In this document: positions 1-64,000 of the stretch, in pieces
How the letters are laid out: the number at the start of each line of letters is the position of its first letter
Position numbering within the stretch: position 1 is the first letter of the stretch
Source: Streptomyces sp. NBC_01454
GTDB taxonomy: Bacteria > Actinomycetota > Actinomycetes > Streptomycetales > Streptomycetaceae
Length of the DNA: 64,000 nt
Reading direction: 5' to 3'
NCBI RefSeq assembly: GCF_036227565.1
Contig: NZ_CP109460.1
Coordinates: 4,960,001-5,024,000, forward strand
The notes under the pieces: model-generated
Seen by the model: only the letters and a program-made list of their open reading frames with translations
Databases searched by the model: none
What the model was told of the DNA's origin: nothing
Made by a program: the position numbers and the translations under genes

Positions 1-455
1 TACGAGGGCATGCCGGGCGGGCGACGGGCGCCACCGCCGGTGAGGAGGTTCGGGCGGACGCGGTGGCCGGCGCGCCGCGGGCGGGACCCGTGCCCGTCCG
101 GCGGCCCGCACCGGGGTTTCCGCTATTTCCAGGCGCCGCGGTTTCGTGCCCTTTCGGCGGCACGGGCCGTGGCATGTGCGGGGCGGCAAAGGCAAATGCC
201 TTGTGATGCCTTCCCGGGATGGCCGATCTTCCTTCTCTGGCGCATGTGTTTGATACCTGCGCTTCGCCTTGCCGGGCCCCGCGCGCGCTCACTTCGGGAG
301 GCGTCGGCCGCCATTCCGGGCCGCTTCCGAATTCCGTTCGCGCGGGAATGCGCGCCGGGGTGCGGGCATGCCGGGGCGCCCCGAGGACGTCTCAGGGGGA
401 CCCGGAGTCGGCAGCCGGGAGGGGGGAGTCGGTGGCCGGGAGCCCGGCGGGTGGG
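1..455. other. Gene-free left edge, nothing recognised
   Basis: No open frame here has both a plausible start signal and actinobacterial protein character; the frames present are rich in Arg, Pro and Gly, as expected of non-coding GC-rich DNA read as codons. The stretch lies downstream of the methyltransferase gene, which is on the minus strand. It may hold the regulatory region of a gene outside the window. I see no convincing hairpin or RNA gene. Confidence 0.4.
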
Positions 456-1178
456 TCAGGCGGGGGCCACCGGGGTGGTGGGGGCCGTCCGCGGAGCGGG
501 TGCCCGCAGTGTCTGGACCTGTGCGGGAGGGAGGTTGCCCCACACCGTGGAGCGGTGGACGCCGTAGCGGTGCTCGAAGTCCTCCAGGACGGCGGTGACC
601 GCACGGTGGCGGGTCACCTCCGTGCGGCGGCTGAAGACGGTACGGGCGATCTCGGTGCCGAGATAGCGGAAGTACGTCAGGTGCCCGCCCGGGGTGAGCG
701 CGGAGAGGTACCGCTCGAAGATCGACTGCACCACGTCGGGTTCGAAGTTCGCGAAGGGCAGGCAGGAGACGATGATGTCGTAGCTGTGCGGGGCCAGCCG
801 CATGTCCGTGATCGACTCGGGCACCAGCCGTATCTGCGGAGCGGCCCCGGCCAGATCCGGGTCCCGCTCCATGGATTCGGTGAGTATCCGGACGAAACTG
901 GGGTTGACCTCGACGACGTCCAGCTGGTCCGCGGGTCCGACGAGCCGGGCCAGGGCACGGGTGACCGTGCCGGTTCCGGCGCCGACCTCCAATATCGCGG
1001 CGGGGCTGCTGAGCTTCCGCTCCTGGAGGGGGACCGCGAGCCGGGAGGCCAGCCGTCGGCTGCTGGGAGCGATCGCTCCGGTGAGGCGTTGGGTGCGGGT
1101 CGCCTCCTGGAGGAACGCCCATCCTGCCGACGGGCGCCAGGGCGCACTGGGCCGGTGCGTGGTCTGCGTCAGATCCAT
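456..1178 (-). CDS. SAM-dependent methyltransferase (phospholipid/rRNA-adenine methyltransferase-like)
   Basis: Class I methyltransferase of 240 residues. Motif I is the glycine loop ILEVGAGTGTVT at about residues 62-73, the acidic end of strand 2 is VVEVNPSF near residue 90, and IIVSCLPFANF near 140 occupies the motif IV position. The helical N-terminus (FLQEATRTQRLTGAIAPSS) resembles bacterial phosphatidylethanolamine N-methyltransferase-like and KsgA-like proteins, so the substrate could be a phospholipid amine or another small acceptor; the sequence does not settle it. There is no Shine-Dalgarno sequence. The ATG at 1178 lies six bases after a TAGCGT -10 hexamer, with TTGGCC 17 bases further upstream, so the mRNA is probably leaderless; the in-frame GTG at 1184 abuts the -10 and is unlikely. 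The C-terminus is Pro/Ala-rich and probably disordered. The gene is monocistronic. Confidence 0.75.
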   Translation of the reverse strand: MDLTQTTHRPSAPWRPSAGWAFLQEATRTQRLTGAIAPSSRRLASRLAVPLQERKLSSPAAILEVGAGTGTVTRALARLVGPADQLDVVEVNPSFVRILTESMERDPDLAGAAPQIRLVPESITDMRLAPHSYDIIVSCLPFANFEPDVVQSIFERYLSALTPGGHLTYFRYLGTEIARTVFSRRTEVTRHRAVTAVLEDFEHRYGVHRSTVWGNLPPAQVQTLRAPAPRTAPTTPVAPA

Positions 1179-1328
1179 GCGCACACGCTAGGGGGCAGAT
1201 CAATTCCGGCCAATGGTCGGAGCGACTCCCGGGAACGCCGCTGACCGGGGCCGGAGGGGCGGTCCGACACGGCTGTGCCCCTTGATACCGCGGAATCAGC
1301 GGCTCCAGAGCACCGTCGGGGCCCCGGC

Positions 1329-1368
1329 GTGAGAGGGGTCACCCGCCGGAGCAAGTGACCTCTCTCAC
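1329..1368 (-). terminator. Hairpin downstream of the glycosyltransferase operon
   Basis: Two 14-base arms at 1329-1342 and 1355-1368 are inverted repeats with one mismatch (GTGAGAGGGGTCAC against its partner), separated by 12 bases. The hairpin lies 18 bases past the stop of the GT4 gene on the minus strand and has no T-run, as is common for Streptomyces terminators. An operator role for the next gene is less likely because that gene's own promoter lies nearer to it. Confidence 0.55.
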
Positions 1369-1385
1369 ACCGGAAGTCGCCCGGC

Positions 1386-2555
1386 TCAGCGCTCCACGAG
1401 CGCGAACAGACTCTCCCAGCGGCCGACGATCTCCTCGGTGGAGAACCGCTGGATGTTCTTCCGGGCCGTCTCGCCCATCGTGTCCCGGAGGTCCTTGTCG
1501 GACATCAGGGTGTCCAGGTGCCGGGCGAATTCGGTGATGTTGCCCGGAGGGGCGAGCAGTCCGTCGACGCCGTCCGAGATGATCTCGTGGACACCCGGCG
1601 CCACATCGAACGCCACACACGGGACGGCGGTCGCCATCGCCTCCATGGGAGCCAGCGGGAAGCCCTCGCCGCGCGAGCTGAGCGCGAACACCGCGCTCTC
1701 CCGCAGCGCCCCGGGAACGTCGGCGGTGCGGCCCATCCACTCGACCGAGTCCACGATGCCCAGCTCCGCGGCCTGCTTGCGCAGGGCGTCCGCCTCCTCG
1801 CCGGAGCCGTAGATCCGCAGCGTCCAGTCCGGATGCTGCGGCGCGACCCTCGCCCAGGCCTCCAGCAGCAGATCCACGCCCTTCTCCTCGTGGAGCCGGC
1901 CGATGCTGACCACGCACTTGCGGGAGCGGTCCGAGGGGACCTCCGGGAAGAACGGCAGCGGGTTGGGCATGAAGCCGACGTTGTCCATGCGCTGCCGGAT
2001 CCAGCGGTCCGCGTCCTCGCGGGTGAGCGTCAGCATCCGGTCGACATCCTCATAAAACCGCTTGACCCGGCCGAAGCGGGACGACTTGCGGCAGGTGTCG
2101 AACGACTCATGGCTCATCCCGATCACCGTCAGCCCCGCGGTGTCGGCCAGCGCGACCCACTCCATCGCCCACACCTGGGTGACGATCACCACCCCGTCGG
2201 GCTTCGCCGCCCGGAACAGCGCGCTCATCTTGGCGGCCTGCTCCTGCATACCCGCCTCGCGGGCGGCGCGGCGGCGCTGCTCGACGAGGTTGAGCTTGTC
2301 CTTCAGGCCGCGTACGGGACGCACCAGGGGCGGGTGCTCGGTGTAGAGCGTGGTCGTCCGGAACGGAACGTCGGCGGCGAGCTCATGCGCCCGGCCCTCG
2401 GGGGCCGGCACCACACCGATGAGGTGCACCCGGTGGCCGCGCTCGCTGAACAGGCGGGCCATCTGGTGCGACCAGCTGGTGATGCCGCCCATCTCGTTGA
2501 CGCTGTTGGAGACGAAGAAGATGTCCCGCGGCTCGGCTGCGTGCGACTTGGTCAT
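1386..2555 (-). CDS. Glycosyltransferase family 4 (GT-B fold)
   Basis: Retaining GT4-type glycosyltransferase of 389 residues. The N-terminal domain has the acceptor-side glycine loop NEMGGITSWSH (about residues 20-30). The C-terminal nucleotide-sugar domain carries VVSIGRLHEEKGVDLLLEAW, then the EX7E-type segment GEGFPLAPMEAM around residues 290-305. The chosen ATG at 2555 shares one base with the stop of the upstream TagF-like gene (TGATG) and has GGAG six bases before it, so the two genes are translationally coupled; an in-frame ATG at 2567 is possible but lacks a better ribosome site. The context suggests it adds sugars to the polyol-phosphate or glycan polymer made by its partner. The donor and acceptor cannot be read from the sequence. 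Confidence 0.85.
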   Translation of the reverse strand: MTKSHAAEPRDIFFVSNSVNEMGGITSWSHQMARLFSERGHRVHLIGVVPAPEGRAHELAADVPFRTTTLYTEHPPLVRPVRGLKDKLNLVEQRRRAAREAGMQEQAAKMSALFRAAKPDGVVIVTQVWAMEWVALADTAGLTVIGMSHESFDTCRKSSRFGRVKRFYEDVDRMLTLTREDADRWIRQRMDNVGFMPNPLPFFPEVPSDRSRKCVVSIGRLHEEKGVDLLLEAWARVAPQHPDWTLRIYGSGEEADALRKQAAELGIVDSVEWMGRTADVPGALRESAVFALSSRGEGFPLAPMEAMATAVPCVAFDVAPGVHEIISDGVDGLLAPPGNITEFARHLDTLMSDKDLRDTMGETARKNIQRFSTEEIVGRWESLFALVER

Positions 2556-5407
2556 CAACGGCTCCACTGCGCGAAAAACTGATCGACGATGCTCTTGGCG
2601 GCGTCGCCCCGGTCGTATTCACCGAACTTGGCGACGAATTCCTGGCGGCTCGTCGCATATTCCAGAGCCTGCGACTCGAACGACTTGATCGCCTTGTGGA
2701 AATCGTCCTCGGTACGGACCACCGGGCCCGGCGCGTGCTCCAGCAGATCGAAGTAGGTGCCGCGGCCCTCGTGCACGTACTCGTCGTAGTCGTAGGTGAA
2801 GAACACCAGCGGCCGGTCGAGCAGCGCGTAGTCGAACATCACCGAGGAGTAGTCCGTGATCAGACCGTCGGCCAGCTCCAGCAGGGGCGTCACGTCATGG
2901 TGCGCGGAGACGTCGATGACCCGGCCCTCGACGGTCGGCGGCAGCACCACGTGATTGAGGTAGTGCGAGCGCACCAGGAGGACATAGCGGTCGCCGAACT
3001 GATCGGCGAAACGCTCGACGTCAAAGGGCAATTCGAAGCGCCCGTGCCGGCCGCCCGCCTTGCGGAAGGTCGGTGCGTACAGCAGCACGGTCCGGTCCTC
3101 GGGAATGCCCAACTCGGCGGCCAGCGGACCGCGTTCACGCCGCCCGAGCCGCACTTCCCGCTCCCGGGCGCGGACCAGTGCGTCATTGCGCGGGTAGCCC
3201 ACCCGCAGCAGGGTCTTCTCCTTGAGCCGGAAGGCCTTGGCCAGGGTGTGCACATCGTGCTCGGAGCGGACCAGGAAGCGGTCGAAGCGGTCCAGCGACT
3301 GCTGCTGCTCGGCCTGCTGCTGGCGGGTCTGTGCCTTCAGCGACGGCTGGTCGAAGCCCATGTTCTTCAGCGCCGAGCCGTGCCAGGTCTGGAGGTAGGT
3401 GGTCTCCGGACGCTTGGTGAGCTTGAGCGGGTAGCTCTGGTTGTCGACCCAGTACTCGGCCTGCGCCAGTGCCTTGAGGTAGGGCAGCGACCAGCGCTTG
3501 ACGAGGGTGGCGTCCTTGGGGAAATCCTTCGGGGACCCGGCGTACGACCAGATCGCCTCGAAGTCCAGGCCCTGCCGGCGCATCTCCTCGTACAGGGCGC
3601 GCGGGCTGTCGCTGTACTGCTTGCCCAGGTGGCTCTCGAAGACCACCGTGCGCTTCTTGACCGGCAGCCGGCTGAACACCTCGTGGTAGAGGCGGAGCTT
3701 GTTGTCGCCCGAGGTGACCTTCTGCCGGAGCGCCTTCGCCTTGCGGTAGCCGGTCTTGGCCAGCGTCCCCGGCGTGCCCTGCACCCCGCGGGTGATCAGC
3801 TCCTGCACCCGCTCGGCGTTACGGCCCTCGCTGACCAGGCGGAACGCCAGATGCCCCTTGGCCGAGACATGCGGCTGGAGATGGTCGGCGACCATCCGCG
3901 TCAGCCGCGGCCGGACCGGCAGCCCGCCGGACAGCTCGGTGTCGGCGACGGTGAGCCGGGTGGTGGTGCGCACCCCGTCCACCTCCAGGCGCAGCCGTAC
4001 GTCCCAGATGGTGTCGACGATGCCCAGCGGGCGCAGCTTCGCGGTGAGGTCGGCGGCGGCCTCCCAGTGGAGGGTGTCGCCCTCGTGGCGCAGTTCCCGC
4101 ACGGGGAAGTGGAAGGACTGCAGACTGCGCCGGCGGGCGCTGAACTCCAGCTCGCCCTTCAGGGTGGCGTCCGGCGGGATGACGCCGAGCGGGTTGGTGA
4201 TCCGCCCGGTCAGGGCGACGGAGCGGCCCGAGGAGCGGAAGCGGGTGAGCTGATTGCGCAGGAACAGCTGGCCGACGGACTTCTCGTGGTAGCCGATGTC
4301 GGTCACGTCCAGCACGTCGCGGCCGAACGCGTCGTCGAAATGGCCGTCGCACCAGTAGATCCGGCCGTCGTGCTCGGCGAGCGGGGAGGAGACCTTGTCG
4401 CGGTTGATGAGCGTGTCCACCGCGGGGATCAGATTGTCCCAGTCACCCTGCTGGAGCAGATACGCACAGATGGCCTGTATCGGCTGCACCCGCTCGTACG
4501 CTTCGGGGGCGATGCCCTCGAGATATCCGCGGGAGAGCTCGGCGAACTCCTGGCGATAGGAATCGTCGCGGAACGGCAGATCCCGCAGATGCAGCACCAG
4601 GTCGTGCTTGAGGAATTTCACGTCCTTGGCGAGCTTCATCTCGCGCAGTCCGCGCTCCGCCAGCAGGGCGTCGATACGCCGGTGGATCTCCAGCCGGTGC
4701 GTATAGTTGGTCATTTCGTGCCGCCGGTTCGTCACCGACTTCACGGCGGCCTGCTCATGGACGTGCCAGAAGTAGACCTGATTGGGGATCAGGGTGATGC
4801 GCCGCGCCGCGAGATAGGCATCGGCGATAAACATCAGGTCTTCGTAGAACATCCCCTTGGGGAATCGGAGATCGTTCTCGATCAGGAATTCCCGGCGATA
4901 ACACTTGTTGGTGGACAGGGTGTCCCATACGAACAGGTCCGGCAATTCCGTAACGGATTCCAGCGTGCGGGTCGTGGAATACAGCCAGGAATACCACTCG
5001 TCGCGCTTCTGGTTACGGGTGTCCTTGTGCAGCCGTACGCACAGACCGGAGACGATGTCCGAGTCGGTTTTCTCCGCGGCCTCCAGCATGTTGCGGCACG
5101 CGTTGACTTCCAGGACGTCGTCGCTGTCCAGGAACATGACGTACCGGCCCTGGGTGTGCTGGATTCCGGCGTTGCGCGGTTCGCCTCCGGCGCCGCTGTT
5201 CTCCGGCAGCTGGAAGGCTCTGACCCGGCCGGGATGGCCGGCCGCGAGGCGCTGCGCCACTTCGAAAGAACGGTCGGTGCTGCAGTCGTCGACGATCACC
5301 ACCTCGACGTCCCGGAGCGTCTGGTCCAGCACGGACTGGACCGCGGTCGGCAACCGGTCGGCGTCGTTGTAGACGATGACGACTACTGAGACGTCAGGCA
5401 CAGGCAC
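2555..5407 (-). CDS. Bifunctional GT2 glycosyltransferase / CDP-glycerol glycerophosphotransferase (TagF-like)
   Basis: This 950-residue fusion makes wall teichoic acid-type polymers. Residues 1 to about 230 are a GT2 (GT-A) domain with VSVVVIVYN, the DXD-like MFLDSDDV and FYEDLMF. After a linker of about 300 residues with beta-rich character, residues about 590-940 form a glycerophosphotransferase domain with the family marks QTWHGSALKNMGFD and ITDYSSVMFDYALLDRPLVFF. Such enzymes act at the inner face of the membrane and transfer polyol phosphate from CDP-glycerol or a relative onto a lipid-linked primer. The GTG start at 5407 has AGAGGG five bases upstream. The downstream GT4 gene is coupled to it. 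The exact repeat unit (glycerol, ribitol or sugar phosphate) is unknown. Confidence 0.88.
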   Translation of the reverse strand: MPVPDVSVVVIVYNDADRLPTAVQSVLDQTLRDVEVVIVDDCSTDRSFEVAQRLAAGHPGRVRAFQLPENSGAGGEPRNAGIQHTQGRYVMFLDSDDVLEVNACRNMLEAAEKTDSDIVSGLCVRLHKDTRNQKRDEWYSWLYSTTRTLESVTELPDLFVWDTLSTNKCYRREFLIENDLRFPKGMFYEDLMFIADAYLAARRITLIPNQVYFWHVHEQAAVKSVTNRRHEMTNYTHRLEIHRRIDALLAERGLREMKLAKDVKFLKHDLVLHLRDLPFRDDSYRQEFAELSRGYLEGIAPEAYERVQPIQAICAYLLQQGDWDNLIPAVDTLINRDKVSSPLAEHDGRIYWCDGHFDDAFGRDVLDVTDIGYHEKSVGQLFLRNQLTRFRSSGRSVALTGRITNPLGVIPPDATLKGELEFSARRRSLQSFHFPVRELRHEGDTLHWEAAADLTAKLRPLGIVDTIWDVRLRLEVDGVRTTTRLTVADTELSGGLPVRPRLTRMVADHLQPHVSAKGHLAFRLVSEGRNAERVQELITRGVQGTPGTLAKTGYRKAKALRQKVTSGDNKLRLYHEVFSRLPVKKRTVVFESHLGKQYSDSPRALYEEMRRQGLDFEAIWSYAGSPKDFPKDATLVKRWSLPYLKALAQAEYWVDNQSYPLKLTKRPETTYLQTWHGSALKNMGFDQPSLKAQTRQQQAEQQQSLDRFDRFLVRSEHDVHTLAKAFRLKEKTLLRVGYPRNDALVRAREREVRLGRRERGPLAAELGIPEDRTVLLYAPTFRKAGGRHGRFELPFDVERFADQFGDRYVLLVRSHYLNHVVLPPTVEGRVIDVSAHHDVTPLLELADGLITDYSSVMFDYALLDRPLVFFTYDYDEYVHEGRGTYFDLLEHAPGPVVRTEDDFHKAIKSFESQALEYATSRQEFVAKFGEYDRGDAAKSIVDQFFAQWSR

Positions 5408-6006
5408 CTCAACCCTCTTTCACTACAGTTCCCGCCAGAATAGCCCCACCTGCACCCTTGCAATGCAACCCATAGCGCCCATAGCGGTACGAATCGTGAG
5501 CCTTGGGGCCCTCGGGAAGGGGCACTCCGGCGTTCGGATCTTGATCATGCGTCAGCCCTGCAGATCCACCCACCAGGGCATGCTCCGGCCGGCAGGGAAG
5601 ACGAGTCCTCCGGTGAAAGGGTTGCCTGCCGTGTCATGTGACGTCCGTTGCGATCAGAGATTTATCGGATTCCGTGGCGAAGTGCAGCCCGGGTAACCCC
5701 GAAGGGAGGAGAGGGAAATAGCCGTTCGAGCACGAGAACATCACACGGCGGCTACGCGCGGGACACAAGGCCGGTGACAACGGAGTGAATACCCGGAATG
5801 CCGGAAAGGGCGCGGGAGTGCCGGTACGGCCGCGCGGCGGGGTCCGTGCCCGGATCCGGGCACGTCCGGGCCGCGTCGTACGTCCTCCTCTTGGCGGATG
5901 CCGGCCAGGTATCAGGGAAAGATCCTGCTCAAGAACGAGCGACGCACTTTTGCCAAGCCATTACGCTTGCCGTCAAGGCCGCGCAGGGCGGCCATGGAGG
6001 AGTGAG
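5408..6006. other. 600-bp divergent intergenic region
   Basis: The region separates the minus-strand TagF-like gene from the plus-strand Bax-inhibitor-like gene and must hold both promoters. A plus-strand frame runs in phase with the Bax-inhibitor gene from 5785 but is Arg/Gly-rich and lacks a ribosome site, so I read it as leader. I looked for a known riboswitch (ydaO c-di-AMP, cobalamin, TPP) and saw no consensus core. A purine-rich GGGAGGAGAGGG at 5704-5715 resembles a ribosome site but no credible gene follows it. Confidence 0.4.
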
Positions 6007-6837
6007 ATGAGGAGCAGCAACCCGGTCTTCTCGCGACGGGGGTTCAGCCGCGACACCGGCTACGCGGGCTTCAACGCACCGCCGCAGGCCGGGGGCCCCG
6101 CCGCACCGCCGTACGCCGGCGCGAACCCGTACGCCCAGGGCCAGCAGTACGTCACCCACACACCGCAGCAGACCCGCCCGATGACGATGGACGACGTCGT
6201 CGCGCGGACCGCGATGACGCTCGGCACGGTCATCGTCGGCGCCACCGTCGGCTGGCTCTTCCTGACCCGGAGCCTCGGCTTCGCGATCGGCGCCGGCCTC
6301 GTCGCGATGGTGCTGGCCCTCGTCCAGTCCTTCAAGCGCAAGCCCTCGCCTGCGCTGATCCTGTCGTACGCGGCGCTGGAGGGGCTCTTCCTCGGCGCGC
6401 TCAGCGGCTTCATCAACGACCTGCCGAAGATGAGCGGCGCCCCCATGCAGGCGGTGCTGGGCACCATGGCGGTGTTCGTCGCCATGCTGGTCGCCTACAA
6501 GACGCGGATCGTGCGGGTCACCGCGCGCTTCACCCGCTTCGTGATGATCGCCGCGATGGGCTTCGTCCTGCTGTCGCTGGTCAACGTGCTGTTCATGGTG
6601 TTCGGCGGCGGTGACGGCCTCGGCTTCCGCAGCGGCGGCCTGGGCATCCTCTTCGGCATCGTGGGTGTGGTCCTCGGCGCGCTGTTCCTGGCGCTGGACT
6701 TCAAGCAGGTCGAGGACGGCGTCGCCTACGGCGCGCCGCGCGAGGAGTCCTGGCTGGCGGCGTTCGGTCTGACGCTGACGCTGGTGTGGATCTACATGGA
6801 GATGCTCCGGCTGATCTCGATCCTCCGGGGCGACTGA
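6007..6837 (+). CDS. Bax inhibitor-1/YccA family membrane protein
   Basis: 276-residue integral membrane protein of the BI-1-like (TMBIM/YccA) family. Residues 1 to about 60 form a cytoplasmic tail rich in Pro, Gly, Tyr and Ala. About seven membrane helices follow, beginning VARTAMTLGTVIVGATVGW and ending ALFLALDFKQVEDGV and LTLTLVWIYMEMLRLI, with the family's acidic residues in the last two helices. Family members are linked to calcium or proton leak and membrane stress; the bacterial role is not well defined. The ATG at 6007 is preceded by GGAGGAG at an ideal distance, so a longer in-phase start at 5785 is rejected. A strong hairpin follows the stop. The gene is probably monocistronic. Confidence 0.88.
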   Translation: MRSSNPVFSRRGFSRDTGYAGFNAPPQAGGPAAPPYAGANPYAQGQQYVTHTPQQTRPMTMDDVVARTAMTLGTVIVGATVGWLFLTRSLGFAIGAGLVAMVLALVQSFKRKPSPALILSYAALEGLFLGALSGFINDLPKMSGAPMQAVLGTMAVFVAMLVAYKTRIVRVTARFTRFVMIAAMGFVLLSLVNVLFMVFGGGDGLGFRSGGLGILFGIVGVVLGALFLALDFKQVEDGVAYGAPREESWLAAFGLTLTLVWIYMEMLRLISILRGD

Positions 6838-6864
6838 CCGGCCCGGCGCCCGGGGCGCACGGCG

Positions 6865-6896
6865 AAGGGCCCGCAGGCTGTTGCCTGCGGGCCCTT
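6865..6896 (+). terminator. Strong rho-independent-like terminator
   Basis: A perfect 14-base inverted repeat (AAGGGCCCGCAGGC and its complement) encloses a four-base TGTT loop. It lies 28 bases after the stop of the Bax-inhibitor-like gene. It also faces the end of the minus-strand DUF4287 gene and may act in both directions. Confidence 0.85.
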
Positions 6897-6953
6897 GGCA
6901 TGAGGAATGTCGCGTGTCCTGAGCCGGCGGGGCCATCAGCCCGTCATCGGCGG

Positions 6954-7181
6954 TCAGAACTTCCGCGCAGCGCGCCTGAGGTCGTGTTCATGGACGATTG
7001 CCTTGGCGTGTCCGTAGGCGAGGTTGTGCTCGCCGCGGAGCCAGCTGACCTTTTCGTCGAAGCGGAAGAGAGCGGGGCCTTCGTCAACGGTGCGGAGCCA
7101 GTCGGAGATTTCCCGGCCGGTGCAGTGCGGGATACGGGAGAGCATGTTCCGGTGGGTCTCTTCGGAGAAGAGCTGAGACAT
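6954..7181 (-). CDS. DUF4287 domain protein
   Basis: Small 75-residue protein that looks like DUF4287. The diagnostic C-terminal segment is SWLRGEHNLAYGHAKAIVHEH, in which WL followed by GHA-AIVH is typical of the family, preceded by a helix ending in ISDWL. Its function is unknown; in other actinobacteria such domains occur alone or fused to DUF5655. The start at 7181 is supported by GGAGG five bases upstream, which trims a 29-residue N-terminal extension. It is divergent from the next gene at 7280, with about 100 bases for both promoters. Confidence 0.7.
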   Translation of the reverse strand: MSQLFSEETHRNMLSRIPHCTGREISDWLRTVDEGPALFRFDEKVSWLRGEHNLAYGHAKAIVHEHDLRRAARKF

Positions 7182-7279
7182 CGGCGCCTCCGGACGCGGT
7201 CGATGCTGGTACTTCAGCACACCGTGCCTGAGCGTTCGGCCGTTGGCAACCACCCGGGAGTGGCGCATAGGCTCACGAC

Positions 7280-7639
7280 GTGCTTGACGTGACCCCCTTG
7301 CAGTCCGCCGTGGACGCCCTCGCCGACCGCCTCAGATCGCTGCCGCAGAGCGCGCTCAGCCAGGGCGCCGCGGCCGAAGCGCTCGCCCTGGCGCGGCAGT
7401 TGGCGACCCGTGCGCAGCGGATCGAGCAGCCGGGACGGCCCCCGTACGAGATGCCGGACGCCGGGATGTTCGCGGTCGGCGACCAGCTGGCGGTGGCCGG
7501 GCACGATCTCGTCGAGGCGCTGCGGGCCGAGGCGGCCCGGGTGGCCGACGAACCGGCCGAATCTGACGCAAAAGCAGCCCCCGCCGACGCGCTGGCGGAG
7601 GCCGTGCAAGGGGTACGGGCGGTGGCGGACCGCTGCTAG
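7280..7639 (+). CDS. Small alpha-helical hypothetical protein
   Basis: 119-residue, Ala/Leu-rich, mostly helical protein with no recognised domain. Heptad-like stretches (residues about 8-50) suggest helical packing; the C-terminal third is again Ala-rich helix. The start is a GTG six bases after a TAGGCT -10-like hexamer and has no ribosome site, so the transcript is probably leaderless. It ends 19 bases before the end of the convergent membrane-anchored gene. Codon use is typical of the window, so I regard it as real, but I cannot name a function. Confidence 0.6.
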   Translation: MLDVTPLQSAVDALADRLRSLPQSALSQGAAAEALALARQLATRAQRIEQPGRPPYEMPDAGMFAVGDQLAVAGHDLVEALRAEAARVADEPAESDAKAAPADALAEAVQGVRAVADRC

Positions 7640-7658
7640 CGGGAGCCGCCGCGCCGGG

Positions 7659-8606
7659 TCAGAGGGAGGCGATGACGCGGTCGGCGAGGATGTAGACGCT
7701 CTCCTCGCGCGTCTCGCCCCAGGAGAAGGTCAGCGCATACGCGCCGGAGATGCCGGAGCCGCCGAGCAGCACCGGGGAGTGCCCCGCCTGCAGCGCGCCG
7801 GCCACGCGCTCCGCGGTCTCGCGCTGCCCGGGGGTCAGGCAGAGCGTGGTGCCGTCGGCGAAGACATAGACGTCCAGGGTGCCCAGCGGGCCGGGGCGCA
7901 CATCCGCCAGCGGGACGCCCTCCTGCGCCAGCTCCTCCAGGCGCGCGACCGTGCGCTCGTGATCACTGATCACCGGCGACGGGGAGAAGTCCGGGTGCGA
8001 GGGGTGACGCCGGCGGGCGGCGGCCAGTTCGGCGGACTCGGTCTCCTCGACGGGCTCCAGCTCCGGGGCGTCCATCGCCTCCAGGGCCTCGACGGACTCC
8101 AGGGCGTCCGGGCCGAGCAGCGGCTCCAGGCCGGCCCAGTCCGCCTGGCGCGGCAGGAACGGGTGGGTGTCGAAGCGGTCGGACTCGGGGCGCTCGGGCA
8201 GCTCGCGCTGGTCGGCGCGGGCGTCCAGCGGGCTGTCGTCGCCGAGGCCGACGAGACCGCCGAGCAGGGACGGGGCGTCGGCGGCGTCCCTGGCCTCCTG
8301 CGCGGCCCAGAACGCACGGGCCTCGGCCAGTTCGCGCTCCCGCTCCTCGGCCAGCGCGTCCGCGACGGCGGCACGTATGTCCGCGAGCGGCGTCTCGGCA
8401 GCCGGGGTGGCGCGGGCGGCCGGGATGGCCGCGGCGGCCGGGTGTGCCACCTCGGTGCGTGCGACGGCGTCCTGACGGGCGGCGACGAGCTCGGCGTGCA
8501 GCTCGGCGATCTGACGGCGCAGGGCACGGGCGGTGCGCAGGGCGACGGTGCCCAGCGCCACGGCGGTGGCCGCGGCCAGTAGCAGGACGAGGGTGGTGAC
8601 GCTCAT
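7659..8606 (-). CDS. Membrane-anchored hypothetical protein with coiled-coil stalk
   Basis: 315 residues. A single N-terminal membrane helix (residues about 3-25, TTLVLLLAAATAVALGTVAL) is followed by a basic, helical stretch (RTARALRRQIAELHAELVAARQD) that looks like a coiled coil, then a long acidic Ala/Glu-rich low-complexity region. The C-terminal globular part (about residues 210-315) contains LDVYVFADGTTLCLTPGQRETAERVAGAL and a glycine-rich strand segment. The ATG at 8606 has GGAGG upstream and overlaps the stop of a 36-codon gene by four bases. I do not recognise the C-terminal domain; an anchored regulator or scaffold is possible. Confidence 0.65.
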   Translation of the reverse strand: MSVTTLVLLLAAATAVALGTVALRTARALRRQIAELHAELVAARQDAVARTEVAHPAAAAIPAARATPAAETPLADIRAAVADALAEERERELAEARAFWAAQEARDAADAPSLLGGLVGLGDDSPLDARADQRELPERPESDRFDTHPFLPRQADWAGLEPLLGPDALESVEALEAMDAPELEPVEETESAELAAARRRHPSHPDFSPSPVISDHERTVARLEELAQEGVPLADVRPGPLGTLDVYVFADGTTLCLTPGQRETAERVAGALQAGHSPVLLGGSGISGAYALTFSWGETREESVYILADRVIASL

Positions 8607-8713
8607 GCGTCCTCCCCACTTCGCTCGGCGGCCCTGTTCCCTCGGGCCGCGCATCGGTACATGGACTTGCCCCGGCCGTTGGCCGTGGTGACCCCCTTGA
8701 TGCGCTTGCTCAC
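8603..8713 (-). CDS. Small basic protein (36 aa), coupled to the next gene
   Basis: A 36-codon frame starts with GTG at 8713 and ends in a TGA that overlaps the ATG of the membrane-anchored gene in an ATGA junction. AGGAG lies seven bases before the GTG. The product begins MSKRIKGVTTANGRGKSMYR, is strongly basic, has one Cys near residue 21 and ends in an acidic tail. It could be a genuine micro-protein or a leader peptide whose translation sets expression of the downstream gene. The coupling and ribosome site are seen directly; function is unknown. Confidence 0.5.
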   Translation of the reverse strand: MSKRIKGVTTANGRGKSMYRCAARGNRAAERSGEDA

Positions 8714-9048
8714 GGGATCACTCCTGGTAGCGGCACGCTCACCGGCGTACCCCCGTTAGCAGAATGTTCTCCGACTTCCTACATCAGCCTGCCGGTGGTC
8801 GGCGACCGCTCCGGGCGAACTATGTCCCGAAATGGAGGGGGGTCAGGGACTTATATGTGCGAGCGCCCCCGTGCTGACCTGCAAGAACGCCGTCCCGTGG
8901 GGGCGTTGGTCACAATCCTGGGGGGGATTGGGTCGCGATCTCGTTAACGAGTGGCGCAGGTCACGCCGTGTCGCCGCCTGTATGCACATGACAGCGAAGG
9001 GTGTGCGCCGGGCGGGAGTTGGTCCGTTTTGCGAGTGAGGGCGGGGCG
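8714..9048. other. Intergenic region, promoter for the small-protein operon
   Basis: No credible gene. The part next to 8713 should contain the minus-strand promoter of the 36-codon gene and its partner; I could not fix a -10/-35 pair with confidence. The remainder runs into the degenerate repeat array beside the thiolase gene. Open frames here are Arg/Pro-rich and lack ribosome sites. Confidence 0.4.
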
Positions 9049-9313
9049 GGCGCTCGTGTTCCGCGCCCGGACCCCGCCTCCGCCACGGCTCGGCTCGGCC
9101 GCGTGTGCTTCGGGGCGGTTTTCTTCGCTTCTGCGGAGGGTGGATGCCGGGGCACTCGTTCCTCGCACCCGACCCCTACCCTCCGCTACGGCTCAGCTCA
9201 GCCGCTCGTGTTCATGGTCGCGCTGAGCTTCGCCTCCGCTGCGGGCGGATGCCGGGCACTCGTTCCTCGCACCCCGACCTCCACCCTCCGCTACGGCTCA
9301 GCTCAGCCGCTCG
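9049..9313 (-). repeat. Three degenerate tandem copies derived from the thiolase 3' end
   Basis: The segment 9247-9313, which includes the last thiolase codons and stop, is nearly duplicated at 9142-9208 (shared core CTCCGCTACGGCTCAGCTCA) with a 105-base offset. A third, more diverged copy begins near 9049. Each copy has the order GCACTCGTTCC, a C-rich stretch, CTACGGCTCAG, and ends near GCCGCTCG. The copy touching the gene supplies its C-terminus; the others are non-coding downstream sequence. Confidence 0.7.
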
Positions 9314-10518
9314 ATGACCATCGCCATGCCCTGGCCGCCGCCCACGCACATCGTTTCCAGGCCGAACTGCTTGTCGTGCCACTGGAGGGAGTTGATGAGG
9401 GTGGTGGTGATCCGGGCGCCGGTCATGCCGAAGGGGTGGCCGACGGCGATGGCGCCGCCGTTGATGTTCAGGCGGTCCAGGTCGATGCCCAAGTCGCGGT
9501 AGGACGGGATGACCTGGGCGGCGAACGCCTCGTTGATCTCGACCAGGTCGATGTCGGAGACCGAGAGGCCGGCCCGCCGCAGGGCCTGCTTGCTGGCCTC
9601 GACCGGGCCGTAGCCCATGATCTCGGGGGACAGGCCCGAGACGCCGGTGGAGACGATCCGGGCCAGCGGCGTCAGGCCCAGCTCGCGCGCCTTGGTGTCG
9701 GACATGATGACCAGCGCCGCGGCACCGTCGTTCAGCGGGCAGCAGTTGCCGGCGGTCACCAGGCCGTCGGGGCGGAAGACCGGCTTGAGGCCGGAGACGC
9801 CCTCGACGGTGACGCCCGCGCGCGGGCCGTCGTCCTTGGTGACGACCGTGCCGTCCGACAGCGTGACCGGGGTGATCTCCCGCTCCCAGAACCCGTTGTT
9901 GATCGCCTTCTCGGCGAGGTTCTGGGACCGGACGCCGAACTCGTCCATGTCCTGGCGGGTGACGCCCTTGAGGCGGGCGAGGTTCTCCGCGGTCTGGCCC
10001 ATGGAGATGTACGCGTCCGGGATCAGGCCGTCCTCGCGCGGGTCGCGCCAGCCGGCGCCCGCCTCCTCGGCGCGTGCCGCGGTACGGGCCTCGGCGTCGG
10101 CGAAGAGCGGGTTGTGGGTGTCCGGCAGGCCGTCGGAGCTGCCCTTGACGCTGCGCGAGACGGTCTCCACACCGGCGGAGATGAAGACGTCGCCCTCGCC
10201 CGCCTTGATGGCGTGCAGCGCCATGCGGGTCGTCTGGAGCGAGGAGGAACAGTAACGGGTGATGGTGCAGCCCGGGAGGTGGTCCATCCCCATCTGGACG
10301 GCCACGATGCGGCCGAGGTTGTGGCCCTGCTCGCCGCCGGGCAGGCCGCAGCCGAGCATCAGGTCGTCGATGTCCTTCGGGTCCAGCTCGGGGACCTTGG
10401 CCAGGGCGGTCTGGATGATCTGCGCGGTCAGATCGTCCGGGCGCACCTCCTTGAGCGAGCCCTTGAAGGCGCGGCCGATCGGGGAGCGGGCGGCTGAGAC
10501 GATCACGGCTTCGGGCAT
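9298..10518 (-). CDS. Acetyl-CoA acetyltransferase (thiolase)
   Basis: Thiolase of 406 residues, the normal family length. It condenses two acetyl-CoA or cleaves 3-ketoacyl-CoA in fatty acid metabolism. The acyl-accepting cysteine lies in [13 protein letters not shown] near residue 90, the histidine in [18 protein letters not shown] near residue 355, and the second cysteine in [17 protein letters not shown] at the C-terminus. The ATG at 10518 ([20 protein letters not shown]) has GGAG five bases upstream; a GTG directly before it is also in frame. Its 3' end lies inside a tandem repeat array, so the last codons are part of a repeated unit. It has no operon partner. Confidence 0.92.
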
Positions 10519-10750
10519 CACGGCTCCAGAGGGCGAGAAGGAACGGCGCGGGGCGCCTCGTTGCGAAGTGGTCGGGCGACGTAATGGGCAGGACTGTGTG
10601 GGAAGTTACCTGCACGTACTGCTGAGGTCACGGGGTGCGCCCTGTGATGCGGGCCTCTTTTCTAAGCGAGCGCTTATGGAAACAGGGCGGGACCGCCGGG
10701 TATTCCCGTACGGCCCGCCCCGGTGCCGCGTCCGCCGGCCTGCCGCGGCG

Positions 10751-11764
10751 TCAGCCCGTGACCGCGGACGGATCCGTCGGCTCCGCCGCCGGCAGCTGGC
10801 GCCGCCTGCGGTGCTTGAGCAGCGCCCAGGGGGCGCGGGAGGCGGTGACCTCGGTACCGCCCTCGGAAGCCGCCTCGGCGGCCGCCTGCTCGACCGGCAG
10901 CAGCCCCTCGCCACGGGCGGGCTCCGGCCGCTCCTCCTCCGGCCACAGGCCCAGTGAGGCGCACAGCGTCGGCAGCATGGCCATCGCGGCGGTGGCGTAG
11001 CCCTCGGCGGACGGGTGGTAGTTGTCGGGCCCGAACAGCTCCCGTGGACGCGCCTCGAACTCCGGCCCGAGCAGATCGCCCAGCGAGACCGTCCGGCCGC
11101 CGCTCTCGACCGCGCCGATCGTCTGGGCGGCGGCCAGCTGCCGCGACAGCCGCCGGGCCACCCAGCGCAGCGGCTGGTAGACCGGTTCGATGGTGCCCAG
11201 GTCGGGGCAGGTGCCGACGATCACCTCGCAGCCGGCCGCGCGCAGCGCGCGCACCGCCTCGCAGAGATGGCGCACGGACCGGGCGAGCGGCATCCGGTGG
11301 GTGACGTCATTGGCGCCGATCATGATGACGCAGACGTCCGGGGTGGTGGCGGCATCCGCCAGCATCAGCTCCACCTGGCGCGCCAGGTCGTCCGACTGCG
11401 CTCCGGGCAGTGCCACATTGCGGAGGTCGACGGGCAGCTCGGCCAGTGCGGCCAGTCCGGAGGCGAGCAGCGCGCCCGGGGTCTGGGACGTGCGGTGCAC
11501 TCCCTGGCCGGCGGCGGTGGAGTCGCCGAGGAAGCCCAGCCGCAGCGGCGGGCGGTCGGTGCGGTGGCCGAAGGCGGCGCCGTAGCGGCCGTCGGCGCAC
11601 GGCGGGATGTCGCTGGAGCCGCCGACCGTGCGGCGGGCCAGCCGGACCTCGGTCAGCAGCACACCGACGGTGGCGACGCCGAGCAGCCCGACCCCGCCGC
11701 CGCCGAACGCGGCCGCGGTGGCGATCCGCCGGGCCACTCTCGCCCTGGACATCGTCATCGGCAT
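10751..11764 (-). CDS. SGNH/GDSL family hydrolase, membrane-anchored or secreted
   Basis: 337 residues with an N-terminal basic stretch and a membrane helix (GGGGVGLLGVATVGVLL, about residues 18-34), so it is probably anchored outside the membrane. SGNH blocks are clear: block I LGFLGDSTAAGQGV with the nucleophile Ser, block III IMIGANDVTHR with Asn, and block V DNYHPSAEGYA with the Asp-His pair. Such enzymes are esterases or lipases; the substrate is not evident. The ATG at 11764 is chosen because GGAGG lies ten bases upstream; two further in-frame ATGs occur within 12 bases. It is divergent from cystathionine beta-synthase. Confidence 0.85.
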   Translation of the reverse strand: MPMTMSRARVARRIATAAAFGGGGVGLLGVATVGVLLTEVRLARRTVGGSSDIPPCADGRYGAAFGHRTDRPPLRLGFLGDSTAAGQGVHRTSQTPGALLASGLAALAELPVDLRNVALPGAQSDDLARQVELMLADAATTPDVCVIMIGANDVTHRMPLARSVRHLCEAVRALRAAGCEVIVGTCPDLGTIEPVYQPLRWVARRLSRQLAAAQTIGAVESGGRTVSLGDLLGPEFEARPRELFGPDNYHPSAEGYATAAMAMLPTLCASLGLWPEEERPEPARGEGLLPVEQAAAEAASEGGTEVTASRAPWALLKHRRRRQLPAAEPTDPSAVTG

Positions 11765-11854
11765 GGGCCGGGCACCTCCCCGCGCAGTGCGGGCGCGCCG
11801 CGGCCCCGGGGGGCCGGACGCGCTCCGGTTCGGCAAGAACTCCTACAACAGGGT

Positions 11855-11881
11855 GTTGCCCGTTCCTGCACGGAACGCAAC
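11855..11881. promoter_or_regulatory. Inverted repeat in the promoter region of cystathionine beta-synthase
   Basis: GTTGC-CC-GTTCC and GGAACGCAAC form a 10-base inverted repeat with a two-base bulge around TGCAC. It sits in the gap between the SGNH hydrolase and the CBS gene, about 30 bases before a TAGGCT hexamer at about 11912 that could be the -10 of the CBS promoter. It may be an operator, but I cannot assign a regulator. Confidence 0.35.
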
Positions 11882-11961
11882 GCACCCTTCCTCTAACGGA
11901 CCCGGGCAATAGGCTGGCCGCACGGGCGCAGGAGAGCGTGCCCCCGACCGCGGAGACCACC

Positions 11962-13350
11962 GTGCAGTTTTACGATTCGATGATTGAGCTAGTCGGCAAC
12001 ACCCCGCTCGTGCGGCTCAACAGCGTCACTCGAGGGATCCAGGCCACCGTCCTGGCGAAGGTCGAGTACTTCAACCCCGGCGGGTCGGTGAAGGACCGGA
12101 TCGCCGTGCGGATGATCGAGGCCGCCGAGCAGTCGGGTGAGTTGCAGCCCGGCGGCACCATCGTCGAGCCGACATCCGGCAACACCGGTGTGGGCCTGGC
12201 GATCGTCGCCCAGCAAAAGGGATACAAGTGCATCTTCGTCTGCCCGGACAAGGTGTCCACGGACAAGATCAATGTGCTGCGGGCCTACGGCGCCGAGGTG
12301 GTGGTGTGCCCGACCGCCGTGGACCCCGAGCACCCGGACTCGTACTACAACGTCTCGGACCGGCTGGTGCGCGAGACGCCCGGGGCCTGGAAGCCGGACC
12401 AGTACAGCAACCCGAACAACCCGCGCTCCCACTACGAGAGCACCGGCCCCGAGCTGTGGGCGCAGACGGAGGGGCGGATCACCCACTTCGTGACGGGCGT
12501 CGGCACCGGCGGCACGATCAGCGGCACCGGCCGCTATCTGAAGGACGCCAGCGACGGCCGGGTCAAGGTCATCGGGGCCGACCCGGAGGGCTCGGTCTAC
12601 AGCGGCGGCTCCGGGCGCCCGTATCTGATCGAGGGCGTCGGTGAGGACTTCTGGCCGACCGCCTACGACCGCACCGTCGCGGACGAGATCGTCGCGGTCT
12701 CGGACAAGGACGCCTTCCAGATGACCCGGCGGCTGGCCAAGGAGGAGGGCCTGCTCGTCGGCGGCTCCTGCGGGATGGCCGTGGTGGGTGCGCTGGAGGT
12801 CGCCTCGAAGCTCGGCCCGGACGATGTGGTGGTCGTGCTGCTGCCCGACAGCGGCCGTGGCTATCTCTCCAAGATCTTCAACGATGAGTGGATGGCCGAC
12901 TACGGCTTCCTGGAGGAGGGCGGCCCCGCGGCGCGGGTCGGCGAGGTGCTCCAGCACAAGGAGGGCGCACTGCCCTCGCTGGTGCACATGCACCCGGAGG
13001 AGACCGTCGGCGAGGCGATCGAGGTGCTGCGCGAGTACGGCGTCTCGCAGATGCCGATCGTCAAGCCCGGTGCCGGGCACCCCGATGTGATGGCCGCCGA
13101 GGTCGTCGGCTCGGTGGTCGAGCGTGAGCTGCTGGACGCGCTGTTCACCCAGCGCGCCTCGCTGAGCGACCCGCTGGAGAAGCACATGTGCCCGCCGCTG
13201 CCGCAGGTCGGCTCCGGCGAGCCGGTCGCCGATCTGATGGCGGTGCTGGAGAACGCGGACGCGGCGATCGTCCTCGTCGAGGGCAAGCCGAAGGGCGTGG
13301 TGAGCCGGCAGGACCTGCTGGCCTATCTGGCCCGCGAGGCCGGCAAGTAG
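11962..13350 (+). CDS. Cystathionine beta-synthase
   Basis: 462-residue PLP enzyme that condenses serine with homocysteine to cystathionine in transsulfuration. The catalytic part (about residues 1-320) has the PLP lysine in NPGGSVKDRIA (Lys44), the substrate loop EPTSGNTGVGLA and the phosphate-binding GVGTGGTISGTGRYL. A C-terminal pair of CBS domains follows (about residues 330-460), containing MHPEETVGEAIEVLREYGV and PKGVVSRQDLLAYL, as in actinobacterial and animal enzymes; it has no haem-binding N-terminus. The GTG at 11962 has GGAG six bases upstream. A cysteine synthase would be shorter and lack the CBS pair. Two hairpins follow. Confidence 0.92.
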   Translation: MQFYDSMIELVGNTPLVRLNSVTRGIQATVLAKVEYFNPGGSVKDRIAVRMIEAAEQSGELQPGGTIVEPTSGNTGVGLAIVAQQKGYKCIFVCPDKVSTDKINVLRAYGAEVVVCPTAVDPEHPDSYYNVSDRLVRETPGAWKPDQYSNPNNPRSHYESTGPELWAQTEGRITHFVTGVGTGGTISGTGRYLKDASDGRVKVIGADPEGSVYSGGSGRPYLIEGVGEDFWPTAYDRTVADEIVAVSDKDAFQMTRRLAKEEGLLVGGSCGMAVVGALEVASKLGPDDVVVVLLPDSGRGYLSKIFNDEWMADYGFLEEGGPAARVGEVLQHKEGALPSLVHMHPEETVGEAIEVLREYGVSQMPIVKPGAGHPDVMAAEVVGSVVERELLDALFTQRASLSDPLEKHMCPPLPQVGSGEPVADLMAVLENADAAIVLVEGKPKGVVSRQDLLAYLAREAGK

Positions 13351-13355
13351 CGGTT

Positions 13356-13391
13356 CTTCCGGCGGCTGCCGTGCGCGGCGGCCGCCGGAAG
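13356..13391 (+). terminator. Hairpin after cystathionine beta-synthase
   Basis: CTTCCGGCGGC at 13356-13366 pairs with GCCGCCGGAAG at 13381-13391 across a 14-base loop, six bases after the CBS stop codon. No T-run follows. Confidence 0.65.
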
Positions 13392-13393
13392 CA

Positions 13394-13442
13394 GCCCGTT
13401 TCCGCAGTCGGCACGGCGTGAAGTCGCCGGCGGGAAACGGGC
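13394..13442. terminator. Second hairpin in the convergent gap
   Basis: GCCCGTTTCC at 13394-13403 is complementary to GGAAACGGGC ending at 13442, with a 29-base interior. Following the first hairpin, it may back up termination of CBS or terminate the convergent gene arriving from 14116. The rest of the gap to 13690 holds nothing I can recognise. Confidence 0.45.
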
Positions 13443-13690
13443 CGTCACCGCACCGTGCACGCAGGCGTCACGCGTCCGCAGCACGGGCTTAACACGCCTC
13501 CGGCACAGTGGTGTGCACGGCGACAAGGGCCTCCGGAGCGGCTCCCGGACCTCCAGCTCGCCGCCGGATGCGACGACCGGCCCTGACCCGGCGCGCGTCC
13601 CTCGCGGGGACCGCCGTCGTCCCGCCCCCGGTTCACTCCGGGGTGCGGCGGTCCCCGCCACAGCCTTCCCGCCCGGTCTCCGTCGCGGCC

Positions 13691-14116
13691 TCAGTGCGCC
13701 GCGCCGCCGCGGCGGTCCGTCCCCGCCCCCGGGGTCCCCGTCCCTGGGCTGCGCAGGCCCGCGCTGTGGGCGGCGTTGACGCCGGCGATCCCCGCCCAGC
13801 ACACGATCAGGCCCGCCAGTCCGGCCTCGCCCACCGCGATCGCGGACAGCGGGACGGCCAGCACCAGCGAGAGGGTGGCGAACCCGAAGCGCTGCCAGAA
13901 GGCGTGGACCTCGCTCTCCGGGCGCGCCGGCCGGGCCCCGCGCGCGACCTGGACCTGCTGTTCTGCGAGGTGCCGGCGCACCCGCCGGTCGACGTTCTCC
14001 TCGACCTTCTCCAGGAAGGACTCCAGCAGCTCCGGCTCGTAGTCCGGCCCCAGCTCCCGGCGGGTCTGGAGGGTCGCGTCGAGCTCTCTGCGCAGATCGG
14101 GGTCGTGTGTCGCCAT
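13691..14116 (-). CDS. Small integral membrane protein, hypothetical
   Basis: 141 residues. The N-terminal half is a charged helical cytoplasmic segment (DPDLRRELDATLQTRRELG, then EPELLESFLEKVEENVDRRV). Two membrane helices follow (FGFATLSLVLAVPLSAIAV and GLAGLIVCWAGIAGVNAAHS), then a disordered Gly/Thr-rich tail. The layout matches small actinobacterial proteins of unknown function near the cell envelope. The ATG at 14116 lies seven bases after a TACGCT hexamer and has no ribosome site, suggesting a leaderless transcript. I cannot name a function. Confidence 0.65.
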   Translation of the reverse strand: MATHDPDLRRELDATLQTRRELGPDYEPELLESFLEKVEENVDRRVRRHLAEQQVQVARGARPARPESEVHAFWQRFGFATLSLVLAVPLSAIAVGEAGLAGLIVCWAGIAGVNAAHSAGLRSPGTGTPGAGTDRRGGAAH

Positions 14117-14157
14117 GGGGCCGAGCGTACGCACGCCGGGCGGGCGGCGCGGTAGGG

Positions 14158-15573
14158 CTAGCCCCCGGATCCGGCGGGGGAGCGCTCACCGGGCGGCGCC
14201 GTCGCCGGTTCCGGGAGGCGCGCGGTGTCGCGGCGGGCGACCACCCAGTAGACGACGGCCGGCACGGCGAGCCCGACGAGCCAGGAGATATCGGCGCCGC
14301 CCAGCGGCGCCACCAGCGGACCGGTGTAGAAGTGCGTGGCCAGGAAGGGGAGTTGGGCCAGCACGCCGAAGGCGTAGACGGCCAGCGCCCGGAGGTTCCA
14401 GGCACCGTAGCGGCCGCCGGGGTCGCTCAGCGCCGGGATGTCGTAGCGCTCCTTGGAGATCAGGTAGTAGTCGACCAGATTGATCGCCGACCAGGGCGTG
14501 AAGAAGGTCAGCAGGAAGAGCAGGAAGTCCTTGAAGGCCGTCAGGAACGAGTCCTTGCCCAGGAGGGCGACGGCGGTGCCGGCGGCCATGATTCCCGCGA
14601 TGTACGCGGCCCGCCCGCGCGGGGAGAGGGTGCGCTGCCCCCGGAAGCCGCTGACGCCGGTGACCAGCGACATGAAACCGCCATAGGTGTTCAGGACGTT
14701 GATGGTGAGTTTGCCGAGGGCGATGACGAAGTACAGGAGCGAGGCGGTCAGTCCGGCGCCGCCCAGGCCGACGACGTAACCGACCTCGTGCCCCACGAAC
14801 GCGGTGGGCGCCGCGGCCGCCGCCAGCGCGCCGAACGTCATCGACCACTGCGAGCCGAGCACCGTGCCGGACAGCGTCCACCAGAAGGTGGCGCGCGCCG
14901 AGGTGTGCCGCGGCAGATAGCGCGAGTAGTCGGCGACGTACGGGCCGAACGCCAGCTGCCAGGAGGCCGAGAGCGAGACGGCCAGCAGGAACACCGGCAG
15001 CCCGAAGCGGTGGTCGGCCAGCAGCGCACCGAGGTCGGCGCGCTGCAGCAGCCGGATGCCCAGGTAGACGAAGGTCAGCGCGCAGACCAGGCCGGCGATC
15101 CTGCCCAGGGCGTGGATGAGGCGGTAGCCGACGGCCGCGGCGACGGCGGTGACCGCGGCGAACAGCACGATCCCGGGCGTCTCGCCGAGGTGCGTCAGCT
15201 CGCCGACCGCCTGCCCGGCCAGCACACTGCCGCCCGCGAAGAAGCCGATGTACATCACGATGACCAGCGCCAGTGGGACGGCCGCACCGCGCACCCCGAA
15301 CTGCGCCCGCGAGGTGATCATCTGAGGGAGCCCCAGCCGCGGCCCCTGGGCGGAGTGCAGCGCCATCACCGCGCCGCCCAGGAGGTTGCCGAGCAGCAGC
15401 CCGATCAGGGACCAGCAGGCGTTCGCCCCGAAGACGACGGCCAGCGCGCCGGTGACGACGGCGGTGATCTGGAGGTTGGCGCCCAGCCAGAGCGTGAACT
15501 GGCTGACCGCGCGGCCGTGCCGTTCGCCGTCCGGAACGACGTCGATGGAGTGCTGTTCGACCACACCTGCCAT
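14158..15573 (-). CDS. NCS1-family permease (nucleobase/allantoin/hydantoin/urocanate type)
   Basis: 471-residue transporter with about 12 membrane helices, belonging to the nucleobase:cation symporter-1 family. Features include SQFTLWLGANLQITAVVTGA at the N-terminus, TSRAQFGVRGA after helix 2, and FFTPWSAINLVDYYLISKER near helix 10, a family signature. NCS1 substrates include cytosine, allantoin and hydantoins, and a urocanate transporter of this family is, to my knowledge, known in Pseudomonas. The ATG at 15573 has GAGG seven bases upstream. Its promoter shares a motif with the betaine-type importer (23.2 kb) and hutU (31.7 kb), so an imidazole-type substrate is my preferred inference. Confidence 0.82.
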   Translation of the reverse strand: MAGVVEQHSIDVVPDGERHGRAVSQFTLWLGANLQITAVVTGALAVVFGANACWSLIGLLLGNLLGGAVMALHSAQGPRLGLPQMITSRAQFGVRGAAVPLALVIVMYIGFFAGGSVLAGQAVGELTHLGETPGIVLFAAVTAVAAAVGYRLIHALGRIAGLVCALTFVYLGIRLLQRADLGALLADHRFGLPVFLLAVSLSASWQLAFGPYVADYSRYLPRHTSARATFWWTLSGTVLGSQWSMTFGALAAAAAPTAFVGHEVGYVVGLGGAGLTASLLYFVIALGKLTINVLNTYGGFMSLVTGVSGFRGQRTLSPRGRAAYIAGIMAAGTAVALLGKDSFLTAFKDFLLFLLTFFTPWSAINLVDYYLISKERYDIPALSDPGGRYGAWNLRALAVYAFGVLAQLPFLATHFYTGPLVAPLGGADISWLVGLAVPAVVYWVVARRDTARLPEPATAPPGERSPAGSGG

Positions 15574-15595
15574 GGATCCGCCTCGCGTCGCGCGC

Positions 15596-15643
15596 CTGTA
15601 TGGATTCATGCAGGATCGATGGCGGTGAATGGAAGGTCAATAG
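15596..15643 (-). promoter_or_regulatory. Promoter and shared motif of the NCS1 permease
   Basis: Read on the minus strand: TATTGACC (-35 TTGACC), then CCATTCACCGCCATCGATC, then an inverted repeat whose plus-strand arms are CTGTAT (15596-15601) and ATGCAG (15608-15613). The ATTCACCG-CATC-AT part closely matches the hutU promoter. The order TCAATAGGTGG, GTGAATRG and CTGYAT-N6-ATGCAG matches the region upstream of the ABC importer at 23173-23220. This looks like one operator family. Confidence 0.55.
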
Positions 15644-15667
15644 GTGGGGGCGGTCGAAAGGCCGGCG

Positions 15668-15693
15668 GCCGGCCCCGGCGGACCGGGGCCGGC
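15668..15693 (-). terminator. Terminator of the cysteine dioxygenase operon
   Basis: A perfect 11-base stem (GCCGGCCCCGG and complement) with a CGGA loop lies 26 bases past the stop of the minus-strand cysteine dioxygenase gene. Confidence 0.75.
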
Positions 15694-15718
15694 GGACCGG
15701 ACGGGCCGTCAGGCGGCG

Positions 15719-16276
15719 CTAAGCCGCACGTGCCCCGTCCATCGGCCGCAGCTCGTCCGCGTACGAGACCGAGACCCGCCGCATCAGCCCGTCGTCGGTG
15801 ATGTCGTACTGGCCCAGGCGCCACAGCGGCGGCGAATAGGCGTGCACGGACACCGCGTCGTCGGTCGCGCCGGTGAGGCGGTGGATGTGCTCGGGGCCGA
15901 AGCAGAACGAGGCGCCCGCGCCGACGGCGGTGGCCAGGTGCTCGCCGCCGATCCGGGGGTTGGACTCGGTCAGCATGCCCTGGACGACGCCCACCGCCCC
16001 CGAGGACAGATCGTGGTCGTGCCAGCCGGTGTCGTTCTGCCGGGTCCAGCACAGCAGCCAGACGTCGACGAACTCATCGCGGTACAGGGAGGCGTAGTGG
16101 CGTTCGGTGTCGGAGAAGGCGACCTGCTCGCGCCACAGGTCCGGGCGGGCGGCGAGCGTGTCGACCAGCTCCCGCAGCTCACGTTTGTCGAGGTTGCGCT
16201 CGGGCAGTGCGGTGAACGGCTGCGCGCCGTCGGGGACCTCGCGGGCGGCATCGGCCTGGGAGGTGCGGTACGTCAT
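15719..16276 (-). CDS. Cysteine dioxygenase family (cupin)
   Basis: 185-residue cupin related to cysteine dioxygenase, which oxidises cysteine (or a related thiol) to its sulfinate. The iron-binding histidines are visible: TGWHDHDLSSG supplies His86 and His88 and FGPEHIHRL supplies a third (about residue 130-132). The length matches bacterial enzymes, which lack the Cys-Tyr crosslink of the animal form. The ATG at 16276 has AAAGGAG seven bases upstream and overlaps the stop of the amidohydrolase gene by four bases, so the two are coupled. With the LacI operator upstream, this is probably an inducible two-gene operon. The substrate could instead be 3-mercaptopropionate. Confidence 0.85.
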   Translation of the reverse strand: MTYRTSQADAAREVPDGAQPFTALPERNLDKRELRELVDTLAARPDLWREQVAFSDTERHYASLYRDEFVDVWLLCWTRQNDTGWHDHDLSSGAVGVVQGMLTESNPRIGGEHLATAVGAGASFCFGPEHIHRLTGATDDAVSVHAYSPPLWRLGQYDITDDGLMRRVSVSYADELRPMDGARAA

Positions 16277-17187
16277 CGGCGGGCTCCTTTCGTCGGGCCC
16301 AGAAGGCGGGCCGGGTTGGTGGTGCGCAGGGCGTGGATCGCGGCCCGCGCGCCGAGGTCGGGGAGGACGGGGGCGGCGTAGGGCCGGTCGCTGCCGCTGA
16401 CGACGACATCGATCCCGGCGGTCCGGACGAGGGCGTCGACCGCACGGGTCCCGTAGGAGGACGTCTCGTAGAAGACGCCGCAGTCGACCCGCCCGCGCTC
16501 CCGTCCGCCGCCGCGGGCGACCAGCCGCTCCCCGTGCAGCGGTGCCAGACCGGCCAGCGCCGCGAAGCAGACCCGCAGGTCCGGGTGGCGCGGCCGGCCG
16601 ACGGCGCGGAAGGCGAACCAGGCGGCGTGCAGCTGCTGGACGTACGGGACCAGGGCGGGCCACCAGGCGGGTGCGTCCGGGGTGCGCGGGGCCGCCCCGG
16701 GGTGGACGAACAGCGGCTTGTCCAGTGCGTCGGCGGCGTCCAGCAGCGGGGCGCAGCGGGCCCAGCCCGCGGCGTCGAGCAGCGCGGTGGCCGGGAGTTG
16801 CAGCCCCACGCAGCCGCGCGCCAGCTCGTGCCGCAGCGCCCCGGGGTCCGGGGCGGGCGTCGAGAGGCAGACCGAGGCCCAGACGCCGAAGGGGGCCGGC
16901 AGGTCCAGGGCGCCGTCGTGGAACGCGGCCAGCAGCGGGGCGGCCTCCGCGGGCGGCAGATCTTCGATGCCGAGCGGGCTGGAGAGCGACACCAGGGCCA
17001 GATCGAGGCCGTCGGCGCGGGCGAGCCGGGCGCGGGCGGCGATGTCGTGGTCGGCGGGGTCGACGGTGTACGGCGCCTCGCCGGGCAGGTGGAGCGTCCA
17101 GCCGTCGAGCCGCGGGGGCGCACTGCGGGCCCGCAGCAGCGCGAGGAACTCGGGCGGCCAGAGGTGCTGGTGGACATCGGTGGGCAC
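16273..17187 (-). CDS. Amidohydrolase-family (TIM-barrel) protein
   Basis: 304 residues of the amidohydrolase-2 type. The N-terminal metal motif is TDVHQHLWP (His6 and His8), a barrel histidine is seen in KPLFVHPGA near residue 158, and an Asp is offered in VVSGSDRPYAAP near residue 270. Relatives include decarboxylases and lactone hydrolases, so the reaction is uncertain. The GTG at 17187 has GGGAGG three bases upstream. It is the first gene of the operon with the cysteine dioxygenase and is divergent from the LacI-type regulator, across an AT-rich operator-like sequence. A role in breakdown of a sulfur-containing or acyl compound is possible. Confidence 0.78.
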   Translation of the reverse strand: MPTDVHQHLWPPEFLALLRARSAPPRLDGWTLHLPGEAPYTVDPADHDIAARARLARADGLDLALVSLSSPLGIEDLPPAEAAPLLAAFHDGALDLPAPFGVWASVCLSTPAPDPGALRHELARGCVGLQLPATALLDAAGWARCAPLLDAADALDKPLFVHPGAAPRTPDAPAWWPALVPYVQQLHAAWFAFRAVGRPRHPDLRVCFAALAGLAPLHGERLVARGGGRERGRVDCGVFYETSSYGTRAVDALVRTAGIDVVVSGSDRPYAAPVLPDLGARAAIHALRTTNPARLLGPTKGARR

Positions 17188-17261
17188 GGGCCTCCCTCGG
17201 CTGCGGGCGATGGTCCGGAGCGGCCCCGGGCGGCGGCTCCGCCGTCCCGGGCGCGCGGTAC

Positions 17262-17299
17262 TTAACCGCTTAACTGATGCGTTTAAGTGAAACGGTTAA
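17262..17299. promoter_or_regulatory. LacI-type operator between divergent genes
   Basis: An AT-rich island in otherwise GC-rich DNA carries TTAACCG at 17262-17268 and CGGTTAA at 17293-17299 as outer arms, with CTTAA (17269-17273) and TTTAAG inside. Nested palindromes with central CG steps suit LacI/GalR-family repressors. It lies about 75 bases before the amidohydrolase start and about 105 before the regulator start, so one site could control both. Confidence 0.65.
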
Positions 17300-17404
17300 C
17301 AGAGGGCGCTGTCAAGGCCGGGGCGCACCCGCCGGGCGACGGTCTTGCCCGCGCACCCCCGCATCGGGGCGGCCGCCGCCTCCTCCTTGGGTAGGCTTCC
17401 GGGC

Positions 17405-18448
17405 ATGGCCAGGCCCAATAAGCGCACCACCCTCCGCGAGGTGGCCGAGGCCACCGGACTCTCCACCGCAGCCGTCTCCTACGCCCTGCGCGGCAAGCAC
17501 GTCTCCAAGGAGACCGAGGAGCGGGTGCGCAAGGCCGCCGCGGAGCTCGGCTACGAGGCGGACCCGATCGCCCGTGCGCTGGTCAGCGGCAGGACGAGCA
17601 CGGTCGGCGTGCTCGCCGGCGATCTGCAGGATCTGTGGCAGCAGCAGCTGATGGCGGCCATAGGGCGCGAGCTGCTGGCCGGCGACCGCTATGCGCTGAT
17701 CCTGGACGCCGGCGGCGACCCCGAGCGCGAGCTGTCCCTCGCCAAGCAGCTGCGCGACCAGCGGGTGGACGGCCTCCTGGTCTCCCCGGTCGACCCGTCC
17801 GCCGAGGGCTGGTCGAAGATCGCCGACGCCGTGCCGGTGGTCTCCATCGGCGACGCCCTGAGCCGGGCCCGCACGGCGGGCGAGGTGCTCTTCGACAACC
17901 GTGCCGGCATCGACGCCGTCCTGGACTACCTCCGCGGTCTGGGCCACCGCCGGATCACCGTGCTGACGCCCACCGGCCCCTCCACCCCCGACCGCCCGGC
18001 CGACGTCTATGTGCGCGAGGCCGCCGACCGGCTCGGCATCGAGGTCGAAGTCCTGCCCTGCGCCCAGGAGTTGGGCGAGGCGACCGCGATGGCCCGCCGG
18101 GTCCTGACCAACAGCCCGGACGGCCGCCCGGCCGGGACCTCGGCACTCACCGCGCCCACCGCCGTCTTCTGCTTCTCCGACTCCATCGCCTACGGCGTCT
18201 ACGCGGCCGCCGCCGAGGCCGCCCTGACCGTCGGCCGCGACCTCTCCGTCGTCGGCTTCGACGACCACCCCGTCTCCCGGGTCCTCACCCCGCCGCTGAC
18301 CACCGTCGACTGGGGCCTGGGCGAGATCGCCAAGGAGGCCGCCCGGCTCGCGGTCGCCGCGATCGAGGGCCGCCGGGTCCGCCGCAAGCGCATCCTGTGC
18401 GCCCCGCGCCTCTCGGAGCGGGGGTCGGCGGGGGAGGTGCGGGGGTAG
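17405..18448 (+). CDS. LacI-family transcriptional regulator
   Basis: 347 residues. The N-terminal helix-turn-helix reads TTLREVAEATGLSTAAVSYAL (about residues 8-28) and is followed by the hinge helix region (DPIARALVSGRTSTVGVL). The rest is a periplasmic-binding-protein-like sensor with two lobes ending VGFDDHPVSRVLTPPLTTVD, a family signature. The start at 17405 lies seven bases after TAGGCT and lacks a ribosome site, so it may be leaderless. It probably represses the divergent amidohydrolase/cysteine dioxygenase operon through the palindromes at 17262-17299, and itself. The effector is unknown. Confidence 0.9.
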   Translation: MARPNKRTTLREVAEATGLSTAAVSYALRGKHVSKETEERVRKAAAELGYEADPIARALVSGRTSTVGVLAGDLQDLWQQQLMAAIGRELLAGDRYALILDAGGDPERELSLAKQLRDQRVDGLLVSPVDPSAEGWSKIADAVPVVSIGDALSRARTAGEVLFDNRAGIDAVLDYLRGLGHRRITVLTPTGPSTPDRPADVYVREAADRLGIEVEVLPCAQELGEATAMARRVLTNSPDGRPAGTSALTAPTAVFCFSDSIAYGVYAAAAEAALTVGRDLSVVGFDDHPVSRVLTPPLTTVDWGLGEIAKEAARLAVAAIEGRRVRRKRILCAPRLSERGSAGEVRG

Positions 18449-18603
18449 GCACGGGAGGCGCGGCGGGCGTGTGCGGTCCGCCGGGCGGGCCCGTCCTGCG
18501 GCTGCGTGGCCCCGCGCCGGGGAGCAGACTGGTGCCGGGTGCTCCGGTACGGTCGGGGCGTGTGGGGCGGTGGCCGACCGACAGGCGGATGGACGGGTTC
18601 TTG

Positions 18604-19635
18604 ATGAAGCGTTCCGCGACGAGTGAGATCACGGTGGAGAGCGCGGCCGGGGACGGCGGCGCACCGGACGCCGCGCACGGCGAGCTGGCGGACCGCCTGG
18701 AGGCGCACCGCACGGAGCTGACCGGCTACTGCTACCGGATGCTGGGGTCGGCGTTCGAGGCCGAGGACGCCGTGCAGGAGACGATGGTGCGGGCCTGGCG
18801 CGGCCACGACCGGTTCGAGGGGCGGGCCTCGCTGCGCTCCTGGCTCTACCGCATCGCCACCAATGTCTGTCTGGACCTGCTCAAGGGCAGCCAACGCCGG
18901 GCGCGGCCGATGGATCTCGCCTCCCCCGCGAGCGTGGACACCCCCATCGGCACGGGACTGCCCGAGGCGACGTGGATCGGACCGGTCCCCGACACGCGGG
19001 TGCTGGCGTCCGCCGGGGATCCCGCGGAGAGGGCAGTCGCCCGGGAGTCGGTCCGGCTCGCGTTCATCGCCGCGCTCCAGCGGCTGGCGCCCCGGCAGCG
19101 GGCGGTGCTCATCCTGCGGGAGGTGCTGAGCTGGTCGGCGCGCGAGGTCGCGGAGCTGCTGGGCAGCTCGGTCGCCTCGGTCAACAGCGCGCTGCAGCGG
19201 GCCCGGGCCACGCTCGCCGCGTCCGCCGACGCCGACGAGGAACCCCCGGGGCCGCTGGACGACACCCAGCAGGCGCTGCTGCGGCGCTATGTCGACGCCT
19301 TCGAACGCTTCGACCTGGACGCCCTCACGGCCCTGCTGCACGAGGACTCCACGCTGTCCATGCCGCCGTACGAGCTGTGGCTGCGCGGCCGTGAGGACTT
19401 CCTGGCGTGGCTGCGCGGGCCGGGCTGCGGCTGTGCGGGGTCGCATCTGGTGCCGGTCGCGGCGAACGGCCGCCCGGCGTTCGGGCAGTACCGCGCGGAC
19501 GGCCTGCCCTGGGCGATCCAGGTCCTCGACCTCGCGGACGGCCGGATCACCGCGCTGCACTCGTTCCTGGACACCGAGCGGCTCTTCCCGCTGTTCGGAC
19601 TGCCGCTCAAGTACGGCGGCCCGGCGCCCGCGTGA
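18604..19635 (+). CDS. ECF sigma factor with C-terminal SnoaL-like domain (SigG/SigJ-like)
   Basis: 343 residues. Region 2 is ELTGYCYRMLGSAFEAEDAV followed by VQETMVRAWRG and WLYRIATNVCLDLL (about residues 35-100). Region 4 is QRLAPRQRAVLILREVLSWS followed by AREVAELLGSSVASVNSALQRA (about 155-200). The last 120 residues form a SnoaL/NTF2-like domain (RRYVDAFERFDLDALTALLHEDS). Sigma factors of this kind have no separate anti-sigma factor next door; the extra domain modulates activity or binds a ligand. The N-terminal 30 residues are low complexity. The start is uncertain: ATG 18604, or the in-frame ATG at 18589 with AGGCGG just before it. The gene is convergent with the importer operon. Confidence 0.88.
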   Translation: MKRSATSEITVESAAGDGGAPDAAHGELADRLEAHRTELTGYCYRMLGSAFEAEDAVQETMVRAWRGHDRFEGRASLRSWLYRIATNVCLDLLKGSQRRARPMDLASPASVDTPIGTGLPEATWIGPVPDTRVLASAGDPAERAVARESVRLAFIAALQRLAPRQRAVLILREVLSWSAREVAELLGSSVASVNSALQRARATLAASADADEEPPGPLDDTQQALLRRYVDAFERFDLDALTALLHEDSTLSMPPYELWLRGREDFLAWLRGPGCGCAGSHLVPVAANGRPAFGQYRADGLPWAIQVLDLADGRITALHSFLDTERLFPLFGLPLKYGGPAPA

Positions 19636-19656
19636 GGCGTGCGGCCGCCGCCCGCC

Positions 19657-20583
19657 TCAGCCCAGCTTGTGCTTCTTCAGCCAGGCGGCCGCCACCCGGT
19701 CCGGGTCCTGCTTCTCCTTGTCGACCAGGCGGTTGAGCTCGGTGAGGTCGGGCGTGGTCAGGGCGTTGCCCAGCCGGGCGAGGGCCTTGCGGACCCTGGC
19801 GTCGGCCTTGCGGGCGGCGATCAGCGGGACGATGTGCTGGGCGGGGATCAGATGCTTGGGGTCCGCCAGCAGCACCCAGCCGTTCTCCGCGGTGTCGACA
19901 TCGGTGGTGAAGACGTTGGCGATGTCGATGTCGCCCTTCTTCAGGGCGCCCTTGACCAGCGGACCGGACGAGTCCAGCGCCTTGAACTCCTTGAACTCCA
20001 CGCCGTATTGGTCCTTCAGGCCGACGAGCCCGACGACCCGCTTCTTCATCTCCGCGGCCGCGCCGAAGATCAGCTTGCCGTTGACCTTGCGGAGATCGTC
20101 GAGCGTCTTCAGGCCGTAGCGGTCGGCGGTCCGCCGGGTCACGGCGAAGCTGTCCCGGTCCTCGGCGGACGCGTACGGAAGGACCTCCAGGCCGTCGGGC
20201 AGCACGGTGGTCAGCGCGTTCTGCATCGCGCCGGCCTCGGTCGCGGTGGCCTTCTTGTCGAGGTAGAGCAGCAGGCTGCCCTGGTACTCGGGGAGCAGAT
20301 CGATATCGCCGGAGCGCAGCGCCGGGACCACGATCTCGCGGGAGCCGAGGTTGGGCCGGACCGTCGTCTTGACCCCGGCGGCGTTCAGCACCCCCGCGTA
20401 GAGGTAGCCGAGGACCTGGTTCTCGGTGAAGTTGGCGGTGCCGATGACCAGTCCGCCACCGCTGCTGCCGCCGTCGCCGCCGGCGCCGTCCCCCTTGAGG
20501 GAGGTGATGCCGGAGGAGCAGGCGGCCAGCAGCGGGGCCGAGGCGCCGGCCAGGAGGGTGGTCAGGACGGTACGACGGTTCAT
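19657..20583 (-). CDS. Betaine-type ABC transporter substrate-binding lipoprotein (OpuCC/OsmF-like)
   Basis: 308 residues. A Tat-like twin-arginine start (MNRRTVLTT) and the lipobox LLAAC (Cys22) mark a lipoprotein. The mature part is a type II binding protein for quaternary amines: VIGTANFTENQVLGYLYAGV, GDIDLLPEYQGSLL and GDIDIANVFTTDVDT are typical of OpuCC/ProX/OsmF relatives. It captures the substrate outside the cell and delivers it to the two permeases. The ATG at 20583 has GAGGAG seven bases upstream. It is the last of four genes in the operon. Glycine betaine or choline would be the default substrate; the nearby histidine-lyase homologue raises the option of a histidine-derived betaine. 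Confidence 0.88.
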   Translation of the reverse strand: MNRRTVLTTLLAGASAPLLAACSSGITSLKGDGAGGDGGSSGGGLVIGTANFTENQVLGYLYAGVLNAAGVKTTVRPNLGSREIVVPALRSGDIDLLPEYQGSLLLYLDKKATATEAGAMQNALTTVLPDGLEVLPYASAEDRDSFAVTRRTADRYGLKTLDDLRKVNGKLIFGAAAEMKKRVVGLVGLKDQYGVEFKEFKALDSSGPLVKGALKKGDIDIANVFTTDVDTAENGWVLLADPKHLIPAQHIVPLIAARKADARVRKALARLGNALTTPDLTELNRLVDKEKQDPDRVAAAWLKKHKLG

Positions 20584-20627
20584 GGGCGGGCTCCTCGGTG
20601 CGTACGTGGGGGCGGGGCGGCGGATGC

Positions 20628-21299
20628 TCAGCGGGCGGCGGCCGGGCGGCCGCGGAACAGCAGCCGCGTCAGGCCGCCCAGGGCCAGATCGGCGACGACG
20701 GCGAGCGCGGCGACCAGCACCGCCCCGCCGAGGACCTGCACCAGGTCGCGCTGCGCCAGGCCGTCGAAGACATAGCGGCCCAGCCCGCCGAAGCTGACGT
20801 AGGCGGCGATCGTGGCGGTGGCGACGACCTGCACGGTCGCCAGCCGCACACCGGTCATGATCAGCGGCAGCGCGAGCGGGATCTCGACCTGCCACAGGAT
20901 CTGGCGGCCGCGCAGCCCCACGCCCTTGGCGGCGTCCTTGACCTCGGGGTCGACGGCCGCCATCCCCGCGTAGGTATTGGTGATGATCACCGGCACGGCG
21001 AGCGCGACCAGGGACACGTACACCGGCCACACGCTCAGTCCGCCGGCCAGGAAGACCAGCGTGACCAGGCCGACGGTGGGCAGCGCCCGGCCGAAGGAGG
21101 CGAGGTTGACGGCGAGGAAGGCGCCACGGCCGGTGTGCCCGATGAGCAGCCCCACCGGCAGCGCGATCAGGGCCGCGGCGAGGGTGGCGAGCACCGAATA
21201 TTCCAGGTGCTCCAGGATGCGGGTGGCGATGCCCTCGGGGCCGGACCACTGGGCGGAACTGGTCAGCCAGGCGGCGAGGTTCTTCAGGAGTTCGAGCAT
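20628..21299 (-). CDS. ABC transporter permease (OpuCD/ProW-like)
   Basis: 223 residues with about six membrane helices. The cytoplasmic EAA-type coupling loop includes MAAVDPEVKDAAKGVGLRG, followed by QILWQVEIPLALPLIMTGVR, which is characteristic of quaternary amine permeases. It lies seven bases after the partner permease gene and 44 bases before the binding-protein gene. Both permeases have the same architecture, as in OpuB/OpuC systems that use a heterodimer. Confidence 0.88.
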   Translation of the reverse strand: MLELLKNLAAWLTSSAQWSGPEGIATRILEHLEYSVLATLAAALIALPVGLLIGHTGRGAFLAVNLASFGRALPTVGLVTLVFLAGGLSVWPVYVSLVALAVPVIITNTYAGMAAVDPEVKDAAKGVGLRGRQILWQVEIPLALPLIMTGVRLATVQVVATATIAAYVSFGGLGRYVFDGLAQRDLVQVLGGAVLVAALAVVADLALGGLTRLLFRGRPAAAR

Positions 21300-21306
21300 C
21301 GGGGCG

Positions 21307-21981
21307 TCACGCTCGCTTCCGCAGCTTGGGACGACGCGGCCCGGAGGTGCCGCGCAGCCAGGGGGTGCACAGCCACTGGACGGTCACCAGCACCGCGTCG
21401 GCGACCAGGGCGAGCAGCAGGGTCAGGGCCACCCCGGCGATGACCGGGGTGGGGAAGTTGCGCTGGAAGCCGTCGGTGAAGAGCTGGCCGAGGCCGCCGT
21501 ATCCGATGTAACTCGCCACGCTGACCAGGGAGATGGACATGACGGTGGCGACCCGCACGCCCGCCATGATCACCGGGAGGGCGAGCGGCAGCTCGACGGT
21601 GAGCAGGGTGCGCAGCGGCGTGGTCCCCATCGCCTGGGAGGCCTCCCGGGCCCGGGCCGGGACCGCGTCCAGCCCCTCGACGGTGTTCCGTACCAGTACC
21701 ACCAAGGTGTACGCGGTCAGGCCGGTGATCGCGGTGGTCCGGGTCAGCCCGGTGACCGGCAGCAGGAGGACGAAGAAGGCGAGGGAGGGGATGGTGTAGA
21801 GGATGTTGGACGCGCCGAGCACGAAGCCGCGCAGCGGCCGTACGCGGTGCGCGAGGACCGCCAGCGGCAGCGCGATCAGCAGGCCGAAGAGGACGGCGGG
21901 CACGGCGGTGGCGAGGTGGTCCGCGGTGAGGCGGGCCATCTCGCCGGTGTGGTCGGGGAACCAGCCCCACTCGATGGTCAT
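21307..21981 (-). CDS. ABC transporter permease (OpuCB/ProW-like)
   Basis: 224 residues, about six membrane helices, with the coupling-loop sequence REASQAMGTTPLRTLLTVEL ahead of PLALPVIMAGVRVATVMSI. Its ATG overlaps the stop of the ATPase gene by four bases (ATGA), so expression is coupled. It pairs with the permease encoded next, forming the membrane channel of a betaine-type importer. An early segment, TRTTAITGLTAYTLVVLVRN, is also family-typical. Confidence 0.88.
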   Translation of the reverse strand: MTIEWGWFPDHTGEMARLTADHLATAVPAVLFGLLIALPLAVLAHRVRPLRGFVLGASNILYTIPSLAFFVLLLPVTGLTRTTAITGLTAYTLVVLVRNTVEGLDAVPARAREASQAMGTTPLRTLLTVELPLALPVIMAGVRVATVMSISLVSVASYIGYGGLGQLFTDGFQRNFPTPVIAGVALTLLLALVADAVLVTVQWLCTPWLRGTSGPRRPKLRKRA

Positions 21982-23153
21982 GCGGGGCGCTCCGCGGCGT
22001 CCTCGGCCGGGCGGGGCGCGGCGTCCTCGGGGGGCCGTTCGCCGGCGGCCGTCGCCCGGCCGGCCTCCGCATGGCTGCGGCCGGCCCGTTCGTGGATGGC
22101 GTCGCGGGAGGTGAGGCCCCTCAGCACGCCGTCGGCGGTGACCCGGGCGACGGCGCCGGCGGGGGAGGAGACCGCCTCGTTGAGCGCGGAGAGCAGGGAG
22201 TCGGTGTCGCGCAGCGGCCGGACGGCCTCCAGGGGGGCCTCGCCGGCCGTGCCGCCGGAGGGCAGGGCGTCGGTGTCCAGCCAGCCCAGCGGTTCGCGGC
22301 GCGGGGAGGTCACCAGGCGCCAGCGGTCCCCGTCGCGGGGTATGCCGCCGACCGGTTCGTCCGTGCGTATCTCCCCGCCGGGCGCGTGGGGGACGTCCGC
22401 GAGGTCGGTGAGCGAGAGCAGCTTGAGGCCGCGCTCGGCGCCCAGGAAGCCGGCGACGAAGTCATCGGCGGGGCGCGCGAGCAGCTCGGCGGGCTCCGCG
22501 CACTGGACGAGCCGGCCGCCGGAGCGGAAGACCGCGATCCGGTCGCCCAGGCGGACCGCCTCGTCGATGTCGTGGGTGACGAAGACGACGGTCTTGCGCA
22601 GCTCCTCCTGGAGCCGCAGCAGCTCGTTCTGCAGCTGGGTGCGCACCACGGGGTCGACGGCGCCGAACGGCTCGTCCATCAGCAGCACCGGCGGGTCGGC
22701 GGCGAGCGCGCGGGCCACGCCGACGCGCTGCTGCTGGCCGCCGGAGAGCTGGTGCGGATAGCGCTTGCCGGCGTCGGCGGGCAGGCCGACCAGCTCCAGC
22801 AGCTCGCCGGCGCGGGCGCGGGCCTTGCGCCGGCCCCAGCCCAGCAGCAGCGGGACGGTCGCGATGTTGTCCAGGATCGTACGGTGAGGGAAGAGGCCGG
22901 ACTGCTGGATGACATAGCCGATGCCGCGGCGCAGCTCGGCGGCGTCCGTCTCCAGGATGTCGCGGCCGCCGACGCTGATGGTGCCGGAGGTCGGCTCCAC
23001 CATGCGGTTGACCATCCGCAGGGTGGTCGTCTTGCCGCACCCCGAGGATCCGACGAGGACGGTGACGCCGCCTTCGGGGAGGTCAAGGGACAGCTCGTCC
23101 ACGGCGGTCGTGCCGTTCGGGTATCGCTTGCTGACTGCGTCGAACTTGATCAT
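21978..23153 (-). CDS. Betaine-type ABC transporter ATP-binding protein with CBS region (OpuCA-like)
   Basis: 391 residues. Walker A is GSSGCGKTTT (Lys41), the signature is LSGGQQQR near residue 137, and Walker B is PPVLLMDEPFGAVD. After the ATPase core, residues about 245-360 form a CBS-like regulatory region (LRDTDSLLSALNEAVSSPAG and GVLRGLTSRDAIHE), which in OpuA/OpuC systems senses ionic strength or nucleotides. The C-terminal 30 residues are low complexity. The ATG at 23153 (MIKFDAVSKRYPNG) is chosen over an upstream in-frame start. It is the first gene of the operon and divergent from the lyase gene. The upstream region carries the motif shared with hutU and the NCS1 permease. Confidence 0.9.
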   Translation of the reverse strand: MIKFDAVSKRYPNGTTAVDELSLDLPEGGVTVLVGSSGCGKTTTLRMVNRMVEPTSGTISVGGRDILETDAAELRRGIGYVIQQSGLFPHRTILDNIATVPLLLGWGRRKARARAGELLELVGLPADAGKRYPHQLSGGQQQRVGVARALAADPPVLLMDEPFGAVDPVVRTQLQNELLRLQEELRKTVVFVTHDIDEAVRLGDRIAVFRSGGRLVQCAEPAELLARPADDFVAGFLGAERGLKLLSLTDLADVPHAPGGEIRTDEPVGGIPRDGDRWRLVTSPRREPLGWLDTDALPSGGTAGEAPLEAVRPLRDTDSLLSALNEAVSSPAGAVARVTADGVLRGLTSRDAIHERAGRSHAEAGRATAAGERPPEDAAPRPAEDAAERPA

Positions 23154-23172
23154 CCGCTGCCCCTTGCCCGGC

Positions 23173-23220
23173 CTGCATATGGTCATGCAGAGTCTTAGGC
23201 ACGTGAATAGAAGTCAATAG
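23173..23220 (-). promoter_or_regulatory. Promoter and shared motif of the betaine-type importer operon
   Basis: Minus strand: CTATTGACT supplies a -35 TTGACT, followed by CTATTCACGTG, then TAAGAC as a possible -10. The plus-strand view shows GTGAATAG (23203) and TCAATAG (23214). An inverted repeat CTGCAT (23173-23178)/ATGCAG (23185-23190) follows toward the gene. The same elements in the same order occur before the NCS1 permease, and GTGAATAG recurs at the hutU promoter. The site lies in the 173-bp divergent gap with the lyase gene. Confidence 0.6.
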
Positions 23221-23326
23221 GTGGAAGTAAATCGCCTGTTACCTCGCCTGTTACTTCGCTTCACCGTACGGAACGAGGTGTCGGACTTACGTCTACAAAT
23301 GGCGCTATAAGAGGGAGTTGAGCCCC

Positions 23327-24832
23327 TTGGTTTCTCATATGCTGGACACCTACCGACGGGGCGACCGGCGCATCACGCTCGACGGCACCGCCCTGAACAC
23401 GGCCGACATCGCCGCCCTCGCGGAGCGCACCGCCCACCCCGCCGAGCCGGACCCCAAGGCGTTCGCCCGCGCCGAGGAGTCCTGGGAGACCGCCCGCCGC
23501 CTCACCGCCACCGGCCGGGTCTACGGGCGCAGCACCGGCGTCGGCGCCAACCGCACCGAGGACGTCGGGGCCGCCGGCGCCGCCGGTGCCGACCACGGAT
23601 TGCGGCTGCTGCGCAGCCACGCCGGCGCGATCGGCGACCCGCTGCCCGCCCGGGAGGTCCGCGCGATGCTCGCCGTGCGCGCCAACCAGCTGCTGGCGGG
23701 CGGCGCCGGCCTGCACCCCGCCGTCATCACCGCGCTGCTCACCGCCCTGGACACCGGGGCGCACCCGGTCGTCCACGAGCACGGCGCGGTCGGCACCGGC
23801 GATCTGGCCGCCCTCGCCCAGACCGGCCTCGCGCTGGTCGGCGAACACCCCTGGCACTGCGCCCCCGGCGCCCGCGCCCCCGCCCCCATCGCCCTGGACA
23901 ACAACGACGCCCTCGCCCTGATCAGCAGCAACGCCCTCACCCTCGGCCAGTCCGCGCTCGCCCTCGACGAACTGCGGCGGCTGCTCGCCGCCTCCCTTCC
24001 CGTCGCCGCGCTCTCCCTGCTCGCGGTCGGCGGTTCCTACGAACCCTTCGCCGAGCCGGTGATGCGCGCCCGCCCGCACCCCGGCTGCGCGGCCGCCGCC
24101 ACCCGGCTGCGCGCCCTCTCCGGCGTCCCGCCCCGTCCCGCGCCGCCGCTCGGCCGCATCCAGGACCCCTACGGCTTCCGCTGCCTCCCGCAGATCCACG
24201 GGCCCGCACTGGACGCCGCCGACACCCTCGACGGGGTGCTGACCATCGAGGTGAACGCCGCCGCCGAAAACCCCCTGATCAGCATCGAGGACCAGGCCGC
24301 CTACCACCACGGCAACTTCTACGCCGCCCACACCGGGCTCGCCCTGGACACCTTCCGGCTGGCGGTGCTGCAGACCGCCCGGCTCTCCACCGCCCGGCTC
24401 GCCGCGCTCTCCGAGCCGGACTTCACCCGGCTGCGGCCGTTCCTGGGCGACGCGGCGCCGGCCAGCTCCGGCGTGATGATCCTCGAATACGCGGCCGGCG
24501 CGGCGCTCGGCGAGATGCGCGAGGTCTCCTACCCGGCCTCGCTCGGCCATGCCGTCCTCTCCCGCGGCGTCGAGGAACAGGCCAGCTTCGCCTCCCTGGG
24601 AGCCCGCCAGACCCTGCGTGCCTGCACCTACTACCGCCAGATCCTCGCCTGCGAACTCGTCGCCGCCGTACGGGCCTTGCGGATGCGCTCCCTGGAACCC
24701 GAACCGGACCTCCCCCTCGCCACCGCCTTCCGGCGCGCGGCCGGGGCCCTCGACCCGCGGATGGAGGACCGCCCGCTGACCGATGATGTGGCGGTGGCGG
24801 CGGGGCTGCTGGAAGAGCTGGCGGAGCTGTGA
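23327..24832 (+). CDS. Histidine/aromatic ammonia-lyase family protein with altered MIO triad
   Basis: 501 residues, the length of histidine ammonia-lyase. Family marks are the catalytic tyrosine region VYGRSTGVGANR (Tyr66), LALISSNALTLGQ, GRIQDPYGFRCLPQIHG (compare QDPYSLRCQPQ in HAL) and AENPLI. The position of the Ala-Ser-Gly triad that cyclises to the MIO cofactor reads GAVGTGDLAALA, i.e. Gly156-Thr157-Gly158, so cofactor formation is doubtful. HAL-family enzymes that do without MIO exist; ergothionase, which eliminates trimethylamine from ergothioneine, is a candidate relative from memory. The TTG at 23327 has GGAG nine bases upstream; TTG 23318 and ATG 23339 fit less well. It is divergent from the importer, and the RpiR gene follows. 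Confidence 0.82.
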   Translation: MVSHMLDTYRRGDRRITLDGTALNTADIAALAERTAHPAEPDPKAFARAEESWETARRLTATGRVYGRSTGVGANRTEDVGAAGAAGADHGLRLLRSHAGAIGDPLPAREVRAMLAVRANQLLAGGAGLHPAVITALLTALDTGAHPVVHEHGAVGTGDLAALAQTGLALVGEHPWHCAPGARAPAPIALDNNDALALISSNALTLGQSALALDELRRLLAASLPVAALSLLAVGGSYEPFAEPVMRARPHPGCAAAATRLRALSGVPPRPAPPLGRIQDPYGFRCLPQIHGPALDAADTLDGVLTIEVNAAAENPLISIEDQAAYHHGNFYAAHTGLALDTFRLAVLQTARLSTARLAALSEPDFTRLRPFLGDAAPASSGVMILEYAAGAALGEMREVSYPASLGHAVLSRGVEEQASFASLGARQTLRACTYYRQILACELVAAVRALRMRSLEPEPDLPLATAFRRAAGALDPRMEDRPLTDDVAVAAGLLEELAEL

Positions 24833-24999
24833 GCGCCACGGCGGGCGGCGGGCCGCTTCCGGCCGGGTGGCCGGGATCGGGGCCGGGGCCCCGGGTACGG
24901 CCGGATCCCGACGCCTGTCCCGGACCGGAGCGGGCCGGGAATTCCGTACAGTCGGTCGACACAGGACAAGGCCCCCGACCGGGCCGGGAAGAAGAGGCG

Positions 25000-25950
25000 A
25001 TGAGCGGGGACGGGGACAACGGCGGCGGGGCGCGGGGCGCGCGGGTCGCGACGGGCGGTGCGAGCGCTGCCGGCGTCGAGGGCGATGCGGCTGTCGCGGG
25101 CCGTGCGACCGGTACGGGCACCGGGACCGCCGCCCGTCTGCAGAAGCTCTTCGAGGGGCACCGGCTGACGCCCACCCAGCGCCGGATCGCGCACTGCATG
25201 GTGCGCCGGGCCGCCGATGCCCCCTTCCTCTCCAGCGTCGAACTGGCCGAACTCGCCGGCGTCAGCCAGCCGTCCGTCACCCGCTTCGCGGTCGCCCTGG
25301 GCTTCGACGGCTACCCGGCGCTGCGCCGTCATCTGCGCGAGGTGGCCCCCACCGGGGAAGCCGCCGAGGCCGGCAGCGCCAACGAGTACCAGCAGGCCGT
25401 CCAGGCGGAGATCGACAACCTCCGTCAGCTCGCCGCCGCCCTCACCGACCCGGCGCCGGTGGCCGAGGCGGGCCGCCTCTTCGCCGCCTCCCGCCCGCTG
25501 CTCGTCCTCGGGCTGCGCGCCGCCACCGCCCAGGCCGCGGGCTTCACCTACTTCGCCCGCAAGGTCCACCCCGACGTCCGGCTCCTGGACGAGGGCGGCA
25601 CCATGCTCACCGACCGCATCGACGCCGCCGCGCGCGCCGGCGCGAGCGCGCTGCTCTGCTTCGCCCTGCCCCGCCACCCGCGCGAGGTCGTCGAGGCGCT
25701 GGAATACGCCCGCACCGCCGGGCTGCGTGTCGTCACCGTCGCCGACAGCGCTTTCGCCCCCGTCGCCCACCACACCGACCTCCTCCTCCCCGCCCCCGTC
25801 GGCACCGGGCTGTCCTTCGACACGGCGTGTGCCCCCATGCTGCTGGGCCGGGTCCTGCTGGAGGCGATGTGCGACGCCCTCCCGGACGCCCAGGCCCGCC
25901 TGGAGGAATTCGACGCGAGGGCGGCGGAACGCGGGCTGTTCGTCGAGTGA
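25000..25950 (+). CDS. RpiR/MurR-family transcriptional regulator (HTH + SIS)
   Basis: 316 residues. After a disordered Gly/Ala-rich N-terminus of about 45 residues comes the RpiR helix-turn-helix (LTPTQRRIAHCMVRRA, then LSSVELAELAGVSQPSVTRF), and from about residue 150 a SIS domain (RPLLVLGLRAATAQAAGFTY to FDTACAPMLLGRVLLEA). RpiR regulators normally sense phosphosugars, but some in actinobacteria and proteobacteria control amino acid or histidine use. The ATG at 25000 follows AGAGG closely; an in-frame ATG at 24829 would overlap the lyase stop by four bases, so coupling is an alternative. It is the best local candidate for the factor that reads the shared YATTCAC motif. Confidence 0.85.
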   Translation: MSGDGDNGGGARGARVATGGASAAGVEGDAAVAGRATGTGTGTAARLQKLFEGHRLTPTQRRIAHCMVRRAADAPFLSSVELAELAGVSQPSVTRFAVALGFDGYPALRRHLREVAPTGEAAEAGSANEYQQAVQAEIDNLRQLAAALTDPAPVAEAGRLFAASRPLLVLGLRAATAQAAGFTYFARKVHPDVRLLDEGGTMLTDRIDAAARAGASALLCFALPRHPREVVEALEYARTAGLRVVTVADSAFAPVAHHTDLLLPAPVGTGLSFDTACAPMLLGRVLLEAMCDALPDAQARLEEFDARAAERGLFVE

Positions 25951-26079
25951 GGGCCCGGTAGCCCGGGAGCGGGCGTCGCGCCGTCTCAGGGAATCCTCAT
26001 CCCGGCTGGCTACGATCCGCCGCCGTACGGCTGTGCGGACAGAAGGGGGCACAGCGGTCTCGGGGCGAGGAGGTCTGTC

Positions 26080-26709
26080 GTGGGACGCGGGGCATATGGG
26101 CTGGTCCGGGTGGCGGTGCTGGTACGGGCACCGGCCGGCTGGCTGTGGTGGCCGGGACTGCTGGCCGCGGGGATCGGAGCGCTGGTACCGGGGCTGACCG
26201 GCCGGACGATCGGGCTGGCGGCGGGGGCGGCGCTGGGCGTGGGCGCGGCGCTGGTGGTGGGCGCGGCCCGGCGCGGACGGTATGCGGCGCTGGCCCGCGC
26301 CGCCTCGCGCGCCGGGAAGGCCGTGATCCTCCAGGACCGCTCGGTCACCCTCCGCAGCTGGCGGCGGGCCCACCGCTGGTGGCTGCTGCTCGCCTTCCTG
26401 GCGGCGGTCGGTTCGTCGTTCGTGCTGCCGGCGGCCGGCGGGCTGCTGATGGCCGGGGCCGCGCTCGGCCTGTGGGGCAAGGCGCGGTGGCTGGGCCGCT
26501 GGGAGCGGCGGCACGAGGCGCTGCTGTGGGTCCGGACCGAATCCGCCCGTCGGGGCGGCGCCGCGGGCAAGGAGGTCCGCGCATACCTGCTGACCGGAAC
26601 GGCCGCCGGCGACGCCCGCCCTGGCGGGGCACGCACGGCGGCCGGGGCGCGGACGGCCGGGGCGCGGACCGGGGGAGCCGGGGCCGGGGGAGCGCGGGTC
26701 GGTCGCTGA
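26080..26709 (+). CDS. Hypothetical membrane protein
   Basis: 209 residues. Two N-terminal membrane helices (WLWWPGLLAAGIGALVPGL and IGLAAGAALGVGAALVVGA) are followed by a basic helical loop, two more helices (WWLLLAFLAAVGSSFVLPA and GLLMAGAALGLWG), a charged segment with GRWERRHEALLWV, and a disordered Ala/Gly/Arg tail. The GTG at 26080 has AGGAGG six bases upstream, an excellent ribosome site. No known domain is visible. The gene follows the RpiR regulator by 129 bases and is convergent with the PLP decarboxylase. Confidence 0.6.
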   Translation: MGRGAYGLVRVAVLVRAPAGWLWWPGLLAAGIGALVPGLTGRTIGLAAGAALGVGAALVVGAARRGRYAALARAASRAGKAVILQDRSVTLRSWRRAHRWWLLLAFLAAVGSSFVLPAAGGLLMAGAALGLWGKARWLGRWERRHEALLWVRTESARRGGAAGKEVRAYLLTGTAAGDARPGGARTAAGARTAGARTGGAGAGGARVGR

Positions 26710-26726
26710 GGGGCCGCTGCCTCCGA

Positions 26727-26775
26727 GGCCTTGGGGCTTTGAGGCCTTGGGGCCTTGGGGCGTCGTGGCTTGGGG
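26727..26775. repeat. Short GGCCTTGGGG repeats in a convergent gap
   Basis: The 68-bp gap between two convergent stops contains GAGGCCTTGGGG and related units at least four times in succession, with small variations. It is probably slippage-derived, with no clear hairpin. Confidence 0.5.
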
Positions 26776-26777
26776 GC

Positions 26778-28112
26778 CTACTGCCTGCCCAGGTCGTGCA
26801 GTGACTCCGCGTGGGCGCCGCCGCTCTCCGCGGTGAGTTCCTCCAGTGTTTGCGGGGTGCGGACGGTGGCGAAGCGGACGGTGCCGTCCGGCTCCGCCGC
26901 ATAGCCGTAAATCCCGGGGCGGGGGAGGGAGTTGTAGGCGAAGTGGGTGGAGAAGTAGTACGCGCCGGTGTCCAGGAGGGCGGCATGGTCGCCGGACTCC
27001 AGGAGGGGGAGCGGCCGGTTCTCGGCGACCAGATCACCCGCGAAGCAGCACGGTCCCGCGACGTCCTGTGCCACCGGAGCACCCGTCTTGGGCCGGCCCT
27101 CGGCGTCGTAGGCCGCGACCCGGATCGGCCAGGACTCGGGGACGAAGGCCGTACGGGTGGCGACCTGGGCACCGGCATGGGTGACCGCGATCGGCCGGCC
27201 GCCCGCCGACTTGGCGTACTCGACGCGGGCGAGGACCGTACCGTGCTTGGCCAGCAGCGAGCGGCCGAACTCGGTGACCAGCCCATAGCGTCCGGACAGC
27301 AGGCCGGGCACGGTGGCGTGGAGCTGTGCGACGTACTCGCGGTAGGTCGGGGTGACGGCGTCCGAGGAGAAGTTGACCGGCAGGCCGCCGCCGATGTCGA
27401 GGGTGTCGACCTGACGCCGGCCGGCCCTCTCGTTGATCTCCTCGGCGAGGACGTACAGGGCCCGGACACCCGCGGTCATCAGCTCCATCGGCATGCCCTG
27501 GGAACCGACATGGGCATGCAGCCGGGTCAGCCACGGGCGGGCGAGGAAGGCGCGAACGACCCACTCCCGGGCGCCCTCGTCCCGCAGCCCGACACCGAAC
27601 TTGGAGGTGTCGGTGGCGGTGCTCATCGCCCCGATGCTGCCGCCGCCGATCTGGGGGTTGACCCGCAGACCGAGGGGGGCGCCGCTCGGCGCGGAGGCCA
27701 TCAGGGAGTCGATACGGGCCAGTTCCTCGGGGTTGTCCGCGTTGACGGCGATCCCGAGGGCCAGCGCCTCCCGCAGCTCGGCGCGGGTCTTGGCCGGCGA
27801 GTCCAGGACCGTCCGCGCCACGGGCACACCGGCGGCACGGGTCAGCGCCAGCTCACCGGGGCTGGCCACCTCACACCCGAGGCCCTCCTGCGCCAGCACC
27901 CGCAGGACCGGTACGAGCGAGGCGGCCTTCACCGCGAAGGCGTGCAGCACCGGGGTACCGGGGGCCGTGAACTCTTCGAAGGCGGCCCGCAGCTCGGCCG
28001 CCGACCGCCGGATCCCGGCGATATCGAGCAGCCCGGCAACGGGCTCCCCGGGCCCCACCAGTCCCTGTGCAATGGCGGCCCGTACGGCCCGGTCTCGGTC
28101 CGTGAAGTTCAT
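26778..28112 (-). CDS. PLP-dependent decarboxylase, fold III (diaminopimelate/ornithine decarboxylase-like)
   Basis: 444 residues. The N-terminal alanine-racemase-like barrel has the PLP lysine in LHAFAVKAA (Lys62), the phosphate-binding loop TLDIGGGLPVNF and the glutamate segment VTEFGRSLLAKHG. The C-terminal beta domain has CCFAGDLVAENRPLP, matching the Cys-X3-Asp site of DAP and ornithine decarboxylases, and GAYYFSTHFAYN. The real lysA is normally linked to thrA/thrC elsewhere in Streptomyces, and the sequence is divergent, so I infer a side-pathway decarboxylase or racemase for a basic or diamino acid. The ATG at 28112 has only a weak ribosome site. Confidence 0.8.
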   Translation of the reverse strand: MNFTDRDRAVRAAIAQGLVGPGEPVAGLLDIAGIRRSAAELRAAFEEFTAPGTPVLHAFAVKAASLVPVLRVLAQEGLGCEVASPGELALTRAAGVPVARTVLDSPAKTRAELREALALGIAVNADNPEELARIDSLMASAPSGAPLGLRVNPQIGGGSIGAMSTATDTSKFGVGLRDEGAREWVVRAFLARPWLTRLHAHVGSQGMPMELMTAGVRALYVLAEEINERAGRRQVDTLDIGGGLPVNFSSDAVTPTYREYVAQLHATVPGLLSGRYGLVTEFGRSLLAKHGTVLARVEYAKSAGGRPIAVTHAGAQVATRTAFVPESWPIRVAAYDAEGRPKTGAPVAQDVAGPCCFAGDLVAENRPLPLLESGDHAALLDTGAYYFSTHFAYNSLPRPGIYGYAAEPDGTVRFATVRTPQTLEELTAESGGAHAESLHDLGRQ

Positions 28113-28608
28113 GAGACAACTTCATCATTGGGTGGGGGCGGCACGCCAACTGATACCGGAAGCCGCCGGAAGCCGTCCGATGGCCTTCGACGGGGCCCGC
28201 CGAGAGAGCCTCCGGAGCCGTCCGGCGGCCGGGGGCCGGGGCCGTGGGCCGGGGGCAGGCCTCCGGCGATGGCAGGCGCTGGGGGGAGGCCCTGTATACG
28301 GACCCACCGAGCCATCGCCCTACCGGCACCGGTCCGACGCTCACCAACCCACCGGCCCGCCGGTCCGCCGGTCCGCCGGGGGCTGGCTCACCGGCTCACT
28401 GACCCGCTGGCTCGCAGACCCGCAGACCCGCCGGCCGGCTCTGCCCGCGGCGCGCCCTGTGTGCCGCCCGCGCTGTCCGACACCTGTCCGGACCGCGCGA
28501 GCGGCACCAAGGTCACGCGACGCCCCGGGCCACACGGTCCCGGGGCCACACGGCCCCGACACCACGGTGCGCCCTGGGACCCGCGAATCCCGGGTCACGC
28601 AACGCCCG
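28113..28608. other. 496-bp intergenic region with low-complexity sequence
   Basis: The region lies between the end of the exporter operon and the start of the PLP decarboxylase, both on the minus strand. It contains runs of short CCGGTCCG and GACCCGC repeats at 28350-28440 and CCACACGG repeats at 28528-28558. Open frames across it are Pro/Arg-rich with no start signals. The part nearest 28112 presumably holds the decarboxylase promoter. Confidence 0.4.
28541..28558 (-). terminator. Short hairpin after the ABC-2 exporter operon
   Basis: CGGGGCC and GGCCCCG flank an ACAC loop about 50 bases past the permease stop. The stem is short and there is no T-run, so this is a modest candidate. Confidence 0.4.
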
Positions 28609-29643
28609 TCACGCCCCCTGGCTGCCGCTGAGTCCCGCCTTGCGGTGGCGTTCGGAGAGACGGGAGCCGGACTCGCGGCGGGCGGCGCGGCGGAGCAGCG
28701 GGACCGCGAGGAGGAAGCCGGCGAGGGCCCAGGCGCCGAGTATCAGGGCCACCTTCGGCAGCTCCCAGGAGCCGGCCGCTTCCGCGGCGCGTGCGGCGTC
28801 CGGCAGGAGGGCGGAGCGCAGGCCCTGGGCCATCCACTTGAGGGGGAAGACCGAGGCGATCTTCTGGACCAGGGCGGGAAGCGAGCCGAGCGGGAACATC
28901 GCTCCCGAGGTGAACAGCAGCGCCATCGTGGGCAGCATGATCAGCGCGAGCGCCTCGCGCGGGTTCGGCAGCACGGCGCCGATGGCCGCGCCCAGCGGTA
29001 CGACGGCGAGCAGTCCCAGCGCGCTGACCCACAGCAGCGTCAGCCAGCCGTCGGGCCCGTGCGGCAGCGGCCCGTCCACCAGCAGGGCGGCGGCTCCCAG
29101 CAGCAGAGCCAGGGTGCCGAAGGCCATCACGACCACCAGCAGCGACTTGGCGATGAGGTAGGCGGGTATGCCGCCGGGAGTGGCGCGCAGCCGCAGCAGG
29201 GTGCCCTCCTCGCGCTCGGTCACCAGAATCTGCGGGAGGTTGACCAGCCCGATCTGGAACAGCAGATAGGCGGAGAAGCCCGCGAGCGTCAGATGGGCCA
29301 TGGGGACATGGGTGCCGGGCACCTTGCCGTGGATATAGCTCGCGAGCAGCAGTGCCACGACGACATTGATCACATGGCCGCTCATCTCCTTGGGGTTACG
29401 CAGGAGGTGGCGCAGTTCGATCCGCCCGCGCAGGAAGCCGGAGCGCCAGGAACGGCGGCGGGAGCGTGGTGCGGTCTTCCCCGGGGCCGCGCCGTGCGGC
29501 TGCCCAGGCCCGGTCCGGCCGGTCGCGCCGGCGGTGCCCGGCGCCTCCGTCGCGCCTGTCGTGTCGGCCCCCTCGGCCGTGCCCGTTCCCGTCCCCGTTG
29601 TCGTTGTTGCTTGCGCTGCGGCTGTCATATCGGTCCCCCTCAT
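28609..29643 (-). CDS. ABC-2 type transporter permease
   Basis: 344 residues. The first 70 are disordered and Thr/Gly/Ala-rich, ending in the basic stretch RSRRRSWRSGFLRGR. Six membrane helices follow, with MSGHVINVVVALLLASYI, ILVTEREEGTLLRLRATPGG (a typical ABC-2 cytoplasmic segment) and LIMLPTMALLFTSGAMFPLG. It is an export permease for drugs, lipids or peptides. The start is set at ATG 29643 because it overlaps the ATPase stop by four bases, as at every junction in this operon; an ATG at 29628 with a closer GGGGG site is possible. It is the last gene of the operon. Confidence 0.88.
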   Translation of the reverse strand: MRGTDMTAAAQATTTTGTGTGTAEGADTTGATEAPGTAGATGRTGPGQPHGAAPGKTAPRSRRRSWRSGFLRGRIELRHLLRNPKEMSGHVINVVVALLLASYIHGKVPGTHVPMAHLTLAGFSAYLLFQIGLVNLPQILVTEREEGTLLRLRATPGGIPAYLIAKSLLVVVMAFGTLALLLGAAALLVDGPLPHGPDGWLTLLWVSALGLLAVVPLGAAIGAVLPNPREALALIMLPTMALLFTSGAMFPLGSLPALVQKIASVFPLKWMAQGLRSALLPDAARAAEAAGSWELPKVALILGAWALAGFLLAVPLLRRAARRESGSRLSERHRKAGLSGSQGA

Positions 29644-30671
29644 GCGGCTCGTTCCTCCCCCTCCGGGGCGTCGGCCCCGGCCCCGGCTCGGGTCCCGGCC
29701 TCGGTCCCGGCCCCGGTCCCGTCACTGGCGCTGCTGCCGTCCCCGTGTCCGTCGTCCTGGTGCACCATGTGCAGATAGGTGTCCTCCAGCGTCGGGCGGC
29801 GGACCTCCAGATCGGCGATCGGTCCGCCCGTCTCGTGGTGGAGTTCCCAGACCAGCCGGGACGGGTCGGCGGTGCGTTCCTGGCGGGCCGTGCCGTCGGC
29901 CCCGGTCCAGCGGACCTCGGCCTGGGCGGCGGCCTGCCGGGCCAGTTCCGCCGGCGTGCCGGAGATCCGGATCCGGCCGTTGACCAGCATCGCTATCCGG
30001 TCGGCCAGCCGTTCGGCCTCCGCCAGATCGTGCGTGGTGAGCAGGATCGTCACGCCCTCGTCGCGGGCGAGACGTTCGACCAGATCGTGGAAGTCGCGCC
30101 GGGCCTCGGGGTCGAAGCCGGTGGTCGGCTCGTCCAGGAAGAGGATTTCGGGGCGGCCGACGATGGCCAGGGCCACGTCCAGGCGCCTGCGCTGACCGCC
30201 GGACAGCTGGCCGACCTGTCGGCCGGCCTGCTTCGTGAGGCCGACCAGGGCCAGCAGCTCGGACGGGTCGCGGGGGTGCGGGTAGTACGTGGCGAAGTGC
30301 GCGAGCAGCTCGGCGACCTGCCAGCGGCGGTGGTCGCGCCAGTACTGGAGCACCAGGCCGACCCGGCCGCGCCAGGCGTCGTCACCGCGCGCCGGGTCCG
30401 TCCCCAGGACGCGGACCTCCCCGGCGGAACGCTGCCGGAAGCCCTCCAGGATCTCGACCGTGGTGGTCTTCCCGGCGCCGTTGGGGCCGAGCAGTGCGAA
30501 GATCTCGCCGCGGTGGATCTCCAGGTCGATGCCGTGCAGGACGGTGGTGCCGCCGTACGACATCCGCAAGTCCCGTACCTGGACGACGCCTTCATGGGCC
30601 GTGCCGGATCCTGGGGCCGCCGCCGGCGTGGTCGCCGCCGGGGTCGTGATCGGGTGCTCGGTCGTGGTCAT
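29640..30671 (-). CDS. ABC transporter ATP-binding protein (drug-exporter type)
   Basis: 343 residues. Walker A is LLGPNGAGKTTT, the signature LSGGQRRRLDVALAI, and Walker B ILFLDEPTTGFDP, with the H-loop histidine in LLTTHDLAEAERL. A C-terminal region of about 90 residues (QAEVRWTGADGTARQ onward) has the DrrA-like accessory fold and ends in a Gly/Thr/Asp-rich tail. The N-terminus (MTTTEHPITTPAATTPAAAP) is disordered. Start and stop both form ATGA overlaps with the regulator upstream and the permease downstream. The exported compound is unknown; the adjacent regulator suggests induction by it. Confidence 0.9.
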   Translation of the reverse strand: MTTTEHPITTPAATTPAAAPGSGTAHEGVVQVRDLRMSYGGTTVLHGIDLEIHRGEIFALLGPNGAGKTTTVEILEGFRQRSAGEVRVLGTDPARGDDAWRGRVGLVLQYWRDHRRWQVAELLAHFATYYPHPRDPSELLALVGLTKQAGRQVGQLSGGQRRRLDVALAIVGRPEILFLDEPTTGFDPEARRDFHDLVERLARDEGVTILLTTHDLAEAERLADRIAMLVNGRIRISGTPAELARQAAAQAEVRWTGADGTARQERTADPSRLVWELHHETGGPIADLEVRRPTLEDTYLHMVHQDDGHGDGSSASDGTGAGTEAGTRAGAGADAPEGEERAA

Positions 30672-31054
30672 CGGCCCGCCTCCGCGCGCTGTTGCTGGTC
30701 CTGTGTCCCTGAGGCCGGCGCCGCGGCGGACTCCGTCGCCGCAGTGGTGTCCGCTGCCGGTCCCGCGCCCTCGACGATGGCCCGGAGTGCGGCCACATGT
30801 CCCTCGAAGGCGGTGCGGCCGCGGCTGGTCAGCCGGACCTTGGTGCGCCGTTTGCGGCCGGCGCCCTCCTTGTGGAGCTCCAGATATCCGGCCTCTCCCA
30901 GGGTGTGCAGTTGCTTGGACAGTGCGGAGTCGCTGAGCGAGAGGCTGTCGCGGATGAAGGAGAAGTCGGCCCACTCCGTGGCGGCGAGAAGGGCCACCAC
31001 GGACAGGCGGGTGGAGGGGTGGATCAGTTCGTCGAAGCCGCTCGGCGTGCTCAT
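30668..31054 (-). CDS. Winged-helix transcriptional regulator (HTH_34 type)
   Basis: 128 residues. The DNA-binding domain spans about residues 8-90: HPSTRLSVVALLAATEW, the recognition region LSLSDSALSKQLHTLGEAGY and the wing with RKRRTKVRLTSRGRTAFEGH. It resembles the ArsR/MarR-like HTH_34 group, often found beside ABC-2 exporters. The C-terminus is Ala/Thr/Gln-rich and disordered. It overlaps its neighbours by four bases on both sides. The double palindrome at 31594-31645 before the operon is the obvious binding site for autoregulation. Confidence 0.85.
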   Translation of the reverse strand: MSTPSGFDELIHPSTRLSVVALLAATEWADFSFIRDSLSLSDSALSKQLHTLGEAGYLELHKEGAGRKRRTKVRLTSRGRTAFEGHVAALRAIVEGAGPAADTTAATESAAAPASGTQDQQQRAEAGR

Positions 31055-31557
31055 CGGCCCACCCCTTCCTGGATGGCTCTCGTGCCGCGGTCGCGCAGTG
31101 CGCTGACCGCCCAGCGGTTCGCCGGGCCGACGAAGAGCACGAAGGCGCCGGTCGAAACGGTGGCCTGGATCAGGCTGGCGCACGGCAGTGCCAGCCGGTC
31201 GGCCACGAAGCCGGAGGCCAGGATGGTCGCGAGAGTGACCACCATGCCCGCGAAGAAGGTGGCGAACGACCGCCAGCTGTGGCGTGAGCGGTGCAGCCGG
31301 ATCCGGCTTCTGCGGTTGTGGATCACCGCGACGGTGCTCAGTACGGCGAAGTAGGCGGTCAGTACCAGCCAGAAGGCCCACATGGGCAGATCCAGGCCCG
31401 TGACGGCGAGGAACACCCACATCACGGCGGCCGTGACGTACGTCGGCCCGGCGTCGCTCCGGGCGCTTCTCTCGACCTCGTCGTAGACCCGCTCCTGCGG
31501 TACCCGGATGCGCTGCAGATCCTGCCAGGCCCGTTCGGCATCCACCGGTGTGCTCAT
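31051..31557 (-). CDS. Hypothetical membrane protein, first gene of the exporter operon
   Basis: 168 residues with four membrane helices (AAVMWVFLAVTGLDLPMWAF; WLVLTAYFAVLSTVAVI; FATFFAGMVVTLATILASGF; IQATVSTGAFVLFVGPA). The N-terminus is cytoplasmic and carries AWQDLQRIRVPQERVYDEVE. This matches the small membrane proteins that commonly precede HTH_34 regulators in actinobacteria. The ATG at 31557 is chosen because GGAGG lies eight bases upstream; the ATG at 31563 is too close to it. Its stop overlaps the regulator start (ATGA). A role as accessory subunit or signal partner is inferred only from linkage. Confidence 0.7.
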   Translation of the reverse strand: MSTPVDAERAWQDLQRIRVPQERVYDEVERSARSDAGPTYVTAAVMWVFLAVTGLDLPMWAFWLVLTAYFAVLSTVAVIHNRRSRIRLHRSRHSWRSFATFFAGMVVTLATILASGFVADRLALPCASLIQATVSTGAFVLFVGPANRWAVSALRDRGTRAIQEGVGR

Positions 31558-31593
31558 GGCCATCGCCTCCCCAAGGCGTTCATGCGTTCCCCG

Positions 31594-31645
31594 TTGACTT
31601 TCCCACCAGGAAAGTTAGCACAGACTTTCCTGGTGGGAAAGTCAA
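31594..31645 (-). promoter_or_regulatory. Double palindromic operator of the exporter operon
   Basis: A perfect 22-base inverted repeat (arms 31594-31615 and 31624-31645, spacer TAGCACAG) sits 37 bases before the operon start. Each arm is itself palindromic: ACTTTCC, five central bases, GGAAAGT. Each outer end begins TTGACTTTCC, giving a -35-like TTGACT on both strands. Two repressor dimers side by side, overlapping the promoter, are the natural reading; the HTH_34 protein in the operon is the likely ligand. Confidence 0.8.
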
Positions 31646-31705
31646 AAATCCTCCGCCGGTAGGCCGGATCCCGTGCCATGCGGCGCGCGCCGTCCCCGCA
31701 CCCTG

Positions 31706-31743
31706 TTGACTAACGCTATTCACCGACATCAATATGTGAATAG
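31706..31743 (+). promoter_or_regulatory. hutU promoter with palindromic operator
   Basis: TTGACT at 31706-31711 serves as -35. CTATTCAC (31716-31723) and GTGAATAG (31736-31743) form a perfect 8-base inverted repeat with a 12-base spacer containing CAATAT as a possible -10. A bound protein would block the promoter. The left arm plus CCGACATCAAT matches the NCS1 permease promoter (CCATTCACCGCCATCGAT), and GTGAATAG recurs before the importer operon. Confidence 0.65.
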
Positions 31744-31776
31744 CTCAATCCATTCGACGTCAGGGAGGCACGGCCC

Positions 31777-33441
31777 ATGTCGGGACCGCGACCCGTGCGG
31801 GCACCGCGCGGTACGGAGCTGAGTGCTCGGGGATGGCAGCAGGAAGCCGCGCTGCGCATGCTGCAGAACAACCTCGATCCGGAGGTGGCCGAACACCCGG
31901 ACCAGCTCGTCGTCTACGGCGGGACGGGCAAGGCCGCACGTGACTGGCGCTCCTTCGACGCGATGGTGCGCACGCTCACCACGCTCAAGCAGGACGAGAC
32001 GATGCTCGTCCAGTCCGGCCGGCCGGTCGGCGTGATGCAGACGCACGAGTGGGCGCCGCGGGTGCTCATCGCCAACTCCAACCTCGTCGGCGACTGGGCC
32101 AACTGGGAGGAGTTCCGCCGCCTGGAGGCCCTCGGTCTGACCATGTACGGGCAGATGACCGCCGGTTCGTGGATCTACATCGGCACCCAGGGGATCCTGC
32201 AGGGCACCTACGAGACCTTCGCGGCCGTCGCGGCGAAGAAGTTCGGCGGCACGCTGGCCGGGACGATCACGCTCACCGCCGGCCTCGGCGGCATGGGCGG
32301 CGCCCAGCCGCTCGCCGTCACCATGAACGACGGCGTCGCGATCTGCATCGACGTCGACCCGCGCGCCATCGAGCGCCGCATCGAGCACCGCTACCTGGAC
32401 GTGCGCGCGGACAGCCTCGCGCATGCGCTCCAGCTCGCCGTCGAGGCCCGTGACCAGCGCAAGCCGCTGTCCATCGGCCTGCTCGGCAACGCCGCCGAGC
32501 TGCTGCCGCAGATGCTCGCCGAGGGCGCGCCGATCGATATCGTCACCGACCAGACCAGCGCCCACGACCCGCTGGCCTACCTTCCGGTCGGCATCGACTT
32601 CGACGACATGGCCGCCTACGCCGCCGCGAAGCCCGCCGACTTCACCCAGCGGGCACGCGAGTCGATGGCCCGGCACGTCGAGGCCATGGTCGGCTTCATG
32701 GACGCCGGCGCCGAGGTCTTCGACTACGGCAACTCGATCCGCGGCGAGGCCCAACTCGCCGGATACGAGCGGGCCTTCGCCTTCCCCGGCTTCGTCCCCG
32801 CCTACATCCGCCCGCTGTTCGCCGAGGGCAAGGGGCCGTTCCGCTGGGCCGCGCTGTCCGGCGACGCCCGGGACATCGCCGCCACCGACAAGGCGATGCT
32901 GGACCTCTTCCCGGAGAACGAGTCGCTGGCCCGCTGGATCAAGCTGGCCGGTGAGCGCGTCCACTTCCAGGGCCTGCCCGCCCGCATCTGCTGGCTCGGC
33001 TACGGCGAGCGCGACAAGGCCGGCGAGCGCTTCAACGAGATGGTCGCCGACGGAACGCTCAAGGCCCCGCTGGCCATCGGCCGTGACCACCTCGACTGCG
33101 GCTCCGTCGCCTCGCCCTACCGCGAGACCGAGGCCATGAAGGACGGTTCGGACGCGATCGCCGACTGGCCGCTGCTCAACGCCATGGTCAATGTCGCCTC
33201 GGGCGCCTCCTGGGTCTCGCTGCACCACGGCGGCGGCGTCGGCATGGGCCGCTCGATCCACGCCGGCCAGGTCACCGTCGCCGACGGCACCCCGCTGGCC
33301 GGCGAGAAGATCCGCCGGGTGCTCACCAACGACCCCGGTATGGGCGTCATCCGGCATGTCGACGCGGGCTACGAGCGCGCCGACGAGGTGGCCGCCGAGC
33401 GCGGTGTCCGCATCCCGATGCGCGAGGGCGAGGGCGCGTGA
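31777..33441 (+). CDS. hutU: Urocanate hydratase
   Basis: 554 residues, the normal length. Urocanase converts urocanate to imidazolonepropionate using tightly bound NAD as an electrophile. Recognisable stretches are [20 protein letters not shown] at the N-terminus, [40 protein letters not shown] (the NAD-binding glycine region) and [17 protein letters not shown] near the C-terminus. The ATG at 31777 has GGGAGG nine bases upstream. It is the first gene of a four-gene hut operon and is preceded by an operator-like palindrome. A canonical hutH is not in this window; the lyase at 23.3 kb has an altered active-site triad. Confidence 0.96.
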
Positions 33442-34676
33442 CCGCCTCGTTCCACGAGATGTGGGAGGAGTTGCGGCCGCTGGGCCGCGACTCCTCCTCC
33501 GGGGGCTACCGCCGCTACGCGTGGACCGGGGCCGACGCCGACTGCCGCGCGTGGTTCCGGGCCCAGGCCGAGGCCCGCGGGCTCGCCTACGAGCTGGACC
33601 GCAACGGCAACCAGTGGGCCTGGCTCGGCGCCACCGGTCACCAGGACGTGGCCCCCGGCGACGCCGTCGTCACCGGCTCCCACCTGGACTCCGTGCCGGA
33701 CGGCGGCGCCTTCGACGGCCCGCTGGGCGTCGTCTCCTCCTTCGCCGCGCTGGACGAACTCCGCCAAAGGGGAGCGGAGCTCGACAGGCCGCTGGCGATC
33801 GTCAACTTCGGCGACGAGGAGGGCGCCCGCTTCGGCCTGGCCTGCGTCGGCTCCCGGCTCGCCGCCGGGGCACTGACCACCGAGGCCGCGCACCGGCTGC
33901 GCGACGGCGACGGCATCAGCCTCCCGCAGGCCATGGAGAGCGCCGGCCACGACCCCGAAGCCATCGGGCCGGACCCCGAACGGCTCGCCAGGATCGGCGC
34001 GTTCGTCGAACTCCACGTCGAGCAGGGGCGCGCCCTGGACCTGTCCGGCGACCCGGTCGGCATCGCCTCCGCCATCTGGCCGCACGGCCGCTGGCGGTTC
34101 GACTTCCAGGGCGAGGCCAACCACGCCGGCACCACCCGCCTGGAGGACCGCCGCGACCCGATGCTCAGCTACGCCGCGACCGTGCTCGCCGCGCGGGAAC
34201 AGGCCCGGCTGGCCGGCGCCCTGGCCACCTTCGGGAAGATCAGTGTGGAGCCGAACGGGGTCAACGCCATCCCCTCGCTCGTGCGCGGCTGGCTGGACTC
34301 CCGGGCGCCCGACCAGGACACCCTGGACACCGTGATCACCGGGATCGAGCAGGCGGCCGCCGAGCGCGCCGCCCGTGACGGCGTGGACCTGACCGTCGTG
34401 CGCGAATCCTTCACCCCCGTCGTGGAGTTCCAGCACGCCCTGCGGGACGAGCTGAGCGCGATCCTCGGCAAGGGGCGGGAGCGGACCGTGCCCGTGCTGG
34501 GCACCGGCGCCGGACACGACGCCGGTATTTTGTCCGGGACCGTCCCCACCGCCATGCTGTTCGTACGCAACCCCACCGGGGTGTCGCACTCACCCGCCGA
34601 AGCGGCGGCGGAGGACGACTGCGCCGCCGGGGTCACCGCACTCGCCGACGTACTGGAGGGGCTGGCGTGCCGCTGA
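33438..34676 (+). CDS. M20-family amidohydrolase (allantoate amidohydrolase-like) in the hut operon
   Basis: 412 residues of the hydantoinase/carbamoylase branch of peptidase M20. Metal and catalytic features include [67 protein letters not shown] and the C-terminal [13 protein letters not shown]. Family members cleave allantoate, N-carbamoyl or N-formyl groups. In a hut operon next to hutF the likely substrate is N-formylglutamate or another late histidine intermediate rather than allantoate; this is inferred from context. The GTG at 33438 overlaps the hutU stop (GTGA), and the 3' end overlaps hutF by ten bases. Confidence 0.85.
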
Positions 34677-36025
34677 CGACGCAGGCCACACCGACGACCT
34701 ACTGGCTCGAACACGCCTGGCTCGACACGCACGTCGAGCCGGGCGTGGCCGTGGACGTCGCGGACGGGCGGATCACGGCCGTCCGCACCGGGGTCGACAC
34801 CCCGCCGCCCGGCGCCACCACGCTGCGCGGGCTGACCCTGCCCGGTCTCGCCAACGCCCACTCGCACGCCTTCCACCGCGCCCTGCGCGGCACCGTGCAG
34901 GTCGGCACCGGCACCTTCTGGACCTGGCGCGAGGTCATGTACAGCGTCGCCGACAAGCTCACCCCCGACACCTATTACGCCCTCGCCTGCGCCGTCTACG
35001 CCGAGATGGCGCTGGCCGGCATCACCTGCGTCGGCGAATTCCACTACCTCCACCACGCGCCCGGCGGCACCCGCTACGGCGACCCCAACGCCATGGGCGA
35101 GGCGCTGCTCGCGGCCGCCGCCGACGCCGGTATCCGCATCACCCTCCTCGACACCGCCTATCTCTCGGCCGGCTTCGGCGCCCCGCCCAACCACCACCAG
35201 CTGCGTTTCTCCGACGGCACCGCCGAGAGCTGGGCCCAGCGCGCCGACGCCCTCAAGGACGGCCACGAGCACGCCCGCATCGGCGCCGCCCTCCACTCCG
35301 TACGCGCCGTGCCCGCAGCCCAGCTCGCCACCGTCGCCGAGTGGGCCCGCGGGCGGCAGGCCCCCCTGCACGTCCACCTCTCGGAGCAGACCGCCGAGAA
35401 CGACGCCTGCCACGAGGCCCACGGCCGGACCCCCACCCAACTGCTGTCCGAGCACGGGGTGCTGGGCCCGCGGACCACGGCCGTGCACGCCACCCATCTC
35501 ACCGGCGAGGACGTCGAGCTGCTCGGCGACTCCGGCACGGGCGTGTGCATGTGCCCCACCACCGAACGCGATCTGGCCGACGGCATCGGCCCGGCCGCCC
35601 GCCTCCAGGGCCGCGGCAGCACGCTGTCCCTCGGCAGCGACAGCCATGCCGTCATCGACCTGCTCGAAGAGGCCCGCGCCATGGAGCTCGACGAACGGCT
35701 GCGCACCCGCACCCGCGGGCACTGGACGGCCGCCGCCCTGCTGCGCGCCGCGACCGCCGACGGTCATGCGGCCCTCGGCTGGGAAGACGCCGGCGCCCTG
35801 CAGGCAGGCGCGCTGGCCGACTTCACCACGATCGCACTGGACTCCGTACGCACCGCCGGGCCACTTCCCCGGCTGGGCGCCGAGACGGCGGTATTCGCCG
35901 CCTCCGCCGCGGATGTGCGACACACCATCGTCGGCGGGCGGCAGATCGTCCGCGACGGCGTGCACACTCTTCTCGCCGACGTACCCACCGCCCTGGCAGA
36001 GTCCATCGCCGCCGTACGCGGCTGA
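34667..36025 (+). CDS. hutF: Formimidoylglutamate deiminase
   Basis: 452 residues, amidohydrolase superfamily. It hydrolyses N-formimidoyl-glutamate to N-formylglutamate and ammonia. The metal motif is [15 protein letters not shown], the barrel histidines lie in [14 protein letters not shown] and [13 protein letters not shown], and the aspartate in [35 protein letters not shown] and [16 protein letters not shown] are typical of HutF. The GTG at 34667 follows GGAGG at a good distance and lies inside the end of the M20 gene. HutI starts 17 bases after its stop. The HutF route implies the five-step histidine pathway, which releases formate. Confidence 0.93.
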
Positions 36026-36042
36026 AGGAGAACACCCCCGCG

Positions 36043-37224
36043 ATGACGACGACCTCCGCGCCGACCACCGCCCTCACCCACATCGCCCAGCTGGTCACCA
36101 ACGACCCCTCCCTCGGTGAAGGCCCCCTCGGTCTGATCCAGGACGCGGCGGTCGTCATCGACGGCGACCGCATCGCCTGGGTCGGTGCTTCCAGCAAAGC
36201 ACCCGCCACTGACAACGCCGTCGACGCCGCCGGCCGGGCCGCCGTCCCCGGCTTCGTCGACTCCCACTCCCACCTGGTCTTCGCCGGCGACCGCACCGCG
36301 GAGTTCAACGCCCGGATGTCCGGCCGCCCTTACTCCGCCGGCGGCATCCGCACCACCGTCGCCGCCACCCGCGCCGCCTCCGACGAGGCCTTGCACGCCA
36401 ACGTGGCCCGCTATCTCGCCGAGGCGCTCCGCCAGGGCACCACCACCCAGGAGACCAAGTCCGGCTACGGCCTGACCGTCGAGGACGAGGCCCGCGCCCT
36501 GCGCATCGCCGCCGCGCACACCGACGAGGTCACCTTCCTCGGTGCCCACATCGTGTCGCCCGACTACGCCGACGACCCGGCCGGCTACGTCGACCTCGTC
36601 ACGGGCCCGATGCTGGACGCCTGTGCCCCGCACGCCCGCTGGGTCGACGTCTTCTGCGAGAAGGGCGCCTTCGACGGCGACCAGGCCCGTGCCGTCCTCA
36701 CCGCGGGCAAGGCCAAGGGGCTGGTGCCGCGGGTGCACGCCAACCAGCTCGGCCACGGCCCCGGCGTCCAGCTCGCCGTCGAAGTCGGCGCGGCCTCCGC
36801 GGACCACTGCACCCACCTCAGCGCCGCCGACATCGACGCCCTCGCCCAGTCCGAGACGGTCGCCACCCTGCTCCCCGGCGCCGAGTTCTCCACCCGCGCC
36901 CGGTGGCCCGACGCCCGCCCGCTGCTCGACGCGGGCGCCACCGTCGCGCTGTCCACGGACTGCAACCCCGGCTCGTCCTTCACGAGTTCGATGCCGTTCT
37001 GCATCGCGCTCGCCGTCCGTGACATGGGGATGACCCCCGACGAGGCGGTGTGGGCGGCGACCGCGGGCGGCGCCCGTGCCCTGCGCCGTACGGACATCGG
37101 CCGGATCGCCCCCGGCGCCCGCGCCGACCTGGCCCTGCTGGACGCGCCCTCGCACGTCCACCTCGCCTACCGGCCGGGCGTCCCGCTCGTCTCGGCCGTG
37201 TGGCACAAGGGCGTCCTCGTCTGA
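36043..37224 (+). CDS. hutI: Imidazolonepropionase
   Basis: 393 residues, amidohydrolase superfamily; it opens the ring of imidazolone-5-propionate to give formimidoylglutamate. The metal site is [14 protein letters not shown], followed by [14 protein letters not shown], a HutI hallmark, the histidine in [25 protein letters not shown], and the aspartate segment [17 protein letters not shown]. The ATG at 36043 has AAGGAG 12 bases upstream. It is the last gene of the hut operon, closed by a strong hairpin. In pathway order it acts between HutU and HutF. Confidence 0.95.
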
Positions 37225-37275
37225 CGGCCTCCGCCGGGGCGGCCGTTACACGGCGTCCGGCCGCGCCCCGTGCCA

Positions 37276-37325
37276 CGCGAAGGAGGGCCCGTCCCGAACA
37301 ACCCCGGGGCGGGCCCTCCTTCGCG
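37276..37325. terminator. Bidirectional terminator after hutI
   Basis: Two 21-base arms (37276-37296 and 37305-37325, beginning CGCGAAGGAGGGCCCG) pair with a single mismatch around an eight-base loop. It lies between the convergent hutI and sigma factor genes and probably serves both. Confidence 0.85.
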
Positions 37326-37369
37326 CGGGCGGCCGCCGGTCGTGGGCGACCGGCAGTGACCGCGGTGGC

Positions 37370-38308
37370 TCACTCGTCGATCATCAGGCCCTTGCGCAGC
37401 TTTCCCAGCGTGCGCGAGAGCAGACGGGAGACGTGCATCTGGGAGATGCCCAGCTCCTCGCCGATCTCGGACTGCGTCATGTTGGCGACGAACCGCAGCG
37501 AGAGGATCTTCCGGTCGCGCGAGGGGAGTTCGGCGATCAGCGGCTTGAGGGACTCCACGTACTCGATGCCTTCGAGACCGTGGTCCTCGTAGCCGATGCG
37601 GTCGGCCAGCGCGCCTTCGCTGTCGTCCTCCTCGGGCTGGGCGTCCAGCGAGCTCGCGGTGTACGCGTTGCTCGCGGCCATGCCCTCGACGACCTCGTCG
37701 CGGCTGATGTCGAGGCGCTCGGCGAGCTCCTGCACGGTGGGCGCGCGGTCCAGCTTCTGCGCCAGCTCGTCGCCCGCCTTGGCGAGGTCCAGCCGCAGCT
37801 CCTGCAGCCGCCTCGGTACGCGCACCGACCAGCTCGTGTCGCGGAAGAAACGCTTGATCTCGCCGATGATGGTCGGCATGGCGAACGTCGGGAACTCGAC
37901 GCCACGGCTCAGCTCGAAGCGGTCGATCGCCTTGATCAGGCCGATCGTGCCGACCTGGACGATGTCCTCCATGGGCTCACTGCGGGAACGGAACCGGGAG
38001 GCCGCGAACTTCACCAGGGCGAGGTTGAGCTCGACCAGCGTGTTACGGACGTACGCGAATTCGTGGGTGCCTTCTTCGAGGGTCTCGAACCGCTCGAAGA
38101 GGGTCTTGGACAGAGCCCTCGCGTCCACCGGGCCCACCTCGTCGAACGGCGGGATCTCGGGCAGACCATCGATCTCAGGCTCTTCTGCCAGTTCTGATTC
38201 AGCAGGGAGCAGCTGGGAAGGGATAAGCCCGGTCGGGTCGGACGGGGGTGTCGACGAAGCGGGCTGCCGTTGGTCGTCGGTACGCAATTCGTCGAGCCGG
38301 GGTGACAT
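37370..38308 (-). CDS. SigB/SigF-family general stress RNA polymerase sigma factor
   Basis: 312 residues. After about 75 acidic, disordered residues come region 2 (VELNLALVKFAASRFRSRSE, then MEDIVQVGTIGLIKAIDRFEL and GVEFPTFAMPTIIGEIKRFF), region 3 (VPRRLQELRLDLAKAGDELA, APTVQELAERLDISRDEVVE) and region 4 (LPSRDRKILSLRFVANMTQS, ISQMHVSRLLSRTLGKLR). This is the SigB/SigF group controlled by partner switching. The ATG at 38308 has GGAGGAG directly upstream, so longer in-frame starts are rejected. The divergent genes encode a STAS antagonist and an RsbW-type kinase, which gives a compact regulatory set. Confidence 0.93.
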   Translation of the reverse strand: MSPRLDELRTDDQRQPASSTPPSDPTGLIPSQLLPAESELAEEPEIDGLPEIPPFDEVGPVDARALSKTLFERFETLEEGTHEFAYVRNTLVELNLALVKFAASRFRSRSEPMEDIVQVGTIGLIKAIDRFELSRGVEFPTFAMPTIIGEIKRFFRDTSWSVRVPRRLQELRLDLAKAGDELAQKLDRAPTVQELAERLDISRDEVVEGMAASNAYTASSLDAQPEEDDSEGALADRIGYEDHGLEGIEYVESLKPLIAELPSRDRKILSLRFVANMTQSEIGEELGISQMHVSRLLSRTLGKLRKGLMIDE

Positions 38309-38449
38309 GGTCTCCTCCATCGTTCTCGGCATATGGCTGCCGATGCCTCTACACGAAGCTGCGGTGTGCGGCGCCTCCAAAGCCGGCCGTGTTGGATGTG
38401 TGCTTCTACGCCTACCTGGCTTTACGTGAAGATGGCAAGTGCGCGGTGT

Positions 38450-38471
38450 CCGTATATTGGGCAATATGCGG
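38450..38471. promoter_or_regulatory. Inverted repeat between sigma factor and STAS genes
   Basis: CCGTATATTG and CAATATGCGG form an almost perfect inverted repeat around two G residues, in an AT-rich stretch of the 261-bp divergent gap. Its symmetry suggests a protein-binding site shared by the two divergent genes. I found no clear SigB-type GTTT/GGGTAT pair to position it against. Confidence 0.4.
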
Positions 38472-38569
38472 ATTGTTCCGGCTACCGGCCCGCGTCGGGA
38501 AGGCGTAGGGTTCGACCAGCGCAGTCGTAAGCAAACAGTCGTCTAGACAGCAATGAGGGGTGCGCACGC

Positions 38570-38938
38570 ATGGACCGCGGGACGGTCGGCAGTGCAAGCC
38601 GGGGCCGGCTTCATGTCGAGATCCGCCATCACGGCGCCAGCGCGGTGGTGACGGTCGCGGGTGAGCTCGATCACCACACCGCGGATCTGTTGCGTGAATC
38701 ACTGGAGGGGTGTGTGGACGACGGGTATGCACGCTTGGTGGTGGACTGCTCACCCCTTGAGTTCATGGACTCCACCGGTCTCAATGTGCTGCTCGGCGCG
38801 CGCCTGAAGGCGGAGGCTGAGGGGGGCGCGGTCCATCTGGCCGGGATGCAGCCGGTGGTGGCCCGGGTCTTCGAGATCACCGGCGCGGAGGCGGTCTTCA
38901 CGGTGCATGACTCTCTCGACGCGGCTCTGACCGACTGA
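38570..38938 (+). CDS. Anti-sigma factor antagonist (STAS domain)
   Basis: 122 residues, a single STAS domain like SpoIIAA/RsbV/BldG. The phosphorylation site is FMDSTGLNVLLGARL with Ser68 as the target of an RsbW-type kinase; strand ASAVVTVAGELDHHTADLL and the C-terminal helix AVFTVHDSLDAAL complete the fold. Unphosphorylated antagonist binds the kinase and frees the sigma factor. The ATG at 38570 has GAGGGG ten bases upstream. It is followed after 170 bases by the kinase gene on the same strand and is divergent from the sigma factor gene. Confidence 0.9.
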   Translation: MDRGTVGSASRGRLHVEIRHHGASAVVTVAGELDHHTADLLRESLEGCVDDGYARLVVDCSPLEFMDSTGLNVLLGARLKAEAEGGAVHLAGMQPVVARVFEITGAEAVFTVHDSLDAALTD

Positions 38939-39108
38939 CGTGACGCGGTGTCCGGAACCATGCATTCCGGGCACGTAGTCCGTGTCACAACTTCCGTACC
39001 CAAGAAGTGGGTGTTCTCACGGTCCGGTCGGGCAGGAGACATCTGAATCCGTTGAATCAGTCAGTATCTGTTTTCCGTGAACAGGCGAATCGGTGAGGTG
39101 AAGCGCTG

Positions 39109-39609
39109 ATGAGCACCACCCGGCCGTATCCGCCGGGCGATCTCGGCCCGGAGCCGGGCAGCGCCGGCGCTTCCGCCGCCCCGGCTCCCGCCACTCCGGC
39201 GGGCCAGGTCCGCCGGCTGCGTCTGGCGGGCACCCGGGGCGCTGTGGCGCGCGGCCGTGACTTCGCCCGGCAGGCCCTGCACGACTGGGGCTGGCTGCCG
39301 GCCGCCGGCGCCGATCAGCGTGCCGCGGCCGAGGATGTGCTGCTCGTCGTCTCCGAACTGGTCACCAACGCCTGCCTGCATGCCGAAGGACCCGAGGAGC
39401 TGCGGCTGCGCTGCACCGCCAAAGTGCTGCACCTCGAGGTCAGCGACCTCGGTGCGGGCGCGCCGGCGCCGCGCAGCCCGCACCGTCCGGGCCGCCCCGG
39501 CGGGCACGGCATGTTCATCGTGCAGCGACTGTGCCTGGACTGGGGCGTGGTGCGCAACGCCGACGGCACGGGCAAGACCGTCTGGGCGGAGCTCGCCGCG
39601 CCGTCCTAG
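39109..39609 (+). CDS. Anti-sigma factor serine kinase (RsbW/SpoIIAB-like ATPase)
   Basis: 166 residues. A 35-residue Pro/Ala-rich N-terminus precedes a GHKL ATPase domain: N-box VVSELVTNACLHAEG (about residues 80-94), G1 box VSDLGAGAP and G2 box RPGGHGMFIVQRL. It should bind and inactivate the neighbouring sigma factor and phosphorylate the STAS antagonist. The ATG at 39109 has GAGG about ten bases upstream. Many free-standing Streptomyces kinases of this kind exist and cross-talk is common, so the pairing with the 37.4-kb sigma factor is inferred from adjacency. Confidence 0.85.
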   Translation: MSTTRPYPPGDLGPEPGSAGASAAPAPATPAGQVRRLRLAGTRGAVARGRDFARQALHDWGWLPAAGADQRAAAEDVLLVVSELVTNACLHAEGPEELRLRCTAKVLHLEVSDLGAGAPAPRSPHRPGRPGGHGMFIVQRLCLDWGVVRNADGTGKTVWAELAAPS

Positions 39610-39860
39610 GCGCCGGTGTCGCTACCGGAAGTGCTGAGCGCGGGCCTGCGGGCCCGCGCTTCGTCGTGTGCGGAACCTGCCGTCCGGTGTCCCCGGTTCG
39701 TACCGAGGGGGCCGGAATTCCCCGTCGCCACGGGCCCGGAGCCGATCGGGGCTGTGCTGTGCCTTCCCTCGGCAAGGTCCCCGGCGTACCTTGAGCGCCA
39801 AATCTGATGTGCCGTCAGTAACATCCGGCGGTGCGTTCACCGGGAGAAGGGGAACTCGAG

Positions 39861-40583
39861 GTGGCCCGCTTCCACGAACAGCACGGCAGGCGCCCGGGCC
39901 GGGCCGCCGGCCTCGCCGCGGCGGCTGCGCTCGCGGCGGGGACCGCGGTGATGCTCACCGCCCCGGCCGCCCACGCCGAGGTCGTCGACGTCAACTACCA
40001 GTGCAAAACGCCGATCGGAAACAAGGGCGCGGTCTCGCCCATCGACATCAAGGGCACCCCCGCCGGCGGGGGGTACAAGCTGGTGATGTCCTTCCAGAAG
40101 GGCGTCTCCTCCAGCCCCGTCGAGCTGGGCAAGGGCGCCATGAAGCCGAGCGCGCTGATCACTCTCGGCGGCGCGGAGAGCGGGACGGTGCCGGTCGCCG
40201 GGCCGCCCAACGACAAGGCCATTCCGGCCAACACCCCCATAAAGATCAGTGACTTGAGCGGCACGTACACGCCCAAGGGCAGCGGCAAGGTCACCCTCAC
40301 GGCGGCCACGCTCACCATCAAGGCGCTGGGCACCACCACCACCTGCACCCCGAGCAACCACCCCAAGCCCTCGCTGACCCTGGACGTGAAGGGAACCGGC
40401 GGTTCCGGCGGTGCCGCACCAGGCGCCGGCGGTGCGGCCACGGGCGGGGGGTCCTCCGGCGCCCAGCTGCCGCAGACCGGACCCGCGGACTCCGCCGTGG
40501 CGCTGGGCACCCTCGGCGGCACGGTGTTGCTGGCCGGTGCGGCCGGTGTGCTCTGGCTGACCCGGCGCCACCAGCGGGCCTGA
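39861..40583 (+). CDS. Secreted surface protein with LPXTG-type sorting signal
   Basis: 240 residues. Signal peptide residues 1-39 end TAPAAHA|E. The mature domain (VDVNYQCKTPIGNKGA to LGTTTTCTP) is beta-rich with two cysteines that could form a disulfide, and is homologous to the second domain of the protein at 42752. A Gly/Ala linker leads to LPQTGPADSAV, a membrane helix and the basic tail TRRHQRA, i.e. a sortase sorting signal. The GTG at 39861 has AAGGGG eight bases upstream. It starts a four-gene surface cluster. The function of the domain is not known to me. Confidence 0.78.
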   Translation: MARFHEQHGRRPGRAAGLAAAAALAAGTAVMLTAPAAHAEVVDVNYQCKTPIGNKGAVSPIDIKGTPAGGGYKLVMSFQKGVSSSPVELGKGAMKPSALITLGGAESGTVPVAGPPNDKAIPANTPIKISDLSGTYTPKGSGKVTLTAATLTIKALGTTTTCTPSNHPKPSLTLDVKGTGGSGGAAPGAGGAATGGGSSGAQLPQTGPADSAVALGTLGGTVLLAGAAGVLWLTRRHQRA

Positions 40584-40689
40584 CGGCCGCGCGGGGCGCC
40601 AGGACCCGCGCGGTGCACCCCCGTTCCCCGTACGCCCGCGTGCCCGGCCGGCACGCGGGGGCACCCCCTCGCACCCGCAGGAGCCGCCG

Positions 40690-41577
40690 ATGCCGTTCCG
40701 TCTCCGCACAGCGGTCAGCGGTGCGATGCTCGCCACCGCCGCCGTGCTGCTGTGTCCCGCCGCGGCCGCGGCCCGGCCGGCCGCCGCACCGGCAGCACCG
40801 GGCTGGTCCGCCGCCCCCGCCCCGGGTGCCGGCGCCGCCCCGGGCGCCCCGGACCGCCCGTTCTTCTACCTGGAGGGCGCGCCGGGCACCGTCCTGGCCG
40901 ACCGGCTGTCCCTGAGCAACCCCACCGGCCGCACCGTCGCCGTACGGCTGCGCGGCTCCGGCTCCGGGGCCGGAGCGTGGCTCACGCTCGCCTCCAAGGA
41001 GGTGCGGATCCCGCCGCACACCCGGGCGGGCGTCCCGTTCACGGTGACCGTCCCGCGCGACGCGGCCCCCGGTGACCGCTCCGGCACGCTGTTCGCCACC
41101 GGCGTGGGCAAGGGGACCGGGGCGGGACGGCGGGCAACCGTACCGCTCCATCTGCGGGTGACGGGGCCGGTGTTGTTCGCGCTGACCGTCGAGAAGGTGT
41201 CGGTGCGTCGCGCGGGCGGTGCGGCCCTCATCCGGTACACGCTGGTCAACCGCGGCACCACGGCGCTCAGGCCACGGATCGGGGTGCGGGCCGACGGGCT
41301 CTTCGGCCCGCTGCTGCGGCGGGCCGCCCGTACACAGCCGTCTGCGCTGGCACCCGGCCGGGCCCTCGATCTGGTCCTCGCCGCGCCGCTGCCGCTGCTC
41401 GCGGCGGGTGCGGGCGGGTTGCTGGTCCTGCGCCGGCGACGCCGCGGCGCGGGGCCGGGCGGGAGGCGGGGCGAGGAGTCCGCCCCGGGGCCGGGCGGTG
41501 GGACGCGGCCCTCCGGGGACGAACCGGCGGACACGGCCGGCGTATTGGCGGGCGCCGGACCGGGAGCGCGCGCGTGA
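40690..41577 (+). CDS. Exported membrane-anchored beta-sandwich protein, hypothetical
   Basis: 295 residues. A signal peptide (about 1-30) and a Pro/Ala linker lead to an Ig-like domain: RPFFYLEGAPGTVLADRLSL, VRIPPHTRAGVPFTVTVPRD, DRSGTLFATGV. This arrangement resembles the DUF916/WxL-associated peptidoglycan-binding type. A second beta segment (LVNRGTTALRPRIGV) precedes a membrane helix (LVLAAPLPLLAAGAGGLLVL) with RRRRRG on its cytoplasmic side and a long acidic/Gly tail. The ATG at 40690 has AGGAG six bases upstream. Its end overlaps the next gene by four bases. Probably it helps display or assemble the surface proteins encoded beside it. Confidence 0.65.
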   Translation: MPFRLRTAVSGAMLATAAVLLCPAAAAARPAAAPAAPGWSAAPAPGAGAAPGAPDRPFFYLEGAPGTVLADRLSLSNPTGRTVAVRLRGSGSGAGAWLTLASKEVRIPPHTRAGVPFTVTVPRDAAPGDRSGTLFATGVGKGTGAGRRATVPLHLRVTGPVLFALTVEKVSVRRAGGAALIRYTLVNRGTTALRPRIGVRADGLFGPLLRRAARTQPSALAPGRALDLVLAAPLPLLAAGAGGLLVLRRRRRGAGPGGRRGEESAPGPGGGTRPSGDEPADTAGVLAGAGPGARA

Positions 41578-42752
41578 ACGGCCGGACCGGTACGCGCCGG
41601 AGTGCGGCCACCGGCACGGCCCGCGCCGGTACGTGCCGAGGCCGCACGCGGGGGCGCGCGGTGACCGTGCTCGTCCTGTGCGCGGCGCTGGCGTGGGGTC
41701 TCCTGCCCGCCGCGGGGGCGGAGGCCGCCGCCGACGGCACGCCCGTCGTCCAGCTCTCCGCCAAGGAGGCCGGCAAGGGCGGCAGCCTCACGGTGACCGG
41801 CCACGGCTGGCGGCCCGGGGCGCTGCTCACGCTGCTGATCTGCGGACAGAACATGATCGGCGGCAGCAACTCCTGCGCCAACGCCGACGGCAGGGCCGTC
41901 ACCACCGACGCCCACGGCGCCTTCCGCAGAAAGCTTCCGGTCGCCGAACCGCCCAAGCCCTGCCCCTGTGTGGTGCATGTGGCGACCGTGACCGGGGCGG
42001 CGGCAGCGGCGGATGTGCCCTTCACGGTGGCGGGCCACCCGGTGGCGCCGCTGCCCCGGGAGGCCACCGCCGGCCGGCTGGCGGTGCTCGCCCAGCCGCG
42101 GCTGACGGGCAGCAGCGGCCTGCTGACCTGGTTCGGCGCCCCGGCGCAGCGCGAACTGACCCTCACCGTCGGCAATCTCGGCACGACGCCGGCCCGGGAC
42201 CCGGTCTTCCGGGTCGGCACCTCGCACGGCGTCTTCGCACCCAAGTGGGAGGAGCAGCAGTGGCGGGGGACCGTCCCCGCCGGGAAGAAGGCGCGGATCA
42301 CGCTGCCGGTCGAGCTGCCGGCCGGCGCGCACGGGGACTATCTGGTCTCCCTCGCCTACGGCGGCCGGACCCTGGTCGAGCAGCCATGGGGGGTCGGCCG
42401 CCCTTGGGGCGTGACGCTCTTCTGGGCGCTGCTCTGCGTGGTGATCCCGACGGCGGTGTTCCGCATCGGGATGGCGCTCGTGGACCGGGTCCGTCCGCAC
42501 CGGCCGGACCGGGGCGGCACGCACGCCGCCGGCCGGCCGCCCGGCATCCGCGCCCGCATCCGCACCAAGGACCGCACGAACCGCACGGACCGCACGAACC
42601 GCACGGACCGCACGGACCGCACCGCGCACGACGGCTCCACGGACGGCCCCGGCACGCCGGGTGACTCCGGGGGGCTGCCGTGGTTCACCCCGGACACCGC
42701 ACCGTCCACGACCACATCAACCGAACGCCCGACGTCGAAAGGTTCTGCGTGA
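41574..42752 (+). CDS. Membrane-anchored protein with neocarzinostatin-like Ig domain
   Basis: 392 residues. The signal sequence (GRAVTVLVLCAALAWGLLPA) is followed by a domain of about 100 residues whose pattern, VQLSAKEAGKGGSLTVTGHG, LLTLLICGQ, SNSCANADG, VTTDAHGAFRRKLPV and a CPC pair, resembles the neocarzinostatin/macromomycin Ig fold with its two disulfides. A second beta domain (RELTLTVGNLGTTPARDPVF) and one membrane helix (WGVTLFWALLCVVIPTAVF) follow. The cytoplasmic tail has RTNRTD repeats. The GTG at 41574 overlaps the previous gene by four bases; the stop shares one base with the next ATG. Neocarzinostatin homology is inferred by eye. Confidence 0.65.
   Translation: MNGRTGTRRSAATGTARAGTCRGRTRGRAVTVLVLCAALAWGLLPAAGAEAAADGTPVVQLSAKEAGKGGSLTVTGHGWRPGALLTLLICGQNMIGGSNSCANADGRAVTTDAHGAFRRKLPVAEPPKPCPCVVHVATVTGAAAAADVPFTVAGHPVAPLPREATAGRLAVLAQPRLTGSSGLLTWFGAPAQRELTLTVGNLGTTPARDPVFRVGTSHGVFAPKWEEQQWRGTVPAGKKARITLPVELPAGAHGDYLVSLAYGGRTLVEQPWGVGRPWGVTLFWALLCVVIPTAVFRIGMALVDRVRPHRPDRGGTHAAGRPPGIRARIRTKDRTNRTDRTNRTDRTDRTAHDGSTDGPGTPGDSGGLPWFTPDTAPSTTTSTERPTSKGSA
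42571..42623 (+). repeat. 9-bp tandem repeat inside a coding region
   Basis: Six units of ACCGCACGR in frame encode a run of Arg-Thr-Asn and Arg-Thr-Asp triplets in the cytoplasmic tail of the neocarzinostatin-like protein. The unit length keeps the frame, so copy number can vary without disrupting the protein. Confidence 0.75.
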
Positions 42753-44194
42753 TGAGGCAACGGAGGAGAGCGGCGGTGGCCTCGGCGGCCGCGCTGGTGC
42801 TCGCGGGGGCGGGCATCATGGCCGCGGCCGGGACCGCCCAGGCGGCGGAGGTCTCGTACAAAACGGAGTGTCTGCCGCCACCGATATCGGGGCTGCCGCC
42901 GATCGAGGGCACCACCAAGGTCGCGGTCAGCGCGCCGGAGACGGCCAAGGTCGGCGACGAGATCGAGGTGGTCTGGAAGACGGTGGAGGGTGCTTCCAAG
43001 AACCCCGACATCCTCGATCTGGGCGAGAACACCGTCCAGCCGACCGGCACGGTCAAGGTGGCCGGGGCACAGACCGGCGATCTGGCGATGGAGGGGCCAC
43101 GGCAGAATCCGCCGATCCCCAAGGGCGGCGCGATGAAGCTGTCCGACATGAAGGGCAAGCTGAAGCTGACCAAGGCCGGTGAGGTCACCCTCGCGCCCGG
43201 CTTCTACAACATCAACGTCAACAAGCCGATCTCGACGGACACCAAGTGTTCGCCCAAGGAGACCGTCAAGCCCGCGGTCACCATCAAGGTGACCGACGGC
43301 GGGGGCGGTTCCGGCGGCACGACCGGCGGCTCCACGTCCGGCACGACGGGCGGCTCCACGGCCGGCACCTCGGGCGGGACGACAGCCGGTACGTCTGGCG
43401 GGACCACGGCCGGTACGACGTCGGGCACCTCGGGCGGCGGCACCAGCGCCGGCACCTCCGGCGGCGCGGCGTCGGGCGGCACGAGCTCCGGCGGCAGCAC
43501 GTCCGGCGGTTCCGGCGGCGACCCCGACGGCACCGCGTACAAGGGCAAGGAGGTGCAGGTCCCGTACGCCTGCAAGACGCCCATCGGGGACAAGAAGGCG
43601 ACCTCGCCGGTCCAGATCAACGCCGTGAAGAAGAGCGGCGGTTACGACCTGACGGTGAAGTTCGCCAAGTCCGTGATGGACAGCCCGGCGGACATTCCCG
43701 CGGGCTCGGTCAAGCCGTCCATGGACGTCAAGGTCGCAGGCGCGGACAAGGGATCGGTGAAGGTCGCGGGGCCGGCGAACGCCGGCCCGATCAAGTCGGG
43801 TCAGCCGATCGCGATCCCCGACCTGACGGGCAGCTACAAGCCGGGCGCCACCGGCAAGGCCACGCTGACCCCGGGTGTGCTCACCGTCAACGCCCTCGGG
43901 ACGACCACCACCTGCACCCCGGAGAAGGACCCGGGGGCCTCGCTCATCCTGGACACCGCGGCGCAGCAGGGCGGCACCTCCGGTGCCGCCTCGGGCGGTG
44001 CGGCGGCCTCCGGGGGCGGCACGGCGGGAGCGGCCGGCGCCTCGGGCGGCAGCGGCTCCGGCGGCGGCCTCGCCGAGACCGGTGCGAATGATCACGGCGG
44101 ACTGACGGCGCTGGGCCTCCTCGCCGGGACGGCCATCCTGCTGGGCGGGGCGGTCTTCACGTTCCTGCCGCGGCGCCGGGCACGCATCCGCTGA
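42752..44194 (+). CDS. Large secreted protein with LAXTG sortase signal and two related beta domains
   Basis: 480 residues. The signal peptide ends GTAQA|A near residue 28. Domain 1 (VSYKTECLPPP to TDTKCSP) and domain 2 (VPYACKTPIGDKKATSP to LGTTTTCTP) are related beta domains, each bounded by two cysteines, joined by an 80-residue Gly/Ser/Thr linker. Domain 2 is closely similar to the protein at 39861 (CKTPIG, then SPVQI, PSMDVKVAG, LTGSYKPGATGKATLT and LGTTTTCTP). After a second Gly/Ser linker comes LAETGANDHGG, a membrane helix and RRRARIR: a class E (LAXTG) sorting signal as used by long chaplins. The ATG at 42752 overlaps the previous stop by one base. Confidence 0.8.
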   Translation: MRQRRRAAVASAAALVLAGAGIMAAAGTAQAAEVSYKTECLPPPISGLPPIEGTTKVAVSAPETAKVGDEIEVVWKTVEGASKNPDILDLGENTVQPTGTVKVAGAQTGDLAMEGPRQNPPIPKGGAMKLSDMKGKLKLTKAGEVTLAPGFYNINVNKPISTDTKCSPKETVKPAVTIKVTDGGGGSGGTTGGSTSGTTGGSTAGTSGGTTAGTSGGTTAGTTSGTSGGGTSAGTSGGAASGGTSSGGSTSGGSGGDPDGTAYKGKEVQVPYACKTPIGDKKATSPVQINAVKKSGGYDLTVKFAKSVMDSPADIPAGSVKPSMDVKVAGADKGSVKVAGPANAGPIKSGQPIAIPDLTGSYKPGATGKATLTPGVLTVNALGTTTTCTPEKDPGASLILDTAAQQGGTSGAASGGAAASGGGTAGAAGASGGSGSGGGLAETGANDHGGLTALGLLAGTAILLGGAVFTFLPRRRARIR

Positions 44195-44217
44195 CGCGGC
44201 ACGTCCACGGGATGCAC

Positions 44218-44254
44218 GAAGGGGGCGTCGCACCGGCGGTGCGACGCCCCCTTC
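44218..44254. terminator. Strong bidirectional terminator
   Basis: A perfect 17-base stem (GAAGGGGGCGTCGCACC and complement) with a three-base loop lies between the surface-protein cluster and the convergent peptide transporter gene. Confidence 0.88.
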
Positions 44255-44277
44255 CGCTGTCCGGGGCCGGCAGGGCG

Positions 44278-45783
44278 TCAGTTGACGCTGCCCATCAGCT
44301 CCTTGATCCGCTTGCGGGAAATCCAGATGCCGATGCCGGCGATGACCGCGAGGGCGGCCTCGACGGTGACCGAGACCGAGTTGTTCAGGTCGACGTTCAG
44401 CTGCGGCGACGTCAGCAGACCGGAGACGGAGTCGCCCGCGGTGACCGCGAGGAACCAGACACCCATCATCTGGGAGCTGTACTTGGCGGGCGCCATCTTC
44501 GTGGTGACCGACAGGCCGACCGGGGAGAGGCACAGCTCACCGACGGTCTGGACGAAGTAGATCGCCACCAGCCACATCGGGCTGACCCTGCCGCCGTTGG
44601 CGGCGGTGTCGAGCAGCGGGACGAGGAAGACCGCGAACGAGAGGCCGATCAGCGCGAGGCTGGACGCGAACTTGACCGCGGTGCTGGGCTCCTTGCCGCG
44701 CTTGTTCAGCCACAGCCACGCCGAGGCGACCACCGGGGCGAGCGCCATGATGAAGACCGGGTTCAGCGACTGGTACCAGGACGTCGGGAAGTGGAATCCC
44801 AGCAGGTCGTTCGTCGTGGAGTTCTCGCCGAAGATCGACAGCGTCGAGCCGTTCTGGTCGTAGATCATCCAGAAGACGGCGGCGACCACGAAGAACCAGA
44901 TGTAGCCCGAGAGCTTGGACTGCTCGAGCTCCGTGACGTCCTTGTCGCGCTTCATGCGGACCAGGACGGCGATCGGGATGACCAGGCCGGCGATGGTGAT
45001 CGGCATCAGCGCCCAGTCGGCGAAGTTCCCGCTCACGCCGAGCAGGGTGTAGAACACGGCCGCGACGGCCAGCCAGATCAGGCCCTTGCGCAGCGCGGAC
45101 GCCTTCTCCTCGGGCGTCGCGGGCTGGGCGACGACGCTGCTCTCCGCGCTCAGGTGGCGGGTGCCGAGCAGGAACTGGCCGAGGCCGAGTGCCATGCCGA
45201 CGGCGGCGAGCGTGAAGCCGAAGTGCCAGTTGACGCTCTCGCCGACGGTGCCGATGGACAGCGGGGCGAGGAAGGCACCGAGGTTGATGCCGATGTAGAA
45301 GAGCGTGAAGCCTCCGTCGCGGCGCGGGTCCTGCGGGCCGTCGTAGAGGTGGCCGACCATCGTGGAGATGTTCGCCTTCAGCAGGCCGGAGCCGAGCGCC
45401 ACCAGGATGAGGCCGGCGAAGAAGGTCGCCGCGGTGGGCAGGGCGAGCGTGATGTGCCCCGCGATGACGACACCGGCGCCGATGGCGACCGTCTTGCGCG
45501 GTCCCCAGAAGCGGTCGGCCATCCAGCCGCCCGGCAGGGCGAGCAGGTAGACCATCGCCATGTACACGGAGTAGATCGCCGTGGCCGTGGTGGCCTGCAT
45601 GTGCATGCCGCCGGGCGCGATCAGGTACAGCGGGAGAAGGGCCTTCATGCCGTAGAAGCTGAAGCGCTCCCACATCTCGGTCATGAAGAGAGTGGCCAGT
45701 CCGCGCGGATGGCCGAAGAAGGTTTTGCCGCCGTTCGCAGGGTTCCCCTGCTGGGCCGCGTCCTTCGTCAGGCTGGACGCCAT
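44278..45783 (-). CDS. POT-family proton-dependent oligopeptide transporter
   Basis: 501 residues with about 14 membrane helices. Family motifs are TEMWERFSFYGMKALLPLYL at helix 1 (the ExxERF proton-coupling motif), GGWMADRFWGPRKTVAIGAG between helices 2 and 3, FTLFYIGINLGAFLAPL at helix 5 (the FYxxINxG signature) and QTVGELCLSPVGLSV near helix 10. It imports di- and tripeptides with protons. The ATG at 45783 has AAGGA seven bases upstream, which removes an N-terminal extension in the same frame. The gene is monocistronic. Confidence 0.94.
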   Translation of the reverse strand: MASSLTKDAAQQGNPANGGKTFFGHPRGLATLFMTEMWERFSFYGMKALLPLYLIAPGGMHMQATTATAIYSVYMAMVYLLALPGGWMADRFWGPRKTVAIGAGVVIAGHITLALPTAATFFAGLILVALGSGLLKANISTMVGHLYDGPQDPRRDGGFTLFYIGINLGAFLAPLSIGTVGESVNWHFGFTLAAVGMALGLGQFLLGTRHLSAESSVVAQPATPEEKASALRKGLIWLAVAAVFYTLLGVSGNFADWALMPITIAGLVIPIAVLVRMKRDKDVTELEQSKLSGYIWFFVVAAVFWMIYDQNGSTLSIFGENSTTNDLLGFHFPTSWYQSLNPVFIMALAPVVASAWLWLNKRGKEPSTAVKFASSLALIGLSFAVFLVPLLDTAANGGRVSPMWLVAIYFVQTVGELCLSPVGLSVTTKMAPAKYSSQMMGVWFLAVTAGDSVSGLLTSPQLNVDLNNSVSVTVEAALAVIAGIGIWISRKRIKELMGSVN

Positions 45784-46295
45784 GGATGCTTCCTTGCTGC
45801 TACGGGACGCGTTCGCAGGCGATACGCGCCCGGGTGGGGGATGACCGGCACCGGTGGAGCGACGTCCGCCCCCACGTCCGGGAGGTTCGGCTCCCCGCGA
45901 GGGGCCGGCAGGACGGTCGATACCCCGGCATCCACGCCCCCCGAAGAGCAAGCGCGCGGCGGACCCGGTCGGCAGGTCGATCGTTGTGTTTCAGGGCCGG
46001 TGGTACCGGCCCGGCACACAACGGGGGGCCGGTGACGTCAGTTGAGAGTCATCGGCCCGGCGGTGGTGCCATGGACGTCGAAACACCATACGTCTGCTTC
46101 CGGCGCGGTTGGGCGGGGTGAGACAACGCTCACACCGCTACCGGGAACCATGGGCGTCGCACGGGGCGCCCGCGCGCCCTCGCGCGCGCCCGCGCTTGCG
46201 CAGCTCACGGCGCCAACGGCGCAGTCACGGGTCCGCCGTGGGCCATCCGCGCTGGTCCGCCCCTCGGTGCGGATACATCGGACTACCATCGGCCC
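45784..46295. other. 512-bp divergent promoter region
   Basis: The region holds the promoters of the peptide transporter (minus) and the response regulator (plus). The latter probably uses TACCAT at 46284-46289, six bases before its ATG, and so is leaderless. Apart from the hairpin at 45984-46021 and a weak GGTGAG/CTCACACC repeat near 46117-46137, I see nothing gene-like. Confidence 0.45.
45984..46021. promoter_or_regulatory. Long imperfect hairpin in the divergent region
   Basis: Outer arms TTGTGT/ACACAA and inner arms GGGCCGGT/ACCGGCCC with a GGT loop make a two-part stem with a small internal loop. It is too symmetrical to be chance in my view. It could be a terminator-like attenuator in the transporter leader or a protein site. 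Confidence 0.4.
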
Positions 46296-46976
46296 ATGAC
46301 CCGTGTACTGCTCGCCGAGGATGACGCGTCCATCTCGGAGCCGCTCGCCCGCGCACTGCGCCGCGAGGGTTACGAAGTCGAGGTCCGCGAGGACGGCCCG
46401 ACGGCGCTCGACGCCGGTCTCCAGGGAAATATCGACCTCGTCGTCCTGGATCTGGGGCTGCCCGGCATGGACGGCCTGGAGGTCGCCCGCCGGCTGCGCA
46501 ACGAAGGCCATTCCTTCCCCGTCCTGGTGCTGACCGCCCGCGCCGACGAGGTGGACACCGTAGTCGGCCTGGACGCCGGCGCCGACGACTATGTCACCAA
46601 GCCCTTCCGGCTCGCCGAACTCCTCGCCCGCGTACGGGCCCTGCTGCGCCGCGGCTCCACCGCCGAGCCCCAGCAGCCGCCGGCCACCCACGGCGTACGC
46701 ATCGATGTCGAGTCGCACCGTGCCTGGATGGGCGAGGAGGAACTCCAGCTCACGGCGAAGGAGTTCGACCTGCTGCGGGTCCTGGTGCGGGACGCCGGCC
46801 GGGTGGTCACCCGTGACCAGCTGATGCGCGAGGTCTGGGACACCACGTGGTGGTCGTCCACCAAGACGCTCGACATGCACATCTCCTGGCTGCGCAAGAA
46901 GCTCGGGGACGACGCCGCCAACCCCCGCTACATCGCCACCGTCCGCGGAGTCGGCTTCCGCTTCGAGAAGAGCTAG
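46296..46976 (+). CDS. OmpR-family response regulator
   Basis: 226 residues. The receiver domain has the acidic pair EDD (residues 8-10), the phosphoacceptor Asp52 in VVLDLGLPGMDGLEVA, the Thr in VLVLTARADEVD and the Lys in YVTKPF. The C-terminal winged helix has LTAKEFDLLRVLVRDAGRVV, TRDQLMREVWD, DMHISWLRKKLGDD and ATVRGVGFRFE. It lacks a ribosome site and its ATG follows TACCAT by six bases, so the transcript is probably leaderless. The histidine kinase gene starts seven bases after the stop. Target genes are unknown; the two-helix sensor suggests envelope or extracellular signals. Confidence 0.94.
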   Translation: MTRVLLAEDDASISEPLARALRREGYEVEVREDGPTALDAGLQGNIDLVVLDLGLPGMDGLEVARRLRNEGHSFPVLVLTARADEVDTVVGLDAGADDYVTKPFRLAELLARVRALLRRGSTAEPQQPPATHGVRIDVESHRAWMGEEELQLTAKEFDLLRVLVRDAGRVVTRDQLMREVWDTTWWSSTKTLDMHISWLRKKLGDDAANPRYIATVRGVGFRFEKS

Positions 46977-46982
46977 GGGCCC

Positions 46983-48236
46983 GTGCGCCGCCGCCTGATC
47001 AACTCCACGCTCGCCGTGGTACTCGTCGTGATCGCTGTCTTCGGCGTCTCCTTGGTGATCGTCGAGACCCGCACCATCCAGTCCGGTGCGCAGGAGAGCG
47101 TGGCCTCGGAGGCGGTCCGGCTGGTCGGCATAGTGGAGAGCCGGCTGGGCAGCGGCGAGAAGATCACCCCGGGCATCCTCTCCGAGCAGATCACCGCGAA
47201 GCGGCACGCCGAGATCAAGGTGCCCGGCAAGGCGCCGATCGAGATCGGGCACCGTCCCTCGGGCGACGTGATCGCCTCGTCGGTGCGCGGCGACCGCGGG
47301 GAGTCCGTCACGGTCCAGGAGTCCCGCTCCACGGTCAGTGCGGAGATCGGCCGGACGCTGCTCATCATCCTGGCCGTGGCGCTGCTGGCGATCATCGCCG
47401 CCGTCATCCTGGCCATCCGCCAGGGCCGCCGGCTGACTGCGCCGCTCACCGACCTCGCGGAGACCGCCGAACGGCTCGGCTCCGGCGACCCCCGCCCGCG
47501 CCACCGCCGCTACGGCGTGCAGGAACTGGACCGGGTCGCCGATGTGCTGGACGCCAGCGCCGAGCGGATCGCCCGGATGCTGACCGCCGAGCGGCGGCTG
47601 GCCGCGGACGCCTCCCACCAGCTGCGGACCCCGCTGACCGCGCTGTCGATGCGGCTGGAGGAGATCACTCTCACCGACGATCCGGACACCGTGAAGGAAG
47701 AGGCCACCATCGCGCTGGCGCAGGTGGAGCGGCTGACGGACGTCGTCCAGCGGCTGCTGACCAATTCCCGCGACCCGCGCAGCGGCTCGGCGGTCGCCTT
47801 CGATCTGGACGAGGTGGTCAAGCAGCAGATCGAGGAGTGGCGGCCGGCCTACCGCAGCGCGGGGCGGGCCATCGTGCGCTCCGGCAAGAAGGGCCTGCGG
47901 GCCGTCGGCACGCCGGGCGCGGTCGCCCAGGTGATGGCCACCCTCATCGAGAACTCGCTGATGCATGGTGACGGGACGGTCGCGCTGCGTACCCGCGTCA
48001 CCGGCAACCAGGCCGTCGTCGAGGTCACCGACGCCGGTCCCGGCGTCCCGCCCGACCTGGGCTCACGGGTCTTCGAGCGGACCGTCTCCGGCCGCAACTC
48101 CACGGGCCTGGGGCTGGCCGTGGCGCGCGATCTGGCGGAGGCGGACGGCGGGCGGCTGGAGCTGCTCCAGCAGCATCCGCCGGTCTTCGCGCTGTTCCTG
48201 GCCCGGGAGCAGGAGCCCACCGCCGCCGAGGAGTAA
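46983..48236 (+). CDS. Sensor histidine kinase
   Basis: 417 residues. Membrane helices at about residues 8-28 and 125-145 flank a 95-residue extracellular sensor. A HAMP region follows (IRQGRRLTAPLTDLAETAER), then the H-box ADASHQLRTPLTALSMRLEE with His212, N-box VMATLIENSLMHGDG, G1 VTDAGPGVPP and G2 NSTGLGLAVARDLAEADGG. It phosphorylates the OmpR-type regulator encoded seven bases upstream. The start is GTG at 46983. It ends 22 bases before the convergent gtrA-like gene, with a small CCCCGG/CCGGGG hairpin between. Confidence 0.93.
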   Translation: MRRRLINSTLAVVLVVIAVFGVSLVIVETRTIQSGAQESVASEAVRLVGIVESRLGSGEKITPGILSEQITAKRHAEIKVPGKAPIEIGHRPSGDVIASSVRGDRGESVTVQESRSTVSAEIGRTLLIILAVALLAIIAAVILAIRQGRRLTAPLTDLAETAERLGSGDPRPRHRRYGVQELDRVADVLDASAERIARMLTAERRLAADASHQLRTPLTALSMRLEEITLTDDPDTVKEEATIALAQVERLTDVVQRLLTNSRDPRSGSAVAFDLDEVVKQQIEEWRPAYRSAGRAIVRSGKKGLRAVGTPGAVAQVMATLIENSLMHGDGTVALRTRVTGNQAVVEVTDAGPGVPPDLGSRVFERTVSGRNSTGLGLAVARDLAEADGGRLELLQQHPPVFALFLAREQEPTAAEE

Positions 48237-48257
48237 GGCGTCCCCGGCGGCCCGGGG

Positions 48258-48767
48258 CTACCTCCTGGAGGCGCTGCGCGGGCGCTGCGAGCCGTCGGCG
48301 AGGAAGGACTCGGCGGTCTCCACCGCCTCCCGCGCGGGCAGCGCACGGAAGACCCAGGTGCGGTAGGACCAGAAGCGGAAGAGCGTGGCGACGGCGATGC
48401 CGAGGAACTTGAAGACGTTGCTCTGGAGCGGGGAGTCCCAGTCGAAGCCGTAGGTCGCGATGTAGAGCACACCGTTCTCGATGACCAGGCCGACGACGCT
48501 GAACAGCAGGAAGAGCGTCAGCTCCTTCGTGCGGCCCTGCTTGTCGCGGTCGCGGTAGGTGAAGTAGCGGTAACCCAGGTAGTTGGTACCGGTCGCCACG
48601 ACGGTCGCCACGATGCTGGCCCGCACGACGGGCACCTCGGTCAGATGCCGGACGAGGTTGAACACCGCGAAGTTGACCACGACACCCACGCCGCCGACCG
48701 CACCGAACTTCACCAGTTCCCGGGTGAGCGCCTCCAGCCTCGACCGCAGTGCGCTCCGTTCACTCAT
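48258..48767 (-). CDS. GtrA-family membrane protein
   Basis: 169 residues, four membrane helices: VKFGAVGGVGVVVNFAVFNL (the GtrA N-terminal signature), ASIVATVVATGTNYLGYRYF followed by TYRD, TLFLLFSVVGLVIENGVLYI, and FKFLGIAVATLFRFWSYRTW followed by VF. GtrA proteins translocate or help modify lipid-linked sugars in cell-surface polysaccharide decoration. The C-terminus is a cytoplasmic charged tail. The ribosome site is weak. It is linked only loosely to neighbours, but the window has other envelope-glycan genes at both ends. Confidence 0.88.
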   Translation of the reverse strand: MSERSALRSRLEALTRELVKFGAVGGVGVVVNFAVFNLVRHLTEVPVVRASIVATVVATGTNYLGYRYFTYRDRDKQGRTKELTLFLLFSVVGLVIENGVLYIATYGFDWDSPLQSNVFKFLGIAVATLFRFWSYRTWVFRALPAREAVETAESFLADGSQRPRSASRR

Positions 48768-48902
48768 GGTGTTCGTTCAGCTCCCCGTCGTGGGCGGTGT
48801 CCGCGGCCGTCAACGCTGGCTCGCTCCCTCATGCTAACCACGGCTCGACGCCGCTGCCCGCCATCCGTTCACTCCGTAGGCAACGCCACACGTCCGTAGC
48901 GG

Positions 48903-49331
48903 TCAGCCCACGGTCACCCGGAAGTTGAGGCTGCGGGCGCCCGCCTCGTCGGCCGCGCCGGTGCCGCAGCGCCGGCAGCGCAGCAGCCGTAAGTCCGTAC
49001 GGCCCGGGTGGACGGCCCGGAAGCCGAGCCGGCGGACGGGGCCCGAGCCGGCTCGTGCGCCGCCGGGGACCACCCGGGAGCCGGTGGCCCGCAGGACGGC
49101 CGGGTCGGGGCGGGGGTCGGCGATGATCCAGCGGTAGCCGCCGGCGCCCTCGTCGTCGACCTGCACGCTGAAGCGGTCACCGGGGGAGACCATGATCTCG
49201 GTGTCGTCCGCGTCATAGATCCGCGGCGCGGACAGCTGGCTGAAAACGGAGTGCAGGGCGATCAGCAGCGCGGTGAGCGCGATCGCGATCACCAGCGTCC
49301 GCGTGCCCCTGGCTATGCCGCTGTTCTCCAT
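48903..49331 (-). CDS. Membrane-anchored protein with chagasin (I42)-like domain
   Basis: 142 residues. One N-terminal signal anchor (TLVIAIALTALLIALHSVFS) places the rest outside the membrane. The remainder, IMVSPGDRFSVQVDDEGAGG, YRWIIADP, LGFRAVHPGRTDLRLLRC, follows the pattern of I42 (chagasin-like) cysteine protease inhibitors, where GDxFxVxL is followed by a GYxW loop. The usual NPTTGY loop reads DEGAGGY here, so inhibition is uncertain. Two Cys near LLRCRRCGTG could bind metal or form a disulfide. The ATG at 49331 is closely preceded by GGAGG. Confidence 0.55.
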   Translation of the reverse strand: MENSGIARGTRTLVIAIALTALLIALHSVFSQLSAPRIYDADDTEIMVSPGDRFSVQVDDEGAGGYRWIIADPRPDPAVLRATGSRVVPGGARAGSGPVRRLGFRAVHPGRTDLRLLRCRRCGTGAADEAGARSLNFRVTVG

Positions 49332-49494
49332 CCGGCCTCCCCCTCGCCGGGCCCACTCCGGGCGCCGGCTGTGCCCGCCGGCCCGGGAGTCGGGGCCGGC
49401 GCCGGTCCTCTGTCGGCGATCTTCGAACGTGCGAACTCAGAGGATCATCCAAGCCGGGGTCGGGGCCGCGGCGCCGTGCGGATACCCTGGGGAC

Positions 49495-50652
49495 GTGACG
49501 TTCCCGGTAGTCGGCATGGTCGGCGGCGGTCAGCTCGCCCGTATGACCCACGAGGCGGGTATCCCCCTCGGCATCAGATTCAAGCTCCTCAGTGACACTC
49601 CGCAGGACTCGGCGGCTCAGGTGGTCGGTGATGTCGTCATCGGCGACTACCGCGATCTGGACACCCTGCGGGCGTTCGCGCGTGGCTGCGATGTGATCAC
49701 CTTCGATCACGAGCACGTCCCCACCGAACATCTACGGGCCCTGGAGGCCGACGGGATCCCCGTCCGGCCCGGCCCGGATGCGCTGGTGCACGCCCAGGAC
49801 AAGGGGGTGATGCGGGCGAAGCTGGCGGCGATCGGCGTGCCCTGCCCGCGCCACCGCCTCGTCTCCGACCCCGCGGACGTCGAGCGCTTCGCCGCGGAGC
49901 TCGGCGGCGGGCAGGCGCCGGACGGCTTCCCGGTGGTCCTCAAGACCGTCCGCGGCGGCTATGACGGCAAGGGCGTCTGGGTGGTGCGATCCTCCAAAGA
50001 GGCCGCCGAGCCGTTCCGTGCCGGGGTGCCCGTCCTCGCGGAGGAAAAGGTCGATTTCGTCCGTGAACTGGCGGCCAACATCGTCCGCTCCCCGCACGGC
50101 CAGGCCGTGGCCTACCCGGTCGTGGAGTCCGTCCAGGTCGACGGCGTCTGCGACACCGTGATCGCCCCGGCGCCCGGCCTCGACGAGGAACTCGCCGGCC
50201 AGGCCCAGCAGCTGGCGCTGCGGATCGCCCAGGAACTGGGCGTCGTCGGCCATCTGGCCGTCGAGCTCTTCGAGACCGCGGACGGCCGGATCCTGGTCAA
50301 CGAGCTGGCCATGCGCCCGCACAATTCCGGCCACTGGACCCAGGACGGCGCGATCACCTCGCAGTTCGCCAACCACGTCCGTGCCGTGCTCGACCTCCCG
50401 CTGGGCGATCCGCGTCCGCGCGCCCGCTGGACGGTCATGGCCAACGTGCTCGGCGGCGACTACCCCGACATGTACTACGCGTACCTCCATTGCATGGCGC
50501 GGGACCCGCAGTTGAAGATCCATATGTACGGCAAGGACGTGAAGCCCGGCCGTAAGGTCGGACACGTCAACACCTACGGCGACGACCTGGCCGACGTGCG
50601 CGAGCGCGCCGCTCATGCCGCCGGTTATCTGCGAGGAACGATCACCGAATGA
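49495..50652 (+). CDS. purK: 5-(Carboxyamino)imidazole ribonucleotide synthase
   Basis: 385 residues, ATP-grasp fold. PurK makes N5-CAIR from AIR, ATP and bicarbonate in purine synthesis. Marks are [20 protein letters not shown] at the N-terminus, [27 protein letters not shown] (ATP lid), [35 protein letters not shown] and NSGHWTQDG. The GTG at 49495 is six bases after TACCCT, which suggests a leaderless transcript; an upstream in-frame ATG region lacks purK homology. Its stop overlaps purE (ATGA). Confidence 0.96.
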
Positions 50653-51245
50653 CGTCCAGCCCGTCGCCCGACACCCGCCCCGCACCGGCCACCGACGCCC
50701 CCTCGCCCGCGGCGCCCGGCGGCCCGCTCATCGGCATCGTGATGGGCTCCGACTCCGACTGGCCCGTCATGGAGGCCGCCGCCCAGGCCCTCGACGAGTT
50801 CGAGATCCCCTACGAGGTCGATGTCGTCTCGGCGCACCGCATGCCGCGCGAGATGATCGCGTACGGCGAGGAGGCGGCCGGCCGCGGGCTGAAGGCGATC
50901 ATCGCGGGCGCCGGCGGTGCGGCCCACCTCCCCGGGATGCTCGCCTCGGTCACGCCGCTCCCGGTCATCGGCGTCCCCGTCCCGCTCAAGTACCTGGACG
51001 GCATGGACTCCCTGCTGTCCATCGTGCAGATGCCGGCCGGTGTCCCGGTCGCCACCGTCTCGGTCGGCGGCGCCCGCAACGCCGGGCTGCTCGCCGCCCG
51101 GATCCTCGCCACCGCGGACGCCGAACTCCTCGGCCGGATGCGGGAGTTCCAGCAGGAGCTGAACGACCAGGCCACCGAGAAGGGCAAGCGGCTGCGCAAC
51201 AAGGTCGCTTCCCCCGACGGCTTCGGCTTCGGGGGCGGCCGGTGA
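50649..51245 (+). CDS. purE: N5-carboxyaminoimidazole ribonucleotide mutase
   Basis: 198 residues, class I PurE, which rearranges N5-CAIR to CAIR. The active-site segments are [28 protein letters not shown] and [17 protein letters not shown], then [20 protein letters not shown] and [20 protein letters not shown]. The first 25 residues are a Pro/Ala-rich extension not needed for the fold. The start overlaps the purK stop and the stop overlaps the dipeptidase start, so all three genes are translationally coupled. Confidence 0.96.
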
Positions 51246-52414
51246 GCTCCTCCCTGGACGCCGCCCGGGATCTGCTCGCCCGCTGGCCCGTCGTCGACGG
51301 CCACAACGACCTGCCCTGGGCGCTGCGGGAGCAGGTCCGCTACGACCTCGACCGGCGTGACATCGCCAGCGACCAGTCCGCGCATCTGCACACCGATCTG
51401 CCGCGGCTGCGGGCCGGCGGCGTCGGCGCGCAGTTCTGGTCGGTGTACGTACGCGCCGACTACGCGGGCGACCAGGCCGTCAGCGCGACCCTCGAACAGA
51501 TCGATGTGGTGCGCGAGCTGCTCGCCCGTCATCCCGGCGAGCTGCGTGCGGCGCACACCGCCGACGAGATGGAGGCGGCCCGCGCCGAGGGCCGGATCGC
51601 CTCCCTCATGGGCGCCGAGGGCGGCCACTCCATCAACAACTCGCTGGCCACCCTGCGCGCGCTGCACCGGCTGGGCGTGCGCTACATGACGCTCACCCAC
51701 AACGACACCATCGACTGGGCGGATTCCGCGACCGACGAGCCGCGCCACAACGGGCTGTCGGCCTTCGGCGAGGAGGTCGTCCGGGAGATGAACCGCTGCG
51801 GGATGCTGGTCGACCTCTCGCACGTCTCGGCCGACACCATGCGCGACGCGCTGCGCGTCAGCACCGCGCCGGTGATCTTCTCGCACTCCTCCGCCCGCGC
51901 CGTCTGCGACCATCCGCGCAACATCCCCGACGACGTGCTGGCGCAGCTGCCCGCCAACGGCGGTGTCGCGATGGCCACCTTCGTGCCGAAGTTCGTGCTG
52001 CCCGCGGCCGTCGAGTGGACCCGGCGCGCCGACGAGAACATGCGGGCACACGGGCTGCACCACCTCGACACCACCGAGGACGCCATGCGCGTCCATCGCG
52101 CCTTCGAGGCCGCCCACCCCCGCCCGAGGGCCACCGCGGCCACCGTCGCCGATCACCTCGATCACATGCGGGAGGTCGCGGGCGTCGACCACATCGGCAT
52201 CGGCGGCGACTTCGACGGCACCGCCTTCACCCCCGACGACCTGGCCGATGTCGCGGGCTACCCGCACCTGATCGCCGAACTCCTGGACCGCAAGTGGTCC
52301 GAGTCCGACCTGGCCAAACTCACCTGGCACAACGCGGTGCGCGCTTTGCGCGCGGCGGAGGACGTGGCGCGCGCGGAGCGGCAGCTACGGGGGCCGTCGC
52401 ACGCAGTGATCTGA
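51242..52414 (+). CDS. Membrane dipeptidase (renal dipeptidase family, M19)
   Basis: 390 residues. The zinc-binding sequence [14 protein letters not shown] (His-X-Asp) is at the N-terminus, the bridging Glu is in [14 protein letters not shown], and the histidines are in [12 protein letters not shown] and [20 protein letters not shown]. The Asp segment [14 protein letters not shown] completes the site. It cleaves dipeptides, including some with D-residues. No signal peptide or lipobox is visible, so despite the family name it is probably cytoplasmic. The GTG at 51242 overlaps the purE stop. Its coupling to purK-purE is common in streptomycetes but has no obvious pathway logic. Confidence 0.92.
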
Positions 52415-52434
52415 CGCCGCACGTTGTTGGCTGG

Positions 52435-52874
52435 CCCGCCGCGCTTTGCCGTGCGCCCACGTTGTTGGCTGTCCCGCCGTGGTGGCTTGTCGTCGTTGCG
52501 CCTGCGGCGGGCTGTTGTCGCTGCGCTGGCTGTTCGGCTGCGGGTCCGGCTCTCCGGACTTCGTCCTGCGGTCCGGCCCCTTCCGTTGGGGGTGGTGGAG
52601 GCCGGTGGGGGTGTGGGTGGGTGGTCAGGCGCCCGCCGTTGCGCTTTGCCGTGCGCTCACGTTGTTGGCTGTCCCGCCGCGCTTTGCCGTGCGCCCACGT
52701 TGTTGGCCGTCCCGCCGTGGTGGCTTGTCGTCGTTGCGCCTGCGGCGGGCTGTTGTCGCTGCGCTGGCTGTTCGGCTGCGGGTCCGGCTCTCCGGACTTC
52801 GTCCTGCGGTCCGGCCCCTTCCGTTGGGGGTGGTGGAGGCCGGTGGGGGTGCAGGTAGGTGGTCAGGCGCCCGC
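52435..52874 (+). repeat. Two near-identical 202-bp direct repeats, 238-bp period
   Basis: Copies at 52435-52636 and 52673-52874 are almost identical; partial copies of the CACGTTGTTGGCTG part lie at 52420 and 52658. Each copy contains a 55-base core (52458-52512 and 52696-52750) that runs from CACGTTGTTGGC through CCGCCGTGGTGGC to CGCCTGCGGCGGGC. The core is the reverse complement of the unit repeated at 52981-53315. Confidence 0.85.
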
Positions 52875-52980
52875 GGTCGACGCCATCACGCTTGCCCCCA
52901 CGAGTCTTTCCCCCCCACTCACGGGAGGGGCCGCGCCGCAGGACGGAGTCCGGAGGAGCGGCACCGCACCCGACCACTCA

Positions 52981-53315
52981 CGCCCGCCGCAGGCGCTACG
53001 GCGAGACGTCACCACGGTGGGGAAGTCGACCACCCACGCCCGCCGCAGGCGCTACGGCGAGACGTCACCACGGTGGGGAAGTCGACCACCCACGCCCGCC
53101 GCAGGCGCTACGGCGAGACGTCACCACGGTGGGGAAGTCGACCACGCACGCCCGCCGCAGGCGCTACGGCGAGACGCCACTACGGCGGGACAGCCGAAAA
53201 CATGCGACCGCGGCGCGCAGCGCAAGCGCAACCCGCACGGCGGGGAAGTCGACCACCCACGCCCGCCGCAGGCGCCACGGCGAGAAGCCCACCACGGCGG
53301 GACAGCCGAAAACGT
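52981..53315 (-). repeat. 56-bp tandem array, five copies
   Basis: Four head-to-tail units start at 52981, 53037, 53093 and 53149 (each beginning CGCCCGCCGCAGGCG), and a fifth starts at 53260. The fifth is the most complete and on the minus strand reads CACGTTTTCGGCTGTCCCGC onward, nearly matching the left-block core. The array ends 13 bases from the UDP-glucose dehydrogenase stop. Exact 56-base spacing implies recent amplification. Confidence 0.88.
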
Positions 53316-53328
53316 GGGAAGAAATCCG

Positions 53329-54669
53329 CTACGCGGACGGGCGCCCAAGCGCCCGGTAGGTCCAGCCCGCCTTGCGCCAGAGGTCCGGGTCCAAGGCATT
53401 GCGGCCGTCCAAGATGCGGCGCTCGGCGACGACGTCGCCCAACGTGGCGGGGTCCAGTTCACGGAACTCGCGCCACTCCGTGAGGTGCAGCACCACGTCC
53501 GCGCCGCGCACCGCCTCCAGCGCGCTGTCCGCGTACGCCAGCGTCGGGAAGATACGCCGGGCGTTCTCCATGCCCTTCGGGTCGTAGACCGTCACCTGGC
53601 CGCCCTGGAGGTGGATCTGGCCGGCGACGTTGAGCGCGGGGGAGTCGCGGACGTCGTCCGAGTCCGGCTTGAAGGTCGCGCCCAGCACGGCGACCCGCTT
53701 GCCCAGGAAGCCGCCGCCGACCGCGTTGCGGGTCAGCTCGACCATGTGGCCGCGGCGCCGCATGTTGATCGAGTCGATCTCGCGCAGGAACGTCAGCGCC
53801 TGGTCGGCGCCCAGTTCACCGGCGCGCGCCATGAAGGCCCGCAGGTCCTTGGGCAGACAGCCGCCGCCGAAGCCGATACCGGCCCGCAGGAACTTCTTGC
53901 CGATCCGGTCGTCGTGCCCGATGGCCTCGGCGAGCTTCACCACATCGCCGTCGGCCGCCTCGCAGATCTCCGCCATCGCGTTGATGAAGGAGATCTTCGT
54001 GGCCAGGAAGGAGTTGGCGGAGGTCTTCACCAGCTCGGACGTCGGGTAGTCCATGGCGATGAAGGGGGAGCCCTCGGCGATCGGCGTGGCGTACACCTCA
54101 CGCAGCAGCTCTTCGCCCCGTTCGCCGGCCACGCCCACCACGATCCGGTCCGGGTGCAGGGTGTCCTGGACGGCGAAGCCCTCGCGCAGGAACTCCGGGT
54201 TCCAGGCCAGCTCCACCTCCGCGCCGGCCGGGGCGGCCGCGGCCAGCCGCTCGGCGAGCCGGGCCGCGCTGCCCACCGGCACCGTCGACTTGCCGACCAC
54301 CAGGGCGGGCCGGGTCAGATGCGGAGCCAGCGCGTCGAAGGCGCTCTCCACGTAGGACATGTCACAGGCGTACTCCCCGTGCTTCTGCGGGGTGTTCACA
54401 CAGACGAAGTGGACATCGCCGAAGGCGCCGGCCTCCTCATAGGAGGTGGTGAAGCGCAGCCGCCCGCTCGCCCCCTCGATCCCGGCGACATGGCGGCGCA
54501 GCAGGTCCTCCAGGCCGGGCTCGTACATCGGGACCTCGCCCCGCTGCAGCATCTCGATCTTCTCGGGGACCACGTCGAGCCCCAGCACCTCGAAGCCCAG
54601 CTCGGCCATGGCCGCGGCGTGGGTGGCGCCGAGGTAGCCGGTGCCGATCACTGTGATCTTGAGGGCCAT
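53329..54669 (-). CDS. UDP-glucose 6-dehydrogenase
   Basis: 446 residues. It oxidises UDP-glucose to UDP-glucuronate with two NAD. The NAD fold is ITVIGTGYLGATHAAAMAEL; VCVNTPQKHGEYACDMSYVE, STVPVGSAARLAERL and LAWNPEFLREGFAVQDTLHP follow; the catalytic cysteine is in GIGFGGGCLPKDLRAF; the C-terminal domain has VLGATFKPDSDDVRDSPAL. The ATG at 54669 has GGAG six bases upstream. UDP-glucuronate would feed surface polysaccharide or teichuronic-type polymers, in keeping with the LCP ligases to the right. Its 3' end abuts a repeat array. Confidence 0.95.
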   Translation of the reverse strand: MALKITVIGTGYLGATHAAAMAELGFEVLGLDVVPEKIEMLQRGEVPMYEPGLEDLLRRHVAGIEGASGRLRFTTSYEEAGAFGDVHFVCVNTPQKHGEYACDMSYVESAFDALAPHLTRPALVVGKSTVPVGSAARLAERLAAAAPAGAEVELAWNPEFLREGFAVQDTLHPDRIVVGVAGERGEELLREVYATPIAEGSPFIAMDYPTSELVKTSANSFLATKISFINAMAEICEAADGDVVKLAEAIGHDDRIGKKFLRAGIGFGGGCLPKDLRAFMARAGELGADQALTFLREIDSINMRRRGHMVELTRNAVGGGFLGKRVAVLGATFKPDSDDVRDSPALNVAGQIHLQGGQVTVYDPKGMENARRIFPTLAYADSALEAVRGADVVLHLTEWREFRELDPATLGDVVAERRILDGRNALDPDLWRKAGWTYRALGRPSA

Positions 54670-54854
54670 GGATGCTCCAAACAAGCGGGGCGGCGCGGGC
54701 GCCGGCATACAGGGTGGTGGTCGGGTGTGACGGGCGGGCGGGCAATTGGCGCTGACCGAGCATAGTCGGGCTCGGAACGGGTCACTCCAGCCGCTCGCCC
54801 CGCCCCGCGGGTCACTGTCGGCAACCTCACGTATCCGCAGCCGGATCCGGCGCC

Positions 54855-54887
54855 TAGAATCCGGAGAGATAACGGGTTACTTAACGG
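54855..54887 (+). promoter_or_regulatory. Promoter/operator candidate before acyl-CoA dehydrogenase
   Basis: TAGAAT at 54855-54860 is a good -10 for the housekeeping sigma factor. Immediately downstream lie two direct copies of TAACGG (54870-54875 and 54882-54887), within an AT-rich TTAACGGTAGTTAGC, a plausible site for a TetR/FadR-type fatty-acid regulator. No -35 is clear. Confidence 0.4.
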
Positions 54888-54927
54888 TAGTTAGCACTGC
54901 AGTCAGCTCTCAGGGGAGTGAGAAACC

Positions 54928-56103
54928 TTGGCGGGAACCGCTGATTTCGATCTGTACCGGCCGTCGGAGGAGCACGACATGCTCCGCGAGTCGGTGCGCT
55001 CGCTCGCCGAGGCGAAGATCGCGCCGTTCGCCGCCGCGGTGGACGAGGAGGCCCGCTTCCCGCAGGAGGCGCACGACGCGCTGGTCGCCAACGACCTGCA
55101 CGCCGTCCATGTCCCGGAGGCCTACGGGGGCGCCGGCGCCGATGCCCTGGCGACCGTCATCGTCATCGAGGAGGTCGCCCGCGTCTGCGCGTCGTCCTCC
55201 CTCATCCCGGCGGTCAACAAGCTCGGCTCGCTGCCGGTGGTACTCTCCGGCTCCGAGGAGCTGAAGGCGAAGTACCTGGGCCCGCTGGCCAAGGGCGACG
55301 GGATGTTCTCGTACTGCCTGAGCGAGCCGGACGCCGGCTCCGACGCGGCAGGGATGAAGACCAAGGCCGTCCGTGACGGCGACCACTACGTCCTCAACGG
55401 CGTCAAGCGCTGGATCACCAACGCCGGCGTCAGCGAGTTCTACACGGTGATGGCCGTCACCGACCCCGAGAAGCGTTCCAAGGGCATCTCGGCCTTCGTC
55501 GTCGAGAAGGGCGACGAGGGCGTCTCCTTCGGCGCCCCGGAGAAGAAGCTCGGCATCAAGGGCTCCCCGACCCGCGAGGTCTACCTCGACAACGTCCGGA
55601 TCCCCGCCGACCGCATCATCGGCGCCGAGGGAACCGGCTTCGCCACCGCCATGAAGACCCTGGACCACACCCGCATCACCATCGCGGCCCAGGCGCTCGG
55701 CATCGCCCAGGGCGCCCTGGACTACGCCAAGGGCTACGTCCAGGAGCGCAAGCAGTTCGGCAAGCCGATCGGCGACTTCCAGGGCGTCCAGTTCATGCTC
55801 GCCGACATGGCCATGAAGGTGGAGGCGGCCCGTCAGCTCACCTACGCCGCGGCCGCCCGCTCGGAGCGGATATCCGCCGGCGGCAAGGGCGAGGACCTGA
55901 CGTTCTTCGGCGCCGCGGCCAAGTGCTACGCCTCCGACGCCGCCATGGAGGTCACCACGGACGCCGTCCAGCTGCTCGGCGGCTACGGCTACACCCGTGA
56001 CTACCCGGTCGAGCGGATGATGCGCGACGCGAAGATCACGCAGATCTACGAGGGCACGAACCAGGTCCAGCGGATCGTGATGGCGCGCAACCTCCCGCAG
56101 TAG
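54928..56103 (+). CDS. Acyl-CoA dehydrogenase
   Basis: 391 residues, FAD flavoprotein for the first step of beta-oxidation. Marks are YCLSEPDAGSDAAGMKTKAV, WITNAGVSEFYTVMAVTD (FAD-binding), RKQFGKPIGDFQGVQFMLAD and the C-terminal LLGGYGYTRDYPVERMMRDA with ITQIYEGTNQVQR, where the Glu of YEGTN is the usual catalytic base of short/medium-chain enzymes. The TTG at 54928 has GGGGAG nine bases upstream. The gene is monocistronic, with a possible operator before it and a hairpin after it. Chain-length preference cannot be told by eye. Confidence 0.94.
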   Translation: MAGTADFDLYRPSEEHDMLRESVRSLAEAKIAPFAAAVDEEARFPQEAHDALVANDLHAVHVPEAYGGAGADALATVIVIEEVARVCASSSLIPAVNKLGSLPVVLSGSEELKAKYLGPLAKGDGMFSYCLSEPDAGSDAAGMKTKAVRDGDHYVLNGVKRWITNAGVSEFYTVMAVTDPEKRSKGISAFVVEKGDEGVSFGAPEKKLGIKGSPTREVYLDNVRIPADRIIGAEGTGFATAMKTLDHTRITIAAQALGIAQGALDYAKGYVQERKQFGKPIGDFQGVQFMLADMAMKVEAARQLTYAAAARSERISAGGKGEDLTFFGAAAKCYASDAAMEVTTDAVQLLGGYGYTRDYPVERMMRDAKITQIYEGTNQVQRIVMARNLPQ

Positions 56104-56122
56104 GCCGCAGATACGGCACACG

Positions 56123-56163
56123 GCGAGGGCCCCGGACCGCAGTGGCGGTCCGGGGCCCCTCGC
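56123..56163. terminator. Bidirectional terminator
   Basis: GCGAGGGCCCCGGACCGC pairs with the facing arm at 56145-56163 with a single bulged base and a four-base loop. It lies between the convergent acyl-CoA dehydrogenase and LCP genes. Confidence 0.85.
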
Positions 56164-56178
56164 GTCGTGCGGGCGTGG

Positions 56179-57474
56179 TCAGTTGCCGCTGACGGTGACC
56201 TTCTCGTCGTTGTTCAGCTGCTGGACCAGCTGGCGGAGCTTGGCCTTGTCCCAGACGAGGTTGCCGCCGGTGGAGCCGGAGATGGGCATGTTCATCGACT
56301 TGCCCTCGCCGCCGGTGACGCCCTTCATCGCGAAGAACATGCTGCCGAGGTCGAACAGGTTCATGTCCTTGTCGACGATGAGGGTGGCCAGTCCGGCGCT
56401 CATCGTCGGGTAGAGCTTGAAGGGGTTGAGCACGGTCCCCGGGGTGGCCGTCTGGCTGGCCAGCGTCGCCAGGAACTTCTGCTGGTTCTTCGTCCGGTCC
56501 AGGTCCTGGCCGGCGAAGGCGTGCCGGGTGCGGACGAAGGCGAGTGCCTGCTGGCCGTTGAGCGTCTGCTTGCCGGCCGGGAAGTCGGCGCCGGAGTTCT
56601 TGTCCTTGAACGCCTTGGGGATGTCCATCTCGACGCCGCCGATGGCGTCCACGATGTTGGCGAAGCCCGCGAAGCCGATCTCGACGTAGTGGTCGATGTG
56701 CAGCTTGGTGTTGTACTCGACGGTGCGCACCAGCAGCTCCGGGCCGTCCTCGGCGTAGGCCGCGTTGAGCTTGGTGTGCCGCCCGGTGTCCGGGTACTTC
56801 TTGCCGGAGTCCGAGCCGACGAACGACGGTATCTCGACGTCCGAGTCACGCGGCAGGGATATCAGCGTCGGGCCGTTGCTGCCGTCGTGCAGGATCATCA
56901 TCGAGTCGGTGCGCTTGCCCGCGGCGGAGCCGGTGTGCAGCTTCTGCTTCTCCGCGGCAGACATGCCCTCGCGGCTGTCCGAGCCGACGATCAGGTAGTT
57001 GGTGCCGTCGCCCGTCACCGGCCGGTCGATGACCTTGCTCAGGTCCACCTGGCGGCGGAGCTTGCCGTCGGCCCAGAAGTAGGTGGCGACCGAGGCCACC
57101 GCGAGCACCGCGACCAGGGTGATCACGGTCCACTTGATCCGCCGGCCCCAGCGCGGGCGCGGCCGCCCGGGCCGTCCGTCGCCGAGGTCGTCGCCGCGAC
57201 GGCCCCCGCCGCCCCCGCCGCCGTAGACCTGGCCGGTGCTGTAACCGCTGTCGTACGAGTCGTCGTAGCCCTGGGACTGCTGCGGCGGCACGGTCGCGCC
57301 CCTGCGCGGGGACATCGACTGCGGCAGCGGCGGCTCGTGCCGCTGGTAGCCGGAGCCTGCGTCGCGCCGTACCTGGGGCATGGCACGCGCACCCTCCGGC
57401 TCGGCACTGCCGCTGCCGTATCCGTACCGGTTGCCGCTCTGGTCGCCGGACCACCCATTGGGCCACTCATTCAT
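56179..57474 (-). CDS. LytR-CpsA-Psr (LCP) family protein 1
   Basis: 431 residues. A 110-residue cytoplasmic, Gly/Tyr/Arg-rich, disordered N-terminus precedes a membrane helix (WTVITLVAVLAVASVATYFW). The extracellular LCP domain has TNYLIVGSDSREGMSAAEKQ, TDSMMILHD, PTLISLPRDSDVEIP, KLNAAYAEDGPELLVRTVEY, the HIDHYVEIGFAGF signature and RTRHAFAGQDLDRTKNQQKF. LCP proteins transfer teichoic-type or other anionic glycans from a lipid carrier to peptidoglycan. The start is uncertain: the ATG at 57474 lacks a ribosome site and ATG 57489 is close by. It is the first of three LCP genes in 8 kb. Confidence 0.92.
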   Translation of the reverse strand: MNEWPNGWSGDQSGNRYGYGSGSAEPEGARAMPQVRRDAGSGYQRHEPPLPQSMSPRRGATVPPQQSQGYDDSYDSGYSTGQVYGGGGGGGRRGDDLGDGRPGRPRPRWGRRIKWTVITLVAVLAVASVATYFWADGKLRRQVDLSKVIDRPVTGDGTNYLIVGSDSREGMSAAEKQKLHTGSAAGKRTDSMMILHDGSNGPTLISLPRDSDVEIPSFVGSDSGKKYPDTGRHTKLNAAYAEDGPELLVRTVEYNTKLHIDHYVEIGFAGFANIVDAIGGVEMDIPKAFKDKNSGADFPAGKQTLNGQQALAFVRTRHAFAGQDLDRTKNQQKFLATLASQTATPGTVLNPFKLYPTMSAGLATLIVDKDMNLFDLGSMFFAMKGVTGGEGKSMNMPISGSTGGNLVWDKAKLRQLVQQLNNDEKVTVSGN

Positions 57475-57745
57475 AGGAGGAGTGTGCATGCCGCGGCGGG
57501 GTGCTCCATAGAGCGGGTGCCGGATCGGGCCAGGGCTGTTGCAGAGCTGATGCAAAGCCACGGCGGCCTTTGGCCGCATACCGGAAGGGGACGTCACCAT
57601 TCCGACCTGGGATAACGGAAGCCTGTATTCCGGTTTGTATCCGGCGGGCACCGCGAGAGCAATGTCACGGAGCTGCCGCGGGGGCGAGAGCTGTCTCACG
57701 GACCGCGCGGGGCCCGGCCGTCCGCGGGCCACTTAGGCTGGCCGT

Positions 57746-58300
57746 ATGACCGAACTCGTCACCGAAAAGCCCGAGGATGAACAGGCGGGCAGGCCCACCT
57801 CCGTGTCCCGCATCACCCTCAGCCACATCATGACGGCGGTCGACACCAACCTGCTGGGAACGGTGCACGGCGGCGTGATCATGAAGCTCGTGGACGACGC
57901 GGCGGGTGCGGTCGCCGGGCGCCACTCCGGCGGGCCGGCCGTGACCGCCTCCATGGACGAGATGGTCTTCCTCGAGCCGGTGCGGATCGGCGACCTCGTC
58001 CATGTGCGCGCCCAGGTCAACTGGACCGGCCGCTCCTCGATGGAGGTCGGCGTGCGGGTCCTGGCCGAGCGCTGGAACGAATCCAGCCCCGCCCAGCAGG
58101 TCGGCTCCGCCTACCTCGTCTTCGCCGCCGTCGACGAGCAGGGCAAGCCGCGCCGGGTGCCGCCGGTGGTCCCCGAGACCGAGCGCGACCAGCGCCGCTA
58201 CCAGGAGGCGCAGATCCGCCGTACGCACCGCCTCGCCCGGCGGCGCGCCATCAAGGAGCTGCGCGAACGACGTGCCGCGGAAGGCCTCGACGACGCATAG
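57746..58300 (+). CDS. Acyl-CoA thioesterase (hotdog fold)
   Basis: 184 residues. The hotdog domain spans about residues 20-140: SRITLSHIMTAVDTNLLGTV, HGGVIMKLVDDAAGAVAGRH (the catalytic HGG-D region), VTASMDEMVFLEPVRIGDLV and VGSAYLVFAAVDEQGKPRRV. This is the YciA/BFIT-like type that hydrolyses acyl-CoA. The C-terminal 40 residues are a highly charged helix (RRYQEAQIRRTHRLARRRAI). The ATG at 57746 is six bases after TAGGCT and has no ribosome site, so the transcript is probably leaderless. Its last 50 bases overlap the end of the convergent VanZ gene. Confidence 0.9.
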   Translation: MTELVTEKPEDEQAGRPTSVSRITLSHIMTAVDTNLLGTVHGGVIMKLVDDAAGAVAGRHSGGPAVTASMDEMVFLEPVRIGDLVHVRAQVNWTGRSSMEVGVRVLAERWNESSPAQQVGSAYLVFAAVDEQGKPRRVPPVVPETERDQRRYQEAQIRRTHRLARRRAIKELRERRAAEGLDDA

Positions 58301-58832
58301 CGGCGACCGTCAGCTGCGCGAGCAGCGCCAGGCCTGTACCGATGACGGTGCCGGCCGCCGCGCAGATCACATCGTCGACATCGGCGATCCGCCCGGCCCG
58401 CATCAGCAGCTGCGCGGTCTCGATGACCAGGCACAGGCCCACCCCCAGCAGGAACGCCGCGGCGGCCGAGACGCGCGGCGCGGCGAACCGCAGCAGCAGC
58501 GGCGCGGGGACGAACAGCGCGGCATTGGCGATCTGCCGCCGCACCAGCATCCCCAGCTCCCCGGGCTCCAGCTGGGCGCCCAGATCGAACAGTCCCTCAC
58601 CGGGCCGCCACCACACCGTGGCGTCCCCGGAGCCGATCGGCTGGCTGGGCGTGAGCGTCGCCACCAGGAGCAGCAGCAGCCAGCCGGCCAGCAGCATCCG
58701 GGCCGTGGTGCGCGGTGCGCGGCCCCCCAGGGCGCGGGCCGTCCACAGGGCCAGCGCCAGCGCCACCATCAGCGCCAGGGCCAGGAAGAGCACCACCGAG
58801 CCGGGCGTGATGCCCAGCACTACCTGCCACAC
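58251..58832 (-). CDS. VanZ-family membrane protein
   Basis: 193 residues with about five membrane helices. The VanZ-like core includes LLVATLTPSQPIGSGDATVW, QIANAALFVPAPLLLRFAAP and FLLGVGLCLVIETAQLLMRA followed by GRIADVDDVICAAAGTVIG, the family's conserved ETxQ...GRxxDVxDxxxN-type segment. Function in non-vancomycin hosts is unclear; a role in envelope or antibiotic response is assumed. The GTG at 58832 has AAAGGGG seven bases upstream. It overlaps the thioesterase tail-to-tail by 50 bases. A secreted-protein gene lies just upstream. Confidence 0.85.
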   Translation of the reverse strand: MWQVVLGITPGSVVLFLALALMVALALALWTARALGGRAPRTTARMLLAGWLLLLLVATLTPSQPIGSGDATVWWRPGEGLFDLGAQLEPGELGMLVRRQIANAALFVPAPLLLRFAAPRVSAAAAFLLGVGLCLVIETAQLLMRAGRIADVDDVICAAAGTVIGTGLALLAQLTVAAMRRRGLPRHVVRAAP

Positions 58833-58861
58833 GATGCGCCCCTTTCAGGACATCCGGGACA

Positions 58862-59317
58862 TCAACTGCAGGTCCATTTTGTGACGTAGATCGTCTGCGC
58901 CCGCTCCATGACGCCCCGGATGCACTCGTCCGCGAGCATCTCCACCCGGCCGCTCAGCCCGACGGCACCGCCCTGCGTCCGCCGGGTGCCGAACCAGCCG
59001 GGGAAGGCCGTGATCCGGTCGTTCTTGCGCTGGTAGCCGAGCCGCACGATGATCTCGCCGGGCCCGGTGGGCGGGTGCCGCCGGTAGCTCGCGGTGTACG
59101 TCCCGTCGGACCCCACCGGGCCGCGCAGGCACAGCTGGCCGCGCACCAGATCCCCGCAGCCGGTCGGTGCGTCGGGCGCCGGCGGGGCCGCGGCGGCGGT
59201 GGCCGCGACCAGCCCCATGGCCGCGAGGGTCACCGTGACCCGGCGCGCACGGTGGTGTGCGCCCGGCCGCCGGGCCGGCGGCCCCGGCACGGTCCGGCGA
59301 GGCGCGGGGACACTCAT
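58862..59317 (-). CDS. Small secreted protein, hypothetical
   Basis: 151 residues. A basic N-terminus (RRTVPGPPARRPGAHHRARR) and hydrophobic stretch (VTLAAMGLVAATAAAA) form a signal peptide of about 45 residues. The mature part, of about 105 residues, starts with Cys-containing DAPTGCGDLVRGQLC and has aromatic-rich beta segments (YTASYRRHPPTG, IIVRLGYQRKNDRITAFPGW) and a C-terminal TKWTC. Three or four cysteines suggest disulfides. No family is recognised. The ATG at 59317 has GAGG four bases upstream. It lies between the second LCP gene and vanZ on the same strand. Confidence 0.6.
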   Translation of the reverse strand: MSVPAPRRTVPGPPARRPGAHHRARRVTVTLAAMGLVAATAAAAPPAPDAPTGCGDLVRGQLCLRGPVGSDGTYTASYRRHPPTGPGEIIVRLGYQRKNDRITAFPGWFGTRRTQGGAVGLSGRVEMLADECIRGVMERAQTIYVTKWTCS

Positions 59318-59372
59318 GCCGCCTCGCTTCGGCCAGGCGCGCAGCTTTCGCCGGGGAACGCGCCGCGCTCGC

Positions 59373-60836
59373 TCATGGGCACACCGCCTGGTCGCCGGTG
59401 ATCGCGGCGATCCCGCCGGGCCGCTGCGGCGGCTCCTCCGCCCGCACCCGCCGCACGGCCCGGTGGTCACGGCCGACCGTCACCCGCATCACCGGCCCCT
59501 GCCCGGCCGCCGGGTGCAGCTCGGCGCCCGGCAGCGCGGCGGCCAGCGAGCGGGCCGAGCGGTCCCAGCGCGGGTCGTAGGCGATGACCGTGCGGGGCAC
59601 CGCGCCGAGAGGGGAGGTGGCGGGGGCGCCGGTGGTGGCGAAGCCGGTGGCCCGCAGCTCCCCGGCCACCGAGCTGCCCGCCCCGCCCTGGCCGCTGCCG
59701 TTGTCGACCCGCACCTGGATCTGGCCCGGCGGGACGTCCACGACCCTGCCCCGCGGCGCCGTCCCGTCCGGGTGTGCCGCGATCGGCTTGTCCTCGCGGA
59801 TCGCCTGGAAGAGCTTCGGCGCCTGCACCGGATCCCACCGCACCGTCGAGCCGACGCCCGGCACCGTCCGGGCCGTGCCGGTCAGCGGCACCGAGGTGAA
59901 CTCCGAGGACGACGGGGTGAAGCCGCGCATCGCCTGCCCGAGGTCGACCAGGTCGCCCGCCCCGAAGCCCGAGTCGGCCCGTACGGACCGCAGCATCGTG
60001 TCGGCGACGTCCCTGAAGCGGATGGGGTTCATCAGCACTCCGGAGGAGGTGATCTTGTGGATGAGGGCGGCCAGGAAGCGCTGCTGGCGCTGCATCCGGC
60101 CGAGATCGGCGGAGCCGTCGATATGCCGGGAGCGCACGTACTGCAGCGCCCGCCCCCCGTTGAGCTGCGACTTGCCGACCGGCAGGGCCAGGCCCGTATA
60201 GCTGTCCCGCAGCGGCCGTACGGTGCAGATCTCCACCCCGCCGACCGCGTCCACGCTGCGCATGAAGCTGGTGAAGTCGACCTCCAGATAGTGGTCGATG
60301 TGCACGCCCGTCATGTGCTCGACGGTCCGCACGGTGAGGTTGGGGCCGCCCTCCGCATAGGCCGCGTTCAGCTTGATGGCGTGGACGGGGCGCTGCGCGC
60401 CGGTGACGGCGTCGGTGTGGGCGGGGACCTCGGCGTAGGAGTCCCGGGGGAGGCTGATCACGCTGGCGCGGTCCCGGTCGGCGGAGAGGTGCACCAGCAT
60501 GAGCGTGTCCGTGCAGTGACAGGGCGCGCCGCCCAGGTGGTACCGCTGCTTCTCCTCGGCGGTGAGCTTGTCCCGCCCGTCCGTGCCGACGACCAGGAAG
60601 TTCAGGCCGTCGCCGCCGCCGGGGCGGTTGCTCATGCCCTTGAAGGCGTCCACCCGGCCGATGCCGCTCTCCACGCCCGTGACCATGGCGTGCCCGATCC
60701 CGCTCGCGGCCAGCACCAGGACGGACGCGGCGGCGCCGATCCGCAGCCCCCAGCGCTTCCCCGGCGGGCGCCGGCGCGGTGCGGGCCGGGCGGCCCGGCG
60801 CCTGGCCGGACGGGGGGAGCGGAACGGCGCGGTCAC
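59373..60836 (-). CDS. LytR-CpsA-Psr family protein 2, with LytR_C domain
   Basis: 487 residues. A basic cytoplasmic start and membrane helix (IGAAASVLVLAASGIGHAMV) precede the LCP domain: LNFLVVGTDGRDKLTAEEKQ, SVISLPRDSYAEVPAHTD, IKLNAAYAEGGPNLTVRTVE, HIDHYLEVDFTSFMRSVDAV and YVRSRHIDGSADLGRMQRQQ. The C-terminal 90 residues (PGQIQVRVDNGSGQGGAGSS, then AVPRTVIAYDPRWDRSARSL) form a LytR_C domain. A CHC motif in GGAPCHCTDTL is unusual. The GTG at 60836 has GGAGG seven bases upstream, which excludes an N-terminal extension made from the 9-bp repeats. Confidence 0.92.
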   Translation of the reverse strand: MTAPFRSPRPARRRAARPAPRRRPPGKRWGLRIGAAASVLVLAASGIGHAMVTGVESGIGRVDAFKGMSNRPGGGDGLNFLVVGTDGRDKLTAEEKQRYHLGGAPCHCTDTLMLVHLSADRDRASVISLPRDSYAEVPAHTDAVTGAQRPVHAIKLNAAYAEGGPNLTVRTVEHMTGVHIDHYLEVDFTSFMRSVDAVGGVEICTVRPLRDSYTGLALPVGKSQLNGGRALQYVRSRHIDGSADLGRMQRQQRFLAALIHKITSSGVLMNPIRFRDVADTMLRSVRADSGFGAGDLVDLGQAMRGFTPSSSEFTSVPLTGTARTVPGVGSTVRWDPVQAPKLFQAIREDKPIAAHPDGTAPRGRVVDVPPGQIQVRVDNGSGQGGAGSSVAGELRATGFATTGAPATSPLGAVPRTVIAYDPRWDRSARSLAAALPGAELHPAAGQGPVMRVTVGRDHRAVRRVRAEEPPQRPGGIAAITGDQAVCP

Positions 60837-61156
60837 GGGGACACCTCCGCGGCTGGACGGCGTGAGCGGTGCCCGGCGGGGGAGCGGGGCAGGACGGGGG
60901 AACACGGGGGAACACGGGGAACACGGGGAACACGGGGAACACGGAGAAGGGGAGAGGGCGGGGACGAATCCGGCCAGGACACCGTAGGCCCATACGATCG
61001 GCTGCAAAGCACCACACGCCGGGCATCCGGCGCCCGGCCACCCGGCTGCGCCCGAGGGCGTCCCCCATTCGCGGTAACGTGAGGCGCGATACTGCAGTCT
61101 CCCGGCGGGCGCTGCCGTCGCTGGCGGCCGCCGCGGGCCGTACCCCCTGAGGAACC
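60837..61156. other. 320-bp divergent gap between LCP 2 and the GT2 gene
   Basis: It holds the promoters of both divergent genes and the 9-bp tandem repeat at 60901-60945. Frames running through it are Cys/Ser/Pro repeats on the minus strand, an artefact of the tandem repeat. No small gene is supported. Confidence 0.5.
60901..60945. repeat. 9-bp tandem repeat AACACGGGG
   Basis: Five consecutive copies (the first with one extra G, the last ending GGA) lie 65 bases upstream of the LCP 2 start and about 210 bases upstream of the GT2 start. Variable copy number could change promoter spacing for the LCP gene. Confidence 0.8.
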
Positions 61157-62188
61157 ATGCCGCAGCAGCAGCCCCCGGCCGTCTCCGTGATCATGCCGGT
61201 GCTCAATGAGGAACGTCACCTGCGCAATTCGGTCCGGCACATCCTGGAGCAGGAGTACGCCGGAGAGATGGAGGTGGTGATCGCCCTCGGCCCGTCCGAG
61301 GACCGTACGGACGAGATCGCCGCCGAACTCGTCGCCGAGGACCCCCGGGTGCACACGGTGGCGAACCCCACCGGCCGTACCCCCGCCGCGCTGAACGCCG
61401 CGATCAAGGCGTCCCGGCACCCCATCGTGGTCCGCGTCGACGGTCACGGCATGCTCTCGCGGAACTACATCGCCACCGCCGTGCGCCTCCTGGAGGAGAC
61501 CGGCGCGGCCAACGTCGGCGGCATCATGCACGCCGAGGGGGAGAACGCCTGGGAGGACGCGGTCGCCGCCGCGATGACCTCCAGGATCGGCGTGGGCAAC
61601 GCCGCCTTCCACACCGGTGGGCAGGCGGGCCCCGCCGAGACCGTCTACCTCGGCGTCTTCCGGCGCGAGGCGCTGGAGCGGCAGGGCGGCTACAACGAGG
61701 AGTTCATCCGCGCCCAGGACTGGGAGCTGAACTTCCGCATCCGGGAGGCCGGCGGCGCGGTCTGGTTCTCGCCCGAGCTGAAGGTCCAGTACCGCCCGCG
61801 GCCGAGCGTGAAGGCCCTGGCCAAGCAGTACAAGGACTACGGCAAGTGGCGCCATGTCGTGGCCCGCTACCACGCCGGATCGATCAATCTGCGCTATCTC
61901 GCGCCGCCGGCCGCGGTGTGCGCCATCGCCGCGGGCCTGGTGGCCGGCGCGGCGGTCACGCCCTGGGCGCTGATCGTCCCGGGCGGCTATCTCGCCGCGA
62001 TCGTCGCGGGCTCGGTGCCCGCCGGCAAGGGCCTCGCACCGAAGGCGCGCCTCCAGATCCCCCTCGCCCTGGCCACCATGCACATGGCCTGGGGCGTGGG
62101 CTTCCTGACCAGCCCCCGCTCGCTCGCCCGGAAGGTCATCGCCAGCCGCCGTCCGGCCGTGACGACCGCGACGGCCGGGGCCGAGTAG
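61157..62188 (+). CDS. Glycosyltransferase family 2, membrane-associated
   Basis: 343 residues. The GT-A domain has VSVIMPVLNEERHLRNSVRH, VVIALGPSEDRTDEIAAELV, the DXD-type VVRVDGHGMLSRNYI, TVYLGVFRREALERQGGYNE and the acceptor motif RAQDWELNFRIREAGG. From about residue 250, two to three membrane helices (AVCAIAAGLVAGAAVTPWAL, LIVPGGYLAAIVAGSV) anchor it, as in ExoA/succinoglycan-type enzymes that use lipid-linked acceptors. The ATG at 61157 has GAGGAA close upstream. It is flanked by LCP genes on both sides, so it probably makes part of a glycan later attached to the wall. Confidence 0.9.
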   Translation: MPQQQPPAVSVIMPVLNEERHLRNSVRHILEQEYAGEMEVVIALGPSEDRTDEIAAELVAEDPRVHTVANPTGRTPAALNAAIKASRHPIVVRVDGHGMLSRNYIATAVRLLEETGAANVGGIMHAEGENAWEDAVAAAMTSRIGVGNAAFHTGGQAGPAETVYLGVFRREALERQGGYNEEFIRAQDWELNFRIREAGGAVWFSPELKVQYRPRPSVKALAKQYKDYGKWRHVVARYHAGSINLRYLAPPAAVCAIAAGLVAGAAVTPWALIVPGGYLAAIVAGSVPAGKGLAPKARLQIPLALATMHMAWGVGFLTSPRSLARKVIASRRPAVTTATAGAE

Positions 62189-62220
62189 GGACGTTTCCCG
62201 GCGGCGGTCGCCGTCGAGCC

Positions 62221-62247
62221 GGCCCTGCCGCATGCTCGGGCAGGGCC
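62221..62247. terminator. Hairpin between convergent GT2 and LCP 3 genes
   Basis: GGCCCTGCC at 62221-62229 pairs with GGCAGGGCC at 62239-62247 across a nine-base loop, about 30 bases after the GT2 stop. Confidence 0.7.
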
Positions 62248-62326
62248 CTGCTGGTGAACTCACGACAGTGAAGCGGGGGTTGGCACGCGCAAGTGAGGAC
62301 GGGCGGAGCCCGCGGTGTCCCGCGAC

Positions 62327-64000
62327 TCAGAAGCTGTACTGCGGGTTCACCTTCATGCAGGCCTTGGAGTCCTCGCCGTTGAGCGCGTCGGCGCTCTCCG
62401 GTGCCTTGTCCGCGCTCTTGTCGTCGCCCGACGTCTTCGGGTACGCCGAGCCGGTGCGCCAGTCGTTGCCGACCACCAGCCGCATCCCGGTGGCCGAACT
62501 GGACTCCCGTACCGCGCCCTTGGGCAGGCCGAGCGCCTTCGCCAGCGCCAGGGCGTCGCCCCGCAGCGCCTTGTCCCGGTAGGTGATCGTGGTGTCGGCC
62601 TGGGTGGTGAGCGCCGCGTCGGTGGCGGCCGCGCCGTAGCCGAGGCCGGCGAGCCGCTGCTGGATGACGGCCGCGCGGCCGGAGACCGGGCCGTTCACCG
62701 TGCTGTTGGTGCCGTTTTGCACCACGACCTTCAGCGCGCCCTTGGGCGTCGAGGGCTTGGGCGCGGGCGCCGCCTTCTTCTTCTTGTCCTTGCCGTCCAG
62801 CGCGGTGTCGTTGCGCAGCAGCGCGAAGGTGGCCTCCGCGTCGCCGGGCTTGGGCTCGACGTACTGCTCGCCGGGGCCGTACTGCCACGGCATGGTCACC
62901 ATCGTGATGCGCTTGGTCGGGACCCGGTTGAGGTCACCGCCCAGGTCGTAGAGCTTCTTGACGGTGTCCAGGCCGTCGTCGACGGTCAGCGACTTGGTCG
63001 CGGCCTCCGCCAGATCGCGCAGCTTGCCCGGGTCGGTGAGCTTGGTGCCCTGCTTGAGCTGACGGACCATCGAGTTCATGTACATGTGCTGGGCCTTGGC
63101 CCGGCCGATGTCGGTGTTGTCCTCGAAGCCGTAGCGGGTGCGCAGCCACTGCAGGGCCTGGACGCCCTTGACGGAGTGGGTGCCCTTGGTGAGCTTCAGC
63201 CCGCTGCCGTGGCCCCTGCGGTCGTGCGAGTAGACGTTGTTGTCGACACAGACCGGGACGCCGCCGATGGCGTCCGCCATGGAGACCACGCCGGAGAAGT
63301 CGACCATCATGAAGTGGTCGATGTAGACCCCGGTCAGCTCCTGCCAGGTGGCCAGGGTGCACCCCGGACCGCCGTGCTGGAGCGACTGGTTGATGGCCGC
63401 GGAGGTCTGCGGATAGACCTGGTGCGTCTTGGGGTCCTTGCACTGCGGGATCGTCACCCGGGTGTCGCGCGGGATGGAGACCACCGACATGTTGCTGCGG
63501 TCCGCGGAGACGTGCAGCAGCATCTGCACATCCGCCAGCGGCTTGCGGTCCGCGTCCTGCCGGGCGCCGCCGAGCTTGATGTTCTCCGCGCTGTTACGGC
63601 CGTCGGAGCCCAACAGCAGGATGTTCAGCGGGCTCTGCCCGAAGGCGTTGGGGTCCGGCTTCTTGAGGCCGTCCCCGGCCAGGGACCGCGGAGCCTTGCG
63701 GAGGTTGGCATTGAGGTGCTCGTAGTACCAGTACCCGGCGCCCGCGCCGCCCACTATCAGGACGGTGAGGGTGAGGGCGGTCCAGCGCAGCACCTTGCGG
63801 CCCTTGCCTCGGCGCGGCCGCCCCCCTTTGCGGTGGCCGCCGTCGGCGGACGTGTCCCCGTCCTCGGGGGGCACGCCGCCGTCGGCGGGCGTCCAACCGG
63901 GGGCGTCCGGCGGCAGTCCGCCGTCCGCGTAGAGACCGTCGTCCCAGCCCAACTCCTGTGCGTCCGGCTCACGTCGCCGGCGTGATCGGTCACCACGCAC
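62327..64000 (-). CDS. LytR-CpsA-Psr family protein 3, with LytR_C domain; start at window edge
   Basis: At least 557 residues. An acidic, Gly/Asp-rich cytoplasmic region of about 60 residues and a basic stretch (RKGGRPRRGKGRKVLRW) precede the membrane helix (TALTLTVLIVGGAGAGYWYY). The LCP domain has LNILLLGSDGRN, SVVSIPRDTRVTIPQCKD, INQSLQHGGPGCTLATWQEL, YIDHFMMVDFSGVVSMADAI and WLRTRYGFEDNTDIGRAKAQ. The C-terminal LytR_C domain includes LKVVVQNGTNSTVNGPVSGR. A GTG lies at the very last bases of the window, so the ribosome site is outside and the true start could lie further upstream. It is expected to ligate wall glycans, with LCP 1 and 2. Confidence 0.9.
   Translation of the reverse strand: MRGDRSRRRREPDAQELGWDDGLYADGGLPPDAPGWTPADGGVPPEDGDTSADGGHRKGGRPRRGKGRKVLRWTALTLTVLIVGGAGAGYWYYEHLNANLRKAPRSLAGDGLKKPDPNAFGQSPLNILLLGSDGRNSAENIKLGGARQDADRKPLADVQMLLHVSADRSNMSVVSIPRDTRVTIPQCKDPKTHQVYPQTSAAINQSLQHGGPGCTLATWQELTGVYIDHFMMVDFSGVVSMADAIGGVPVCVDNNVYSHDRRGHGSGLKLTKGTHSVKGVQALQWLRTRYGFEDNTDIGRAKAQHMYMNSMVRQLKQGTKLTDPGKLRDLAEAATKSLTVDDGLDTVKKLYDLGGDLNRVPTKRITMVTMPWQYGPGEQYVEPKPGDAEATFALLRNDTALDGKDKKKKAAPAPKPSTPKGALKVVVQNGTNSTVNGPVSGRAAVIQQRLAGLGYGAAATDAALTTQADTTITYRDKALRGDALALAKALGLPKGAVRESSSATGMRLVVGNDWRTGSAYPKTSGDDKSADKAPESADALNGEDSKACMKVNPQYSF

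Follow-up and report, generated by a model that had tools for sequence, protein, structure and literature searches.

The window, a 64,000-nucleotide stretch of Streptomyces sp. NBC_01454 DNA, contains an ABC importer, a divergently oriented lyase gene and a hut cluster. On the minus strand, one operon encodes an OpuAC-type lipoprotein substrate-binding protein (SBP) with an altered ligand cage (19657..20583; PF04069, 175.8 bits), two ProW/ChoW-like permeases (20628..21299 and 21307..21981) and a ProV-type ATPase (21978..23153), a composition that places the importer in the OpuC/ProU family, although the ATPase, at 303 bits, falls under the curated cut-off of TIGR01186 itself (326.6). Facing it on the plus strand lies a gene for a MIO-less lyase of the histidine ammonia-lyase (HAL) superfamily (23327..24832; PF00221, 364.5 bits), read from a TTG start at 23327 to give 501 aa, followed by an RpiR-type regulator gene (24829..25950, plus strand; HTH_6, start uncertain). 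The complete importer, the HAL homologue and the regulator were all found where the initial annotation had placed them, and the hut genes it had put about 7 kb away begin 6.9 kb beyond the lyase gene. These are, on the plus strand, hutU (urocanate hydratase, 31777..33441), an M20 amidohydrolase gene (33438..34676; NF006770, 659 bits, cut-off 372), hutF (formimidoylglutamate deiminase, 34667..36025; NF006681, 705 bits, cut-off 362) and hutI (imidazolonepropionase, 36022..37224; TIGR01224, 364 bits, cut-off 298). On the other side of the importer are an NCS1-family permease gene (14158..15573, minus strand; PF02133, Pfam 191 bits) and three optional members: a cysteine-dioxygenase (CDO)-type cupin (15719..16276, minus strand; PF05995), a divergent amidohydrolase-2 (AH2)-like protein (16273..17187, minus strand; no Pfam match at 1e-5) and a LacI-family regulator (17405..18448, plus strand). 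No trimethylamine-using gene was recognised among the window genes examined.

Alignment of the lyase revealed a triad region reading GAVG-TGD, one residue short, compared with SLGCSGD in the genome's own histidase. The triad had initially been described as non-canonical, which is correct and yet understates the deviation: one residue is absent, as in ergothionase (6s7j), and the MIO cofactor therefore cannot form. The equivalent of HAL Asn195 is lost as well, GVGxN(R/K) and SxNA standing at this site, although this second loss is not universal among triad-deleted sequences, an Asn being kept in L291 and in the L332 protein from R. leguminosarum (L286, L290 and L292-L295, which had no usable frame, were left out of this residue alignment and the first tree). 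The equivalents of HAL Tyr53, His83, Tyr280, Arg283, Phe329 and Glu414 do not vary among 17 near lyases, nor do those of Tyr53, Arg283 and Glu414 in any of the 43 rows of a wider alignment. These residues, the fold and the linkage to hut are shared with HutH; in contrast to HutH, the lyase is without the MIO triad and scores only 278.5 bits against the curated hutH model (cut-off 539.15), and a canonical hutH with an intact triad lies elsewhere in the same genome, distant from the lyase locus. Given the deleted triad and this low score, we rejected the lyase as an ordinary second histidase.

Ergothionase is among the best fold matches of the lyase, and the likeness to the Treponema denticola enzyme (6s7j, 6s7q) lies in a HAL fold without MIO and the same one-residue deletion. 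The chemistry foreseen in the initial annotation, an ergothionase-like elimination, is hence plausible; the lyase nonetheless falls outside the clade of the characterised ergothionase. The two proteins are 24% identical, ergothionase has EGD (Glu) where the lyase has TGD (Thr), and the HAL Tyr280 site is Leu in the former and Tyr in the latter. Separate clades were recovered in both trees; in the second, from which L194_HALx with its very long branch was left out, lyase and ergothionase clades are supported at 98/88 and 100/100. Neither tree is rooted or includes PAL or TAL sequences, and they therefore place the two types of triad deletion described below on separate branches and do not give the older state.

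A promoter motif common to the importer, the NCS1 gene and hutU had also been proposed. Within the window, [CT]ATTCA-N12..15-TG[AC]AT occurs at exactly three places, which are these: before NCS1 (15608..15631, minus strand; CATTCA-N13-TGCAT), before the importer (23185..23209, minus strand; TATTCA-N14-TGCAT, with TTGAC at 23213-23217) and before hutU, where a TTGAC promoter element and the palindromic operator TATTCA-N14-TGAAT span 31706..31741 on the plus strand. The NCS1 reading frame extends to 15609, and a start at 15573 or lower suits the operator better. Across the 9.46-Mb genome, TTGACN{3,7}TATTCA occurs three times, two of them at the importer and hutU (reversed control, 0), whilst ATTCAN{13,14}TGMAT marks, in 12 rows against 2 rows for the reversed control, eight distinct sites, four of which are NCS1, the importer, hutU and the distant hutH; at the other four, no adjoining gene was recognised as hut-related. 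The operator is present in 76/76 distinct hutU upstreams, in 77/79 distinct orthologous importer upstreams (duplicate genomes were removed only for distinct operator counts) and in 13/16 hutH upstreams, and absent from the negative sets (M20, 0/71; RpiR, 0/44). It does not precede the lyase gene itself (0/103 distinct upstreams), and outside the lineage it was found in one of nine other-genus loci (L194, between importer and lyase) and in neither of two second-lineage Streptomyces loci. By this operator, the importer and the NCS1 permease belong with hutU and hutH in the hut regulon.

The RpiR gene, grouped with the lyase in the initial annotation, does follow the lyase gene. However, an RpiR gene also lies near or upstream of hutU in 10 of 12 Streptomyces genomes without the lyase, which weakens a lyase-specific role, and the protein is therefore probably a general hut regulator. 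RpiR would then be the protein that binds the operator, and the two together a candidate regulon for histidine use in Streptomyces.

Of the 62 full-length named lyase loci, 40 have importer, RpiR and hutU together, and 12 have no importer. Lyase and importer stay paired in two lineages of Streptomyces and also beyond the genus: among 15 other-genus loci (taken from 16 matches; G495 was left out), the importer adjoins the lyase in 11 and is missing from four, with hut genes in five and none in the fetched DNA of the remaining ten. Where named loci hold both NCS1 and the SBP gene, NCS1 lies 0-142 bp behind the latter on the same strand in 21/26 cases. Some lyases, by our own reading of the sequences, adjoin MFS-type carriers. 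The association as first noted is real, and stronger than originally put. The initial annotation knew of no earlier account of this gene combination from Streptomyces, and our literature searches listed none.

We then considered what the importer may carry. The AlphaFold model of the SBP (pLDDT 87.3) has the EgtU-ergothioneine complex (7txl) as its best Foldseek match, and the importer resembles EgtU, OpuC and ProX systems in its OpuAC fold, ProV-type ATPase, two permeases and equivalents of Glu375 and Arg379. The latter pair was dropped as a sign of an imidazole ligand, cage-type SBPs of the same genome retaining both. In contrast to the four-aromatic trimethylammonium cage of the EgtU/ProX type, only two of the four positions are aromatic in the window SBP, with Tyr341 replaced by Asp and Tyr443 by Gln, in addition to Lys242 by Ala and Gly244 by Phe. 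Across lyase-linked SBPs, the position of Tyr341 is occupied by Asp in 26/27 readable rows and that of Tyr443 by Gln or Glu in 28/29, substitutions that would count against any betaine ligand. Operator and synteny bear out the importer's place with hut; its initial description as a trimethylammonium transporter remains unproven because half of the aromatic cage is lost.

Proteobacteria have a comparable arrangement. The hut operon L335, on a Klebsiella plasmid, combines an NCS1 permease, an OpuC-type importer whose OpuAC SBP has the same type of altered pocket as the actinomycete proteins, and a histidase homologue from which the entire triad is missing. It differs from the window in carrying hutC in place of rpiR, and its lyase, with a three-residue deletion, belongs to another clade, so that two triad-deletion types on separate branches each have the same kind of partners. 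The Pseudomonas hutTu-hutXWV-hutH1 insertion, which according to PMC8871633 comprises an extra permease, an ABC importer and an extra histidase homologue inside hut, appears similar; our likening to hutH1 of Pseudomonas SBW25 is by description, not by sequence.

Taken together, this analysis suggests that these genes form an accessory branch of the Streptomyces hut regulon, in which uptake is followed by a MIO-independent elimination, most likely that of hercynine to urocanate and trimethylamine; we assign this reading a probability of roughly 0.5. The OpuC-type importer, with the NCS1 permease in many species, would take up a histidine derivative under the hutU/hutH operator; the HAL-fold lyase would remove the alpha-nitrogen group without MIO, like ergothionase, releasing an acrylate; and this acrylate, most likely urocanate, would be taken up by the ordinary HutU for hydration, with HutI, HutF and the M20 hydrolase carrying the degradation further. 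Hercynine (histidine betaine) would be the substrate that best fits this chemistry. Besides the altered cage, counting against this reading are the reported part of HutXWV in histidine uptake, the lyase loci that have no importer or show no hut gene in the fetched DNA, the absence of the operator before the lyase gene and from most loci scanned outside the lineage, and the failure to recognise a trimethylamine-using gene. Histidine betaines are known from fungi and actinobacteria.

The strongest competing explanation, which we nevertheless consider unlikely, is that the importer carries histidine itself, as Pseudomonas HutXWV may, with no betaine involved and the lyase acting on another substrate or in a minor role as a co-travelling gene. 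The pocket Asp at a cage-tyrosine site would suit a protonated amine, HutXWV takes part in histidine uptake according to PMC8871633, and the importer shares its operator with hutH and hutU. Such co-travelling fits poorly with a lyase that keeps its active-site residues and remains the importer's neighbour both in two lineages of Streptomyces and in further genera, several of which show no hut genes in the DNA fetched, and with two triad deletions that retain the same kind of partners on separate branches.

Somewhat less probable again is a lyase for another aromatic amino-acid derivative, such as an aromatic betaine, with the shared operator reflecting nitrogen scavenging rather than urocanate formation; the conserved His83 and Glu414 equivalents argue against it, as does the association with hut genes seen in Klebsiella and in several families of actinomycetes. 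This explanation draws on the MFS-type carriers beside some lyases and on a MIO-less HutH1-type relative in Neorhizobium that lies beside genes for an acyl-CoA transferase, a 3-hydroxybutyryl-CoA dehydrogenase and an enoyl-CoA hydratase, so that some relatives may form a product other than urocanate.

We regard as improbable that the lyase is an ergothionase, splitting imported ergothioneine into thiourocanate and trimethylamine, with the CDO-type enzyme, where present, able to desulfurise. HutU scores 899 bits as urocanate hydratase (TIGR01228, cut-off 375) and stays under both curated thiourocanate-hydratase cut-offs (690 < 880 and 653.5 < 930 bits); it is an ordinary urocanate hydratase, which argues against ergothioneine, one of the substrates first proposed and now the less likely. 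The separate clades point the same way, as do the EgtU specificity residues not retained in the SBP and the 67 of 80 named lyase loci without a CDO-type gene. The genes egtBCD stand beside the lyase in one genus only (two genomes) and were dropped as general support for ergothioneine; EgtD was found in 21 of 27 lyase-bearing genomes searched, outside that genus not near the lyase. That the lyase has no catalytic function and is a relic or a regulator, as loss of the triad and the Asn195 equivalent might suggest, is very improbable given its conservation across many species, its invariant Tyr53, Arg283 and Glu414 equivalents, and an ergothionase that, according to PMC13405746, is without MIO and still cleaves ergothioneine.

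Extending the hercynine branch beyond Streptomyces, we tentatively propose, at somewhat less than even odds, an undescribed second entrance to histidine catabolism with apparently more than one origin: the actinomycete lyases have the one-residue triad deletion, and the proteobacterial ones, of HutH1-type, lack the whole triad. In each group, a MIO-less histidase homologue, an OpuC-type importer of the same altered pocket type and often NCS1 would act with hut genes to convert hercynine or a related N-methylated histidine to urocanate and a methylamine. If so, Pseudomonas HutH1 would gain a candidate role that accounts for this extra histidase being dispensable for growth on histidine, and many genes that carry a histidine or aromatic amino acid ammonia-lyase annotation would encode MIO-independent enzymes for another substrate. 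The OpuC-type transporter family would gain a new ligand class, and bacteria a route freeing methylamines from histidine betaines.

The optional genes are distributed unevenly. The CDO-AH2-LacI trio was dropped as a core of the set, the CDO-type cupin occurring in only 13/80 named Streptomyces lyase loci and in 7/15 loci of other genera. The AH2-like protein, whose relative in L195 matches PF04909, is encoded together with the lyase in 16 genomes out of 394, where 2.2 would be expected (counted by hand; Fisher, uncorrected for kinship, on a hand-made near-lineage list without other lineages and eight genomes lacking a listed hutU row).

The initial annotation proposed that an OpuC-type importer and a histidase homologue deliver a histidine-derived betaine to the hut pathway, and sequence and profile searches bore out every gene of that set at its coordinates: the NCS1 permease (14158-15573, -), the importer (19657-23153, -), the lyase (23327-24832, +), the RpiR regulator (24829-25950, +), hutU (31777), the M20 gene (33438), hutF (34667) and hutI (36022-37224). 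In the 9.46 Mb host genome (window at G000:C1:4960001-5024000), which the closest proteins and loci assign to Streptomyces, PF00221 detected two genes, a canonical histidase at C1:3018044 (616 bits) whose triad is Cys-Ser-Gly, and the window lyase (364.5 bits), which has a one-residue deletion at the MIO triad (TGD type). On chemical grounds, we reasoned that elimination without MIO would require a leaving group better than ammonia; trimethylamine is known in this role from ergothionase, according to PMC13405746. As an ordinary urocanate hydratase is encoded next door, the product would most simply be urocanate and the substrate hercynine. We favour, at a probability of roughly 0.5, an MIO-independent uptake-and-elimination branch of hut with hercynine as its likeliest substrate, and consider it somewhat likelier that some MIO-independent elimination feeds hut.

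A near relative of the lyase was present in 73 of 199 genomes of the genus, counted on a hand-made list from a homologue search. Where a hutU position was listed (65 genomes), hutU lay within 25 kb of this lyase in 52, far off on the same contig in 3 and on another contig in 10. Across 62 full-length Streptomyces lyase loci we found the ATPase in 48, the OpuAC lipoprotein (SBP) in 50, RpiR in 58 and hutU in 53, with importer, RpiR and hutU all present in 40; 12 had no importer, 6 of which have NCS1. A second Streptomyces lineage (L053, L054, L063-L067; 52-58% identity) carries the SBP gene immediately upstream of the lyase, with no hut gene within the stretches compared. At class level, the lyase was detected at E<=1e-58 in 31 of 394 genomes and 12 of 137 genera. 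Among the 15 loci compared, out of 16 outside the genus, the importer adjoins the lyase in 11, hut genes occur in 5, and genes for a cysteine-dioxygenase-type cupin (CDO), an amidohydrolase-2-like protein (AH2) and a LacI regulator in 7. These three genes (15719-18448 in the window) move as a group and co-occur with the lyase; AH2 is found in 28 of the 394 genomes, the lyase in 31 and both in 16. The group could conceivably provide thiol oxidation or desulfurisation. In two genomes of one genus, egtBCD lies next to CDO (L181:2353-5400, L182:12740-15819), beside the row CDO-AH2-LacI-lyase-importer-hutH-hutU.

The pattern [CT]ATTCA-N12..15-TG[AC]AT lies upstream of hutU, where it forms a perfect inverted repeat, and of the importer and NCS1. 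Over all compared loci, it preceded hutU in 81/81 upstreams (76/76 distinct sequences), the importer in 83/85 (77/79) and NCS1 in 18/46 (17/44), and was absent upstream of RpiR (0/46; 0/44 distinct), M20 (0/76; 0/71) and the lyase (0/110; 0/103). The reversed pattern matched 1/79 importer upstreams and none in the other sets, and Markov shuffling gave 0/1520 (hutU), 0/1580 (importer) and 1/880 (RpiR). Matches in 44/70 distinct upstreams of gene 26778 arise, we think, because the hutU intergenic region is common to both. This gene (26778-28112) encodes a LysA-like PLP decarboxylase found in 48 of the 62 full-length loci. The 21 Streptomyces NCS1 genes without their own operator are the same 21 that stand 0-142 bp behind the SBP gene, indicating that NCS1 belongs there to the importer operon. 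The host genome holds 8 distinct sites, four of them at NCS1, the importer, hutU and the canonical hutH, 2 Mb from the window; hutH upstreams of other Streptomyces carry the operator in 13/16. Among 12 Streptomyces lacking the lyase, 11 have a site at the hutU end and 10 the RpiR gene, which suggests that RpiR is the general hut regulator and that the importer and lyase genes were later placed ahead of it. The operator is not a general feature beyond Streptomyces, occurring in 1 of 9 other-genus loci scanned (L194).

The genes for the SBP, two permeases and ATPase make up a single operon that runs divergently from the lyase gene. Both in sequence and in fold, the closest solved relative of the SBP is the ergothioneine-binding domain EgtUC (~27% identity; fold compared on a predicted model, pLDDT 87.3), followed by the ProX and OpuC types. 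Using residue names from PMC9732360, alignment to EgtU-type SBPs places Tyr293, Asp341, Phe419 and Gln443 at the cage positions, and gives Asp339, Ala337, Ala242 and Phe244 besides. Among 29 aligned lyase-linked SBPs, position 341 is Asp in 26/27 readable rows, 339 Asp in 22/27, 337 Ala in 27/27, and 443 Gln or Glu in 28/29; two further SBPs of the host genome (L278, L279) keep tyrosines at 341 and 443. Family membership of the importer is thus consistent, although its pocket departs from that of a textbook trimethylammonium binder. This departure is what speaks most strongly against a betaine as substrate, and the poverty of the pocket in tyrosines is our main reason for caution over hercynine; a histidine with two methyl groups or some other modification may be the substrate instead.

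A parallel set occurs in Proteobacteria. Klebsiella plasmid L335 (NZ_CP138728.1) carries a hut operon with genes for, in turn, HutI, NCS1 permease, HutU, ABC ATPase (identified from its ORF, without an entry in the gene listing), two permeases, OpuAC SBP, lyase, HutD, HutC and HutF. The lyase, the single HAL-family place on this record in a window-lyase search (E<=1e-5), reads GSVG---YLIAT, with the entire MIO triad deleted. The same deletion is present in 117 of the 120 homologues listed, the other 3 being truncated there, and genera among them include Pseudomonas, Burkholderia and Rhizobium. Klebsiella accounts for 162 of the 179 plasmid records in which this lyase was matched at E<=1e-100. 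Whole-triad-deleted lyases group with MIO histidases (100/100 support), apart from TGD lyases, in an unrooted tree without PAL/TAL rows; these separate branches indicate that the two deletion types probably arose separately, the tree giving no direction between MIO loss and gain. The L335 SBP has pocket letters identical to those of the Streptomyces SBP at 293, 337, 339, 341 and 443, but Leu at 419. Neorhizobium plasmid L339 combines hutC, opuA-BD-BD-C and a whole-triad-deleted-type lyase, followed by CoA-type genes (acyl-CoA transferase, 3-hydroxybutyryl-CoA dehydrogenase, enoyl-CoA hydratase); its SBP shares the Ala-x-Asp-x-Asp motif with the Streptomyces and L335 SBPs. PMC8871633 describes a hutTu, hutXWV, hutH1 insertion in P. 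fluorescens SBW25, with hutH1 dispensable for growth on histidine; hutH1 may belong to the whole-triad-deleted family.

We found no account of such a gene set in Streptomyces, nor of a hercynine lyase, in the open-licence literature, which is weak evidence of novelty because only open-licence papers were covered. Relatives of the T. denticola ergothionase on Sinorhizobium pSymA (L333, 35.7%) and a Polaromonas plasmid (L334, 38.9%) are annotated as histidine and aromatic amino acid ammonia-lyase. A further clade has a shortened triad (ASD/AAD; L227:1902-9044, L297, L298, L299), the L227 gene sitting between an OpuC importer plus cyclodeaminase-like gene and an AH2-like gene. In the window, an inverted repeat (GACTTTCCCACCAG ... 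CTGGTGGGAAAGTC) lies at 31596-31643, in the gap that separates gene 31051-31563 from the hutU promoter.
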